Assembly: GCA_029448655.1 (NCBI GenBank)
Contig: JACCLO010000003.1
Location: 2,046,001-2,110,000, forward strand
Source of the DNA: Wolfiporia cocos
Taxonomy: Eukaryota > Basidiomycota > Agaricomycetes > Polyporales > Phaeolaceae
Reading direction: 5' to 3'
DNA length: 64,000 bases
A program made the translations under genes and the position numbers. The notes under the pieces are model-generated. The model worked only from the letters and a program-made list of their open reading frames with translations, did not search any database and was not told the DNA's origin. This document shows, in pieces, positions 1-64,000 of this stretch (positions are counted from its first letter, which is position 1; each line of letters opens with the position of its first letter).

Positions 1-790
1 GGGCATTGTAGATCTTACACCCGCCGCACCAGGGTTAAGGGCAACTATACCCGACGACCAGGGTCAAGGTCTTACACCCGTACACTCCAGGGTCAAGGAG
101 TATTGGGATCTGGGGGTACATCGAGCAGCGTGAGGGGACCCCTCCTCACCGTTGTCTCTGAAGCTACTGGGCCACCCTCGCGCAATGCTTGGGCAAGGCT
201 TTGGGTTACAACCCCACCAGCGAAACCGTGCACCCGTCGTGAAATAATCAAAGACGATAAGGGGCCCGCTGGCAGTTTACCAGGGAGCTGAGCGATTATT
301 TACGGCCATTATCGGCCCGACTGTACGGACATTACAGTCCCCCCGGTTACCATAGAACCCAGCGCCTAACCAGCGGCTGAAGGGCCCAGGCAGCGGCCAG
401 TACATTACGCCACTTGGCTTATACTATAGACTTTTACACGCCCCATCACATAGGCGGATAGATCCCGGTCCCCCGGTATCCCGGATTAGCTCTGGGGCTG
501 GACAAGGATTCGGAGGCTGTGTTTTCTTGCCGGCCTTGGGAAGAAAACCCCTTGGCGTTTCTTGGCGCATCACCGAAAAGTGATGGACACAGATTAGAGT
601 GGATCGAAAAGTACCCGAAAAGTAGGAGTTTGTAGTCTCCACCCCGATAGCAGCTATAGACTGAATGCCACAGTGGGCGGGGGGCGCTCCGAAAGAATAC
701 AGGGGAAATCTGATCGTGACTCCACTTTGCGTACTGTAGGAATTCAGTACATACACACTCGTTACGTACACCGCCGGAGACTGGGCTTGG
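1..790 (+). other. 5' UTR of the decayed Ty3 element, homologous to element 1 UTR
   Basis: Long collinear blocks are shared with the reverse complement of the element 1 leader, for example TTACACGCCCC and the stretch around 500-560 against 35,450-35,560. Identity looks like roughly 70-85 percent by eye. The motif CCAGGGTCAAGGAG (about 92-105) and the GATCTGGGGG box (about 107) also occur after the 5' LTR of element 2 (near 46,470 and 46,562). That suggests a conserved leader signal, possibly for packaging or dimerisation; this last point is inference. Confidence 0.7.
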
Positions 791-3700
791 TCGCCCCCGG
801 CACAGGACATTTCTCTTTTGGACATTGCCGCGAAGAACGCCGTGGCTAGAACGATTAAGTCTCCATGCCGCCCTACCATGACTGGTCGCGCGAAGGGCTC
901 AGTGGCACCCAAAGTCCTAGGGGGAAAAACCGTGCCGCAGATCGAAAGCGGTCACCCCGAAGATGAAACACCACTGAACCCCGAGTACCCCGCAGGCCAG
1001 GGGCCGCTATAGGAGATACATTCACTCTCGTTTAGGATGGACAATATATTCCTTCTTGATAAACCCGTCCGACGTAACGTCTAGTCCGACATATCCACAG
1101 CCCACAATACATAGTCAATTAGGCAGCAAGGGTACCCAACTCCCTGCTTCACACAGAAGGCCTGCACCGTAGCGGAATCCGACACCGGCTCGTAAAGTAG
1201 AAAAGCCTCACCAGCACTTTACGCAGCCAACGCCGCCACGCACTACACCGCGCTTGGGAAAAGGAGGTACAAACTCCCGAGCACGCCGAACGACTATACG
1301 TAGTTACTAGACCATGTATACTACGGACTGTAAAAATCCCAGACAATATACTCTATATCGGTAACCCCGAAAAGACCAAAAGTAGGAAGTACACACCGGT
1401 CACTCCGACGGCACTGCGAAATCCAAGGCTGCCGTGAACATCTTGGGGGCCGCGCCTCCCTTGAGCACTCGGAATGCTAAGGACTAGCAACGCTGTGAAA
1501 CCGCGTACCTACTAGGGGGAACAAAACCCGAATAAGAGTAGGGATGGACATGAATAAAACTGGACAAAGGAAAAAGACGTATACGATGAAACTGGACAAC
1601 CAAGGAAGGAGACCGACGGAGCGAGAGGAAGCAGTAAGCTACGCTACGCAAGGACGAAGGATCGAGCTTTCGAGCTCTCCGGACACACCAAGCTCGCGGA
1701 CGCCGAACAAGTACCTGTTCCGCCATAACACGACATCCATCCGCCACAACCGGTATCTATCCCGACTGGACCGGCAGTCTGTCACGAGGACGACGTAACC
1801 AACAGCAAGTACCCGGAGAGGAACTCGGGGCCTGGACGCACTTCGTCCAATAGGAAACGGCTCACGGGAAAAGCCTAGGAAGCGAGTATCGGACTCACAC
1901 GAACCAGGTATGCCCCTTATTTTAATTCATGGACTATACTCTGCCATGGGGCAAACCACGACCCCGAGCGATGAATCATTCCGCTCTGTCACGAACTATA
2001 GCGGTAAACCATCCCGCTACGAACTTTCTATTTGGAGGAATGGCCCACAGGCACTCCACCCTTATAACTCCGTTATGAAATAAAATACATACCCCGGGAA
2101 GTAGCGTAATACGCTCCCACCTAATATTTTATAAAAATAAACCGATGCAACCCTCAATAGTAAGGGATAACATCATACCACGGGTCTGGACGAGGGGAAA
2201 TGGCAGCCTCGCCCAGACTCACGACCTATAACACATGAAGCGCGGACCCAGACCACGGGCGCGTGGAACCTAGTCAGTACGACCCAGACAAAGGGCGTAC
2301 ATTTACAATGAAGCGTGTACCAACCCAAGAATGGGAAGGGGCACGTGGAATTTTTTATGACACCCCCTACGCTACAAACTGCGCCACTGCAACACGGCGT
2401 AAGCTAGGGCATGCCGACCTACCCCGCGGGGAGGTCACACTACGCCTTCGGGCCCTAGGGACATTGCACCCCGGTAGTAGCACATGTACTACCCACGGGA
2501 ATAATTGAACCCGCCACATCCAGAATGGCCTTAACCGGCGAGGACGTGAAGGGACAGTGCGACGGACCATTCCGCGCTGTCCATACACTAAAAGTCGTAC
2601 TAAATGATTCGAAACGGAATAGATCATTTAGGGAACCGAAACGACACCCCATGGAATATCGAACCGACTTGCGGACCAGATCGTACCGCAATAATACGAC
2701 CAGTCACAGCTCGAACGGCCAGAGTAAGAGGAACATTTTGAGAACGTATGGAAAGTACTCCGAGAGGAAAACGGCACCGGTTACGACCCCGGCTGAGCCA
2801 CCTCGGTAGAGGAAATCCCGTCTGATAGGCAACTACCCCATACAGGGAGTCGTAAGCCCTAGTTCAGAAATATGAACTTGATTAGTACTCCGAAGCCCGA
2901 CGACTTGGCTCGCCAAGCAGTACCGATCCCCGCTAATGCAAGAGCTCCGGCGAACCTCACCAGCTCAGCGCAAGACGGATCAATTCGATCGCCACTACAT
3001 CCATGACGACCCATTCCGGGACAGCCAACGAGAACCACCGGCAGTCCACCACCGCGACGAGAAATACCGCGGGTAACGAATGCACGACCGACGTATCATT
3101 CCGGTCAATGAACCAACCCCGCCCCCGGTCTGAACCAAGTAGATCGCGGGGATGTAAAATATATTATACTTGCTTACATTCTAGAGAAAACAGGAACAGG
3201 AGAAGTAGAAGGACCATCCCTAAAGAGGGGGTCCTGGTAACCCAATACGACGCGCACTTCCGTCGTAACCGATCAAGCCTGAGGGAACCGCAACCAAAGC
3301 AGGGGTTCCCTAGTCCTCGCGTTACCCCGCCAGGAACGCTGAGAAACCGGAACCACCAGCTGAGGAAGCAACCCCCTCCGCTCGATCTCAAAACCCCTAC
3401 ACCAACTAGAATCGTCAAAAATAAGCAAGTCGCCGCTGCCGACACATCACCCCAGCAGACGGCTGTAATAGTATACACCTATACCCCGCCTTCGACAGGA
3501 TCAAGGCAGGCAGGACGTCACGTGCCGGACCCTAACCCGGAACTATGGGCCGCACGCGAACCAGACGCCCAGCCACTATACCCCCACGCGCTAGATCGCG
3601 CACTTTAAATTATAAATTCACTAACGTACATAGGAAGAAACGAACCGAGCAGGAGATCAGGCATACACCGCCTGGGCCAACGGCTGAACATGTAGCCGCC

Positions 3701-5860
3701 GCCAGTAAAGACCATGGAAGCCGACCAACCCCGGCATGACGCCACTCCCCAGTACCTAAGCCAGAATACGGCAGTGGGAACAGGAACCGCCACTCATGTC
3801 CGGTTACGCAACCACGGGACTGCACCATCGTCCCTCAACCCGAATCAACCTCGTACGCGGGCCAAACAGCGCCCTTACAACCCTTCGGGCCATCAACGCC
3901 CCCCACACTCATTCGGCGATTCCGGCCGTAAAATGGATCGGGCAGCTGGACAGCCCATGTACCAACCCCCAGTAGACTCAGATGGCCAGAAAAGAACCAA
4001 CGCAGTGACCTCCCGGTAAACCAGACCGGGCACAGCTAAGTACTTTCCTTTAATAAAGACACTATGAGGAACTCGAAAAGGGAACCAGAGGGAACCGGCA
4101 ATATGCCGCCTCTTGGTGTAAATATAACGGTACAATATGTAGATGTGCGAACTCCACAAAGAGCGCACAATGGACTTATAACCCCGGGGCAACTCAAACC
4201 CCTGTACCATTATCCTTGTGCTCGCAGAGGACCAGCGGGCCAGAACGAAACCCAAGGACCTCTGCGGACATAAGTATATCCTATAACCACCGGACAATAC
4301 AGCCCTAATACCGAGACGAGTAATACCTCGGATGTAACATCAGTGCAAACGCCTATGAACCCAATACAGGGCATAGAAGCGTACTTACGACCCATACAAC
4401 CGAGATGAGACATCCCTCGGAAGTATACGATTAAGCACGGGAACCTACGGGCCCGTTGCAACGACTCAATCGCTAGAAACACCGGGGAAACCCTACTAGA
4501 GATACGAATAAAACTATACCCGAGCACGAGCAAACTCACAGGGGGATAGCGCCCCTTAAATCGCTAACCACTCGTTTATATTTATAAAATAGAATAACGA
4601 ACCACCAAGGATGCGGGGAAACATACGCACCTTGAACGAACACGGAAGGATCCAAGTACCTAGAAATCGGACCAGAGCTCGCGTCCGCGCCACGCCACCC
4701 TTCAGTACCGAAACCTTTGGGAACACGAGTCACGAACGACTCCCAGTACCATAACCTCGGAAACCAAGGCCGCTGAAGCGCCCTCAGACCAAGCACGAAG
4801 GGAAAGAAAGTAAAGGGAAAAATAAGTAGAAGTAGAAGGAAACGACAAGCCGAGGACAGCTTGAATCTAGGGGGGGGGAAATCGATTATTTCGGGTCAAT
4901 TTAACGAAAATCACCCTTTCTGGACATCGACAACGAACCCTTGCCTCACCAAAGACACGGTGAAGGGCTACCACTATGCGGCATTTGGCAAACCAGGCCA
5001 TCACGCGCACACGTACTTAGGCAGTAGACAACGGTGCAATAAGCAAAAGGCACACCTTTACTATACGAACCCGGGGAGAACAAACCAGACACCCCACTTC
5101 CAACGAATATTACGATACGATACGACCCTTATGATACAAAAACACGCCGACGAATTGAAGGCGAACAAAAAAGAAACAAAAAACATACAAAATATAAAAA
5201 GAAACAAAAACATATACATAAAAAATAAAAAAAAAGACACACATCACAGTAACGAAACCATATACCAAAGCAAAGGAACCACATCCCCCCTACTATACAG
5301 ATAGGATACACACGGATAGGAACCAGGACTTATTACTTACATTCATTTTACACCTACGGTAGACGAGACATCCCTACCACGAACCACGGAGAGACAACAG
5401 GTAACAGGTCGGACGAACAGGACATACAGACACACGGAGCTAGTCAAACGCTCCAGGGAAAGATACTTGCAAGCGGGTTGTGTAGAAAAGACATGCGGAC
5501 ATACCATACACGCACTACACTACAACCTACTGTCGAAACCAGGGAACACGTAAGACAAAGAGCAAGGACGTCTACAGGACCCAAGGACCCGCGCGTCCAA
5601 GGTGATCCAATGGTAGACAGAGCTCAGAGTCGAACAATCTGGTCAAACAGCACCAGAAGGACATGCGTGCATAGGACCACTGAAGTAGAAAAGCTATACA
5701 CTAGCACTTCAGACATCACTGGTCACGCCTACAAGTAGACTAGAAAACACGCGGGCACTAGAACGTCGAGACCAGACCGATAGTACATCACGCCCGGTGC
5801 AGACAAGCACAGTCGAACCACGTCCAAGGAACTTGCAAGGAAACTCGGGGACGAGTTGCT
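791..5860 (+). other. Interior of decayed element, no intact coding region
   Basis: The plus strand is strongly A/C-rich, like the sense strands of the intact Ty3 elements here. However, the longest open frames are about 200 codons and none shows Gag, protease, reverse transcriptase or integrase motifs. A very A-rich patch lies at 5,160-5,240. Either the gag-pol region has decayed by many stops and frameshifts, or the element is a long non-coding derivative (LARD-like). A TAG stop interrupts the short recognisable C-terminal frame at about 5,780, which favours decay at least there. Confidence 0.5.
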
Positions 5861-5874
5861 AAAAGAGGGGGTAC

Positions 5875-6804
5875 TGTCACAAGCCAATTTCAAAGCCTAG
5901 TAGAACACGCTAGCTGGGCACCCCACTCACGCCATACGCACACTACAGCACTCTATCCGAGCCCAGCTGAAACCCCACGGCAACGCTAGTAGAAGCCCTC
6001 CGCTATACAGGACACTACGGGCACTAGCAGGCCACCAGCAGTCTAACCCTAAACTCAGTCCAAGTCCCGGCAGCAAGAACCATACGCTGCCTAGTCCCTA
6101 AACCCCGGAGTCACGAGCCGACCCCTAGAGCCCAACAGGCTACAATAGCACGACGGTACGCCTTATACAGACCCAGGCTAAACCGCCACCGTACACTACG
6201 CTATACGACGACTAGGGGCACGGTCTATGCTCGCACGTGACCCAGAACACTAAACCTGATGCCTCGCGTCCCTACCGCATGGACACTCGCCATTACTGGC
6301 ATAGACATTATACTATACCCCATACGCACCCCGACCTACGAGTACAACAGGCAGGGATAATTAACCCAGGCTCTGCACGACTGAGAACCCTACCAGTCAC
6401 AGAGCGCTACACCCCGATCGTGGCAGACCACGCCCGATCACGGACTTAGAACCCCGCCATTACCGGCGCACCTACAATCGACGAGAACCACCGATCGAAC
6501 CCGACAGATTGGCTACTCCTTAGATCCGCCCCTTATACGCTACGTCGCCATGGACATCCTCGCATACCAGCGCTCCGATGCCATTACCGGCCCAAAGCTC
6601 ATAGCCAGTTAGATACCAGTACGTAGAGGCCTCTGAGCCACCGTACAAACATGTACAAATAGGTTAGGAGTATATATGCCAGACAGTCTGAGCGACAACC
6701 TCAGACTTGTCTTGGCCTTTGACGGCTAGTGGTCCCGGGACCTGGAAGGCGCCTTTGAGCGAGCCCCCTTCCCCCGGTTGAGTGCTAGTTTGTTGCTTGT
6801 GTCA
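5875..6804 (+). repeat. 3' LTR of decayed Ty3 element
   Basis: It runs from TGTCACAAGCC to TTGCTTGTGTCA, the same termini as the element 1 LTR, but is 930 bp against 373 bp. A TATATAT box at 6,671 is followed 32 bases later by AGACTTGTCTTGG, the counterpart of the presumed transcript start AGACTCGTCTTGG in element 1. The first purine-rich block before 5,875 is the polypurine tract. Confidence 0.75.
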
Positions 6805-8117
6805 GTTGTGGGCATAGAGGATGAGCACTATCCTGTTGAATACCTCAACCCGATCACAGTCTCCAGCCTACCCTTGGCTCATTTAGCTCTCAAGCCAGGT
6901 TGTCCCCTGATGCTTCTTCGGAACATTGACCCAGCCAATGGCCTCTATAATGGAACACGGATGATTCTGATGTCAATACGACCCCATGTACTTCAGTGCC
7001 GGATATTAGGAGGAAGCCATGTGTTACGGGTCGAATACCCGTTCGTATATTCGAATCACGAATATAGATCGTTCTTCTGCACGTGGGCGTATAGCCGTAT
7101 GCAAGGCAAATGCTCGTTAGATGCCTTCGGGTCCTAAGTGAAGTTCTTAGGAGATCGGTTAATATCCAATACGCGTTAGAGGATATAATCTGTTCAGGTG
7201 CAAGTCTAATAGAATATAAGACTTGCCTAAGTCCGAGAAGTCAGTGTGCACTTCGAGGACTTAGTCGTTCAGTTGCTCGAGCGAGAAATACTAAGCGTAG
7301 TTTCCTACGTTTGAGAACGAGTATAAGACTTCTTGTTTATACAACAAGGTCGAGCTGAAGAGCCTCGACAGTAAGTACACGAGTTTATATACTACGTTAG
7401 TTTTCAGGGGTCAAGCCTGTCCCAGATGTCACCGCTACTATCTACGCTATAGTACCAAACGTTTGATAAGTATGTAGTGATATATCTGAGACGATAGATA
7501 GGAATGATGGCGGTTGAACGCCATCTATCAGCTAATAAACGATGAACATGAAACGGTGGCAGAGTTGGATCTGCCAAAGATGAAACGAGCCCTACAGACT
7601 AGTACAACTGGGGATGCGCCCAGTAGAGTCACGAGTAGCCAGGGGAGTTGGTTGCGCAACAAGTCCCTGTATCGTATTCGACCGGTGGTGAGTTCTGCGG
7701 ATATTCTAAAAATCAAAATAACCGTAACACCATGCTGGAAAGGTGGTCTACATCCCCCGTATCACTCTGGAGCCATCTGCACAAGATCTCCCCATTTCCA
7801 TTTCCCGTCGGCAATTTCCTGTCCGCCTTGCATTTGCCATGACCATCAACAAGTCCCAGGGACAGTCGGCCATGCATGTGGGATTGGATCAACGTGTTTC
7901 TGTGTTCTCTCATGGCCAGCTCTATGTTGCTCTATCACAGTGCACGGCAGCAGAGCGTATCAAAGTCCTGTTCTCAGAGAGTACCAGCACAGCGAACATT
8001 GTCTACCACGAGGTGCTTTCAGGCCTGTTGAACAATTGGTATGCACACTTGCAGCGTTTGGGATGCCTTCAATGGTCTGATTTATTTCTCAGAGGATGCT
8101 TTGGGGTGTGTGGATAG
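6805..8117 (+). pseudogene. Helitron helicase (PIF1-like), C-terminal part, interrupted
   Basis: Two segments, 6,805-7,021 and 7,735-8,117, encode the C-terminal part of a PIF1-family helicase as found fused to Rep in Helitrons. Recognisable stretches include [42 protein letters not shown] (motif V region) and [20 protein letters not shown] (motif VI region). The usual motif reads ALSRCT; here Arg is Gln. The two segments are separated by a solo LTR with a 5-bp target duplication, and removing the LTR with one CCATG copy rejoins the frame. The N-terminal Rep and helicase parts are missing because the decayed Ty3 element sits directly upstream. The Helitron therefore cannot make a full protein from this copy. 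Confidence 0.85.
7022..7729 (-). repeat. Solo LTR of the element 4 family, with target site duplication
   Basis: It is 708 bp, bounded by TGTTACGG and CCGTAACA, and flanked by the 5-bp direct repeat CCATG (7,017-7,021 and 7,730-7,734). It is closely similar along its length to the LTR at 56,866-57,563 next to the minus-strand element 4, so the sense strand is minus. No internal region is present, so it arose by LTR-LTR recombination after insertion into the Helitron helicase. Confidence 0.9.
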
Positions 8118-8682
8118 ATGGAGGGATGGTTACCATACTGGCTGTGATGGTATGCATGATCTACCACATCCAATCCATTGCTGACTCTCGAATACAGGAT
8201 TTGTGTGCTGTGGAGAAGGAAGATCTGTGGTCAAATGAGGCCATGGCTATTGAGTTCAGCAAAAATGGTATGTGTTTGATCCTATAGGTGCACACATAGC
8301 GGACTTGAGATGATAGGACTTGGGATTGGGTTGACAAGAAAGTATGATTGGACTTAGAATGTCTCTGTCCGGTATGCCCTTCCTTTATTCTGTTTGTTAC
8401 ATGCTTATGCGTTTGACTTAGGATTCCTCAAGAACTGTGAAAATTAGTGTAGATGATGTGTTTGTAATTGATTGGTGTTTGCTATCAATGTTATCAAAAA
8501 AATGCCCTACTTTTTGCGTGAATGGTGTGACTTTAGGGCAGGCTCAAGAGAACTTGAAATGTGGTTGCCTTGACTTTAGGGCAGGCTTAAGAGGACTTGA
8601 ATGAGCTTCCTCCATTGATCTCATATAAGGACATGGATTGAGATATCATGATATCTAAGAGACTAAGTACTGAAACTGTGTG
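8118..8682 (+). other. Helitron 3' non-coding region
   Basis: No coding region is visible after the helicase stop. It contains two near-repeats of TGACTTTAGGGCAGGCT (around 8,529 and 8,572) and runs into the Helitron 3' hairpin. Confidence 0.5.
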
Positions 8683-8712
8683 CCGTGGCGAAGCCACGGG
8701 TAATTAAGCTAG
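8683..8712 (+). other. Helitron 3' terminus (hairpin plus CTAG)
   Basis: A 7-bp stem CCGTGGC / GCCACGG with a GAA loop (8,683-8,699) is followed by GTAATTAAG and CTAG at 8,709-8,712, then T. A subterminal hairpin about 10 bases before CTRR, with insertion before T, is the hallmark of Helitron 3' ends. The same end recurs at 9,428-9,456 and, mutated, at 9,940-9,968. Confidence 0.85.
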
Positions 8713-9456
8713 TCCATAATATAACGGGAGCTCGCACCGTAGGCGCTCACGTGTCGCTAGCGTGTCACTCGCGTTTTGCGCACATGGACGCCACGTTTGC
8801 CGCGTGGCGTCCATGCACGTCGTTGATCCTCCTCCCATTAGATAGGGCACCTGCCATCCGCGGAGTTGGCCGGTGGATTCCCACGCCCGGCGCCTGCAAG
8901 GCGCGCGCTCTGTTCCTGCCCCGCACCACGGGGATTTGTGCCCCATGCCACGGGGATTTGTGCCCCATGCCACGGGGATTTGTGCCCCACACCACGGGGA
9001 TTCGTGGCCCATTCCATGGGGGTTTGTGGCCCATGCCACAGGGATTTGTGTCCTGTGGCATGGGGATTTTGTAATGTAAATACCCCACACCACGGGGATT
9101 CGTGCCCTACACCACGGGGATTTTTGGCCCATGCCATGGGGGTTTGTGCCCCATGCCACGGGGATTCGTGCCCCATGCCACAGGGATTTGTGTCCTGTGG
9201 CATGGGGATTTTGTAATATAAATACTCCACACCACAGGGGTTTGTACCCTGTGCCACAGGTATTTGCACCCGAATGCCACAGGGGTGAATTCCCACACCC
9301 AGCGCCTGCAAGGCATGCGTGCCGGTTACAGATTCTACAAGCAAAGTGACAACGATACCGAGCATCAGCGAGGTGGAGGAGTGGCTGAGCAGGCAAAAAC
9401 TAAAATATATTCTTAAGACATAACATTTGTGGCGAAGCCACAGGTAATTAAGCTAG
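8713..9456 (+). mobile_element. Non-autonomous Helitron-like unit A
   Basis: It begins TCCATAATATAACGGG directly after the CTAG of the upstream Helitron and ends with hairpin TGTGGC-GAA-GCCACA and CTAG at 9,453-9,456. It shares a block around TTCCCACGCCCGGCGCCTGC (8,878) and the block GAGCATCAGCGAGGTGGAGGA (about 9,360) with unit B, so the two are diverged copies of one family. It encodes no Rep or helicase; the overlapping long ORFs here are by-products of the internal minisatellite. Movement would depend on an autonomous Helitron. Confidence 0.75.
8925..9290. repeat. 22-bp GC-rich minisatellite inside Helitron unit A
   Basis: There are about 16 imperfect copies of a 22-bp unit CCACGGGGATTTGTGCCCCATG, some with ACAGGG or ATGGGG variants. 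A higher-order unit containing the tail TTTTGTAATGTAAATAC occurs twice (about 9,030-9,100 and 9,180-9,235). Unit B has only one related unit (near 9,650), so the array expanded in unit A. Confidence 0.9.
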
Positions 9457-9968
9457 TCATATAATAAAGGGACGACCGTTGCGTGGGAACTGCCATGTGC
9501 TTTTCCACGTGCGCCACGTGCTGTTTGTCGTCCCATAGGGCTCGCGCCACCGACCCGGGGAGTTGGCCAGTGTATTCCCACGCCCGGCGCCTGCAAAGCG
9601 CGCGTTCAAATCCCTTCGGCGAAAAACGTTTTGCGCGTCCTCCCTGCGCTGTGCCATGGGGATTTTGTAGCTGTTGTAACGTAGATGGCCTGTAATGTAT
9701 ATACACGCGATTAATTAAGAGAATTCAGGGAGTTTTTTGAGGCACCACACAATGTTACAAGCGAAGCGACGACGACACCGAGCATCAGCGAGGTGGAGGA
9801 AGTGGCTGAGCGGGCAGAGAACAAAAGACAGGTGCAACAGGGTGATCACACACCCTGGAGGTTGGGTGGACTCATAATGTCTCCATCCAGTGTTTTTTTC
9901 CCTTATTCTAGTTATCTCACTTAAGTGACAATTGATATTCGTGGCGAAGCCATGGGTAATTAAACTCG
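9457..9968 (+). mobile_element. Non-autonomous Helitron-like unit B
   Basis: It begins TCATATAATAAAGGG right after the CTAG of unit A and ends at a mutated terminus (GTGGCGAAGCCAT stem, then CTCG at 9,965-9,968). It is 512 bp, non-coding, and shares internal blocks with unit A. The terminal G stands where R is expected, so this end may be dead. Confidence 0.65.
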
Positions 9969-10781
9969 TGTCACTGAAGTTTACATGTAAGCGCCCATCC
10001 CGGTCTGGGAACCAGGATGTTTAGACTTGCCTGATTTGTACCATCACGTGATATAACCCTAGGCTAGGTGTGGCCAAATCCCAGTGCTTGCGGAATGCGC
10101 CAGGAGCCTCAAAATGTGCAGAAAAAGTCAGAACTAAATTGCTTGGTCAATTCTCTACATCTCAAGATTTCGCTCAATAGGATTGAAAGAGGATGTCCTT
10201 TCCCATCATTCCTATTGTTGCCCGTGGTCAATGTTATTATTATTAGGGTGGTTGGTATCGGTAGCGCCTTGATTATGTAAGGGGTGCCTGTTCCTGGCGT
10301 CCTCTACCTTATGCGATATCGGGGACCCGATCACAACGAGATCGCATCATTACTCAAGATTGAATATTAAGATCTCAATGCCTGCACCTATGTCATCACT
10401 TGCATTGGCGAGGCACAGCTACGCGTTGGCATCGACTAAAGTAGGTCCCTTGAAACCCGAGCTTGCATCGTCGAGGCGCCGCCATAGCAAACGGAGTCGA
10501 AGGGTTTCTTATTTTAGTCTAGTAAGCAATTGGCAGTACATGAGCATAATTTACAAACAACATGCATGAAGAAAAGGCGAGACAATAATGCAGCGCATGT
10601 AACCAATTCCCAATCATTCAGAGTATTTAAGGACGACTGTCGTCTGCCAATCCCAATAATGCCGCACGGAGAGCAATAATCTGAATTCCGACATTAACGA
10701 TCAAGGATAACAGTGAGACAGCAGCTCTATCGCAGGTCTCATTGCGCATAAGGCATAGACTGAAGAGCGTGTACTCGGCGA
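9969..10781. other. Intergenic region downstream of TOR
   Basis: No coding region, RNA gene or repeat family could be supported. It presumably holds the TOR 3' untranslated region, as TOR is transcribed toward it. Confidence 0.5.
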
Positions 10782-13700
10782 TCACCAGAACGCACACCTA
10801 GCAGCATTGTCAATACTCGATAAGCGCGAGAGATGACTACCTACCATCCGGAGAAACATTGGCACAAGTTCTCAAGAGAGGTGGCCTGGATGATGAGTTT
10901 GTCGACTTGCGCAGCGACCGAGAGTACGACATCTGGGTTGAAGTCACGGCCTATAATGACATATCTCAGCTCGCATCAAGAAGCCGACATCGTGAGGCCT
11001 ACCTGTGAGCTTGTGTTGCACGCGGTTGTACACAAACAGCGCGCGCTCGTTGCGAGTCTCTTGATGCTCTGCACTCAAGCATTAAGCACAGAATAGCTCC
11101 CATAGCATGCACGGCACAGACCATTGAATATATCGTTCTCATCCGCTTTCAGTTTGCGGATAGGGCCTTGGGGATATGCAGCGGCGCGGGCCATTTCTGT
11201 TCGACCGGTTTTAACGGCTAGGTAATGACAGTCAGTGGACGATTTGTGTCCTGATGCACGAGCAGACATACCCTCGGGCCGACGTCCGTCAACATCTGTC
11301 TGCATCAGCCTCCAGTTGATCAACGGGTCATAAACGAACGCCTCGAGCACCGCCATCAGGGACTCTTTGTTGTCACGGAGGACCCTCATGCTGATCTCGC
11401 ACGTGTTACGGAACGAACCCTCGATGCCGCTGACCTCCATTGCGTGCGTGAGCATGCGCGTCAGCCGGAACGGAATCTTCTCAGGGAACTTCTCCCGATG
11501 CATCGCGACCTCGAAGCAGTCGCCAAAGTCGATGTGCACCATCTTGCCTGTACTCCGCTCGAGCATCAGGTTCGACGGGTGGCGGTCGCCCAGGCCAAGG
11601 ATGTGTCCGACCATGCTGTTCACCGCTAGCGACCGGGTGTACGTCGCACGGCGCTCCAGCCAATGCTCCGAGTTGGCGCTCTTCAGCCACAGGACGCGGT
11701 ACAAATCCTGGCCGGTGGTGTTCTCGAGAGCGTACTCAAAGACCTCAATCTTCTGGAGAAGAATGAGATTCTCGTAATCCGGGGCCATCTGCGTAATCTT
11801 TGGTCAGAGACGTGCTCGCTCTCAAAGGAGAGACTACAGACTTGAAGCATCAAGCGGTATTCAATGTTCAGGAGGATCTTGCGAGATTCACGGTAGTCGC
11901 GGACAAGGACGTGAAGGGTATCGCTATCCTGAACCCATCCAAGCAATCCAGCATTGGGAGCCAAAGGTATGACTGGGAAGCGTTGGATGTGTAATCTCCT
12001 CTTGAAACAGTCGGTGTCAACGGAAAGGAGGTTGTTGACAAGGCTAAACAATTGCATGACCCGTTCATCTTGTCGCAAGTCCTCATGTCCTGAATTGGAG
12101 ACCATCAGCGGTGGACTCAACAATGAAAAGATTGTGACAAACCCTTCAACACATACTGATAAGTTCTACCATCGCTACCTTTCAGCGACAAACGGCGAGG
12201 CCGTTGCTTAGACTGTATGACCGATAACTTCGTTGCGAAACTGACAATGGTAACGACGGGTCTTCCGGCGTGGTAGGAACCTATCCGTGCGTCAGATAGG
12301 TGCGGTGTCGCCATCCGTGCGCACAACGTACCCGGCACTGCTAACTCGAGATCGCACGCCTTGAGCAGCTCTGGTGACACGAATTGCAGATCAAGCGTGG
12401 TCAATGACGGCAATTGCTTCTCTATCTTCTTGAAGACCTATTGTTCGAGCATCAGTAAACCCGTTGATTGGAAATGGCAAGGAACGAACGCCGTAATAAA
12501 TCTCCCAAGCTCTGTCCAAATCCCTCTGTTCACCATAGACCCTCCAGCGTTTGCAGGCTTCGCGAGCTTCGTGAAGATCACGGCCGAAAACTTGAGCAAA
12601 TGATGTCTCTCTGGCTGTTTGCGGACCCTAGTAGAGAGTTCATGCAGGTCTGAGCGACATATCAGGGGCACTTACAGCTTCGAGGATGTCATGCAGCGGC
12701 GCCAGGAAAGAAATCATTCCTTCGGGGTCCTTATCCGTGAAGTACAATCGCGACGCTTCCTCCAACCCTTCATGCCACATTTCATGCCAAAGGATTGCTA
12801 CCCTAATAAGCTCGTGACTGACAAGAAGGGCCTGCCAAACATTGCATTCAACCGACTACAGGAGCTTCATGAGCAATGCGGCCTACCTGTTCAACAATTG
12901 CTGGGCTGTGCTCCTTCATCCGATCCATGATAGCGAGAGCCGCGTTCTTGCGCGCTGCACTGGAAGACTTCGACGCCACCGTTAGGGCGTAGACCAGTGC
13001 TTGCGGATGGTGCTTCCCGACGTCACTGAGCAGATTGTTGATGTTGCGTCGGATATTCGCGCTAGGCGTTTGGATTCGCGCGATGATCTACAGCTGCGTT
13101 AGCTTCGCATGACGCAGATAACACGCTCTTACCTGAGGTATAACCTCAAGCCAAGTGTCTACTTCGACATCGGTGAAACCACTGCTCATTGCATGGCTGA
13201 CGGCCTCGTGTGCGCCATACTTAAACCACAACGTCAGCAAGCGCAGGATATCTTGCAGAGCATTCTCATTCTTCAATGAGATTGATCTGAAAAAGCCTGT
13301 AGCGACCCTGAGAACTATATACGTCGGGCTGAAGCATGCTCACGTACCCTCGACGGCTTGGACAATATGGACGGCTAGATTTTCGGGAGGGCCATCGGTC
13401 GATCGGTCGAACTGGTTTTCCATGAAGACTACAACCTCGAAGTTCGTTAATGCCCATGTGTGCCATGCCTTGTACCACGTGGAGTCGAAATGTGTAGCGT
13501 AGAAGTATGATTGGAGAATATCTTTGATGTTTCGCTATGGCAACAATGAGCTCACGATGTCTACCAATAGGGCTCAACTTACGATATTCCAATCATCCTT
13601 CAGAGCCTTTTGCCAATCTCCTTGTTTGTAGTAACATCGGGCCAGGAGACGGGAGAGCTCGTCTATCTTATCGCTGCCCTTCTGTCCAATCAAGTCTGAC

Positions 13701-16700
13701 TGCGAAATATTGACAGATTCGGCCTCCAACGCTCCCTGTAGACTCGCAGTGAAATGACGCATGTGGTCGAGACTCTGCTCTCTGTTGCCTGCAGCCCACA
13801 TGTACTTCAGGTGGGCGTACACCACGATGTTCGGTGCTCTAGAATTATCGCGGTAGGGCTGTTCGACATGTCATTAGGCTGCGCGCCATATGGCTATATT
13901 CGAGAGCTTACCCTATCGGGAGACATGAGCGAGTTGATAGTCTTTTCCGCCAGAAACATACGATCCGATTTGCGACACAGGTTGGCAAATTTGATCCACA
14001 TAACGGGATCATCATCGGGATGGACAACTAAGGCTCTCACTTGTAGGATTCGCTGCCAGACTTCAACGTCGGGCTGACAGCCCTGTATTCTGACAGCGAT
14101 ATCAAGAAGCAGTTTGATATCAATGAAGTTGAAAACAAACCTTCTCATCCAAGTCTTCCTCATTGACTGCTGACGATCCGGCTGATCTGCATACTGCTTG
14201 TAGGCGATGATTTCCTCAAGCTCCGAGAGCATTTGAGCTCGAACCATTATGCTTGACGGGATGGGTTAGCTCGAGACGCAGCACGGGAGGATTGCCGTAC
14301 TTGTACGAGCGACCATAGCTCTCTCCTACCAAAGACGCTAGTTCTGGATCCAGTAAGTCTCGAGCTTTCGCAATTTGCCCCATGGCTTTAGGGAACTGAT
14401 TTTGGTGAACGGAAAGGATCGCGCGATAGAATGGACGGTCCGGCGAGTCTGCCTTCATTGTTGTAATATAGTCTTCCATGGACTCCCAATCATTGAGTGA
14501 CCAAGCCGCGGCAGCAGCCATTGGAGCAATTTCTCTTCGGTCCTCATGATTTGCCTTGGCCCAGTTCTCCTCCACTCGTTTGGCGAGCTCGGTCCACTCT
14601 CCAAGCGCATGCAAGCACCGCATTCGTCCAATAGCAATATCAAGATTGTCAGGATCAATCAGCGCCTTCTGCTCGTACGTGCTAAGCGCTTCTTGCCATC
14701 TACCGAGCCGTTCGTACCATTCTTCGTGTTTGCTAACGTCGTACTGTTCCCGGGCTATCAAGAGTGTTCCCCACGCAGCGTCGTGCTGCTGAAGTTTGGA
14801 GTTTATGCCAAGAAGAGCCTCGATGATTGTGGGTGAGGTTTCAGTGAAGAACTCGAGCTCCTTATAATGCAGGGCCTTAGCGTACGCGTGGAACTTCACT
14901 GCATACTCTCCCAGTATCCGATTTTCGATCGGCAATGCTTTCTCCTCGTGCTCCATGAACTCAGCGAGGTTCAGCAGTCGATGCACCATCTCGCCAGGGG
15001 CGATGGAAGATGTGATGGCATACTCAATAGATCGGACGAGATCCTCCTGCAGGGGCATCATGTAAAACCACTCTATGCTGAAAGAGAAGAGAAACGAACC
15101 TGGTATTGATCATAGAGCTCTCCCCAGCAGGAAATGAATGCTGCGTTGAATAATTCCTTGGCTATGGGCGGATGCGCATCAACTAAGCTCATGCATGCTC
15201 GTATTGCCTGCGAGGGCGACTCTTTCATGAATTCAATCGATAACCTGTCCATCCACTGCAACCACTCCTCTCGCGTCGAGATTTGGGTAATGTCCCATGC
15301 TTGCTTTAGATGCTGTTGATTCACCGTCATCCTCGTTGCTTCCGCGGGTGCAGAGAAATCAGCGGCCTTCGAGCTATCCCTTTAATGATATTGATTAATA
15401 TAACCAAGAAGGCGAAGGCTTGCGGAGCGACTCACGGCACATCAATTGTGTTCAATTCGTGAGGCAACCGCTCACCGTTGAGTAATTTTGTGATTAGGTT
15501 TTCGTATTTGGGGTGAGATACTCGGTTGCGCATCAGGCACTGAAGAATTAGAGGTGAGAATCGAATGACATCCCTGCAGGATGAGCCCACCTTGTTCACG
15601 ATGGGTACGAAGACAGCGAAATCTGAGCCTAGCTGAAGCACCAAAGAGCATAGCGTCTCCATAACTGCCATCCGTAGTTCGTTGCTCGAGGTAGCAATCA
15701 CCCGAACGAGAGGATGAATGATCCGTGAAGCGTGATCCGAAAAATTGACTTTCCTTGAAAGACCGTCAATAGTCGAAATTGCTCTCTTGCGTAGTGCGAT
15801 GGCAGCATCTGGCCTCTGGCAAGTGGCCATAATGATTGGAATGACAAGTTGTAGGTACTCCTCGATGTTAGCCCCAAAGGTGAGAAACGCGTCGAATACT
15901 TTCATTTGCGTGTTCGACGATTGCTCGTTCAGCGGGCCTTCAAAGACTTTGAGAGCTAGCGGAAGGAACGACGGGAGGAATGGCTTGAATTCGGCATCAA
16001 GAGCTTTGCCCAGAGCTTCCACGAGGGATACCAAGGGCAATTGAAGAGCTGGATTCTCCCATAACTCGGTGACGAGGGCAAATATGTCGGGCATAAAATT
16101 TCGGACGTGCTGTTTAATTATGCCGACAAGGATTGCAAGCTGTTCCAGGTGGATCATCTGGATCCGGGAGCCGGATGCAGATGTTCGTGCAGACGAAGCG
16201 AACGCTGGTATAATCTATATATAGCAACAAATCAGTTAACAAACGCAGTCATGTGAGCATACAGACCTGAGGCAAGAACGTGACGCATTTTAGACCCTGT
16301 GTCTTGAAGATCGACATGATTGCCTCGATGACCTTATAATGGCTATCGATAGCTTGTTGATCTCTCAATATGTCGAGCAACGCATTGATCGCTACTGTCT
16401 GGTAGTAATCGTCGGAAGTTGCACTGCCACTGGAACTAGCTCTTGAAGCACCAGTGACAAGGCTAGAAGGCAGCTCTGAGGCATCCTCCTCCTCTGATTT
16501 GATCTATGAAAAATTGAATGCATGTTCGCATAAACAATAATTCACGTATACCTTGCGTCTGTAAGGATCGAGTGCGCCGAGAATACCGAGCACCTTGATC
16601 ACTTCCCTCCGAACTGCCTGCTTGGGTTCAGTGCGTAGGATCCGGTTCAGGGTATGGAGCAGTTGAGGGTGATCCACCAGCGGGGTGATCACATATCCCG

Positions 16701-19470
16701 TGCTTGAGCATACCTGACCGAGGGTGTGTAGGGCAGCATCTCGCTTCGGAAGTGACGGGTCTGACAGCCTCGATATGACAACCTCCATGAGCTCGGGAAC
16801 ATGAGGCATGACTTCCTCGCCGCCCACACGTGTCAATTCGCCTAGACACATCAAGATATTCGCCGCCACAGTGGGGTTGTTATCGTTTGCTTTTGGCAGC
16901 AGCATACGCAACATGGGGATTGCATACGGCTTGATAAGCCTTTGCGTTGAGCCGACAAGCAGCGTTAGGATGCGTGTGCACTCCTCCCTGCTACGCCTGT
17001 GTATTCCCGTGAGTACACGCGTACATTATGGATGAGCGAATGACTTGCATAACCGTGGAATATTCTAATTCGGTGAGGAGCTGAATCAGGGTCTTTCGGA
17101 GCGATGGCATCACATAGGCAGGATTATGTAATGCAAGGCGACCAATTAAGCCCACGGCTGTTATTCTGTTCTCGAAGACTTCATCGTTGACCGCGATAAA
17201 AAGAGCCCGTACGTTCTCAGCTTGAGCGAGATGCTTGTCAAAGCGCTCGTGAAGGGACGATAACACAGTCTGTCGGATAGTTGGATCTGCTCCAAATGAA
17301 TGACGAAATCTCCCCGACGTCACTGTCTTGCAACGCACCTGGATCCGCGATGCCGACGGTCAGGAGTTTGTCAATCACGTCACTGATAATCTCTATCGAA
17401 TGATTGCTCGCTTGGTACACGATAGGGTCCCTTACGAAGAGTCGACAACACGTTTCTGCTGCAGCGCGTCGAATCTCGGGGTGATCTTCTTCAAGATATG
17501 GCAGGGCACAATCCCTGACAAATTCGTGTAGTACATGACCTAGACGCAACGGTAAGATGGGGAACTCAGTGGAATGCAGAGCTCTATAGGATGTACCGCT
17601 GAAGTCGAAGTCTCTCAAGGTGTCCAATGCAAGGATGACCAATTCGGGATTCTTTGCACTCCCGCCGACCTAGCAGGCAATCAATGTGTCATCAGGTCGC
17701 CGGATTTCATTCACTCACCTCTGACGCATTGATATCCTTCAGCAGTGGAGCTTGATCGGAACGGAGAATCGAGGATGGGGCTCCCAATGGCTTGTAATGT
17801 TGACCACTCAAAATCATGGAAAGCATGTCAAGGAGGCGATCTGAATTCCCTATGATTACATAGTCTACGCCTATGCTGTGAACTTACCTTGAATGGTCTT
17901 GAGAAGAGGGGGGATGTGAGTGGCAATAGCAGTCAGTGCTTGACGCAATGGCTCGCTTAAGCCACAAGCAAACATGAGGTCCAGTTGATCATGAAGCAGC
18001 TTAGTGAGATTAGGGCCAACAGCCTGGGCAAGCATGCCAACGCATTGGAAGATCGGCTCTTCTGAGGGCGCATTTTTCTTTCTGCAATGAAGACATCAGA
18101 ATCGGCGTTTGAGAGTCTGTATGCTGTGCTTACCCACGCATCTGCAGCCCATTCTTGATGTGCCCCATAATAGGCTCGAGGAAGGATTTCATCTCACTTC
18201 CCATAGCAGACGCCACATGCCCAATAGCAATGAACGCTACACGTATTTTCAGCGTCAGCGACATATGAATTGGCAGAAGCGACGCACCAACTGAACGCTC
18301 GTTAGGTTTGTCAAGCTGCGTTAGCAAATGAGCCATCGATTTGTGCAAGTGATGCTCCGAGAAGGACTGTGTGTCGTAATTGGCAAGACTAGGAATCAAC
18401 GTGATAACTATTTTGCGGACGAGCGCGTCGCGGTGAGTTCTGAATGACAGGATAAGCTCCGCTGCATCAAGGAAATGTTCCTTCATGAACTAAAACACGA
18501 ATAAGGTGAACGCGAATTCATGGGTAGAGCTATTATCCTACTAACCATCCCCCCATGAAGTAGAAGCTCACGATAAGTCAACAGCGAACCGTGTATGATT
18601 TCTGGCTGAGCCATCTTAGCTCCAAGTTGTGCATCCTGTAGAATCCCCATTAATAAGGGGCTGCGGTACGGTCGCTCCCGCTGCGTGATGATTTCCAAAC
18701 ATGCTGCAAGCAGTTCAGCCGCACTTTCTCTGACAATCAACCGCGTATCGCGTAGCGGCACAAGGATTTTGTCGAATACAAGTCCTATGTGCGAATGGAA
18801 CAGTGTAGGGCTGTTACGCGCGAGCTCTTTTAAGATGAGAACGCCGGCATAGCGTCCTGACTCCTGCTTATCTGGCTGAAGCAGAGTGATTGCGTTTGAA
18901 ACCTCAAAGTGCATCCAGTTCTCTCCGAGTTGGGATTGTGAGCCACCGATCGCTGCTATTTGACCAAGAGTCTTTGACGCTGCGAGCATGACATTGATGT
19001 CAGGATTGGGGAGGAGCGTCTTGACGTAGTTGGAGATTCGAAAGAGGTTGCGTCTGATCTCTATACTCCCCTCGCCCTCAGCGCTGAGCAAGTAATCTGT
19101 GAAAGGTGAGAAATACGCGTGAGAGGGACATGGCACAGGTCCTCGTACCTATTGCCAGGATTCCGCCCAGCTTCTCTACGTTGCTCTGACTGTGCACGAG
19201 GTCGAACAGTCTTCGGTAGATTTTATCTTCCCAAAGTTTGGCAGCTGCATCGGAAGAGGCCTCATGGACAGTATTCGAAACCTAGAAGGACGTGTCGAAA
19301 TGCGGCAGCACCACCAAGGCTCAGTCCCGCATTGTGTGCACAGCTGAATGACGTACGTATCGTTGGAGGTCAATCGCCGACTGCACTCGGACCTCATGGC
19401 TCTTGTTTCTGAGGCCCTGGAATATTTGATCCAGAATGTCGACCTGAGACGAAGCATTGGCGGACGCCAT
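10782..19470 (-). CDS. TOR: TOR serine/threonine kinase (PI3K-related), multi-exon
   Basis: This is the catalytic core of the TOR complexes that couple nutrients to growth. Reading leftward: HEAT repeats (about 19,470-15,430), FAT domain (about 15,330-12,950), FRB domain (about 12,800-12,600), kinase domain (about 12,420-11,200) and FATC (10,990-10,782). The FRB has EASRLYF with the rapamycin-contact Ser codon at 12,751-12,753. The kinase has the [11 protein letters not shown] catalytic loop and HIDFGD activation start. FATC ends in QCFSGWCAFW and TGA at 10,782-10,784, with a 47-base intron (10,798-10,844) splitting the Trp codon. The start [20 protein letters not shown] at 19,470 gives the usual TOR N-terminus; exon 1 is 38 codons (19,357-19,470). 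An in-frame ATG at 19,536 would add a Gly-Leu run. More than ten short GT-AG introns are visible and no disabling change was seen. Confidence 0.95.
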
Positions 19471-21242
19471 GTCGATGGCGAGTCCAAGTCCGAGTCCGAG
19501 TCCGAGGACGCTGAGCGCTGGGCGGAACTCAGCCACCAGCTAAGTATGTTATCTCTATATGGTTATTTAAGGGTTATGTTGTCTGCTTACATAAGATGAC
19601 CATACAAGTGTTTGACTTCCCCTTTAGTTTTATCACATCACTACAACTCCAATGACTTCGCCTTAGATACCATAGAGATCCGGAGCTCATACATCAATGC
19701 ATCGTGCATCACGCATCATGCATCTTGCACAAGCTGCAATCTTGCGCGCAGACGCGCTTTAGCTCTGCTGCAAATGCTTCGGTAGTACTAGTTCTGAATA
19801 TGACTCCACATCAGTCGTACGTTGCCTCCACATTTACTCGCTTACACGGTGATTTCTCGCGGCGGTCTACTTACCTGTGCACGTTTTGTGGCGGCCTAAA
19901 TATCCCAGTGGAACTTAGGTATCGAGTTTCTACGAAATACGCAATGGTGATGTTTGATAGTGATATCGTTTTGAATCCACGGTCGAATACCACCTTGTAC
20001 CGCATAGCCACGTTCATTCTTGAAACAAATTGGTAGGTTGCCGTTATGTGAGCTCTCAGCGTAGCAGCTGATCGGCTTTTAGATAGCGGTTCACTCTGAA
20101 AGAGTCTGTCCGTCATCGAAGCAGGTTTCAAGCTGGTTGGTCCAATGACAGATCCACGCGTTCATTATCGCTCAGGCCGATTTTTGACAGCATGTCTCCC
20201 ACCTCCGCGAATCCTGCGACATGTCCATGTTATACTGCTAACGCTGATCCATTGGCAGGAGAACACGGATGCTCCCCGGGAGCGTTGCGGCACGACATTG
20301 CCTATGAAAACATATTCGAGCGTGAAGTCGTGTAGCTATTCTGGTTACTTGAGCGCAATACTTTGAATTCATATGCTGCGTTAGTGGGCGTGTACAGCTA
20401 CTGGTAATACTGTCATATCCCATTGGCATGCACCTACTGCGGCACCCAATCTGTTACATTCGCGGTTTATAGCTGTGAGTTGGCTGATACATTCGGTGCT
20501 AACTGACCATGTTCTGGAGCAGTCTTCTCGAGCTCAGTCTTCAAGCTTCATTCGACTTGTAACGCGGCCATTGAGACTCTCGTTTCAGCGCAAATCACGT
20601 TCACGGCGGGGAATTGCGGGTATGTGAGCATTATGCAGTTCGCGGTCTCACCTAGGCCTCAGAAATGATGTGCTGACGAGCAGTGTTCGCAGACCTGTGA
20701 CGCAATGGGAGATAATGGCACAGTGCTTCGTTGATTAAACCTGCCTGTGCGAATGAAACATGAAGAGTACACCGATATCTTATTCAACAATAACAAGGAA
20801 GCAAACCAGCGCTGTTGTTCTGAGGTCTTCAAGCGCGCTGCAGTACTCAAAGCGGGAGCACAAGCGCAGTCAGAATAGGTTTTTCGGAACGCGCAGCACG
20901 TGATCGCGTTCTGCGATTGCGCAGCGCCCAAGTTATTCCGCTCAACTCTACAAATCGACATCTACACTGTAGCACCACCACCACCATAGGTGTCGTCAAT
21001 ACCATCATATTCATGGAACTTGATGTGGATGGGTCTCTGTTTGCATCAGGCTGACATAGGTGAAATGAAGCCTTTGATACAGTCCGAGTTGCACGGCGGA
21101 GGAACGATTCCGCAGGGACGGATGCTCGTTCAACGGGCGATTTCTGTCTGACGCCGCAGCCTGTGCTGTACGCTACACATGTTGCAAAGAACAACGCTGC
21201 AGGCGGGCATTCACATTAAGTTACACCCGTTTCATGCTGTAG
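19471..21242. other. Divergent intergenic region between TOR and the transcription factor
   Basis: This 1.8 kb separates two genes transcribed away from each other, so it should hold both promoters. A short tandem of GAGTCC-type hexamers lies at about 19,480-19,510, just upstream of the TOR start. No coding region was supported. Confidence 0.5.
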
Positions 21243-21250
21243 TATTTAAA
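21243..21250 (+). promoter_or_regulatory. Possible TATA box of the Zn2Cys6 gene
   Basis: TATTTAAA lies 69 bases upstream of the chosen ATG, a plausible core-promoter distance. This rests on sequence only. Confidence 0.35.
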
Positions 21251-21318
21251 CCTGGACTCAAGATGACCCACATTCTACACCACTCCACATTCTCCATTTC
21301 AATATTCTATCACATTCA

Positions 21319-23203
21319 ATGTCTGCAACATCGTCTTCTGCACCTCTTGAGCGGGGCAAGGCATGTATCAGGTGCCGGTAGGTGGATAAAGCGTTCTTAT
21401 GCTCGGATGTAGTGCTCATTGTTGGAACACAGACGAAGGAAGATGGTACTTCGCATCTTCCCCACTGTGGCAAGGTCTGACACTTCGAATTAGCGATGTG
21501 ATGGTGCCCATCCTGCATGTGGCCAATGCGTGCGTGCCGACCGTGGCGCCGATTGCGAGTATTCCGATGGCCAGGGACCTACTACGAGCCAGTTGCTTGA
21601 GCAGCAAGTGACTCAATTAGAAGGACGCATTGCTGAATTGGAGAGCGCACAAGCACCCCTGGTTCTGCATGATCCTTATGAGGCATACCACCGCTCGCAA
21701 GGCACTCAGAGGCAAAACCGGATGTTGCATACTTTGTGAGAAGATAATATCTGAGTTTGCGCACTCTTGTGCTGATTTGGTGGATTGCAGGATGACAACA
21801 TTCTTCCAACATTCTTTCCAAGTCGGATTCTTCTTACATGTCCCACGGTTTCTGCAGAAAATCTCTGCCCCCACTCCTTCTGGAATCCCTACCCACTTCA
21901 ATCTTCTTCTGAACGCTATATACTTGCTTGGTGCTCAATTTTCCTCAGATGCACAGCTTCAAGCCCAGCAATCAACTTTCCTTTCACGAGCTCTCGCGCA
22001 GGTTACTTCTGCGATGTCACATACCAACTCTTCGGCTATTCTATATGTCCTCCAGGCAGAGATCCTCTTGGCGAACTATTTCTTTGACAACAATCGTTCC
22101 CTTGAGGGCACCTATCATAGCACCGCGGCAGCCTCCATTGCTTTGGCCTGCAAACTGCATCAAATTCGAAGCTCTCGTGGGCAGACCGTCTCTAGCGATG
22201 CGAAATACCGCCTCGACCCTCCACTCGATAGCATCGAGGAGGGAGAAAGGGTCAATGCTTTCTGGACTACATACATTGTGGACAAGTGCTGGAGTACCGC
22301 ACTCGGGTCATCCTCAGCATTTGTCGAAGACGAATCAAAGGGCACAATTATTGATACCCCGTGGCCGTCGAACCAGGCCGCATATCAGAACGTGAGCGTT
22401 CAGACGTGTTACGAAACAGACCAGCTACCTGAACCCGTGTGCAAAACGCAACAGATAACTCAGGGGTTGCGCACCTCGCACACAGTGCAGACATTCCTGC
22501 AAGGCGCAGCTGTAGATGCTCCTGACACCAGCTTACTGTCCCTGCAAGCCAAAGCGGCAACTTTGTTTGCTTATGCGGGTCAATTGGCTTCTCGCTGGGA
22601 CCAGAGTAAGCGACTCACACCTCCATCTCGGAATGCAGTCTGACCATTTGTAGACAATGCTTCGTACCAAGCTAGGTTCACGCACCTCACCAACCGCATC
22701 GAGAGATTCAGGCAATCCCTGCCATCCATAAGACATATTGATCCCGCTCGGACAGACATTATGCGCAGCCTGTTGGTGGTCCACACCGTAAACCAGTGCG
22801 CTACGATTACCCTGCATAAACCTCTTGAGCAGCGTACCGTCGCAATTAACGATGTTTCGTGGGCTGCGGCATCCACTGCTGCAGGGTTACTGCAAGGGCT
22901 GGGAATGGGTTCCATCAGTTATGTGAACCCTGTTATGGGAGTGAGCAAATATCTCGAAAAAAACCTACAGGCCTCTTGCTGATCTTTTGGTGTCAGAACC
23001 TCTTTACGAAGGTTGCGGAAGTGTTGATAATTGGAATCAACACTGCTAGAAGCCAGAATGCAGTGAACTCGTCTAACAGAGCCATGCTGCTGGCACCGCT
23101 GACTCAGATTCTGTCTGCTATGGGCACCTGGAGTATCAGGTCCCCGCTTGCCAGTATGTTCTATGTTCTTCACACCTACACTAGCTCCGGAGCAGGGATC
23201 TGA
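21319..23203 (+). CDS. Zn2Cys6 fungal transcription factor, six exons, 540 aa
   Basis: The N-terminus from ATG 21,319 carries a zinc binuclear cluster with spacing C-X2-C-X6-C-X6-C-X2-C-X8-C (KACIRC, then RRRKMRC, then HPACGQC and ADC). A short coiled-coil-like linker (LLEQQVTQLEGRIAELESA) and a fungal-specific transcription factor middle region follow, with typical motifs such as FLHVPRF and ERVNAFWTTYIVDK. Exons: 21,319-21,377; 21,433-21,445; 21,494-21,735; 21,791-22,605; 22,654-22,940; 22,997-23,203. All five introns are GT-AG and keep one frame. Exon 2 is only 13 bases. It is a nuclear DNA-binding regulator by family; the target genes cannot be inferred. The C-terminus after exon 6 is the least certain part. 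Confidence 0.88.
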
Positions 23204-24160
23204 CCAGATACAGGGCAGCAACGGGCGGTCATACAGCAGAGCGCCACTGGGCTTTGATGACAGAACAGGCTCAGCACTTTGAAACAGTCATATACGCACT
23301 GTATCGCATTTCCTCGAAGAGGTTCTCATTTATTTATGAGTAACTTTGTTCTCGCATTATTTATTGACCTGTATCCATATACCATCGCCTGTTCTTGGGT
23401 GACGGTGAAGCGGGTAGCCTGGTCACTTCGTGGAATATTTATTAAACTAAGTTATGCATGTATTTATGTTGAGATTGAATCGATCTGGAGACCGATCACC
23501 GCCTGATCTTGGTGCGCTGAGATAGCGTGTCGCGGTGACTCTGAACAAAGTTACTGTAGATCTTGTCCATAGGTCAGCAACGCTCGATGTTCAATTCGCG
23601 CTCAAACAAGTATGAGGTCAAGACTACACGTTGCGAGAAATATACAGATAGCCGAGACTCCAGTACGATGATGATATACGGATTTCATACTTAGACATGT
23701 GCATCATGAGTAAATCCACCAGCGACGGCCTCTCTATACCGATGAAGCATCACATCCGCCGCAAGAGCTTTGGGGTATTGCAACAGGGACGGCTCTGCTG
23801 ATACAGAGACGGCTCTGCTACAAACAGATCGTCCGATAAGGCTTCCTATTGGCTGCCGGTATTATCCGGAGCGTTCCCAGTAGTTTAGACCCGAACACTT
23901 TGTGTTATGTCAGCACATTGAATACAGAAAGCAAGATATTAGTGTTTATAGCGCATCTGGAGCTGCTTCTTATGATGTTGATGTTTTAGATGTACATAGA
24001 TTGTCCGTGAGGCCCGGGAACCGCTAGCTTGCCTCACGGAGAAACAAAAGCTAGAGGACCGCGCTACTCGAATAGGGCGCTTGTGGAACTAGGCGTGCAT
24101 CTCCGGCGCTTGCTTGCTCGCGCGTTCGGCGAGCGCCTGCGCACGAGCCACTGTGCAGCG
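23204..24160. other. Intergenic region
   Basis: Nothing beyond short random ORFs was seen. It is AT-rich in places, for example around 23,430-23,470. Confidence 0.5.
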
Positions 24161-24212
24161 ACTTGAGGTTAATTACCCAGCAGGTTTGCGTAGATAAGCG
24201 CCAAGTATCACG
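24161..24212 (-). repeat. Left half of dispersed 85-bp repeat split by a TIR element
   Basis: It matches the reverse complement of 39,803-39,854 (ACTTGAGGTTAATTACCCAG onward). The other half resumes at 25,472-25,510 after the inserted TIR element. Confidence 0.8.
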
Positions 24213-25471
24213 TATGGAATGGAATAGGTGCAAGCTTCGTTAGCGCGCGCCGCCACCAATGCCGAGCACCGGCATTCAGATTTGTAAGCCACGGACCCCG
24301 GGCATCGCAGAATGACAGTGACGACGGTATCACGTGCGTGTGCTTTCTCGTTTGACCTTCGAGGGGCGAAGGCGACTTACGCTGCATTCATGGCAAGGAA
24401 TAACCAGCACCTACCAGTCCGTAAGTGTACATATAATTATTCGGAAAGTAAATCGTTGACGCCACTTTAGCCCCTGATGATCTGATTCGGCCCCACATCG
24501 AACGTTACGTGCAGATGGGGCTCTCGTACCCAGCAATTCTTAAGCATCTGAAGGGTCACTTTGATACTGCACAATATGGGCTCAGGTAATTCCATGTCAG
24601 GTAAATTGCACCTGTAATAACAATACTAAGGCTTGCGCGCGATTTGTGTCGAAATTTGGTTACGACGCGTTTTGCCTCCGAACGACGCAAATGGGCCGAA
24701 AGCGACGCGAAAAAAGCTGTAAACGCGTAGGAAAACCGCTCACCTGGTGACCACGCTCAACCAGTCTCCAAGCGGCTTCCACATATCCTGCATCCGGCCT
24801 GTAATCCTTGTTCGTAATAATCTCCTTTCCCCACGAGAAAAAGTCAGATAAACGTTTGAAGACACGTGTCGAAAAAGTAGATGGTTCCTGCTATTTCGAG
24901 TGAGCCACATTCCGAAGTCAAACATACAAAACGCGTCGCTCACTTCGTAATCGGGGCGTTTGTCCGGGCGAAACTGGGGTAGGACGTTGTATCTGTGCGA
25001 CCCACGCGTATCCGAACGCGTTGGTCCGCTCATTGCAAGGTAATTAGGCCCGTGAACCGGTCAATGATCTTCGCAGGTGATGTGCTGTGATCTGCGCTAT
25101 GATCGTGGCGACATCACCGTGGCGCGTTAGGCGCCTGTTTATGAGCGCTTGCCCATCGAACACAAACTCATTAAGTCTCCATCGTTGAGAAGGAGTATAC
25201 CAGAGACAACCTAATATATTATATGTACTCATACCAGCAGTAGGCATCATGGGATTTGTCAAAAGAACCTCAAATTTGAGTTCCAACAAAGAAATTGTAA
25301 TGCATGGCTGGGAGTCGAACCGTCGTCATGGGCGCATCACGTGCATATGGGTCGGCTGCGCCAAGTCACTTGTCTGAGATGTCCGGGGTCCTGGGTTTAC
25401 AGATCTAACTGCCGGTGCTCGGCATCGGTGGCGGCGCGCGCTAACGAAGCTTGCACCTATTCCATTCCATA
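24213..25471. mobile_element. TIR DNA transposon, non-autonomous, 1.26 kb
   Basis: Terminal inverted repeats of about 75 bp with only a few mismatches begin TATGGAATGGAATAGGTGC at the left and end with its complement at 25,471. The flanking ATCACG (24,207-24,212 and 25,472-25,477) is a target duplication of 6 bp, or 7 bp if the next T is counted. The uninterrupted target sequence exists in the window at 39,770-39,854, which confirms the insertion boundaries. Internal ORFs are under 100 codons with no transposase motif, so it would need a transposase in trans. The superfamily is not assigned: TA-rich ends and a 6-7 bp duplication do not point cleanly to one. Confidence 0.85.
25302..25372 (-). 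other. Possible tRNA-like (pol III promoter) relic inside the TIR element
   Basis: On the minus strand TGGCGCAGCCGA (25,351-25,362) fits an A box and GGTTCGACTCC (25,311-25,321) is a perfect B box, about 30 bases apart. The acceptor and T-arm bases do not pair well, so it is not a functional tRNA. It could be a tRNA-derived SINE head. Confidence 0.3.
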
Positions 25472-25510
25472 ATCACGTGAATATCGACGCGTCGGGTGAG
25501 CGCCTCTGAG

Positions 25511-25806
25511 CGCCCTATTGACAAACGTTGAACGTTTTGAACGGCCCATCCCTATGATAATGAAACAACTGCGCCGCAGATATGATATATCATAGGATTA
25601 AAGCATATATCGTAGCACTGTACGTACACTGGCGAATGCCTTGCTTGTCCACTTAGTAATTGGCGCGAAGTGCATGCTATACATTCTGACTTATATAGAA
25701 GAGTCGTCAAAGCTCAACGAGAAATTGCGCGTGCGACGCCCTAACTATACATCATCTACCAGTTGGGCCTGACCTATGCACGGCTACTTGACAGCTGCAT
25801 CTAAAT
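25511..25806. other. Intergenic region
   Basis: The first part (to about 25,560) resembles flanking single-copy DNA; no gene was seen. Confidence 0.4.
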
Positions 25807-27465
25807 ATGGAGCAAAGCCGGTCTGTGCACCATAATCAGTCATTAAATATTCATCCCGTATCAGATACAGTACGGCTACGTGGCACCCCACTCATCACAC
25901 AACTTGCCAACTTAGCTCCGACGGTTTACCGCCCGAAGGGGACTAGCGCCGGCGCTCGCGCCTGCCGCGTCGTGCCGGGCGTCCCTCTCGCGTGGCCCCA
26001 CGTGCGCGCCAGATCGATCGGGCGCCACTGGCGCGTTTCGAGTCGCGCCCGGCGCCTCGGACGCACGACCTGCCTCTCCCGTCGCATCCGCGCCGTCGCG
26101 CCCCTCCCGCCGCCTTCCGCCCCCCCCCCGATTCGTCCTGTTCGCGCCGTACTCGCCGCCGTTCGCCGTTTCTGTCGCCGCCTGCACGTCGCCCTGGTCG
26201 CGTTCGAAACGCGTCCCTGTCACGCGTCTTCTGGGGTCCCCTGTCGACCCCGCCTCGCTCGGCCTGCACTCGCGGTCCTCGATGCGCCGCCGCTCGCGCT
26301 TCTTGCCGCCGCCTGGGCCACGCCGCATGGGCACGCGACTGCGGTGAGTTTTATTGCTCTTGAATTTTTCTCAGAACGTGCAAGGGACGCATGCTGAGGA
26401 TGTAACATTGCACGGGACGCGTACGTCGCGCAACGGGTTGCACGCGTTGCGAACCATGCGGACGGACGTGACGACGATGCTGCAGGGTGTCCAGCGGTGC
26501 CGCACGACATGCACCTCGGGCAGGGCCCCATGCAGAGCGCGCTCGGCCTGCCGGCCGTAGCAGCACTCCCGTGCGGCATTGACGCAGCAGGCGGCATAGA
26601 TGTTATGCCTCGCAGCGATCTGCGGGCCTCTGTCAGGTGCACGCACCCAGGCTCGGGATGCAGCCTCCGATGCAGCAGAACAGCTTCGGCTCGCCCGTGG
26701 CGCTGGGGCACCGGCCGCATCGAGCGTCCCCTCAGAGCAGCGGGACGCACTCCCAGAGCCATACGTTCACGGGTCACCCGTCCAATATGCATCCGAAACG
26801 ACGTGCTAGCTCCCCCTGAGTGCGGCGTGCCCCCAACAGCGCGTGGACAGTGCGTTACCGATGAACTTCCAGAACCAACGCTTCCCGCCCAGTGGCGGCA
26901 TTGGCGGCGAGGAGATGAACGGCAGCACGCACGAACTTCTGCTACGGACACCGACCCGGCTCGCTAATGACAACGCCCGCACAGCTTTCCGCATCGCAAG
27001 GCCCGCTGGACGGAAAACCCGCTCGGCCAGCGCTCGCAGACATTCACGCAGACATTCACGCCGTACTGTCAACGTCACCCATCGCCCCGCCTGGACCAGT
27101 TCATGCACTGCCCGCAGTCGCGGCAGGGTGCTCCCCGCCATCCTTCCAACAGGCGGCAGCAGCAGCCTCGGCCACCGACGTCGCGCACGCCGCAACCGCC
27201 GAAGGCACCTCAACAGCAGCCGCCGCAACCGCAACGGCCACAGCTCCCCATGATCTCCGGGATGCTTGGTCCGCAGACCTCAGAGCGAAGCGGTGGACTC
27301 GTCTGCGGGCTTATCGGTGGGCGGTGCGGGCGATCAGCGGTTCGTGCATACAGAACCCTCAGCAGGCCAGCAGCACCTTTGTCGCGATTGGGGAACCCGC
27401 AGGACAACGCAGCGCGGTGTGTCGCAAGGGCAGTACGCGGATTCAGGGTGGATAGGAACGTGTAG
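25807..27465 (+). other. GC-rich island, possible unidentified gene
   Basis: From about 25,920 to 27,300 the DNA is very GC-rich, unlike both sides. One plus frame stays open from 25,807 to 27,465 apart from TGA codons at 26,395 and 26,965, which introns could remove; a GTGAGT-to-CTCAG candidate intron sits just before the first. The translation is Pro/Gln/Arg/His-rich, ending with runs such as PQQQPPQPQRPQ. Other frames are also partly open, as expected in GC-rich DNA. No domain was recognised. It may be a real low-complexity regulatory protein, a promoter CpG island, or neither. Confidence 0.3.
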
Positions 27466-27578
27466 TATGTCTCGTTTGTGTTTTCTGTTGCTGTCGCTCG
27501 CATCCATCGGTCGTTAACTTATGCGCACTGTATGATATCCATGTATCCGTATTTTAGAGCCGTACTTTAGAGCATCAT

Positions 27579-27809
27579 CTATTTAGAAGCATCCTTCCCC
27601 TGCAGGACAGTGACCACGTCGAGGTTGATGAGCTTCTCGGACGGGGGCAGTGAACCCTCCACCCAACCCTTCCAGCTCTTGCGTACCGCGGTCCACTTCT
27701 TCTTTGCCGGCCGCTGCGGCACTGGCGGCGGTGTGGAGGAGTCAGTGCTGCGATGCCGAATGTCCAGGTCCTCATCGTCATAGGGTGTCTGTGGCCGCTT
27801 TGACGACAT
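27579..27809 (-). CDS. Small hypothetical protein, 76 aa
   Basis: The ORF starts at the ATG at 27,809 (MSSKRPQTPYDDEDLD). It is charged, with a Pro-rich middle (STPPPVPQRPAKKKW), and ends VEGSLPPSEKLINLDVVTVL plus a short Lys tail. The composition looks like a genuine small fungal protein and the stop lies just inside a non-repetitive region. No signal peptide or membrane segment was seen, and no known function was recognised. Confidence 0.45.
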   Translation of the reverse strand: MSSKRPQTPYDDEDLDIRHRSTDSSTPPPVPQRPAKKKWTAVRKSWKGWVEGSLPPSEKLINLDVVTVLQGKDASK

Positions 27810-28335
27810 GGCCGCTTGCAGAGCGGCCGTGGGCTGTGCGCACGAGCATGTAATAGATAAAATCCTATATGTGAATAAGTAATCAACGCGCTGTCTTGCC
27901 TGATGCGCTATCAGTACGTACCTGAAGGTTTTCAAGTGCAATATGTGGTGATGAAGCTGTTCGACGAGAAGAACAGGGGAGCATTCAGCGCCAGTGCTAC
28001 TGTTCAGAGGAGCGCTCGTCGACACCTGCAACGATTAATGCAGTATGGCATAGCAGCTGAGCTACAGCCAACTTAAAAGTTTGGGAGTCATACCAGAGCA
28101 TCGTGATGAATATACACTGAGCAGTTGAGCATCAGTAAAAGGGAACCAGAGGAGCAAAGTCTGGGACAGTACCTGATTTACGAGAAAAGACGGTGAAAAG
28201 TCGGGTTCAGGCGAGGAAAGCTAATGATTTACGGGTTGATGTATATCGATTTACGGGAAGTGGCGGCGCCACCGAGCAAGCGCTCACAGCGATTACTGCC
28301 ACAAATTCGGAATATTACTTACGTTCACCGTTCTA
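27810..28335. other. Spacer between small ORF and Ty3 element 1
   Basis: No gene was seen. The last five bases, TTCTA, are the left target duplication of element 1. Confidence 0.5.
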
Positions 28336-28708
28336 TGACACAAGCAACACTTCAAGCAACGACTCAGGGGATTGTTACTCGCGTTTCAGCGCAATCCTAG
28401 TCTGAGGCTACTCAAGGCGTATAAGGCCAAGACGAGTCTGGGGTGCTACCCTGCTCGTCGGCCAGTATATATGCTATTGTACTGTTTGTACACTGTTTGG
28501 CTACTGTATAGTTATTACGTAAGCTGAGAGTCCGATATTATGGTAAACCCTATAATGGGTATAAGTACACGGCACAGAGTGTCCGGGGGGCTGGTAACAC
28601 GTGATAGGGTGTTCGGGGTCTTGCACGTGACTGCTTAGGCGCGCGCTTAGATAAGATAAGGGTTCAGGCTCTAGTCACTAGCTAGGCGAAAGAAATCGGC
28701 TTGTGACA
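28336..28708 (-). repeat. 3' LTR of element 1
   Basis: It is 373 bp, TGTCACAAGCC to TTGCTTGTGTCA on the minus strand, and identical by eye to 37,967-38,339. The gag-pol stop codon lies inside this LTR. Confidence 0.95.
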
Positions 28709-31700
28709 GTACCCCCTCTTCTAGCTGCGTGTCCCCGCGCCCAGCAATTACTTTGCAGAAGTTTTGGTCAACGTGACATGGGTGGTCGTGTTCGTGTTTT
28801 TGGCAGATGTGCGGGTTTGCCATCTGTATGGTATACTGTACGGGATAGATCCAGCCCGGGTTGTTGGGTATCGTGGATTCTATGCATTGTCCCACTTGTA
28901 TTCCATATTGTACTACACGACTTTTGGGATTACAAAACCAGAAGTTCCTGGCGACGAGTTGTTTTGGGTAGATATAGAAGGGAATTTTCGCATCCTTCAG
29001 TAATTCGATATCTACGTCGTCGTGGATGATGAACTCGTTCGGGTTTTGTCTGAGTCCCATGGCGATGGCTTTCTTCTCGAAGTTTTCCCACTCCGGGTCC
29101 CACTCAGTGTGTCTGTTTTTCCACTGGTGGCCTGGAGCGGTTGGTCTTTCTTTGAAGTACTTGGTTACCAAATCCTGCCAGGGAGTCAATCCGCGTTTCC
29201 TTTCCCATGTCGTTGTCCCATCAGACCATTCAACTTCCAGCTCGACTCGCCCTCGGTCTTCCCTGGATGCGAGGATCCTGAGAGGCCTGCGAGCGTCATT
29301 GCCTTCCGTTCGTTCGTTATGGTCTTGATTGGGGAAAGCCGGAGCATGATACGGTAGTAGTAGGACTTCGTTAAATACGGGGTATATGCCTCGCATGTCT
29401 GCGGGCAAGTCCAGTTCGTATGCTCCATGTCCGACTTTCTTGGTGACCTTGTACGGACTGTACCGCTTTGAATCGAGTTTCTTCGTAGGGTTTCCCATGT
29501 TAATGTTTCGCCCATCGACCCAAACCATGTCCCCTTCGTTGTACTCGTGGGGGTTGGTTCGTTTCCGGTCGTAGTATTCTTTCATACGAAGTTTGGCTTT
29601 CTCGAGATTCTTCGAAGCGGTTTGGCTGACCTCGTGCATGTGTTCGACCCAGTCCTTGGCCGTTCCCACCCCCTCTTCCAGCTCTGGTGCCTCCACGCCT
29701 GTAAATGGGTGGTATCCGTGAGTGAGGTAAAAGGGGCTGTAGCCCGTGCTACTATGTACATGACATTTGTACGCAAATGCTGCTAGCGGGAGTAAGTCCG
29801 GCCAGTTGGTATGGGTGTCGTTAATAAATAGTCGTAGGTACACCTCCAGTTCCTGGTTCATTCGTTCCGTCTGCCCATCTGTTTGTGGGTGGAACGCGGT
29901 ACTGGGGTTTCCCTCGATGCCTAATCTACGGTATACATCTTTGATGAAGTCCGATACAAACTGTGGTCCTCTGTCGCTAAATACTTTCTTTGGTAGTCCG
30001 TGTTGTGCATATACTTTATCTACAAATATGTTGGCCCAACCTTCGGCTGTAAGCCTGGTTGTGGTTGGGACTGCGATATAGTCCTTGGATTTCATATCTA
30101 CAACTACAATAATAGCGTCCCGACCCTTGGATACTGGGAGTCCCGTGATCATATCGACGGAAATGTTCTCCCAGTTGTGTGTGGGTGTTGGATTCGGGTT
30201 CAGTGGTGCGGCTCTCTTCGAGCGGTCTGGCTTGGCTCTTTGGCACTTGATACATGCCTTGACGTACTGGCGGATGTCGTTTCGCATCTTTGGCCACCAG
30301 TATGATTGATGAATGGCGGTGTACGTGTTTTCAGTGCCGGGGTGTCCTGCCGAGACCGTGTCGTGGAATGAAGAAATGATTTTTCCGATTAATTCCTCGT
30401 CTCTCGGAATGATCAACTTTCCCCTCCTGTAGCGTAGGCCGTCCTCGGCCGTTTCCACTGATCCTTCTACTACCTCCTTGTCGTAGAGAGCGGCTTCTGC
30501 TTTGACTCTTTCTTTTACCTCCTCGTGGGTGATTCCGTGAGGTAGGGTGTAGAACGAGGATCTTAGCCTTTCTGCGCTGTCTTTGGCGAAGAGGTGTTCC
30601 TTCAAGACGATCTGTCCTTCGAGGTGATTTTTGTTGTCGTCGTGATCGCCTCGTCGGGATAGGCCGTCTGCCCTTCCATTGGTCTTCCCGGGGATGTGCA
30701 TGAGTTGTAGGTCATACTCGGCGAGTTCCGTCATCCACCGGGCTTGTCGCGGATTAATCTTTTGTGGGGTCTTAAAGTATTCTAAATTCTTGTGGTCCGT
30801 CAGTACTTCTACAGGGTGTTTTGCACCCATTACAAAATGCCGCCATTCGTCTAGGGCGCGCATTATAGCCAGTAGTTCGCGATCGTAAATCTCGTAGTTT
30901 CGTTCTGCCGGTAGTAGCGTCTTTGAGTGGTACGCTATGGGTTTCCAGATGCCGTCTTGATTCTGCATGAGGCAGGCTCCGGTTGCGAAGTCCGAAGAGT
31001 CTGCTTCGATGCGGAACGGGTCGTCATCGTTTGGTATCCCTAGTACAGGTGCTGTGACAAAGATGTTTTTTAACTTGTCAAAGCATTCCTGTTCTGTCAC
31101 GCCCCATTGCCATTCTCCATCTTTGGTTAGATTGATAAGGGGGCGTGCTACCGTTGAGAACTTGGGTATGAATCTCCGGTAGAAGTTGGCAAATCCGATG
31201 AAGGATTGCACTTCTTTCTTGTTCCGAGGTGCCGGCCATTCGGCTACTGCGGCGACCTTCGCGGGGTCCATGCGGATTTCCCCATGAGAGATTATGTGCC
31301 CTAGGTACTCTACTTCGGATTTCTCGAACTCGCACTTTTCTGGTTTACAGGTTAGCTTATTTTGACGGAGAACCAAAAGAACCTTGCGCAGGATCTCTCT
31401 ATGTTCTTTCTGGTTCTCCATAAAAATAAGGATATCGTCCAAATATACAATGACCTTCCCCGTGAGGACTAGGTCTCTAAATATGTCGTTCATCAAGGTC
31501 TGGAACGTGCCTGGTGCGTTGCACATTCCGAAGAACATCACTAATGGCTCGTAGAGCCCTCTATTAGTGATGAAGGCGGCTTTTTCTTCGTCGCCTTCCT
31601 TGATTCGGACGTTGGTGTATCCCCAACGAATGTCCAATTTGGAAAAGTACTTAGCGCGTTTAAGCTTGTTGAGCAGCTCCGTGATGAGCGGGAGCGGGTA

Positions 31701-34700
31701 CTTGTTCTTCTTGGTCATCTGGTTCAACTTTCGATAGTCCTGGATAGGGCGTAGTTTCCCATCCTTCTTTTTGACAAAGAAGAAGGGTGCCCCCCATGGT
31801 GACTTCGATGGGCGGATGCGGCCCGTGCGCAGTTGTTCTTCTAGGAAATCGTCCAATGCTTCTTGTTCTCTAGGTGAAAGGGCGTAGATCTTGCCCGCGT
31901 ATGGTTCCGAATTGGGGAGTAGTTCGATGGCGTGGTCCCACGGTCGCCGTTCCGGGAGTGTGTCGAATTCCTTTTCCTCAAACACGTCTTTGAATTCGTG
32001 CAAGTACTCGGGTACGACTTCCTCGAATGTTTTGGCTTCCGTGGTTTTGCCCGTCGCGATGGCGATTTCGGTTGCCTTCGTGGCGCGGACTCGTTCGGCG
32101 ATGTCCGCTCTGCACTCGTCCCTGTTTCGGATCCATGCGTCAGCGAAAATATAATAGATATGATCACCGTCCTCGATCTGCTCGTGTTCGCAGTCACAAG
32201 AGAACGTGATCCGTCGCTTCTTCCAATCAATGGAAGGGTTATGGTCTTCGAGCCAGTCGAAGCCTAAAAAGATGTCCGCGGAGCTAAGTTCCGTAACGTG
32301 GAACTTGCGGGTTTCCAAGTGCGTGTCGATCTGCATTTGGAGTTCGACGTAGTGCGTCATGAGCCCCATGCTGTTGGTCGATCCGTCCGCGTTGAACAGC
32401 TTGATAGGGCGGTCCAATGGGATCTGCTCGAGTCGGTGTTCCTCCACGTAGGACTTACTGATCACCGATCCAGTGGAACCGGAGTCGATGAGAGCCTTTG
32501 TGAAGAGGGCACGTCCGTCTGGGCGGTGGAGAGTGATCGGTACTTCGATCTGCTTTCCCCGTTTTCCCGTCTGGATGACCACTACACTTCCCCTGAGTTT
32601 TTCACCAGTTGAACCGAAACCCTGTGTTCCTCGCGTGGTTTCGCGGATTGACTTGACAATCTTGGTGTTGGGTGTCATATTGCATTCGAGTATGAACTGG
32701 GCGATTCTGTCCCCGTACTCGACCTGATAATCTGCTCCAGTCTGATTATTCAGTATGACTTTTACTCGGCCGGTGTAGTCTTCGTCTACTACACCGCCTT
32801 CCACGTCGACTCCCTTGAGGGCGAGTCCGGATCGTGGGGCGATACGTCCGTATACATCGGCTGGCATCCTGATCTTGATGCCAGTGTCTACGGTGACACG
32901 TTTCCCATTAGGAACAACGACCTCCTCCGCAGAGTAGAGGTCGTACCCAGCGGCACCTTCGCTTTTGCGCTCAGGTGGGATTGCCCGTGGGTGATCTAGG
33001 TATATGTCGAGCGTGACCGTCCTCTTCTTGACGCGTCTACGCCGCATTTTCTTTTCTGATTTCTTAGTGGCACCTGATGCGTCTGCCATTTCCACATCAG
33101 GTGTCACTACCGGGTCCACATCCATTGGAACATATGTTACATTAGCTTTGGAGGAATTAAGCACGGTATTTGCCTCCCGCCACGCTCCAGTGGGAGGCGC
33201 CTCCAAGGCTGTTACAAACGAGTCGTCGGAGCATGTTGAAGCTCCGTCGTCGTCATCTATGTCCGATTCTACAGATGCGCGATGTACAGATACTGATTCT
33301 AATATCGGGGCCCCGGTCCCTAGCCCATATAGTCCATCCACCGGTTCGTCGTTCTCCGTGGCAGCCGAGTCACTTTTTTTGGAGTTTACTGGTTCTTCTA
33401 CTTCCAATACTGAAAAGCGATTCGAGGGGGAGGGACTTACCTGAGTGGGTGCGAACCCGGCTTCCTTCGCGGCGTCAGGGTTCTCCTTGGCCCAGGCGGC
33501 CACCATTCGGACAAAGTCCTCCTGGGGGATCTCGCTAAGGACCGTGGGAGCGTCATTCCCTTCAATAGCCTGCCGGGTTCGCTGTGTTCCGGATCCACTG
33601 GCGGCGGGGGTGGTGTTGGTCTTGGGCCGCCAGTTCGGTTGGTGCCAGGATGTCTTGGTGCATCCCTTACCAGGTGCCTCGGCCTGCGTCTTGCTGCAAG
33701 AGTGGCACTTCCTCTTGAGCAGGTTTGCCCTTTCTTCCGCAGTTGGCTCCGCTCGGGGAGCGCGCTCGGGCTTAGCACGCTCCTTGCCCTTGTCCGTGGT
33801 ATTCCTGCCGCTCCGCAGTTTTTCCTCGTCCCGGAGTCGACGCATCGCATTGTCGGTCCGGAGGATGGCCTGTTTCCATGACTCGTAATCCTCCGGGATC
33901 TGGACGTTATACCCACGCTGCGACTTGTCGTTGACGGTGGCGGCGACGAACGCTTGGTGAACCGAGGAATAAATGTCTTTGGGGATGGCCCTGGTGACCC
34001 AGCTATGGACCACCTGGTTCTCCCGGTCGTATTTGGCTTCTCCCAGGAGTCGTTCCAGCTCCTGGAAGTATTCCTCGCCTTTACCGAGCGTCATGGTGAG
34101 GCGCTCTGCCGCTACCGCTGCCTTTTTCTCCAGGTCCGGGTCGTCGAACTTTTGGTGCAGCTCCCAGACGAACCGTTGCCAGCTGACCCTCCATTGTCCT
34201 CCCAGGTAGTGTTCCCTGGTGAACGCCGTTACCCATGAGTCGACCTTGGGACCGCGGATCAGCGAGATCGCCGCGCCCACCTTCTTTGAGTCGGTGAAGA
34301 GGATGGGGGTGTTGTCGTCGATGTAGAGCTGAAGCCGCATGTACCAGTCCGTGAATCCGGTGCCAGTGAAGGCTTCCAGTTCCCTGACTTTGGACTTGTA
34401 CCGGGGGTCGGGCCGTGGCTCGGGCAGTACCGAATAGGCGTCCCATTGCGACGATGCCGGTTTCATTGGCCTCCACATAGACGCACGAGTTCCCTGGAGA
34501 GGCGCGGCTCCCCAGGTGTTCACGGGCGCGTTCTGTGTTGGCACTGGGTTACCGAATATGTCGTATGGCGGGCGGGCTGCCTGGGCGAAGCTGTCGGGGC
34601 GGACGGGTGCTGGGGCCGTAAGTACCGGTGGCGTGTAGCCGGGCAGGAATGGGTTCGTCTGCCGGGAGTTTCCACGAGTCGGGGGAGTGGGGAGAGGTCG

Positions 34701-35303
34701 GGATCCGCGCGGTGTCCGCTGGGGGGAGTGCATGTGCACCGATCGAACCCAGTTTTCTACTGGACGGAACCTGCTTTCTGCGACCGAGACGGGGGTCCTG
34801 ACGGGGGGTGGTGCCTGGCTATGGAGTGACGCTGCGTCTCCGGCTTGGAGGGCGTCTGCCTGCAACCGTTGTGCCTCCCGGAGGAACCGTGCTCCCATTT
34901 CCTGCGACCATGTTCCTACCGCTACCATTGCTTGTACAACCTGTTGGCACCGTGCGCCAAAGTCTGCCGCCGTGGGGTTGGGCGGGAATGCCCATTGGAG
35001 AGCCAGCGGTGAGTTGATGTGACCCAGCTGGCTTCCGCCCCGAACTGTAGCCGACTGGTTCTGGGCGAGGGCGAAAGCCTGGTTGTAGAACTCTTCCGGC
35101 GGTACTCGGTTGGGCGCGAAGGTTCGGACCGAGGGGAGGTAGCTGTGTCCGGCTACGGTGCCATCCTCTACCGGGGCTACTTCGACGGGAGGCGGGGCAT
35201 GCATACTGTCTTGTACGGACATGCGCCCGAAGTCCTCGAAGAAGGCTTCGGCCAAGGGGTCGGGGGTGTGGAGCGAAAAGGCCGGGGTTTGTTGGCCGGA
35301 CAT
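28671..35303 (-). CDS. Element 1 Gag-dUTPase-PR-RT-RH-IN polyprotein, 2,210 aa
   Basis: One uninterrupted frame from ATG 35,303. Gag covers about residues 1-640 with a Cys/His-poor nucleocapsid (CHSC near 540). dUTPase (about 762-900) has all five motifs: AAGYDLYSAEE, APRSGLALKG, GVVDEDYTGRV, GDRIAQFI and RGTQGFGSTGE. Protease LIDSGSTGSVI is near 936. Reverse transcriptase has KDGKLRPIQDYRKLN and YLDDIL near 1,287, with RNase H EADSSDFATGA near 1,431. Integrase has an HHCC finger (1,650-1,690) and DDE segments (VDMITGLP, FSDRGPQF, ERMNQE). A chromodomain-like segment (about 2,008-2,050) is followed by a unique Cys/His-rich tail. The frame runs through the polypurine tract into the 3' LTR. Gag and Pol have no frameshift between them, so their ratio must be set after translation. 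Confidence 0.95.
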   Translation of the reverse strand: MSGQQTPAFSLHTPDPLAEAFFEDFGRMSVQDSMHAPPPVEVAPVEDGTVAGHSYLPSVRTFAPNRVPPEEFYNQAFALAQNQSATVRGGSQLGHINSPLALQWAFPPNPTAADFGARCQQVVQAMVAVGTWSQEMGARFLREAQRLQADALQAGDAASLHSQAPPPVRTPVSVAESRFRPVENWVRSVHMHSPQRTPRGSRPLPTPPTRGNSRQTNPFLPGYTPPVLTAPAPVRPDSFAQAARPPYDIFGNPVPTQNAPVNTWGAAPLQGTRASMWRPMKPASSQWDAYSVLPEPRPDPRYKSKVRELEAFTGTGFTDWYMRLQLYIDDNTPILFTDSKKVGAAISLIRGPKVDSWVTAFTREHYLGGQWRVSWQRFVWELHQKFDDPDLEKKAAVAAERLTMTLGKGEEYFQELERLLGEAKYDRENQVVHSWVTRAIPKDIYSSVHQAFVAATVNDKSQRGYNVQIPEDYESWKQAILRTDNAMRRLRDEEKLRSGRNTTDKGKERAKPERAPRAEPTAEERANLLKRKCHSCSKTQAEAPGKGCTKTSWHQPNWRPKTNTTPAASGSGTQRTRQAIEGNDAPTVLSEIPQEDFVRMVAAWAKENPDAAKEAGFAPTQVSPSPSNRFSVLEVEEPVNSKKSDSAATENDEPVDGLYGLGTGAPILESVSVHRASVESDIDDDDGASTCSDDSFVTALEAPPTGAWREANTVLNSSKANVTYVPMDVDPVVTPDVEMADASGATKKSEKKMRRRRVKKRTVTLDIYLDHPRAIPPERKSEGAAGYDLYSAEEVVVPNGKRVTVDTGIKIRMPADVYGRIAPRSGLALKGVDVEGGVVDEDYTGRVKVILNNQTGADYQVEYGDRIAQFILECNMTPNTKIVKSIRETTRGTQGFGSTGEKLRGSVVVIQTGKRGKQIEVPITLHRPDGRALFTKALIDSGSTGSVISKSYVEEHRLEQIPLDRPIKLFNADGSTNSMGLMTHYVELQMQIDTHLETRKFHVTELSSADIFLGFDWLEDHNPSIDWKKRRITFSCDCEHEQIEDGDHIYYIFADAWIRNRDECRADIAERVRATKATEIAIATGKTTEAKTFEEVVPEYLHEFKDVFEEKEFDTLPERRPWDHAIELLPNSEPYAGKIYALSPREQEALDDFLEEQLRTGRIRPSKSPWGAPFFFVKKKDGKLRPIQDYRKLNQMTKKNKYPLPLITELLNKLKRAKYFSKLDIRWGYTNVRIKEGDEEKAAFITNRGLYEPLVMFFGMCNAPGTFQTLMNDIFRDLVLTGKVIVYLDDILIFMENQKEHREILRKVLLVLRQNKLTCKPEKCEFEKSEVEYLGHIISHGEIRMDPAKVAAVAEWPAPRNKKEVQSFIGFANFYRRFIPKFSTVARPLINLTKDGEWQWGVTEQECFDKLKNIFVTAPVLGIPNDDDPFRIEADSSDFATGACLMQNQDGIWKPIAYHSKTLLPAERNYEIYDRELLAIMRALDEWRHFVMGAKHPVEVLTDHKNLEYFKTPQKINPRQARWMTELAEYDLQLMHIPGKTNGRADGLSRRGDHDDNKNHLEGQIVLKEHLFAKDSAERLRSSFYTLPHGITHEEVKERVKAEAALYDKEVVEGSVETAEDGLRYRRGKLIIPRDEELIGKIISSFHDTVSAGHPGTENTYTAIHQSYWWPKMRNDIRQYVKACIKCQRAKPDRSKRAAPLNPNPTPTHNWENISVDMITGLPVSKGRDAIIVVVDMKSKDYIAVPTTTRLTAEGWANIFVDKVYAQHGLPKKVFSDRGPQFVSDFIKDVYRRLGIEGNPSTAFHPQTDGQTERMNQELEVYLRLFINDTHTNWPDLLPLAAFAYKCHVHSSTGYSPFYLTHGYHPFTGVEAPELEEGVGTAKDWVEHMHEVSQTASKNLEKAKLRMKEYYDRKRTNPHEYNEGDMVWVDGRNINMGNPTKKLDSKRYSPYKVTKKVGHGAYELDLPADMRGIYPVFNEVLLLPYHAPAFPNQDHNERTEGNDARRPLRILASREDRGRVELEVEWSDGTTTWERKRGLTPWQDLVTKYFKERPTAPGHQWKNRHTEWDPEWENFEKKAIAMGLRQNPNEFIIHDDVDIELLKDAKIPFYIYPKQLVARNFWFCNPKSRVVQYGIQVGQCIESTIPNNPGWIYPVQYTIQMANPHICQKHEHDHPCHVDQNFCKVIAGRGDTQLEEGVLSQADFFRLASD
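28709..28722 (-). other. Polypurine tract of element 1
   Basis: Minus-strand AGAAGAGGGGGTAC directly precedes the 3' LTR and would prime second-strand synthesis. Confidence 0.8.
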
Positions 35304-35986
35304 TACGTATGTAGAAATGAAAGTTATGTATGAAAAGTGTAGTCACGATTTAGACCGCTACCTGCCCACTGTGGCGCCTCCGAAGAGCTATTGGGGTGGT
35401 AACTAGAAAGTCTTAATCCACTACAAACTGCGTCCACCTCTTTTCGGAGATGTGCCAAGAAACGCTAAGGGGTTTTCTTCCCAAAGCCGGCGAGAAAACG
35501 CAGCCTCCGAAACCTCGTCCAGCCCTGAAGCTAATTCAGGATACCGGGGGCACGGGAACTATCCGCCTATGTGGTGGGGCGTGTAAAAGTTCTACCGTAT
35601 GGCGGCAAGTGCCGGTACAGTATTAGGCGATTTCCTGCCTCTTCAGCCGCGGGTTACGCGCTGGGTTGTATAGTAACGGGGGCACGGTAATGTGCGTATC
35701 GTGGGGCAGTAAGGCCCGTAAATAGACGACCAGTGCCTCTGTACACTGCCACAGGGCCCCTTAACGCCTTTGACTATTACGCGTCGGGTGCACAGTTACT
35801 GTGGTGGGATTGTAACCCAAGACCTTTACGACCGCGTTGCACGGTGTTGGTCCAGTAGCTTAGAAGCAACGGCAGGAGAGGTCCCCTGCACGCTGTTCGC
35901 GAGATTCCCCCAGAACTCTAATCCCTTAACCCTGGGATGTGGCGGGTATGGAAACCAATCACGTGCTCGGAGAACCGAAGTTCAAC
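35304..35986 (-). other. 5' leader of element 1 (gag-proximal part)
   Basis: Non-coding leader between the nested element and the gag ATG; it aligns with window positions 1-780. The LTR-proximal part continues at 37,878-37,954. Confidence 0.7.
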
Positions 35987-36578
35987 TGTCACGGATGTGC
36001 CCAGGGGGTCACCGTACGTCCCTCACTATTGGTTGTATGGGCGGCGCTAGGCGTACGCCGCTCCGCTACTCCTTGGTTACCTCCACGTCGCACTCAGAGT
36101 ATATAGATCACCTGACCGCCTGGTTAGCGCTGTAGGGTAGCGCGCGCCTCAGGTACGGACACACTACGGTCACACTAGTTACATCGTTACCAGTAGTTAC
36201 ATATCATGTGTCCTCTTACATAATGTGCGCACAGGCCATTAGTTTAGGGCGGCCATTACTGGCCAGCTACAGATGTATAAGTACGGCGGATGGTGGCCTT
36301 ACAGCCCCATCCTTAAGATTCTCGTCAATGCACGTATGTGCCTCTCTTGCTAAACCCTGTGTGACTCTCTGGCCCGGGGCCTCTATCGCGTCTGCCTAGT
36401 CTGTGGGTCAGCGACTGCGTCGTCTGCGGGACCTTAGGTGGCGGGACACCTTAGGGATGGGCCTTTGAGTCCACTTAGGGTTGGCCGTATGAGTACGTCG
36501 CCGCCGTTGGCTTACGTCTATACAGGCGTGTAGGGATCCCCCTGAGCCCAGGGGTAGCACAGAGGCAAGTCTGTGACA
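35987..36578 (+). repeat. 5' LTR of nested element
   Basis: It starts TGTCACGGATG and ends GTCTGTGACA. TATAAG at 36,276 is 33 bases before the presumed transcript start ATCCTTAAGATT. Confidence 0.92.
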
Positions 36579-37285
36579 TAATCTTAAGGATAGTTTACCT
36601 CCCCTCCGGCGCGAACTGCGTTGGGGCCGAGGGTTTTCCACCTACAGGTCGCCATGGCAATGCGGCGGGGCAGCCGTCGGTAGAAGCACCGACGGTCCGT
36701 ACTTTTACGAGCCCCCACGAAGCATTACACCAGGCAAAGCGGCCGTAGGGAGTGAATAATCAAGACCGCCCCCTTTGAACCAAGGTAGCAGGGATCGACC
36801 GGTGTAAGCCGCGTCTGATGCCTTCCGTCTGCTGACCCCGCGGGGTTGTAGTATGAGTACGGAGGCTAGCGCATCGACGGCCATTATCCCTGGGCGGCAG
36901 GCACGACAACAAGAACTTTGACCGGTGGGTATGCGAAGGAACCCGCAAGGGTCTCCAACCCCACACCGACGGTCTCCAAGGCTAGATTATATCAAGATAC
37001 GACCGACTATCGAACACGACGAGGACGCGAGTAGGCAAGCGGAGGCACACGGGGACGACGGGGACCCCACTTAAAAAATAACCCAGTAACCTTTGCGACG
37101 AATGCCGAACCGATACCGAAAGCGCCTCCTTCACTCCACCACCGGCGGACGGACCGTGCCCTCGGGGGCTCCCCATCTTCCGCGAAGAAGGAATGGGCCG
37201 TGGGTTAAACATGAAACCAAGGAAGTGAGTGTCGTAGTTTTCTAGATAGAACGTCAGAGACGACGTTTTTTGAGAGGGGGGGTAA

Positions 37286-37877
37286 TGTCACGGATGTGCC
37301 CAGGGGGTCACCGTACGTCCCTCACTATTGGTTGTATGGGCGGCGCTAGGCGTACGCCGCTCCGCTACTCCTTGGTTACCTCCACGTCGCACTCAGAGTA
37401 TATAGATCACCTGACCGCCTGGTTAGCGCTGTAGGGTAGCGCGCGCCTCAGGTACGGACACACTACGGTCACACTAGTTACATCGTTACCAGTAGTTACA
37501 TATCATGTGTCCTCTTACATAATGTGCGCACAGGCCATTAGTTTAGGGCGGCCATTACTGGCCAGCTACAGATGTATAAGTACGGCGGATGGTGGCCTTA
37601 CAGCCCCATCCTTAAGATTCTCGTCAATGCACGTATGTGCCTCTCTTGCTAAACCCTGTGTGACTCTCTGGCCCGGGGCCTCTATCGCGTCTGCCTAGTC
37701 TGTGGGTCAGCGACTGCGTCGTCTGCGGGACCTTAGGTGGCGGGACACCTTAGGGATGGGCCTTTGAGTCCACTTAGGGTTGGCCGTATGAGTACGTCGC
37801 CGCCGTTGGCTTACGTCTATACAGGCGTGTAGGGATCCCCCTGAGCCCAGGGGTAGCACAGAGGCAAGTCTGTGACA
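37286..37877 (+). repeat. 3' LTR of nested element
   Basis: Same length and sequence by eye as the 5' copy. Confidence 0.92.
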
Positions 37878-37954
37878 TCAACAAGAGCGAAAGAAAGGTG
37901 CACTTTGCCCCTAGTGCGCCGGGGTTGTGTAGGGTAAACCGCTACACGGGGTGG

Positions 37955-37966
37955 AGACTCGTCTTA
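37955..37966 (-). other. Self-priming primer binding site of element 1
   Basis: Sense-strand TAAGACGAGTCT directly follows the 5' LTR. Its last 11 bases complement AGACTCGTCTT in the LTR (plus coordinates 38,060-38,070), which sits about 33 bases after the LTR TATATA. Confidence 0.8.
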
Positions 37967-38339
37967 TGACACAAGCAACACTTCAAGCAACGACTCAGGG
38001 GATTGTTACTCGCGTTTCAGCGCAATCCTAGTCTGAGGCTACTCAAGGCGTATAAGGCCAAGACGAGTCTGGGGTGCTACCCTGCTCGTCGGCCAGTATA
38101 TATGCTATTGTACTGTTTGTACACTGTTTGGCTACTGTATAGTTATTACGTAAGCTGAGAGTCCGATATTATGGTAAACCCTATAATGGGTATAAGTACA
38201 CGGCACAGAGTGTCCGGGGGGCTGGTAACACGTGATAGGGTGTTCGGGGTCTTGCACGTGACTGCTTAGGCGCGCGCTTAGATAAGATAAGGGTTCAGGC
38301 TCTAGTCACTAGCTAGGCGAAAGAAATCGGCTTGTGACA
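37967..38339 (-). repeat. 5' LTR of element 1
   Basis: 373 bp, identical by eye to the 3' LTR; followed by the target duplication TTCTA. Confidence 0.95.
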
Positions 38340-38382
38340 TTCTACGAAGAGAACGTAGGGCTAGAATAGTACTAGACACAGT

Positions 38383-39350
38383 TTATACCCATGTCATATA
38401 TACATTTCTACAAGATTCTGGTTGTCCTTGAAAATGTGGCCGACACGCGGTAAATGTTGTATACATGAAAAGCTCTCCATGCCACGACTGAATAAACGAT
38501 GGCTTCTGAAAAATCAACATAAATCTAGCTATTCTAAGCCAGTGAACGAGCAGAAGAAAGGCCAAAATTAGTGCCCACATACTTTTTTGAAGCTGAGAGA
38601 ATGAGGACTCACCTATCAATCAAGTCTACAAGCACCAGATCACCTTGAACTCCGCTATGAGAAAATGCTTTCCATCATGGCCCTTCATCACTTTGAGAAA
38701 GAATACCACGCGAACATTGCGATTGAAGGGGATGTGCGCTGGCATTTCCGGAGTATATCGTTGTCCCCTTGTATTGTAGAGTGGGAGATTGCCTCCGATT
38801 GTCTGTGGAATGCCAGATCCCATTGAATATCGCACAGAGGGTGTTATGAAAATGCAAAAAACGCACCCGGTTAAACGTAGCAAGCCAATGCACTCGCAAA
38901 GATACAATTTCATCCAGGGTCTCAGGTGACATAAGGCAGGATAGATCATTGACTAAGATCAAGCGGTTCCGGGAATAGGGAAGCAATGTATTCAATTGCA
39001 CTACCGACTCTCCGCCAGTACGCACGATTGACAAATCCTGGGCCAGCTTCAATCCAGCATGATGCAACTGGAGTCCCTGATAGCAGTGTTTGCTGACAAG
39101 CCGAAGAGAGATAGCAGCTGTGTGTAGAGATTCGACCGATGATTTCCAGGACAAGGGGCGGTGTATTGGAGGGAGCTTCGATGCTTAGATGCCGAGGGAT
39201 TTGTAGCTCCATAGCACAGATCCAGACCCCCTCGGCCATATGTACGAAGCACAAGGGATGCCCTCTCAAGCCAGTAGCCCCGGCTACTATAGGATAGAGT
39301 GTGAACCCGTGGACATAGTCCAGCAGCTCTTGGCAGCTGTTAGAAGGCAT
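38383..39350 (-). pseudogene. Unknown fungal gene, probably frameshifted
   Basis: Starting at ATG 39,350 (MPSNSCQELLDYVHGFTLYP), the minus strand encodes a plausible globular protein. The natural reading moves to another frame near 39,130-39,150 without room for an intron (continuing with LKLAQDLSIVRTGGESVVQL and LMSPETLDEIVSLRVHWLA). It then passes through FNRNVRVVFFLKVMKG to an end near 38,383 with a hydrophobic stretch (ALILAFLLLVHWL). Element 1 inserted 40 bases beyond its end. No family was recognised. The frameshift suggests a pseudogene, but an unusual gene structure is possible. Confidence 0.4.
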
Positions 39351-39769
39351 TATGATAGAGAGATCACACAGTCGAAGGTCGTCAAACTCTATTAAACTCT
39401 ATCGCTTCAGGGCAGAGGCTGGACTACACATGCCAGCCTCCATTATGTCACTTTTTCCAGCAGTCCCAGTTAAGACAGGGTGCCACAGCTCACACCGGTG
39501 CTGATTTTATTCTTTTCTTTCAACATCTTACAATATAGTGGGTGCGGTGCAGAGGCCAGGCCAAAATACCAACCGACGTTGCGTGCCAGGGAGTGGAGCA
39601 GATAGCCTCGCAGTGACTGTGGCATTGAATGTGGCGCGTGTGGCAGACTCGAGACATGCCAAAATAGGCATTCTAGCGCTCGCCCAAGCGAGCGGGAGCG
39701 CGGGTGGGCGCCAATCTGGGTTTATTACGGTTTACTGCCAAGATGCCAACTTAGTGGCGGGCGAGCAGA

Positions 39770-39854
39770 CTCAGAGGCGCTCACCCGACGCGTCGATATT
39801 CACGTGATACTTGGCGCTTATCTACGCAAACCCGCTGGGTAATTAACCTCAAGT
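39770..39854 (+). repeat. Dispersed 85-bp repeat, intact copy (empty site of the TIR element)
   Basis: Its reverse complement equals 24,161-24,212 joined to 25,472-25,510 apart from single-base changes. It therefore shows the sequence before the TIR element inserted at 24,213. Confidence 0.85.
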
Positions 39855-40884
39855 GTGCAGGGCATATTGTGTAATGGGTAGCCTAATAACGCGCCACAGA
39901 GCTGGATGCCTGTGGTCCGTGCGCAAAATGGGCAGCAAGTATTGTAGAGGGCGAAGATAGGAGACTGCGGCACTCCGCGTACGCCAGACATTGGTGCGTA
40001 CTAGACTGTGTATAGTCAAAAGGGCAACGTAGTAATACTATCACTTCTACGTTGCGCATAACTTTGTAGTCTTTTGATATTGTATATTGTGCTGACTCTA
40101 GAGCTATTTGTCCAGGCTCGCCAAAATCCGCCTATACTGCTCACTCACTGTCAAGTCGTAGCCGGCGCCGAGTCAAGCGCTTATTCTATCCGAGAAAACC
40201 AAGAGTCATAGTGAATGCAGCGCTACTAGTGCTCGGGTAGCACCACTCAACAATGTATCACACTCTATGATCTGTTATAATGATTCATTGCTGTTTTAGC
40301 GGTAGTAACAATAGTCAATGATTCACGGGTAGAGGGACATACCGTTTAACAAGGGAGCCTATCTCAATAAATGCAGCGCACGTGGTTATAAGTGTCCCGG
40401 GTCGTTCCGCCACCGCGACTGAACAATTGGGCGTTTATCAGCATAGCCGTCCCTGTTGCAATATTGGGGTGGTGCGGGAACGATTTTTGTCGATATTGGG
40501 GCACATGTCGGTCGACGAGGGACTTCAAGCTTCAGTGCCGGAGATGCATCTTTAGAGACACCGTAGATGCATCTGGGGCACTCTAAGCAATCTTAACGCC
40601 CAAGCGTGCTGCATAGATGCATCTGAATTCCCGCTACGTCCCCTGCAAGATTTGCAAAGTCACATGACCTTCACGTGGATTTCATGTGATCTGTTCCGTG
40701 GCCATCGACGTTCCCTTTTTTCTTTGGTCAAACCTCGTCCTTGCTACCCTCCGTCATGGTTCGGCTCTGTGATTCCGGCTCTTTCTCATCAGCAAAACGC
40801 GAGACGACTTACCAGTGTTGGAGGTAATTTAACTGTGCTGGAGGTACTTGCCAATCAGGGAAGGATCTGATCTCTGTAGATAAG

Positions 40885-40945
40885 CGCTGATAAGATCGAC
40901 AGCAGAGTGGCATTCAATCGCCACTCTGAAGGTATCTTATCAGCG
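40885..40945. repeat. Stem-loop, two-part perfect inverted repeat
   Basis: CGCTGATAAGAT (40,885-40,896) pairs with ATCTTATCAGCG (40,934-40,945), and inside it CAGAGTGGC pairs with GCCACTCTG (40,903-40,911 with 40,920-40,928), leaving an 8-base loop. It may be a tiny foldback element or a transcribed hairpin. Confidence 0.7.
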
Positions 40946-41235
40946 TCAGACAAACTCAACGTGTGACTGGGAAACTAATCACCAGACTGGGAAACTAATC
41001 ATCAGACTGGTATAGAATTGTCGTTTGGTAGTCAGGCTGGCATATGAATTGCAAGGAGCAGTCGCAGCTTACCTATGTAGATATACTGTAACCTGTGGCA
41101 TATGCCACACAACGTGGTGTGCACCTAGAGGCCTCGGAACCATCATGTAAAATTACGGTGTGTAAAATAAATGGTAAACATAATGTTGAGAACACTACAA
41201 AAATCTGAGCACATCTGAGGAACCGTTTACATTGC

Positions 41236-44200
41236 TCAAAGTGGCGCAAAGCCATTCTCGCCAAGTGGGTCATCCAGATCGTCGACTCCGTCCTCCTCAG
41301 GACCCAAATCCCCATCCTCGTCTTTGTAATTTTCCCCCCCATTTCCCTCTTTGTCTTCACACTGCTCATCCGCTTCGTCCTCGGTGACTTGATACCCATA
41401 GTCCAGCTCCTCCTCGATGAGCCTCATATCTGCCACATGCTCCTCCTCCTCGCTACCGTCGTCCTCTTCCTCACCCTCTGTGTTATTTGCCTCAGCCTTG
41501 TAAGTGAGTTCCAGATTTTGTTGAGCGGCTCTCTTTGGGGGATGTGCACGCTTGGTGGGATGACTTGCAGGGGGTAGGGTAATAATTTGTGACATGCTCC
41601 CCTTGTGTCCAACACCGCCACCTAAGTATCTCATGAACATATCCCTGTCAACATGCTTTGGAACAATTAACCAATGTCAGATTGAGATATCAAACAACTT
41701 ACATGTTCACATAATAATTTCTGTAGTCCATGTCATCTTCACCATGAATTTGGCAGGCACCGGATGAACCAAGAAGGTGATCTGTACGCCCATCTGCGAA
41801 GGCTGGAATGAGATGAGCTGCACGAAGAACGTTGTCAGGGTCTAAGCTGAAAGCATTCCTATCGTCATCAGGCACAAAACCAATGCGGTGGAGTCTGCGT
41901 GTCTGAAACCCCCCTAGAGCTGATAGATCTCGTCCAGCGCACCCAGAGAAAATCCATGTGGTGCGGTCTTTTAGATGTTGAATATATACCGGTATGCTCC
42001 ACCATGACGTGAAATATTCCGATTACGCACGCATACCAATGCGGATGAGTGTTCACATTGTGGTCCTGATCATCCTCATGAGTGAGCACCATCACATCTG
42101 GGTGGGTCCTCGGATTGATTGTGTCCTGGTCACGCCTCATGTTATACGTAGTGTAGTTTACGCGCACGATCTTGTGGAAGTATATTTTGTTCTCGAGAAT
42201 CTTGAGTGTTGCGTGCTGTTCGGGTGTGAATTCGTTCTTGTCACCATCAAACTCACGCCCCATCAGGAGATCGTTTTTGAGGAGAGGTATAAAATTCTAA
42301 TGATTATAAATGTTAATTTCGTGATTTTCAAAACAAAACGCTCACCTCAAAGGCACAGTCATCTTTGTTTGCCTTGAGCCAGTGCAGGATATTCTCCCAA
42401 ACTGGGGTGTAGTCAGACATATGATAGTGATCAAAAGGGGTCCGGCAATGGAATATTTGTTGTCATCTTGATGGCCGCAACCCCACTGTGTAAATGGCTG
42501 CAACCACCCGCCCTGGAGATCAATGATGTCGCATTGGCATTGCCAGCAATCACTGTGGACTCGTGCAGTACCTCCTCATGTGCCTGTCTCTGTTCGTCTT
42601 GGGAGATGCGGTGAAGCAGCCATGCGCGACGCTCATGCTTTGCGATCTGACTGACATGCTTGTTCTTGTTTGTGCATGCATACCATCGCTTGCCATGGCG
42701 ATGTTCGAGTTCACCCTGTAGTGTTACGGATCGAATATTAGTTCAACGCAAAATAACTAAGTCGAGTTACTCAGTGTATCGAGTAGCGCACTACTTGTCG
42801 GACTCTTCAGAGTCAGAGCGTCGATATACAAGCTGCAGGCCTAATTGCTCAGGCCTTTGAGAACGAGTAAAAGATCCTTGTAATTCAACAAGGTCAAGCT
42901 GAGGAACTCGACCAGTATTTACATCAGGTTATATACTACGGTTCGTTAATCGGGGTCATAGTGTCCTTGGTACTGCTACTATTAAGTCCGTCGGGCTAAC
43001 GACATAAGTAATAAAGGAGAAGTGTTGCGGTTGAGCGCAACAAGGGATGAAACTCAGAACTACTGTGGTTAGACACAGAATATCAGCTAGAACGCGATGC
43101 AAACACGGAGACTGGGCATAGATTTGTTATACATGAAACAGGGCCTACGGTTGAGCGGAGGCCCCTAGAAATAGAGTGCTGGATACAGCGGTTGAACGCT
43201 AAGTCCTCATACACAGTGAGGCATCAAACGGAATATCCGGGTGCACCTGGTAAGATCGTAACATGTAGCACAATGAGATCAACCCAATATAAAACATACT
43301 AATGACTTATGACTTGAGTGCTATAATTATCCGTCATGCCAAACTGTCGGATGGCCTGCGGATAATCGGTGAGCGCATGGAGCTTGTAAGTTGACAGATT
43401 TAGTTTTTTTAATCTTCGACCCGTTCGATAACTCGTTCACCGTTCCGCTACTGCTGTTCATGTCTGTCGCTTTCCCCTTCCCTTTACCTCGCCTTGATTT
43501 TTTTTCTATTGCTGACGACGGAACCTCACTTGCGCATTGCTGCAGTACGCCTGCTGTGAGCAGCGTGCTCTTTAGGCAACTCCTGTGTATCATAGGCTTT
43601 GCAAGTAGTATTGACAAATGCACGGAGTGTTTTCCCAAGAGACTTGGTCGTGTGAGTAAAGACTGTGAGGGTATCCTCCGTGTGTAAGCATAGTTTCACA
43701 AGGGCTAGCCAGCTCAAACAGCAACGTGAGGACCACTTCGTTATGTTCTGGTGGCAATAACATATCGAGGACAGGAATGATGCACTAGAGCGGGGGTGAG
43801 CGAGGAAACACAAATAACGTATTTTGTAACACACCTGTAAGATATCTTCAAAGTCCCTTACAGCTAGCTGCTTCATTGCAGACACATTGTTCATGAAATG
43901 ACGAATTGTGTCACGGCCGAATGTGGGTACAAGGTGGAACCTAGGTTGTATACTTGAGCATATTCATACAATGACCATAAATTTCTGTACCTTTTGTTCA
44001 AAATTTGGATTCTGTCTTTGCCTTCTGCATACAAAATATGCAGTAGATGTGTGAATACAGCCTTCCATACACCAAGCTCAAATTTATGCAGAGGGTCAGG
44101 CACAAACATTGAGTAGAAGTTGAAGCCAAACTTTGAAAGTCATTGAGAAAATGCACTCTAGACACCCATGAGCATGTAATTTTTTGTGGTCATCGCATCG

Positions 44201-45641
44201 CTCACCCTAGTCGTCACCAGTGATTTTGGGTAGAGAATCTTGGTAAATCTCTTGCTATTGAGCGCAAACCCTTTCCTGAATACCGACCTCCTCACGCCAT
44301 CGATCAAATTCTGAATAGAAGTAGTGCCGACGCGAAGTATATTTCGACGCTCCGTGTCTGCAGGCGTGCCCATCTCAGAAATATCTGCCTTTTGTATCAG
44401 GCAGCGTGGGCAAGGGCATTGAGCCAGGTAGCGAATGCACGCAAGTAATATCCTGTAATAAATTCACATTAGTATACGAGACACGATCAATCGTAAACTT
44501 CAGTCCTTACTTCTCAGGATAATCAGCTGAATATGTGAAAGTGAAAGATCAAGGGAATAGGTGGTGTAATATACCATTGCCGCATTTTTCTAAAATGTCA
44601 TGTTCATATGCCTTCATGAACTCCGGATTGAGGATGAGCAGCCATATGGCATTCATGAGCTCGTGTTTGCAAAATCGTAGTACGTTGGCGGTTGCAGCTG
44701 TGTTGTAGAGTGATTGATATCTATCTTGGATGAAGTCAGGAAGCTGAGATATGACCACATTGAAAAAATACATGATAGACAGAAAAAGCGAATACTTACA
44801 GATGGCACATAGGTGAGGTGATGTGCGCAAAAGGAAGTGGGCTTGTTGTGTATGTATTTTGATATAAAACCGAAAAACGCATAGATGGGCCACAGAGAAG
44901 CGGAACCAAAGCTGGCGAGGTGAATAGAATCTGACCATAGCATGATCAGCACAATTGCAACTTTGGTATCCACAGGATCGTCTGGGTCAGGAGGTTGGGA
45001 GTGTATTTTCTCGTACTCCAGGAGCATAGCATCAGAGTTGAACAGTTCTGAGTAAACACGGATGTCGTCCACTTCTGCCGACTCCTCATCAACCGTCCCA
45101 TCGGAAGAATTCTTCGGTCATCTCCAGAACTGCTTGTAAGGGGTCCACTGGTAGGAGCTTGCCTCAGGATCTCGGCAGACTGTCTTAATAATATCCAGAA
45201 GGTTATGATGGTATACATCCGGAACCTCCAGTTGCGGCGCTTCGCTCTCGTTGGCCCATTTTTCCTTCTCTTTTGGCAGTCTGACTGTGACAGAGCTTTT
45301 GTTCCATCCATCTGCAGCAGAAAATTATGGGTCGCTGGTTTCTGAGGATTCAACCCGTTCCCATTCTCATCCAACATTCAGCCCTCTCAAGTCAGACAGC
45401 TCAAAATCAGGAGCAAATAGGACGTCGCCTAGAAGGCTCTGTGACTTGCTTCTTGACATGGCACCAGATGAATCGAGATCTCACTTCATGAACCTATACA
45501 CAGAGGAGTTCGAGAATGAATGAAATGGATTGTGCGCATTGCGCACATTTGGGGGACCTGCACGTCGCACAGATAATGCGGCACCGTGGTTTGGAATATC
45601 ATCGGAAGATACCAAACCTGTCAGGTTTTGTATCATAGCAC
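41236..45641 (-). pseudogene. Plavaka-type (CACTA) transposase, main part, disrupted
   Basis: Exon pieces on the minus strand match the Plavaka family common in basidiomycetes. They include VYSELFNSDAMLLEYEKIHS, LPDFIQDRYQSLYN, CKHELMNAIWLLILNPEFM, TYSADYPEK, CPCPRCL, PDPLHKFELGVWKAVFTHLL, KIVRVNYTTYNMRRDQDTIN and HPHWYACVIGIFHVMV. The C-terminal MFMRYLGGGVGHKGS is followed by an acidic tail ending at 41,236. Damage: an in-frame TGA near 45,112, a solo LTR at 42,722-43,263, and the full Ty3 element 2 inserted at 45,641/45,642. The N-terminus continues beyond element 2 at 55,618. No flanking CACTA termini could be placed with confidence. Confidence 0.8.
42722..43263 (-). repeat. Solo LTR inside the Plavaka gene
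   Basis: 542 bp, TGTTACGGATC to GATCGTAACA, flanked by TGTAG on both sides (42,717-42,721 and 43,264-43,268). It is related to, but shorter than, the element 4 family LTRs, with shared blocks near the TATA region. Confidence 0.88.
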
Positions 45642-46340
45642 TGTCACAGATTTGGGACATGCCACTATTTTTCCCGTATTTTTACCTATTTATCTGGTAT
45701 TTCTACGACCTTGTAGACATTTACGCTGCTAAGCGCCCGTCTACACGTACACGCAACCAAACAACACGTACACAACGCGGTATACGTCCACTCGTCATAA
45801 CAACACGTACATAACACGCTTGTACGCGTCAATGACTCAGCGGACTAACCTCCGGTGTCACGCGCTTTACTCATATCCCGATACCGGGCTATGTCAGTAC
45901 GATTGGATAAGCGGCCCGCTCGTTATCACATGCCAATGCCCTTACGATTACTCATATCCCGATGCCGGTATATAAGAATCACATGCATGGCTTACTAACG
46001 TAGTTACAGCCACTTCCACAACATGGACCTACGGTCCAAACAAACGATCTTACTGGTGCGGCCATTACCGGCGCACATGGTCTATTGTAGTTTACGACTT
46101 AACCATATTAGTTATGTCTGCGCACAGACCACCTTCATGTTTGGCTCCCTTACCGGTAACCAAACAAAGCATGTATATAAGTAGGGCTATCACTGCGGAT
46201 AAGCCTTAGATTTGTTCTCTGCATTCGCACAGTTACATATCATCTCTGCTTGCGCCCACTAGCCTCCTCACCAACCTCCAGCAACTCCTTCAAGTCGCTT
46301 ATTAGGTTACAGTGTGAGTCCCACAGTCTAGTCTGTGTCA
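45642..46340 (+). repeat. 5' LTR of element 2
   Basis: TGTCACAG to CTGTGTCA. TATATAA at 46,174 lies 34 bases upstream of AGATTTGTTCT (46,208-46,218), the presumed transcript start. Confidence 0.95.
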
Positions 46341-46342
46341 TA

Positions 46343-46353
46343 AGAACAAATCT
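46343..46353 (+). other. Self-priming primer binding site of element 2
   Basis: AGAACAAATCT, two bases inside the 5' LTR boundary, is the exact complement of AGATTTGTTCT in the LTR. No tRNA 3'-end complement (TGG start) is present. Confidence 0.8.
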
Positions 46354-47360
46354 CCCCCTACCCCCGCCCTTGCGCTTGCGCTTGGGCCTGGGTTTCTATC
46401 CTACAGGGGCTATTACTCGTTGCTGCGCACATCCCTACTCTTGACAAAGAGTTAGGGGTGATAGTTGAGATCTGGGGGATACATCGCCATCCTCGGCAGA
46501 GGATTGGCAACCAGGGAAGCCACACCGCCTTTTTAGGCAGGAGACCTACCTAACCCGGACTCCAGGGTCAAGGAGACATGGTCCTCGCTGACAAGCTTGG
46601 ACTATGCGCGGTTAAGACCCACCTGTGGAAAAAAGGGGACGGTCTGCCTGTGTGCGCCCAACCCCCTGTCATGGCAAGCGTTGTTCAGCGCCCCATCACT
46701 ATCCACAGGGTCATCATTATGATGGCATGGGAATTTTCCAAAGCCGCCGCCCAGGCGTAAGGGCCCTGCTTTGAACCCGTCATGGGAAAAGCAGTGAGGG
46801 GGATCATCTTCGGATAATCCTGCCAAAGGACAAGTGCGATAGCCACAAAACATAAGTCCTCCGGGCAGTTCGGCGTGCACGTCATGGGGTCAAATAGGGC
46901 AAAGGGGTACACTTGCGCGCCTTAGGGCTAATCCACTTACCTGTGGACGCGATGGTATTCCAATGTCCTGAAAAAGTCCCCGTGATAGTCTGTAGACGGC
47001 AACCTCATTGTTGAAGCATGGACAGGCTAAGGGGTGTAAAATCCCAGCCACTTTCCGGCATCGTCCCTCCGGGGCGGTGTCGTGTATCCGAATCCCAATC
47101 ATCTGACCCAGGAACCGGCCTGGCAGTCAGCAACTCTACCCCTGGAGTCGGCGCCTCTGACCGTTAGGGTCATGCGAATATCCGCGCCGTCTCGGCACAG
47201 GGTTTGCGCGCAACATAAGAGTAATTATGCCCCGTAGTACACCTTCTTTGCTCCTGAAAAGGAGTCCACTACCCTACCTTACATAATCCCTTTTATTCCT
47301 GTTCTTGGACGTATCACTGGGAAACTTCGTTTCTCATGAAAGCTGCACTTTCTTAGAATC

Positions 47361-48260
47361 ATGCCCCGCGTTACCCGTCGCACCCGTGGCTCCTCCACTG
47401 CCCCTTACGTCAAACCGGCGAAGCGGTCCCTTCTCAGCCGCATCGACACCGCCGACATTCCTCGGGCAGAGGACGTCACGTACACTCTTCCTGTAAAGGA
47501 AGACTACACCGGGAAGCTCCATCTTTGGGAGATTCCCGTCCACATGCCAAAGCACATCGCTGAGGCTGGGAAACCCGCTCCTCGACCTCCCAAGCCAGTT
47601 CCGCTCGCCAAGCGCATCTGGACAGAGGAAGAGAAGCTAGCCGCTTCCATTACCGCCATGGAAAACCTTATCGAACTCCGCGAACTCAACAAGCTCAAGC
47701 TCGCCCGCGATAAGCTGAATAAGCGAATCGCCGCCAAGCAAGCCGCCAAGGAAGCCAAGCAAGCAGCTTCTTCACTGGCCCTCCGTCTCTCCAGCCCGGC
47801 GGCCGGACCTTCTGTTCCGGCCAACCACAAGATTCTCGACCCTTCCCTCGTCTTCGGGAAGAAGAAACCCCTCCAAGCATGCGACCAAGTTATTCCCATG
47901 CTAGAAGGCACTCTCACTCGTCTCACTCCTCTCGCCAACCACCCCCCTAATTACCCAGGCTTCCATATGGAAAACGACATGCGTTTCCATACTATGGTAG
48001 TGGAATTGGAGGATCTGGTGGATAACGTAAAGGATAGAGCGAGACGGGGGAGGATCACCAATAGAGACTGGAGAATTATGAAAAAGTATTGCAAACAGCT
48101 CGGCAATATTTCCCTTTTGGATTGGCGTACGGACTTGGCTCGTATCGTAGCAGAATGCGTAGCGCTACAAATTACTTTTGCCTTCGGCGTAACACCACCT
48201 GACAAGGTGGCAGGCCCCTCAACTACTTCGGTAGAAGAGGATATACTCGCGATTGTATAG
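47361..48260 (+). CDS. Element 2 extra ORF upstream of gag, 299 aa
   Basis: ORF between the leader and gag, in a separate frame block with its own ATG. The N-terminus is basic (MPRVTRRTRGSS). A helical, coiled-coil-prone region rich in Lys, Ala and Glu follows (around residues 90-140: EEKLAASITAMENLIELREL and a KQAAKEAKQAA run). The C-terminal half contains RFHTMVVELEDLVDNVKDRA and ITNRDWRIMKKYCKQLGN. No known domain was recognised. It is uninterrupted beside intact gag and pol, so it is likely a functional protein of the element. An older duplicated Gag segment or a structural accessory protein are the main options. Confidence 0.75.
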   Translation: MPRVTRRTRGSSTAPYVKPAKRSLLSRIDTADIPRAEDVTYTLPVKEDYTGKLHLWEIPVHMPKHIAEAGKPAPRPPKPVPLAKRIWTEEEKLAASITAMENLIELRELNKLKLARDKLNKRIAAKQAAKEAKQAASSLALRLSSPAAGPSVPANHKILDPSLVFGKKKPLQACDQVIPMLEGTLTRLTPLANHPPNYPGFHMENDMRFHTMVVELEDLVDNVKDRARRGRITNRDWRIMKKYCKQLGNISLLDWRTDLARIVAECVALQITFAFGVTPPDKVAGPSTTSVEEDILAIV

Positions 48261-48404
48261 TAGAAATACTATCATCTTTTAACTCTGAAATAGAGTGCGA
48301 GTGTGATCTATAACGAAAGTTGCAGCTTTCAAACCCAATCCCTTCTTAAGAATCTAAGACAATGAGTACCCGGAAACTAACATTCGTCACAAACAGATTC
48401 ACAA

Positions 48405-50402
48405 ATGTCTTCCACCTCCTCCGTTAGCACCCCCCTCGCCCCCCGCAAGATGCGCCTCCGCTCAGAAGGTCCGGTGACCCCGGTAGCTGGTCCCTCGGGA
48501 ACCCAGCAACTGGTGACGCTGGAGCACCTAAGCGAGGGAGAAGAAGAGGAAGAGGAAGGAGAAGAGGAAATGCCGGAGTTCGCTCCCCCGCAAAGGGAAT
48601 CTCCGACCAACCCCATGGGTACACGCCCAGGCACTCCCATTTCCGGATACCCACCGGCTCGTCGAACTCGCCCTATCGGGCCCGTCACCAACCTGGAGAT
48701 GGAATTTTCCAGTCCAGTACGGTGGACCGATGCAGTGGTCGCCGACAACCTCAAGGCGTACCTCACAGAGGAGGAACACCACAAGGTGGATGGGGCCCTG
48801 CATGGACCAATCATTGATTCAGCCGTACAACGAAGTGCGGCCATCGCCTACGACACCACCGATACCCTCGGGCGAATGGTGTACGCCCGCCTGAATCGCA
48901 TCCACGACAGAATCGATTCCCTGGCTGGGCAATCCAGGGCAATCGAACAGAAGGCCCAAGACGAGCTACACGAAGCGGTCAATTCGGTCCGGAACGAGGT
49001 ATTGTCCACCATGGTGGACCTCGGCAAGGAACTCCGACAGGAGTACACCGCCAAGCTCTCCGAAATGGAGAAGCAACTCCGAAAGGACTACCGGTCCCGG
49101 CTGGACGACCTCGAGGATGCGTTCGCAGAGCGCATGGAGAAGGTTGACGAGGAACTTCGGAGAATTCGCAAGAATCCCTCCGTTCCCAACCCTCCCGGCA
49201 TCCGCACGCCCCCGGAAGAACCCGCACCGGCCCCCGGCACTGCTCAAGCCCGTGCAGCCGAGGCTGCTGCCGCCGCACAAGCTGCAGCCGCTGCTGCAGC
49301 AGCCGTCGCCCCGCAGATTCCAGGTCTGCCTCAAAACCTGAAAATCCCCCCTCCCCCCGAATTCTCTGGGTCATCTGGAAAGGTGACTGCACAAGAATGG
49401 GTGGAGAAGATGGGCCTGTACTTCGGAACGCTCAGGGTCTACGACGACCATGACCGTATCACCACGGCCCTCTTCCGCGTCACAGGGGACGCATACAAAT
49501 TTTTCTCGCCGCTCATCAAGAAGGCAGGAAACGGTGAACCTCTCGGCACCTGGGAGGACTTCACCAAATCCGTAATGGTGCAATATGGGAAAATGACGGA
49601 TAAGGAGATCGCGAAAAAGGAAATTCGCGGTTACTACGGCACGAAGGGCAAGGAATTGGCAGAATCGAACTACTTCAATTACTGCGAACGGTTCCGCACC
49701 CTCGGCCGCCTCTCCGAAACCGCCAACGAGACTCTGGTGTGGGAATTCACCGAGACTCTCCCCGAAAAGGTCAAGGACACCTTAAACGTCCTCGGCAAGA
49801 CCCCGTTCTTCAAGGCCCCCACCGACATCGAGCCTCTGATAGATTTCGCCCTCGAAATGTATCAGACATCTTACCCTGACAAGATCAAGGGCTCGATCTT
49901 CGAGAAGGCCGGCAAAAAGGACTCGGCCCCTGCCGAAAAGAAGGAGACATCCTCCGCTTCTGCAAAGAAGTCGGAGAAAAAGAAGGACAAGGGAAAGGCG
50001 CCCGCCAAAGCCCCCGCCGACACCGCCAACGCCGTCTGCACCTACTGCAAGCAGACAGGACATTACTTCAACAAATGTCCTAAGCTTGCGGCAGACAAGG
50101 CTGCGGGAACGTTCGTGCCTGCCGCTCAGCGGGCCGAACAACAAAGGGCGAAGGATGCAGCTGCCGCGTCTGGAAAGACCACGGCTGCTCCTTCGGGTAG
50201 TGGAAAGGGACAGGCTTCTGGCAAGAAGCCGTACTCGGCGCCCCCCGCGGATGGCAAGACGTATCGTGCCCGAACGATCTGGGAAGAAGTGACAGCTGAC
50301 TCAAGTTCAGCAGGACCCTCGGCCCCCGCCACCACCGTCGCCAATGTCGGGACCATCTCGGTTCCCCTCGCCCCAACTACACGTCTCGAAGACGTTCTGT
50401 GA
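48405..50402 (+). CDS. Element 2 Gag, 665 aa
   Basis: The first 100 residues are acidic and Pro-rich. A predicted coiled coil (about 165-245: ELRQEYTAKLSEMEKQLRKD) is followed by an Ala-rich linker. The retrotransposon Gag capsid region (about 310-500) starts near KIPPPPEFSGSSGK and includes WVEKMGLYFGTLRVYDDHDR and FRTLGRLSETANETL. One CCHC knuckle, CTYCKQTGHYFNKC, lies near 545-558. The C-terminus is Ala/Lys-rich. It overlaps pol by 59 bases; pol is in the +1 frame relative to gag. Confidence 0.93.
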   Translation: MSSTSSVSTPLAPRKMRLRSEGPVTPVAGPSGTQQLVTLEHLSEGEEEEEEGEEEMPEFAPPQRESPTNPMGTRPGTPISGYPPARRTRPIGPVTNLEMEFSSPVRWTDAVVADNLKAYLTEEEHHKVDGALHGPIIDSAVQRSAAIAYDTTDTLGRMVYARLNRIHDRIDSLAGQSRAIEQKAQDELHEAVNSVRNEVLSTMVDLGKELRQEYTAKLSEMEKQLRKDYRSRLDDLEDAFAERMEKVDEELRRIRKNPSVPNPPGIRTPPEEPAPAPGTAQARAAEAAAAAQAAAAAAAAVAPQIPGLPQNLKIPPPPEFSGSSGKVTAQEWVEKMGLYFGTLRVYDDHDRITTALFRVTGDAYKFFSPLIKKAGNGEPLGTWEDFTKSVMVQYGKMTDKEIAKKEIRGYYGTKGKELAESNYFNYCERFRTLGRLSETANETLVWEFTETLPEKVKDTLNVLGKTPFFKAPTDIEPLIDFALEMYQTSYPDKIKGSIFEKAGKKDSAPAEKKETSSASAKKSEKKKDKGKAPAKAPADTANAVCTYCKQTGHYFNKCPKLAADKAAGTFVPAAQRAEQQRAKDAAAASGKTTAAPSGSGKGQASGKKPYSAPPADGKTYRARTIWEEVTADSSSAGPSAPATTVANVGTISVPLAPTTRLEDVL

Positions 50403-53400
50403 AGAACACACCAGCCCCGCAGCGGCTGGGAGTGTACAGCGCCCTGAAGAAGCGCACCTCTACGAAGAGGCTTCACAGAGACCCCTTATCTTGTGGGAAG
50501 ATAAGGCGGTCGTACGTCACCCGGTATCCCATCTCGGTATATTCGGTAACTCGGCAATGGACTTTGCCCGGAGGACAAGGACACTAGCTACACGTGCCCC
50601 TCCTGTACAATACTTTTATCCTGACCCGCTCGCGCTGAAGTTTTTCACTTTGTATAATGTACATGGAAACGATTCTCGAGACGACAATAAATCGTTCTCT
50701 ATCGAAGTGGAATTGTGGGTATATGGAAAGAAAGTCAACGCCATGGCATTAATCGACACCGGTGCATCAATAAGCGTCATAGATAAGAAACTCGTACATG
50801 AGGAGAAATTAGTCACTCAGAAACTACCTTCACCTCTCGAGATTCGTAACGCCGACGGTACCTCTAATACCGCCGGTAATATCAATATGGCAGTAAAAGC
50901 TTATATGGTGCACGAGGAACACAAGTCCACCGAATTCTTGTACGTAATGGACGTACAGAATGCGGATGTGATCCTCGGATATGATTGGTTCCTGAAACAC
51001 AACCCGGACTTCAACTGGCCGGAAGGAACCTTCACATATCGATGTACGGAAAAATGCAAACATGGCAAACGGGTTTCGATTTCTGAGGAAGAAGACGAAA
51101 TCGAACCTCGCAACATCTATCAGATCATCAATGACTTTCCAATAGATTTTCTCGGCTTAGAGGAGCCGGAGAATCCCTTTGTCGCTTGGGTGAACACCCT
51201 TGACGAAGGAACGGAACTCCTTATCGATGCCATTCAGTCGATAACGGAGAAGTCGGACGATGAATTCCTGACAGATGCGGATCTCCAGAAATGGAAATCC
51301 TTGGTTCCGGAGGAATACCAGGAGTTTGGTCCCACGGTATTTTCTCAACGCGCATCCGAAAGGATGCCCGAACGGAAACCATACGATCACGCCATCGACT
51401 TCCCCGATGACGCGGTACTACCGCCCCCGAGTAAGGCATACAAGATGTCTCCTCAGGAAGCGAACTCGCTAGATCAGTGGATTCAGGAAGAGTTACGGAA
51501 GGGCTACATCCGACACTCGAAATCCCCGATCGCGAGCCCGGTCTTCTTCGTCCCTAAAAAAGACGGCGGAGCCCGAATGGTAGTCGATTACCGGAAAGTA
51601 AACGACTTGACCATTAAAAACAGGTACCCTCTCCCACGCATAGACGAGCTTATCGATAAGCTTAGCCAGGCTTCGATATTTACGAAGCTCGACTTGCGTT
51701 GGGGTTACAACAACGTAAGAATCAAGGAGGGAGATGAATGGAAGACCGCATTCATTACGCCTAACGGCCTTTACGAAGCTGTAGTCATGTACTTCGGTTT
51801 TTGTAATGCACCCAGCACGTTCCAACACATGATGAACGATATCCTAGGTGACCTTATCAGAGAAGGAAAGGTCATTGTCTACCTAGACGACATCCTTGTG
51901 TTCGGAAACGACCTGTTGGAACACCGTCGTATTGTCAAGCAAGTATTACAAATCTTGCAAGACAACGACTTGTTCGCGAAGCCTGAAAAGTGCTTCTTCG
52001 AACAAAGCAGTATTGAATACCTGGGAATGATCATTTCCAAAGGAAAAGTCGAAATGGACCCTAAGAAGGTAGCCGGCGTAATGGACTGGCCTACACCTGC
52101 CAAGGTGAAGGACGTCCAGGCCTTTGTTGGCTTCGCCAACTACTACCGTCGGTTCATTAAAGACTTCTCCAAAGTGGTTAAGCCGTTAACCGAACTGTCC
52201 AAGAAAAACACGCAGTGGAACTGGGGACCCGAACAAGCGGAAGCCTTCCAAACTCTCAAGGAAGCTTTCACATCGGCTCCAATACTCCGGATCCCAGATC
52301 AGGAGTCCCCGTTCCGCGTGGAAGCGGATTCTTCCGATTACGCAACTGGTGCAGTGCTATCGCAATACTCTTCGGAGGATAAGCTCTGGCACCCGGTAGC
52401 CTTTTACTCGAAATCTCTATCAGCACCCGAAAGGAACTATGAGATTTACGATAAGGAGTTGCTCGCAATCATCCGCGCTCTAGAGGAATGGAGACATTAC
52501 CTCGAAGGACATCCACACAAATTCGAAGTATGGTCGGATCATCTCAATCTGACATATTTCAAATCGGCACAACGGCTAACCCGGAGACAGGCACGTTGGA
52601 GTCTTTACCTGACAAGGTTCAACTTCACCATGTGTCACAAACCCGGTAAAACAATGCTTACGGCTGATCCTCTGTCACGGAGGCCAGACCATGAAGAGGG
52701 GGTGGAACTCGACAATCGCGATCAAATTTTGCTGAAACCGGAATACTTTACGGTTAGGGCGCTAGAAGCGTCACAGCAGGAGATACAATCAGGCGACGAG
52801 GACCTTCTCCGACAAATCCGACAAGCCCTCATGAACGATCAAATTACCAAGGATTACCAGGAACTACTGAAAAGTGGTCCCAAGGAATTCGGTAAAGATC
52901 TCCAGGAATGGAACATGGAGGCCGGATTACTCCTCAGACGAGGAAAAGTGTACGTTCCAAAAGAGCCTAAGGAATTGCGCACGAAGATCCTGGAGTTACA
53001 TCATGACCATGTGACTGCCGGACACTTCGGACGATGGAAGACCTATGAACTTCTATCACGTAATTACTGGTGGCCTGGAATGACCACGGTGGTAAAGCAA
53101 TACGTGGAAGGTTGTGACACATGTCAACGCATGAAGAACCACAACCAGACCCCGTACGGACCCCTGCAACCGCTCCCAGTCCCGGAAGCACCTTGGGACA
53201 CCGTCACAATTGACCTTATCGTCCACTTACCGCCCAGCGGCGAATTGAAACAATTCAATGCTATTATGGTAATAGTGGACCGGCTTACCAAGCGAGCGCA
53301 CTTCATTCCCACATCAGACAAGATAACGGCGAAAGAATTAGCGAACCTCCTATACCTTCGGATCTATCCGAACCACGGACTTCCGAAACAAATCATTTCG

Positions 53401-54879
53401 GATAGAGGCCCGCAATTCGCAGCTGCCTTATTTAAGGGATGGTGTGAACAATTGGGAATCCAACGGTCAATGACAACTGCCTATCACCCGCAAGCGGATG
53501 GCCAGACGGAGAGAGTTAACCAAATCCTGGAACAATATCTTAGATGTTACATCGATGTTATTCAGAAGGATAATTGGTCATGGTTTCTCCCTACGGCCGA
53601 ATTCGCGTACAACAACGCGGCTAGTGAGACAACAAAGAATAGTCCATTCTTTGTCGAACTAGGAAGGCATCCCAACGCAGGACCTACGAATTTACGTCCA
53701 ACACAATACGTGGACCTAAATGTCATTGCTTACGAACGATGGTCAGCACAAGAACAAGCTAAGGCAGCCATGAAACTGGCTGCTGAACGCTGGTCTTGGT
53801 ATTATGATCAACATAAGCGCTCGGTACCGTTTAAAGTCGGCGACAAAGTTCTCGTTGACGCCCGTAGCTGGCAAGACTCCGAAAGAAGTCTTAGTCCACG
53901 CTATTTGGGACCATTTAGGATAATTGAACAATTATCTCCGGTCACCTTTAGGGTACACATGGACGAGCAATACAGGGCCTATCACCCAGTATTTCACGCT
54001 TCCAAGTTGGTCATGTACAAGGACCCTGTGCATCAGAAGAAACCAGAGCCTCAACCAGAAATGGTCGATGGCGAGGAATTATGGGAAGTCGAGAAGATCT
54101 TAGATCATCGTCTACGCGCCGGAAGAGTTGAATACAGAATCCGATGGAAAGGATTTGGTATCAATGACGACTCCTGGGTACGCGAAGTCGATCTCGACAC
54201 GGCATACGACATTCTGCAGGAATACAAGGCTTCACATGCCATTCCAATGCAGGATGTCCCCCTCAGGCGATCAGCTAGAAGGAAAGAAGCAGTTCACGTC
54301 TTCGACCCTGACAGCGACGACTGGGAAGCCGACGAATGCACGTGGCCAGACGACTGGCCGCAGTATCGCGAAGAATTCGCGAAGGACCCTAAGCAACGCA
54401 TGGTTAGACACCCCGACGGGGGATGGATGTCAGCGGACATTAACCAAAACGCGGATTTGAAAATCGTAGTCGGTGAAGGCGGCCGAATGCCGGAAAAAGG
54501 AACCAAGGACTCGGTTGGGTTTGACCTGTACACTGCAACAGGCGACGTTCTGCCAGCTCACGGGCAGACAGAATACAACACCAAACTGAAAATCCAGGTA
54601 CCTTTCGGCACTTACGGACGTATCGCCCCCCGCTCTAGTCTCGCACGCAAAGGCATAGACGTAATGGGTGGCGTCATCGACCACGATTATCAAGGCGAAG
54701 TAATCATCATTCTCCGGAATCACTCCGATATATCTATCGATATTCGGGCCGGTGATAAGATTGCTCAGCTCATCTGCGAAGTTGCTAAGGACCCGCACAT
54801 TACGCTACACGGAAAATCTTACTTTGAAAAGATTAAATCCGAGCGCGGTACTGGTGGATTCGGCTCCACGGGAAAGTAA
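50344..54879 (+). CDS. Element 2 Pol: PR-RT-RH-IN-chromodomain-dUTPase, 1,511 aa
   Basis: Protease LIDTGASISVID lies near residue 135. Reverse transcriptase has KKDGGARMVVDYRKVN near 400 and YLDDILVF near 512. RNase H has EADSSDYATGAVL near 659. Integrase has an HHCC finger (886-927), TIDLIVHLP, ISDRGPQF and GQTERVNQ. The chromodomain (1,244-1,296: LWEVEKILDHR, EYRIRWKGF, SWVREVDL) would guide insertion to marked chromatin. A complete dUTPase forms the last 135 residues, with motifs SVGFDLYTA, APRSSLARKG, GVIDHDYQGEV, GDKIAQLI and RGTGGFGSTGK. The ATG at 50,344 lies inside gag, so expression may use +1 frameshifting or reinitiation. A dUTPase behind the chromodomain is an unusual order. Confidence 0.95.
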   Translation: MSGPSRFPSPQLHVSKTFCEEHTSPAAAGSVQRPEEAHLYEEASQRPLILWEDKAVVRHPVSHLGIFGNSAMDFARRTRTLATRAPPVQYFYPDPLALKFFTLYNVHGNDSRDDNKSFSIEVELWVYGKKVNAMALIDTGASISVIDKKLVHEEKLVTQKLPSPLEIRNADGTSNTAGNINMAVKAYMVHEEHKSTEFLYVMDVQNADVILGYDWFLKHNPDFNWPEGTFTYRCTEKCKHGKRVSISEEEDEIEPRNIYQIINDFPIDFLGLEEPENPFVAWVNTLDEGTELLIDAIQSITEKSDDEFLTDADLQKWKSLVPEEYQEFGPTVFSQRASERMPERKPYDHAIDFPDDAVLPPPSKAYKMSPQEANSLDQWIQEELRKGYIRHSKSPIASPVFFVPKKDGGARMVVDYRKVNDLTIKNRYPLPRIDELIDKLSQASIFTKLDLRWGYNNVRIKEGDEWKTAFITPNGLYEAVVMYFGFCNAPSTFQHMMNDILGDLIREGKVIVYLDDILVFGNDLLEHRRIVKQVLQILQDNDLFAKPEKCFFEQSSIEYLGMIISKGKVEMDPKKVAGVMDWPTPAKVKDVQAFVGFANYYRRFIKDFSKVVKPLTELSKKNTQWNWGPEQAEAFQTLKEAFTSAPILRIPDQESPFRVEADSSDYATGAVLSQYSSEDKLWHPVAFYSKSLSAPERNYEIYDKELLAIIRALEEWRHYLEGHPHKFEVWSDHLNLTYFKSAQRLTRRQARWSLYLTRFNFTMCHKPGKTMLTADPLSRRPDHEEGVELDNRDQILLKPEYFTVRALEASQQEIQSGDEDLLRQIRQALMNDQITKDYQELLKSGPKEFGKDLQEWNMEAGLLLRRGKVYVPKEPKELRTKILELHHDHVTAGHFGRWKTYELLSRNYWWPGMTTVVKQYVEGCDTCQRMKNHNQTPYGPLQPLPVPEAPWDTVTIDLIVHLPPSGELKQFNAIMVIVDRLTKRAHFIPTSDKITAKELANLLYLRIYPNHGLPKQIISDRGPQFAAALFKGWCEQLGIQRSMTTAYHPQADGQTERVNQILEQYLRCYIDVIQKDNWSWFLPTAEFAYNNAASETTKNSPFFVELGRHPNAGPTNLRPTQYVDLNVIAYERWSAQEQAKAAMKLAAERWSWYYDQHKRSVPFKVGDKVLVDARSWQDSERSLSPRYLGPFRIIEQLSPVTFRVHMDEQYRAYHPVFHASKLVMYKDPVHQKKPEPQPEMVDGEELWEVEKILDHRLRAGRVEYRIRWKGFGINDDSWVREVDLDTAYDILQEYKASHAIPMQDVPLRRSARRKEAVHVFDPDSDDWEADECTWPDDWPQYREEFAKDPKQRMVRHPDGGWMSADINQNADLKIVVGEGGRMPEKGTKDSVGFDLYTATGDVLPAHGQTEYNTKLKIQVPFGTYGRIAPRSSLARKGIDVMGGVIDHDYQGEVIIILRNHSDISIDIRAGDKIAQLICEVAKDPHITLHGKSYFEKIKSERGTGGFGSTGK

Positions 54880-54905
54880 TCGTTCCATTAGGGACAATGA
54901 AACCT

Positions 54906-54918
54906 GAAGAGGGGGTAA
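54906..54918 (+). other. Polypurine tract of element 2
   Basis: GAAGAGGGGGTAA directly before the 3' LTR. Confidence 0.85.
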
Positions 54919-55617
54919 TGTCACAGATTTGGGACATGCCACTATTTTTCCCGTATTTTTACCTATTTATCTGGTATTTCTACGACCTTGTAGACATTTA
55001 CGCTGCTAAGCACCCGTCTACACGTACACGCAACCAAACAACACGTACACAACGCGGTATACGTCCACTCGTCATAACAACACGTACATAACACGCTTGT
55101 ACGCGTCAATGACTCAGCGGACTAACCTCCGGTGTCACGCGCTTTACTCATATCCCGATACCGGGCTATGTCAGTACGATTGGATAAGCGGCCCGCTCGT
55201 TATCACATGCCAATGCCCTTACGATTACTCATATCCCGATGCCGGTATATAAGAATCACATGCATGGCTTACTAACGTAGTTACAGCCACTTCCACAACA
55301 TGGACCTACGGTCCAAACAAACGATCTTACTGGTGCGGCCATTACCGGCGCACATGGTCTATTGTAGTTTACGACTTAACCATATTAGTTATGTCTGCGC
55401 ACAGACCACCTTCATGTTTGGCTCCCTTACCGGTAACCAAACAAAGCATGTATATAAGTAGGGCTATCACTGCGGATAAGCCTTAGATTTGTTCTCTGCA
55501 TTCGCACAGTTACATATCATCTCTGCTTGCGCCCACTAGCCTCCTCACCAACCTCCAGCAACTCCTTCAAGTCGCTTATTAGGTTACAGTGTGAGTCCCA
55601 CAGTCTAGTCTGTGTCA
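54919..55617 (+). repeat. 3' LTR of element 2
   Basis: 699 bp, same termini and length as the 5' LTR, with one difference noted. Confidence 0.95.
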
Positions 55618-56100
55618 AGCACGAGTATGTACTTGACGAATCTACGGTGCTATTTTTGGGAGTTGTTGAAGTAGAATCCGGGACATTCGCGCGAGCAGGG
55701 GATGTGGGCGGGGAAATGTCTAGTCGAGTAACTGCTCCAGGCACCTGCAGAGCTATGCCCTCCTTGGTTGTGTGCATGCAGTCGACTAGATAGGCGGGTC
55801 TTCGACATTTTCGTCCTGTCCTACTTATAGAGTATACGAAGGTATCATTTGCGGTAGACGAAGATGCTTCTGGCATCTGTGCGAGAGTTAGTTGCGTGTG
55901 TAATTAATTGGTTAACGAACCTCAGATATCTCCTCCTCAAACCTTAGCTCTTCGCGCAGTGCTAGTACACCTCCACCATCCTCAGTTCTCGGCAATTTTC
56001 TTTGAGTAACATCTTTTTGTCGCATTTTCGCTATTTGATGGCATCCTTGAGGACTCTACCACTTTTCGGGCACTTGCCTTGGTGTCTCTCAAGACCATGC
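55618..56100 (-). pseudogene. Plavaka transposase, N-terminal part, cut off by element 2
   Basis: The minus strand encodes a zinc-finger-like segment (HGLERHQGKCPKSG, near 56,060-56,100) and then a region around ISRTGRKCRRPAYLVDC and LDISPPTSPARANVPDS that ends at the AGCAC target site of element 2. The frame continues at 45,641 on the far side. A stop follows the finger (after VLKDAIK) and the segment ends abruptly at a TGTCACGG boundary near 56,101. Confidence 0.6.
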
Positions 56101-56477
56101 TGTCACGGATTTTCCGAGCATTTACATTCCATCCTCCTAGTCATAATTAAAGTCGTGCAGCCCTTTCCCTAGGGCCCTACACTTCCCAACTCATGCATTA
56201 GGCGTAGAACCATAGGTGCTACTGCCTCTCAAAAGTTATCAGATCATGTGACCTCAATTCAGTGAGTCACATGATCTACTAAACTCTCAGATTAGATAGT
56301 GGCATTGGGTACCATCACAGGCACCTGGTCAGGTGATGTTATCTCTTACTTACAAGCCTAGATGGTGTTAAGCACCACAACTACATCATTAGTGACATCA
56401 ATGGTCTGGCCCTGGCTAGGCATCGTCATTACTGAGATCATTATGACCTCATGGACTTATCTTTAGATATGTGAGGT
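56101..56477. other. Unassigned sequence starting with an LTR-like TGTCACGG
   Basis: It cuts the Plavaka N-terminus and may be an LTR fragment, but no partner copy or target duplication was found. It contains the inverted repeat GATCATGTGAC / GTCACATGATC at about 56,244-56,278. Confidence 0.35.
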
Positions 56478-56865
56478 GTCACAGATTTATCTGGGGCTTA
56501 CAGCATTTTTCCTATGATTATAGCAATTTATCCGGGATTTATACATCTAACTACACGTTATCTACGGGTTAACTCCCATTGCCATACGACAAGCTCTTAA
56601 CTGGGCTTATCAACCACATGACCAGCTTACATAACGCTACGGTACCTTCCGGTCCAATAGCAACGTTACAGCTATGTCATAGGTCTCGCCCTTACGAGCA
56701 AGACCAGCCACGTCATAAGATCCTAGATCATAATGATAGGCCGAGCGCGGCACGCTTGCATAATAATGTCCACAACACCAAACATCACCGCAAGGCAATG
56801 TTCTATTGGGTCGGCCTCATCGGCTTCCCACACGTCATAAGATCCTTGATCACAATGACACCTCA
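56478..56865 (+). repeat. LTR fragment similar to the element 2 LTR
   Basis: It begins TGTCACAGATTTATCTGGGG and shares short blocks with the start of the element 2 LTR. It is interrupted at 56,866 by the LTR of element 4; the rest would lie beyond element 4, outside the window. Confidence 0.55.
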
Positions 56866-57563
56866 TGTTACGGGTCGAATACCCGTTCGTATATTCGAGT
56901 CGCGAATATAGATCGTTATTCTGCACGTAGGCACGTCGCCGTATGCAAGGCAAATACTCGTTAGATGCCTTCAAGTCCTAAGTGAAGTCCTTAGGAGATC
57001 GGTTAATATCCAATACGCGTTAGAGGATATAATCTGTTCAGGTGCGAGTCGAATAGAATATAAGACTCGCCTAAGTCCGAGAAGTCAGTGTGCACTTCGA
57101 GGACTTAGTCGTTCGGTTGCTCGAGTGAGAAATACTGAGCATAGTTTCCTATGTTTGAGAACGAGTATAAGACTTCTTGTTTGTACAACAAGGTCGAGCT
57201 GAAGAGCCTCGACGGTAAGTACATGCGTTTTATACTACGCTAGGTTTCAGGGGTCAAGTCTGTCCCAGATGCCACCGATACTATCTACGCTATAGTCCCA
57301 AACGTTTGATAAGTATGGAGTGATATATCTGAGACGATAGATAGGAATGATGGCGGTTGAACGCCATCTATCAGCTAGTAAACGATGAACGTGAAACGGT
57401 GGCAGGGTTGGATCTGCCAAAGATGAAACGAGCCCTACAGACTAGTACAACTGGGGATGCGCCCAGTAAGGTCATGAGTGGCCAGGGGAGTTGGTTGCAC
57501 AACAATTCCCTGTATCGTATTCGCCTAGTGGTGAGTTCTGTCGATGTTAAAATAACCGTAACA
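56866..57563 (-). repeat. 3' LTR of element 4
   Basis: 698 bp with TGTTACGG / CCGTAACA ends, closely similar to the solo LTR at 7,022-7,729. Confidence 0.93.
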
Positions 57564-57617
57564 TCAGCCCCTCCTTAAGCATTTGTCGGCCTCGACAAAT
57601 TTTCCAAGTTCCCCTCT

Positions 57618-58631
57618 TCAGAGTGCCTCGGCGTCCTGTTCGTTGTGGATGTCGCCATTCCCACTGAGGGACAGGGTCGTAGGAGTTCGCCATACGAAGT
57701 GTTGGCGGCATTCATTCTGTCGATGACCTGGTTGATTGAGCCCACAAGTTCTGCAAATATAATCGGGGCAGTCGAGGATCCAATGGTTAGCGGAACCACA
57801 TTGTCGACACGGCTGCTCGGGTGAGTGTTGGTACCTCCAGTGGTGTGCGGCTCGGTGGAGGTTTCGTGCAGCCCATGTTGGTAGGGAGGCGGTGTCTCGT
57901 TCATGCTCCCTCGCACCTCGCTCAAACTCCTTGCGGGTAATACTCTGCACTGAAGGAGATCGTCGAATAGGCGGCGTGCTATTCGCTCTTCGCTGTCGCG
58001 CTGGGGTAGCCCTAGGGCTCGTCGGGCGTGCAGGTGGTTCACGTCTCCCGTTGCCTCCCATACCAGGAATACGTGGCGTCGGGTCTCTAACTCCTGTTCG
58101 GCGGGCTCTCTGAGTCTCGGTAGGCAACGGAAATAATACTCTATCGCCCTCCATAAAATCAAACGGCCTTGCAACTCGGCGTCGTTCGTCGGGGGTGAAA
58201 AAGCAGGCGGGTCGCAATGTGTATTCGGGTCGACTGGGAGTAGCGTGCTCACGATCCTCGAAGTCGTTGAGCGCATGTCGTAGTTGGGCCGTTGTGGTGG
58301 CGGCCAATCTGTCGATAAGTCTGTCGGTGAGTAGCTCGAGTCCCTCTCTCTGCGCTCTGATCTGCCCCTCCATTCGGACGAGGTCCTCGGTGATGTTCTG
58401 GTACGAGCTGTAGACGTGGGTGAGATCCTGCGCGATGTCGAAGAGGGCCGACCAGCCATCGGCTCGGCCAGCAAAAGGTCCCTCGGCCCTGTACCAGAGG
58501 AGGGCGTGTCTAATCTGCAGATGCTGGGGGGAGTACCTTCTTGTTGGCGTACCTCGCGGTCGGCCTTCTCGACGGTCTGCATCGCCGGGGGTCGTGGTAC
58601 GGCGGGGGAGTTGGTGGCGAGTCGTCGACAT
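57618..58631 (-). CDS. Element 4 3' ORF with two zinc knuckles, about 337 aa
   Basis: The frame extends upstream to 58,799; the ATG at 58,631 (MSTTRHQLPRR) is the likelier start after the chromodomain. A helical region (DLTHVYSSYQNITEDLVRM) and an Arg/Pro-rich middle precede a C-terminal pair of knuckles: CRQCGSANHWILDC (C-X2-C-X4-H-X4-C) and CRTCGLNQPGHRQNEC (C-X2-C-X6-H-X4-C). The knuckles indicate nucleic-acid binding. The role in the element is unknown; a second nucleocapsid-like or accessory protein is a reasonable guess. It overlaps, in another frame, a long open tail of the pol reading frame (to 57,575). Confidence 0.7.
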   Translation of the reverse strand: MSTTRHQLPRRTTTPGDADRREGRPRGTPTRRYSPQHLQIRHALLWYRAEGPFAGRADGWSALFDIAQDLTHVYSSYQNITEDLVRMEGQIRAQREGLELLTDRLIDRLAATTTAQLRHALNDFEDREHATPSRPEYTLRPACFFTPDERRRVARPFDFMEGDRVLFPLPTETQRARRTGVRDPTPRIPGMGGNGRREPPARPTSPRATPARQRRANSTPPIRRSPSVQSITRKEFERGAREHERDTASLPTWAARNLHRAAHHWRYQHSPEQPCRQCGSANHWILDCPDYICRTCGLNQPGHRQNECRQHFVWRTPTTLSLSGNGDIHNEQDAEAL

Positions 58632-61600
58632 ACTATTACTGTCCTGTTTTCGAGTGTTGGGGTTGTCCTGACTCTCGTTCTGTGGTAGTCTTTTATCAGC
58701 TCCTTGGAGTGCTCCAAGTTTGCTTCGTCTTCCCATGAATTGTCGGCCGTGGCATAGCCTTTCCACTTGACGAAGTATTGATGCTTCTTTCCTTTCCATC
58801 TGTCAGCCAAGATGGCTTCGACCTCGTATTCTTCCTGTCCCTTGATGATATCAGGTGGCGGCCGTAAGTAATTGGGTCCGTGCACCCTTGTTTCTTTGAA
58901 TGGTTTTAGTAAGGCGGCGTGGAATACCAGATGAACTTTCCAGCTCGTTGGTAACTGCAGCCGGTATGTCGTGGGTCCCATCTTTTCTGTGATAGTGAAG
59001 GGTCCTTCTCTTTTTGGTGCCAGCTTGTTAGATTCGTAGGGGATTGTTAGGTTCTTTGCGTCGAGCCAGACCTTGTCCCCTTTCTCAAGCTTCGGTAGTT
59101 CTCTGAGGAACCGTCCTGCCATTCTTTTCTGGGCTAATTCATGCGCGATGAATGCCATCTTTCGCGCCTCTTTGATCTTCTTGATCCTGTCGACAGCTGC
59201 CGGGACGTTCCCTACTCGGTCATAGTCTGGGAATCCTCTCGGGACATATCCTTCGAGTGGCGCTGGCCGGTTTTCGGTTCGTCTGGTGTTGTGCGCAAAT
59301 TCGACGTCAGGCAGTCGTTGTACCCATTGGAACGGGTCGTTCATGCAATAGATGCGAAGGTATACTTCGATCTGTTGATTCATTCTTTCTGTCTGTCCGT
59401 CGGTCTGTGGATGGTACGCCGTACTCATTGCTGATTCTGTTCCCTGCAGCTTGCATAATTCCTTGAAAAGCTTTGATGCAAACTGCGGTCCTCTGTCTGA
59501 AATGATCTTTCGGGGGATGCCATATAGCGAGTAGATTTTTCGGTGAAATATCTCTGCCGCCCCTTCGCTAGTGATCGTTTTGTCGCATGGGGTGAGAGAG
59601 ATGGCCTTGGATAGGCCATGGTCGACAATCACCATCATGGAGTCATACTTTCCGACTCTTGGCAGGTCGGTGACAAAATCGACCAAGCACTGTGAGAAGG
59701 GGAGGGCGTCTTCCCGTGTCGGTATTGGCTGCAAAGGGGGTTTCAGTGGATTCCTATCAGGTTTCATCTGTTGACAGATTGCACAGCCCCGGATGTATTC
59801 CGCTATCATTGTTCTCATGTCAGGCCACCAAAAGTGGGTCGTAATCTGTACTGTTGTACCCCAGATCCCAGGGTGTCTGGCCGGGATCGTGTCGTGGTAT
59901 TTTGAGATGACGTCCTGTCGAAGGCCCTCGTCCCTTGGCACGTACATCCTGCCTCTGTAGAGTAGTATCCCATCCGTTTGTTGATTCATCTGCGGTGGTT
60001 CTTGCGGGGAATTCGCCTGTGCCCCCTAGAGCACGGATCGCCTGTTCCGCAGATTCATCTCGATCGTTGGCATTCTTGATTCGATCGATGATCGGGATCT
60101 GGATTGCGTGGACGACGAGTTCATCTGGAATCATGGTGATTCCCTCGTTGTCTTCGTTGCTTTCGTCCAGGTGGTACAACCTGGAAAGCGTGTCGGCCAT
60201 GACTAATTTTCTTCCTGGGACGTGCTGCAATTTTAGGTCGAATTGCGAAAGGAATAGATGCCATCTCGCTTGTCGCCGATTTAGGCGCTGTGCGCTTCTC
60301 CAGTACGTCAGGTTCTGATGATCGCTTCGGATCAAGATCCGATGCGGTGCTCCTTCCAATAGGTGTCGCCATTCTTCTAATGCTCGGACTATTCCGAGTA
60401 GTTCGCGATCGTAGATTTCGTAGTTCCGTTCTGTTGGTGTCAGGGATTGTGAGAGATATCCCACCGGCCATTCGTGCCCTGTTTCATCTGTCTGTTTTAG
60501 TACTGCTCCTGTGGCGAACTGAGATGCGTCTGTTTTGAGGATGAACGGTTTCTCCTTGTCTGGTGTTCCCAGTGCGGGCGCCGTCGTGAATGCTTTCTTC
60601 ATGAATTCGAATGCTTTCTGTTCTTTCTCCGTCCATTGGAACCCTGTCCCTGTGACCGTTTTTGTGAGGTCTACCAAGGGTCGGGCGTGCGTAGAGTAGT
60701 GATCGATAAATTTCCGATAAAAAAAGTTCGCAAATCCTAGGAAGGATCTGACTTCTTTGAGATTTCGGGGAGTCGGCCACTCCTTAACCCATTGAGTTTC
60801 ACTGGGTCCATCTGGATATTTCCTGGGGTGATGACTAGTCCCAGAAATTCGACTCTGTCGACACCGAAGGCGCATTTCTCGGGTTTCACAAAGAGATGGT
60901 TATCCACCAATCTCTGAAGGATCCGCCGTTCCCGTTCCTTGTGTACTTTCTCGTCTTCTGAGAAAATGAGGATGTCGTCCATATAAACAAGCACCCATCC
61001 TTCGAGGATTTCTTCTTTCAGGATTTCGTTCATCATTGCTTGGAAGGTCCCGGGTGCATTGCACAATCCGAAAAACATAACCGTGGGCTCGTACAACCCT
61101 CGGTTTGTTTTGAAGGCCGCTTTCCATTCGTCTCCTTTTTTGATTCGCACGTTGTTGTATCCCGCTCCAAGGTCCATTTTTGTGAGTATCTTTGCTCCTG
61201 TTAGCTTTTCCAGGAGTTCTGAGATCAGTGGCAAGGGATAGACGTTCTTTATCGTCCCTTCGTTCAGATATCGATAATCTTGACAGGGTCGTAGGCCTCT
61301 GTCCTTCTTTGGGACGAAAAAGAATGGTGACGCCATCGGGGATTTCGAAGGGACTATGAATCCCTTGGCCAAGTTTTCTTTTAGGAATTCGTCCAGCGCC
61401 TGTTGCTCTTTAGGCGAGAGTGCATAGACTTTGCAGTCTTTCGGCACGAAATCGGGTTTTAATTCGATTGCATGGTCCCATGGTCTCGACGGGGGGAACG
61501 CTGCTGCGGACTCCTTACTGAACACCTTGGCGAATTCGGGACCATCTCCTCAATCGTTCGTTCTGGTTTGAGGGTTTTCTGTGCGAATTCCTGGGATTTC

Positions 61601-61835
61601 GTCAGCGCTTTCCTGACAGCCTTGATGATTTGTATCTTCGTTCGGAACTTCTTCCGCGTCTCCCCTTTCTTTCCTATGATCCTAGGGTTATTTTTTGCGA
61701 AGCGTCGGATCGCTTCGTACTCCTCGGGAGTATAGAGCCGCTGCGCTGTTTCTTCTGGCTGGTCCGTGGATCCGAACCCTTTCTCCCCTCGTTCTGTTTC
61801 ATCTAGGTCTTCGACCTCTAAGATGTCGGGGGTGA

Positions 61836-62026
61836 TGTTACGGTCGCACGTAGAACCACTCACGTGCTATGCAAGGCATTTAGCCCCCTTCGCTAAAAGG
61901 GCGTAATCTCGCGGTTAGGCGAGACTGTGGTTCCAGGTATATATGCACGTCGCCAGTTGCCTAATTGGGTAACGGTTTCACACGCTTACCACTTCCCGTG
62001 GGCTCAGCCGTGTTAGACTCGTAACA
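61836..62026 (-). repeat. TRIM LTR copy 1
   Basis: 191 bp, TGTTACGGTCG to CTCGTAACA in plus orientation. Confidence 0.93.
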
Positions 62027-62249
62027 CTACCTCCCGCTTAAGGTGTGTGTTGTCCCCAACACGCTCTACCATCCCCCTCGATGGGCTCAAGCGCTTCGCC
62101 GTTGGAGACACCCCCAATTGGGCAGAGCAAGGTGCTCACATACCCAGCCCCCGAGCTACCGTTCACCGTTTATAAGCGCCTACTAGGTGTGCTCTCAGCC
62201 GCATGTCGACAACGGGAGTCGAACCTGCGACCGGGCAACCGCGAGATAC

Positions 62250-62440
62250 TGTTACGGTCGCACGTAGAACCACTCACGTGCTATGCAAGGCATTTAGCCC
62301 CCTTCGCTAAAAGGGCGTAATCTCGCGGTTAGGCGAGACTGTGGTTCCAGGTATATATGCACGTCGCCAGTTGCCTAATTGGGTAACGGTTTCACACGCT
62401 TACCACTTCCCGTGGGCTCAGCCGTGTTAGACTCGTAACA
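62250..62440 (-). repeat. TRIM LTR copy 2 (shared middle LTR)
   Basis: Identical by eye to copy 1. Confidence 0.93.
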
Positions 62441-62650
62441 CTACCTCCCGCTTAAGGTGTGTGTTGTCCCCAACACGCTCTACCATCCCCCTCGATGGGC
62501 TCAAGCGCTTCGCCGTTGGAGACACCCCCAATTGGGCAGAGCAAGGTGCTCACATACCCAGCCCCCGAGCTACCGTTCACCGTTTATAAGCGCCTACTAG
62601 GTGTGCTCTCAGCCGCATGTCGACAACGGGAGTCGAACCTGCGACCGGGC

Positions 62651-62661
62651 AACCGCGAGAT
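62651..62661 (-). other. Self-priming primer binding site of the TRIM
   Basis: Sense ATCTCGCGGTT, two bases from the LTR edge, is the exact complement of AACCGCGAGAT (plus coordinates 62,734-62,744). The same pair exists beside copy 2. Confidence 0.8.
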
Positions 62662-62663
62662 AC

Positions 62664-62854
62664 TGTTACGGTCGCACGTAGAACCACTCACGTGCTATGC
62701 AAGGCATTTAGCCCCCTTCGCTAAAAGGGCGTAATCTCGCGGTTAGGCAAGACTGTGGTTCCAGGTATATATGCACGTCGCCAGTTGCCTAATTGGGTAA
62801 CGGTTTCACACGCTTACCACTTCCCGTGGGCTCAGCCGTGTTAGACTCGTAACA
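62664..62854 (-). repeat. TRIM LTR copy 3
   Basis: One base differs from copies 1 and 2. It is the 5' LTR in sense orientation; TATATA is about 27 bases before AACCGCGAGAT. Confidence 0.93.
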
Positions 62855-63669
62855 GGTGAGGTGTCGTTCGAAGATTATCTGGGCTATTTGCATGCCCGGG
62901 ATAATTCTATGTGCTCTGTCTGAGTAGTTGAAGACGATGGCTCCGACGTCTCCCCGGTAGTCCGAGTCTATGATTCCGGCTTGTACTACTAATCCGTGTC
63001 TGAGGGTGTTGCCTGATCGTCCGGCCAGCCTTCCATATGATCCCTTCGGGATCTTCATTTTTACTCCTGTGGAGACGAGTTTCCATCCTCCGGCGGGAAT
63101 CTCGGTTTCTTCTACGGCGTAGAGGTCATACCCTGCAGCTTCTTGGGTCCCCCTTGTTGGAATTTTTCCTTCTGGGGCAACTACCATTTCTACCGTATCC
63201 ATTCGGATTGTGGCTTCCTGTTTCTTTTCTTCTGCCCCTAGTATTGATCGTACATCGACTGTTTGGTCCTTCCAATCGATTGTGGGGTTTTCGTCTTTCA
63301 ACCATCCATACCCTAGAATCATATTCTCTGTTCCGATTGATCCTACCAGGAATCGGACTTTTCGCGTTTTCTGGGTCTTTGGATATCGTAGTAGTATGGT
63401 GGCTTCTCGGTCTATTCGCCCATCTTTGTTTTCTGTTCCGTCAACATTTTTGACGATGATCGGGTTCTTCAAGGGTTGCGTGGGCACCTTGTATTTTTCT
63501 ACCACTCTGCTGTGGATCAGGTTCGACATTGCTCCTGAGTCGATTAGTGCATTGCACTTCACGGGTTTTGCCAGTGTCATGATTACCGGGATGAAGAGGG
63601 ATCGATTCTTCTCGAACGAGGTAATTACATGCGCTGCTTTCTCGGAGGGTAAGACCGTGGGCTTCCCTC

Positions 63670-64000
63670 CTAGGCAAAATCCTGTTCTTCTACGAGCCGT
63701 GCTAGGAGCTCGGGGTTCTTGGCTTTCAGGGCCCTAATTGCTGTGACCGCTCTGTTAGCGGTGATGTATTCAGTCTCTTCTTCAGAGACTTCTTCAATGC
63801 GAGCTTCTTGCTCGGCTTCTTCTTCTTCGGTTTTTCGAGTAGTCCGCCTAGGGCGGGCTGGCTTCCTCGGCTTCTTTGGACAGTCTCGCGACATATGTCC
63901 TGGTTGATGACAGGTGAAGCATTTTCCCTTCTTGATGTGATCGTCCCTTTCCTGGGTGGTCATTCGATCTACATCCATCGCGTTCGGATCTTTTGGTGCG
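63670..64000 (-). CDS. Element 4 Gag C-terminus (partial, runs off window)
   Basis: The open frame enters from beyond 64,000 and stops at 63,670. It has a CCHC knuckle, CFTCHQPGHMSRDC, then a Lys/Arg-rich stretch, then an acidic segment (EEEEAEQEARIEEVSEEE). It is the nucleocapsid end of Gag. The stop overlaps the start of the protease frame, so Pol expression would need a -1 shift or its equivalent. Confidence 0.88.
   Translation of the reverse strand, partial: APKDPNAMDVDRMTTQERDDHIKKGKCFTCHQPGHMSRDCPKKPRKPARPRRTTRKTEEEEAEQEARIEEVSEEETEYITANRAVTAIRALKAKNPELLARLVEEQDFA

What the first reader, a model, noticed from the sequence alone, without database searches (positions are those of the whole stretch)
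28671..63665. Three Ty3 elements carry a dUTPase at three different places in the polyprotein
Seen: five-motif dUTPase domains at about 32,600-33,010 (between Gag and protease, element 1), 54,460-54,876 (C-terminus behind the chromodomain, element 2) and 61,770-63,150 (between protease and RT, element 4). Known: dUTPases sit in pro or pol of some retroviruses, and I recall dUTPase-bearing Ty3 elements reported from a basidiomycete, so presence alone is not new. Inference: three orders in one locus point to repeated independent capture or relocation of a dUTPase module, with selection to keep uracil out of cDNA.
Basis: partly seen in the sequence, partly recalled or inferred. Interest (0 to 1): 0.9.

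Follow-up and report, generated by a model that had tools for sequence, protein, structure and literature searches.

The report
Three retrotransposon families carrying built-in dUTPase
Three families of jumping elements in this fungus each carry a DNA-cleaning enzyme at a different place in their protein, an arrangement already reported from another wood-rot fungus in 2010.

Summary
Three Ty3 elements carry a dUTPase domain before the protease (element 1), behind the chromodomain (element 2) and between protease and RT (element 4). In element 4 a 1019-base miniature LTR element splits the domain before motif 5.

The positions are traits of three separate families. Each family gave the capped 150 matches in the host genome; none of the 88 loci read shows another order. 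The domain is under purifying selection, in single pairs mostly weaker than on RT.

The same three positions and the idea of independent capture were published in 2010 for Postia placenta (PMC2864245), so the phenomenon is not new.

Only a single origin of all sampled Ty3 dUTPases is rejected (by AU, not by SH).

Added here: decayed C-terminal dUTPases in relatives, lineage-wide changes in element 4's motifs, and dUTPase at an RNase H-integrase junction and in Copia-type proteins.

The parts
28336..38339 (-). Element 1: Ty3 element with TG...CA ends and 5-base duplication TTCTA; LTRs about 28336-28708 and 37967-38339
28671..35303 (-). Element 1 single ORF, 2210 aa: Gag region - dUTPase - protease - RT - RNase H - integrase
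32604..32975 (-). Element 1 dUTPase domain, before the protease
   Evidence: E 7.2e-37
45642..55617 (+). Element 2: Ty3 chromovirus, TG...CA LTRs 45642-46340 and 54919-55617, 5-base duplication AGCAC
48405..50402 (+). Element 2 Gag-like ORF (weak Ty3 capsid and zinc-knuckle matches, below cut-off)
50344..54879 (+). Element 2 Pol ORF, 1511 aa: protease - RT - RNase H - integrase - chromodomain - dUTPase
54484..54873 (+). Element 2 dUTPase domain at the C-terminus behind the chromodomain
   Evidence: E 2.7e-32
56866..64000 (-). Element 4: degraded Ty3 chromovirus, LTR sequence from 56866, 5' end outside the window; order protease - dUTPase - RT - RNase H - integrase - chromodomain in broken frames
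62840..63169 (-). Element 4 dUTPase, 5' part with motifs 1-4 (the last bases of the Pfam match run into the insert)
   Evidence: E 8.6e-30
61836..62854 (-). Miniature LTR (TRIM-like) insert splitting the element 4 dUTPase; 3 LTRs of 191, 2 internals of 223, duplication TCACC
61770..61835 (-). Element 4 dUTPase, 3' part with motif 5, behind the insert (approximate end)

Best explanation
The window holds members of three separate Ty3 retrotransposon lineages of a basidiomycete, each of which has inherited its own dUTPase module at its own place in the polyprotein. Shown: the order, its constancy in the loci read, separate RT lineages, purifying selection in the families where it could be measured. 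Inferred: the domain, packed with RT in the particle, hydrolyses dUTP to dUMP so that little uracil enters the cDNA and repair enzymes do not destroy it. Because a polyprotein can be cut or tethered at many junctions, the module can work from several places. Origin: I think it more likely than not (about 0.65) that the three descend from at least two captures, but the sequence data do not prove it. Within the element 2 lineage the C-terminal dUTPase looks like one old acquisition followed by decay or loss in sister elements.
For: Orders by Pfam and in 88 loci: chromodomain-dUTPase in 33 of 34 element-2-type loci (1 shows dUTPase only); protease-dUTPase-RT in 38 of 44 element-4-type loci (5 protease-dUTPase, 1 dUTPase-RT); the same in 6 of 6 of a sister family; dUTPase-protease-RT in 2 of 2 element-1-type and 2 of 2 class B loci. 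The protease of element-4-type loci was found with the family's own sequence, so its identity rests on the weak Pfam matches. RT tree: three elements in different clades (node support not printed there; in the smaller RT trees, element 2 with the C-terminal carriers has 100, 100 and 77, element 4 with its sister 100 in all three). dN/dS of the dUTPase: 0.026 (class B pair), about 0.03 (four element 2 variants), 0.046 pooled over 20 unique element 4 copies against 0.048 for RT. All 6 dUTPase carriers among the 120 listed relatives of element 2 Pol (P0121, P0140, P0145, P0148, P0150, P0154) have it behind the chromodomain. Element 2, P0121, P0145, P0148, P0150 and P0154, 6 of 6, share a one-residue deletion seen in 5 of 116 sequences not labelled as elements; P0006 has it too but without known context, and P0140 has a larger gap there. 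Separate capture elsewhere: P0123 is 66-71% identical to named ascomycete dUTPases, P0122 62-64% to beetle ones (with names).
Against: Monophyly of the three dUTPases is not rejected (AU p 0.454; 0.447), nor is any pair by AU. In single pairs the dUTPase has a higher dN/dS than RT in 5 of 6 comparisons where both could be measured, and in element 1's own family only one non-synonymous and no synonymous change was seen. The deletion also occurs in elements 1 and class B but not in their Laetiporus relative, and in at least one of the 5 of 116 it may itself mark an element piece (P0002, 74% identical to P0150), so it is a weak marker. P0154 does not group with the other C-terminal domains in the best tree. 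Activity is untested and element 4's motifs are altered. Only 2 loci of element 1 type were read, and the loci are best hits, not a random sample.
Confidence: 0.72

Rival explanations
1. One capture in a common ancestor, followed by moves of the module to two new places in the polyprotein.
For: Monophyly of the three dUTPase clades is not rejected (AU p 0.454; 0.447); elements 1 and 2 share a one-residue deletion; element 2 scores equally against class B elements and the best other sequence outside its own clade, P0013 (127 bits each); with 11 taxa the dUTPase data do not reject the RT topology (p 0.0965).
Against: The best tree does not join the three; element 4 lacks the deletion; with 9 and 8 taxa the dUTPase data reject the RT topology at p 0.027 and 0.041, and the RT data reject the dUTPase topology in all three sets (p 1e-5 or less), though the dUTPase trees have low node support; two of four weighting tests (bp-RELL, c-ELW) put elements 1+2 as a pair outside the 95% set, while KH, SH and AU do not; many RT relatives of element 2 lack the domain.
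Confidence: 0.3
2. Three fully independent captures of host or other dUTPase genes.
For: Three clades with support 100 each; element 1's domain is only 44% and 41% identical to those of elements 2 and 4; independent capture is likely for other Ty3 elements (P0122, P0123; all Ty3 as one clade AU p 0.00014, 0.0026); the 2010 authors drew the same conclusion from an NJ tree that I could not see.
Against: No clade could be tied to a named donor; deep nodes unsupported; the host's own dUTPase gene was not recovered.
Confidence: 0.35
3. Misassembly or nested insertions create the different orders.
For: The region does hold nested insertions.
Against: Elements 1 and 2 have long open ORFs, near-identical LTRs and target duplications, and the same orders recur in the loci read.
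Confidence: 0.01
4. The dUTPase is a passenger without catalytic role, or has a changed role (element 4).
For: P0140 and P0145, relatives of element 2, carry decayed domains; many close relatives lack it; element 4 lineage lacks motif 2 Pro in 50 of 50 copies and the last Gly of motif 5 in 48 of 48 readable; single-pair dN/dS is mostly higher than for RT.
Against: dN/dS is still well below 1; motif 3 Asp-x-Asp-Tyr and motif 2 Arg-Ser are kept in elements 1, 2 and the element 4 type sequences checked.
Confidence: 0.15

Closest known systems
PosPlaTy3-3, PosPlaTy3-4, PosPlaTy3-5 of Postia placenta (Novikova et al. 2010, PMC2864245; passages, section 5)
   Same: Ty3 elements of a basidiomycete with dUTPase at the N-terminus of Pol, the C-terminus of Pol, and between PR and RT: the same three positions as elements 1, 2 and 4.
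   Different: Their sequences, figures and supplements were not available to me, so family identity is untested. Added here: copy numbers, selection, likelihood topology tests, decayed relatives.
dUTPase-containing Metaviridae of Phanerochaete chrysosporium (Novikova and Blinov 2008) and Tmt1 of Tuber (both known here only as cited in PMC2864245)
   Same: dUTPase in fungal Ty3 elements.
   Different: Not read; details not compared.
Juno, Vesta and TelKA of bdelloid rotifers (PMC5408684, passages read)
   Same: dUTPase between PR and RT, as in element 4.
   Different: Retrovirus-like animal elements in which that paper found no chromodomain.
[quoted passage not shown]
   Same: The same module occurs at several polyprotein positions.
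   Different: Vertebrate retroviruses; no membership claimed.

Membership tests
Ty3/Gypsy LTR retrotransposon | protease - RT - RNase H - integrase order | tested here: met
   for elements 1 and 2; element 4 in pieces of the same order, RT seen in the frame translations, protease match below Pfam cut-off
Ty3/Gypsy LTR retrotransposon | LTR pair with TG...CA ends and target duplication | tested here: met
   elements 1 and 2; element 4 has only one LTR in the window, so not tested for it
Chromovirus | chromodomain behind the integrase | tested here: inconclusive
   met in elements 2 and 4; no Pfam chromodomain in element 1 (SH3_Tf2-1 only)
Trimeric dUTPase family (PF00692) | profile match over nearly the whole domain | tested here: met
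   126.5, 111.7 and 103.6 bits against cut-off 22 (element 4 only positions 3-110 of 129)
Trimeric dUTPase family (PF00692) | five motifs with conserved key residues | tested here: inconclusive
   met in elements 1 and 2 (element 2 has Ser for Gly in motif 2); element 4 lineage lacks motif 2 Pro in 50 of 50 copies and the last Gly of motif 5 in 48 of 48 readable of 50; Met for Asp in motif 4 in 3 of 3 checked
Trimeric dUTPase family (PF00692) | dUTPase fold | tested here: met
   only for the element 4 type protein P0001: pLDDT 85.6, pTM 0.65; the 50 listed PDB matches are dUTPases, TM up to 0.89 by target; monomer only
Trimeric dUTPase family (PF00692) | dUTP hydrolysis | not testable with these tools
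   needs purified protein
PosPlaTy3-3/-4/-5 families | same dUTPase position | tested here: met
   against the text of PMC2864245
PosPlaTy3-3/-4/-5 families | 90-100% amino-acid identity (the paper's family criterion) | not testable with these tools
   Postia element sequences not available

The most novel reading that the evidence does not exclude
The element 4 lineage (protease-dUTPase-RT) carries a dUTPase whose motif 2 proline, motif 4 aspartate and motif 5 end glycine, nearly invariant in the sequences compared, are replaced in the copies read while the domain stays under purifying selection (pooled dN/dS 0.046). It may have been retuned for a role other than ordinary dUTP hydrolysis, for instance a structural or nucleotide-sensing role beside RT.
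Probability: 0.15. Interest if true: 0.55.

Novelty: new member of a known kind. Interest (0 to 1): 0.3.

Why it matters
One enzyme module is kept at three different junctions of related polyproteins in one genome, with at least 450 matched places in the assembly. That makes it a good system for asking whether a retroelement needs its own dUTPase and whether its place matters. The phenomenon itself was described in 2010. The added value is the test of its interpretation: 'independent capture' is not demonstrated by the dUTPase tree for these three families; I think because the domain is short.

Tried and rejected
Assembly artefact: rejected by open ORFs, near-identical LTRs, target duplications and recurring copies.

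Shared one-residue deletion and GG before motif 3 as proof that elements 1 and 2 share one dUTPase: dropped. GG is absent in class B and in P0006, and the deletion is absent in the Laetiporus relative P0003 and present in other sequences.

Host dUTPase gene of this genome: searched with a Suillus dUTPase, whole and C-terminal 76 residues. The 150 listed matches in each look element-type by identity (46-53% and 55-57%); none stood out as a host exon, and I did not check them one by one. So the tree has one named Agaricomycete dUTPase that I take as cellular (P0114). Laetiporus P0003/P0007 bear dUTPase names in NCBI; I count them as element-type because their similarity to element 1 goes on beyond the domain, which is inference. 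Many of the other sequences are unnamed metagenome ORFs that may be element pieces too.

Species: not identified. Protein matches point to Polyporales brown-rot fungi (Laetiporus, Wolfiporia), which is inference.

tRNA or Rfam identity of the miniature insert: none (on the whole window, one match at E 0.95 far below its cut-off). DNA match of the nested element in element 1 to element 2: none.

Rows dropped before counts: the 82-sequence dUTPase tree was thinned from 154 at 75% identity among the non-element sequences. The RT tree used 41 of 127 sequences. The AU set held 63 sequences, without Copia-type ones. P0140, with a decayed domain, was left out of the dUTPase trees. Pairs of unequal length were skipped in the pooled dN/dS.
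Full report
WHAT IS THERE. The window is a stretch of contig C23 of a 64.4-Mb genome in 76 contigs. Element 1 (minus strand, 28336-38339) has one ORF of 2210 aa with, by Pfam, dUTPase (777-900), protease (935-1035), RT (1177-1338), RNase H, integrase and SH3, behind a Gag region. Element 2 (plus strand, 45642-55617) has a Gag-like ORF and a 1511-aa Pol with protease, RT, RNase H, integrase, chromodomain (1247-1296) and dUTPase (1381-1510). Element 4 (minus strand) has a weak protease match, dUTPase, RT, RNase H, integrase and chromodomain, in broken frames. One coordinate needs correction: within 61,770-63,150, bases 61836-62854 are a miniature LTR element that splits the dUTPase before motif 5, with TG...CA ends, three 191-base LTRs, two 223-base internal parts and the duplication TCACC.

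NOT AN ARTEFACT. Elements 1 and 2 have LTR pairs identical at 375 of 375 and 698 of 699 aligned positions and 5-base duplications TTCTA and AGCAC. In the host genome, searches with the three domains each returned the capped 150 matches: element 2 type 150 of 150 at 100% identity, element 4 type 150 of 150 at 94% or more, element 1 type 150 of 150 at 86% or more. The three sets cannot overlap, since element 1's domain is only 44% and 41% identical to those of elements 2 and 4 (2 against 4 was not scored, but both sets are close to their own query). This is at least 450 places in the assembly; some lie on small contigs that may repeat one region. First-look candidates numbered 1342 to 1428 per dUTPase search, so the true number may be higher. 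Many element 2 type copies lie in a 1528-aa open frame.

POSITION IS A FAMILY TRAIT. In all 88 fetched loci I looked for the order of protease, dUTPase, RT and chromodomain. Element 2 type: chromodomain-dUTPase in 33 of 34, dUTPase alone in 1. Element 4 type: protease-dUTPase-RT in 38 of 44, protease-dUTPase in 5, dUTPase-RT in 1. A sister family of element 4: 6 of 6 protease-dUTPase-RT. Element 1 type 2 of 2, and a second family close to it ('class B', L003 and L008) 2 of 2, dUTPase-protease-RT. No locus showed another order. Limits: the loci are best-scoring hits, only 2 are of element 1 type, each reaches 1500 bases beyond the domain, and the protease of element 4 type was found with that family's own sequence.

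TREES. The dUTPase tree (82 sequences, 135 columns) gives three clades with support 100 each: element 1 with class B and Laetiporus P0003/P0007; element 2 with its variants, P0121 and Wolfiporia P0006; element 4 with its sister family and P0001. Their order is unresolved. The RT tree (41 sequences) places the three elements in different clades; the five C-terminal dUTPase carriers with a full RT (P0140, P0145, P0148, P0150, P0154) fall in the clade of element 2. Node support was not printed for that tree; for smaller ones.

Topology tests (63 sequences): elements 1+2+4 as one clade is not rejected (AU p 0.454 and 0.447); 1+2, 1+4 and 2+4 are not rejected by AU (0.311, 0.345, 0.542; 0.28, 0.406, 0.519), though two weighting measures (bp-RELL, c-ELW) put 1+2 outside the 95% set. 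C-terminal domains as one clade is not rejected (0.443; 0.5). Elements 1+2 with the C-terminal group is not rejected (0.285 with P0154, 0.545 without). All Ty3 dUTPases as one clade is rejected by AU (0.00014; 0.0026) and KH (0.0346), not by SH (0.0865; 0.0948). Against the RT topology, dUTPase data give p 0.0965 with 11 taxa, 0.027 with 9 and 0.041 with 8; RT data reject the dUTPase topology in all three sets (1.4e-7, 9e-6, 1.3e-6), whose dUTPase trees have low node support.

SELECTION AND MOTIFS. dN/dS of the dUTPase was 0.026 between two class B copies (28 synonymous, 3 other changes). Element 2 against four variants: 9 synonymous to 1 twice, 11 to 1, 20.5 to 2.5. Element 4 type pairs 0.15-0.27, its sister family 0.08 and 0.21. 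Pooled over 20 unique of 35 element 4 type copies 0.046 against 0.048 for RT (pairs not independent). Against a picture of equal constraint: in 5 of 6 single pairs where both were measured the dUTPase ratio was higher than RT's, and between families dN was about twice RT's (0.276 against 0.128; 0.260 against 0.109), with synonymous sites saturated or nearly so. Within element 1's own family the one pair had 0 synonymous and 1 other change in the dUTPase, so nothing can be said (all). Elements 1 and 2 keep the key motif residues checked. In the element 4 lineage motif 2 proline is absent in 50 of 50 copies read and the last glycine of motif 5 in 48 of 48 readable; the aspartate of motif 4 is methionine in 3 of 3 sequences checked. 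Motif 2 proline was found in 115 of 116 sequences not labelled as elements and motif 4 aspartate in 109 of 116; P0148 and P0136 also lack the proline. A model of the element 4 type protein P0001 has the dUTPase fold.

GAIN AND LOSS. In a search with element 2 Pol without its dUTPase (best 120 of 2148 listed), relatives with 56-63% identity are mixed: P0137, P0138, P0139 and others show no dUTPase, while P0140, P0145, P0148, P0150 and P0154 carry one behind the chromodomain. P0140 and P0145 have lost key motif residues. This fits one old acquisition with later decay; separate gains are not excluded. A long-protein search (16 hits) also gave P0122, a Ty3 protein with dUTPase between RNase H and integrase and 62-64% identical to beetle dUTPases; P0123, C-terminal, 66-71% identical to named ascomycete dUTPases; P0124 with dUTPase before RT; and 12 proteins with a Copia-type RT domain in the precomputed Pfam list (P0125-P0136; two rescanned, one of them just below Pfam's cut-off for that domain).

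KNOWN OR NEW. Novikova et al. 2010 (PMC2864245; passages, section 5) report dUTPase in Postia placenta Ty3 elements at the N-terminus of Pol, at its C-terminus and between PR and RT, and suggest independent acquisition. Their tree is in a supplement that I could not read. A 2017 paper (PMC5408684, passages) reports PR-RT dUTPase in rotifer elements. A 2015 review of retroviral dUTPases (PMC4531489, passages) does not contain the words retrotransposon, Ty3 or gypsy in its main text. So the finding is a further member of a known kind. My searches for prior work were made, in one open-licence library only.

MECHANISM. Inferred from established knowledge of dUTPases and retroviruses: hydrolysis of dUTP near RT lowers uracil in cDNA. 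The 2010 paper mentions replication in non-dividing cells as the reason assumed for viruses. Nothing here tests activity.

Noticed in passing
window 61836-62854 (-): TRIM-like insert with three LTRs and two internal parts whose internal part starts with a tRNA-like B box GGTTCGACTCC (likeness judged by eye). Helenus TRIMs (PMC10886601, abstract and outline only) have the tRNA-like part in the LTR; here it lies just behind the LTR.
   Followed up: partly
window 35987-37877: Second small LTR element nested between the 5' LTR and gag of element 1: repeats of about 592 bases, identical, 5-base duplication TCAAC, no DNA match to element 2.
   Followed up: partly
window 57618-58799 (-): ORF overlapping the 3' end of element 4 pol in another frame, with a weak zinc-knuckle match (E 0.0015, below cut-off).
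   Followed up: partly
window 47361-48260 (+): 299-aa ORF ahead of the Gag-like ORF of element 2, no Pfam match.
   Followed up: partly
protein P0001: Record named dUTP diphosphatase of Anoxybacillus flavithermus (622-base contig) is 96% identical to the element 4 type dUTPase: probably fungal DNA in a bacterial assembly.
   Followed up: partly
proteins P0125-P0136: Twelve long proteins with a Copia-type RT domain and a dUTPase. A paper search for dUTPase with copia found 15 papers, 12 listed; of these I had read passages of three (PMC2864245, PMC2774666, PMC5408684), for other terms.
   Followed up: partly
protein P0122: Ty3 protein without Pfam chromodomain, dUTPase between RNase H and integrase, dUTPase closest to animal ones among the named sequences.
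   Followed up: partly
contigs C10-C73 of G000: Element 4 type copies recur at the same coordinates on several small contigs, such as C35, C38, C43 or C36, C39, C44, as if these were copies of one region.
   Followed up: no
window 8897-9246: Direct repeats with 22-base spacing inside the minus-strand ORF 8704-9396.
   Followed up: no
window 7022-7697: Sequence 93.5% identical to the element 4 LTR stretch 56866-57540; whether it is a solo LTR was not checked.
   Followed up: no
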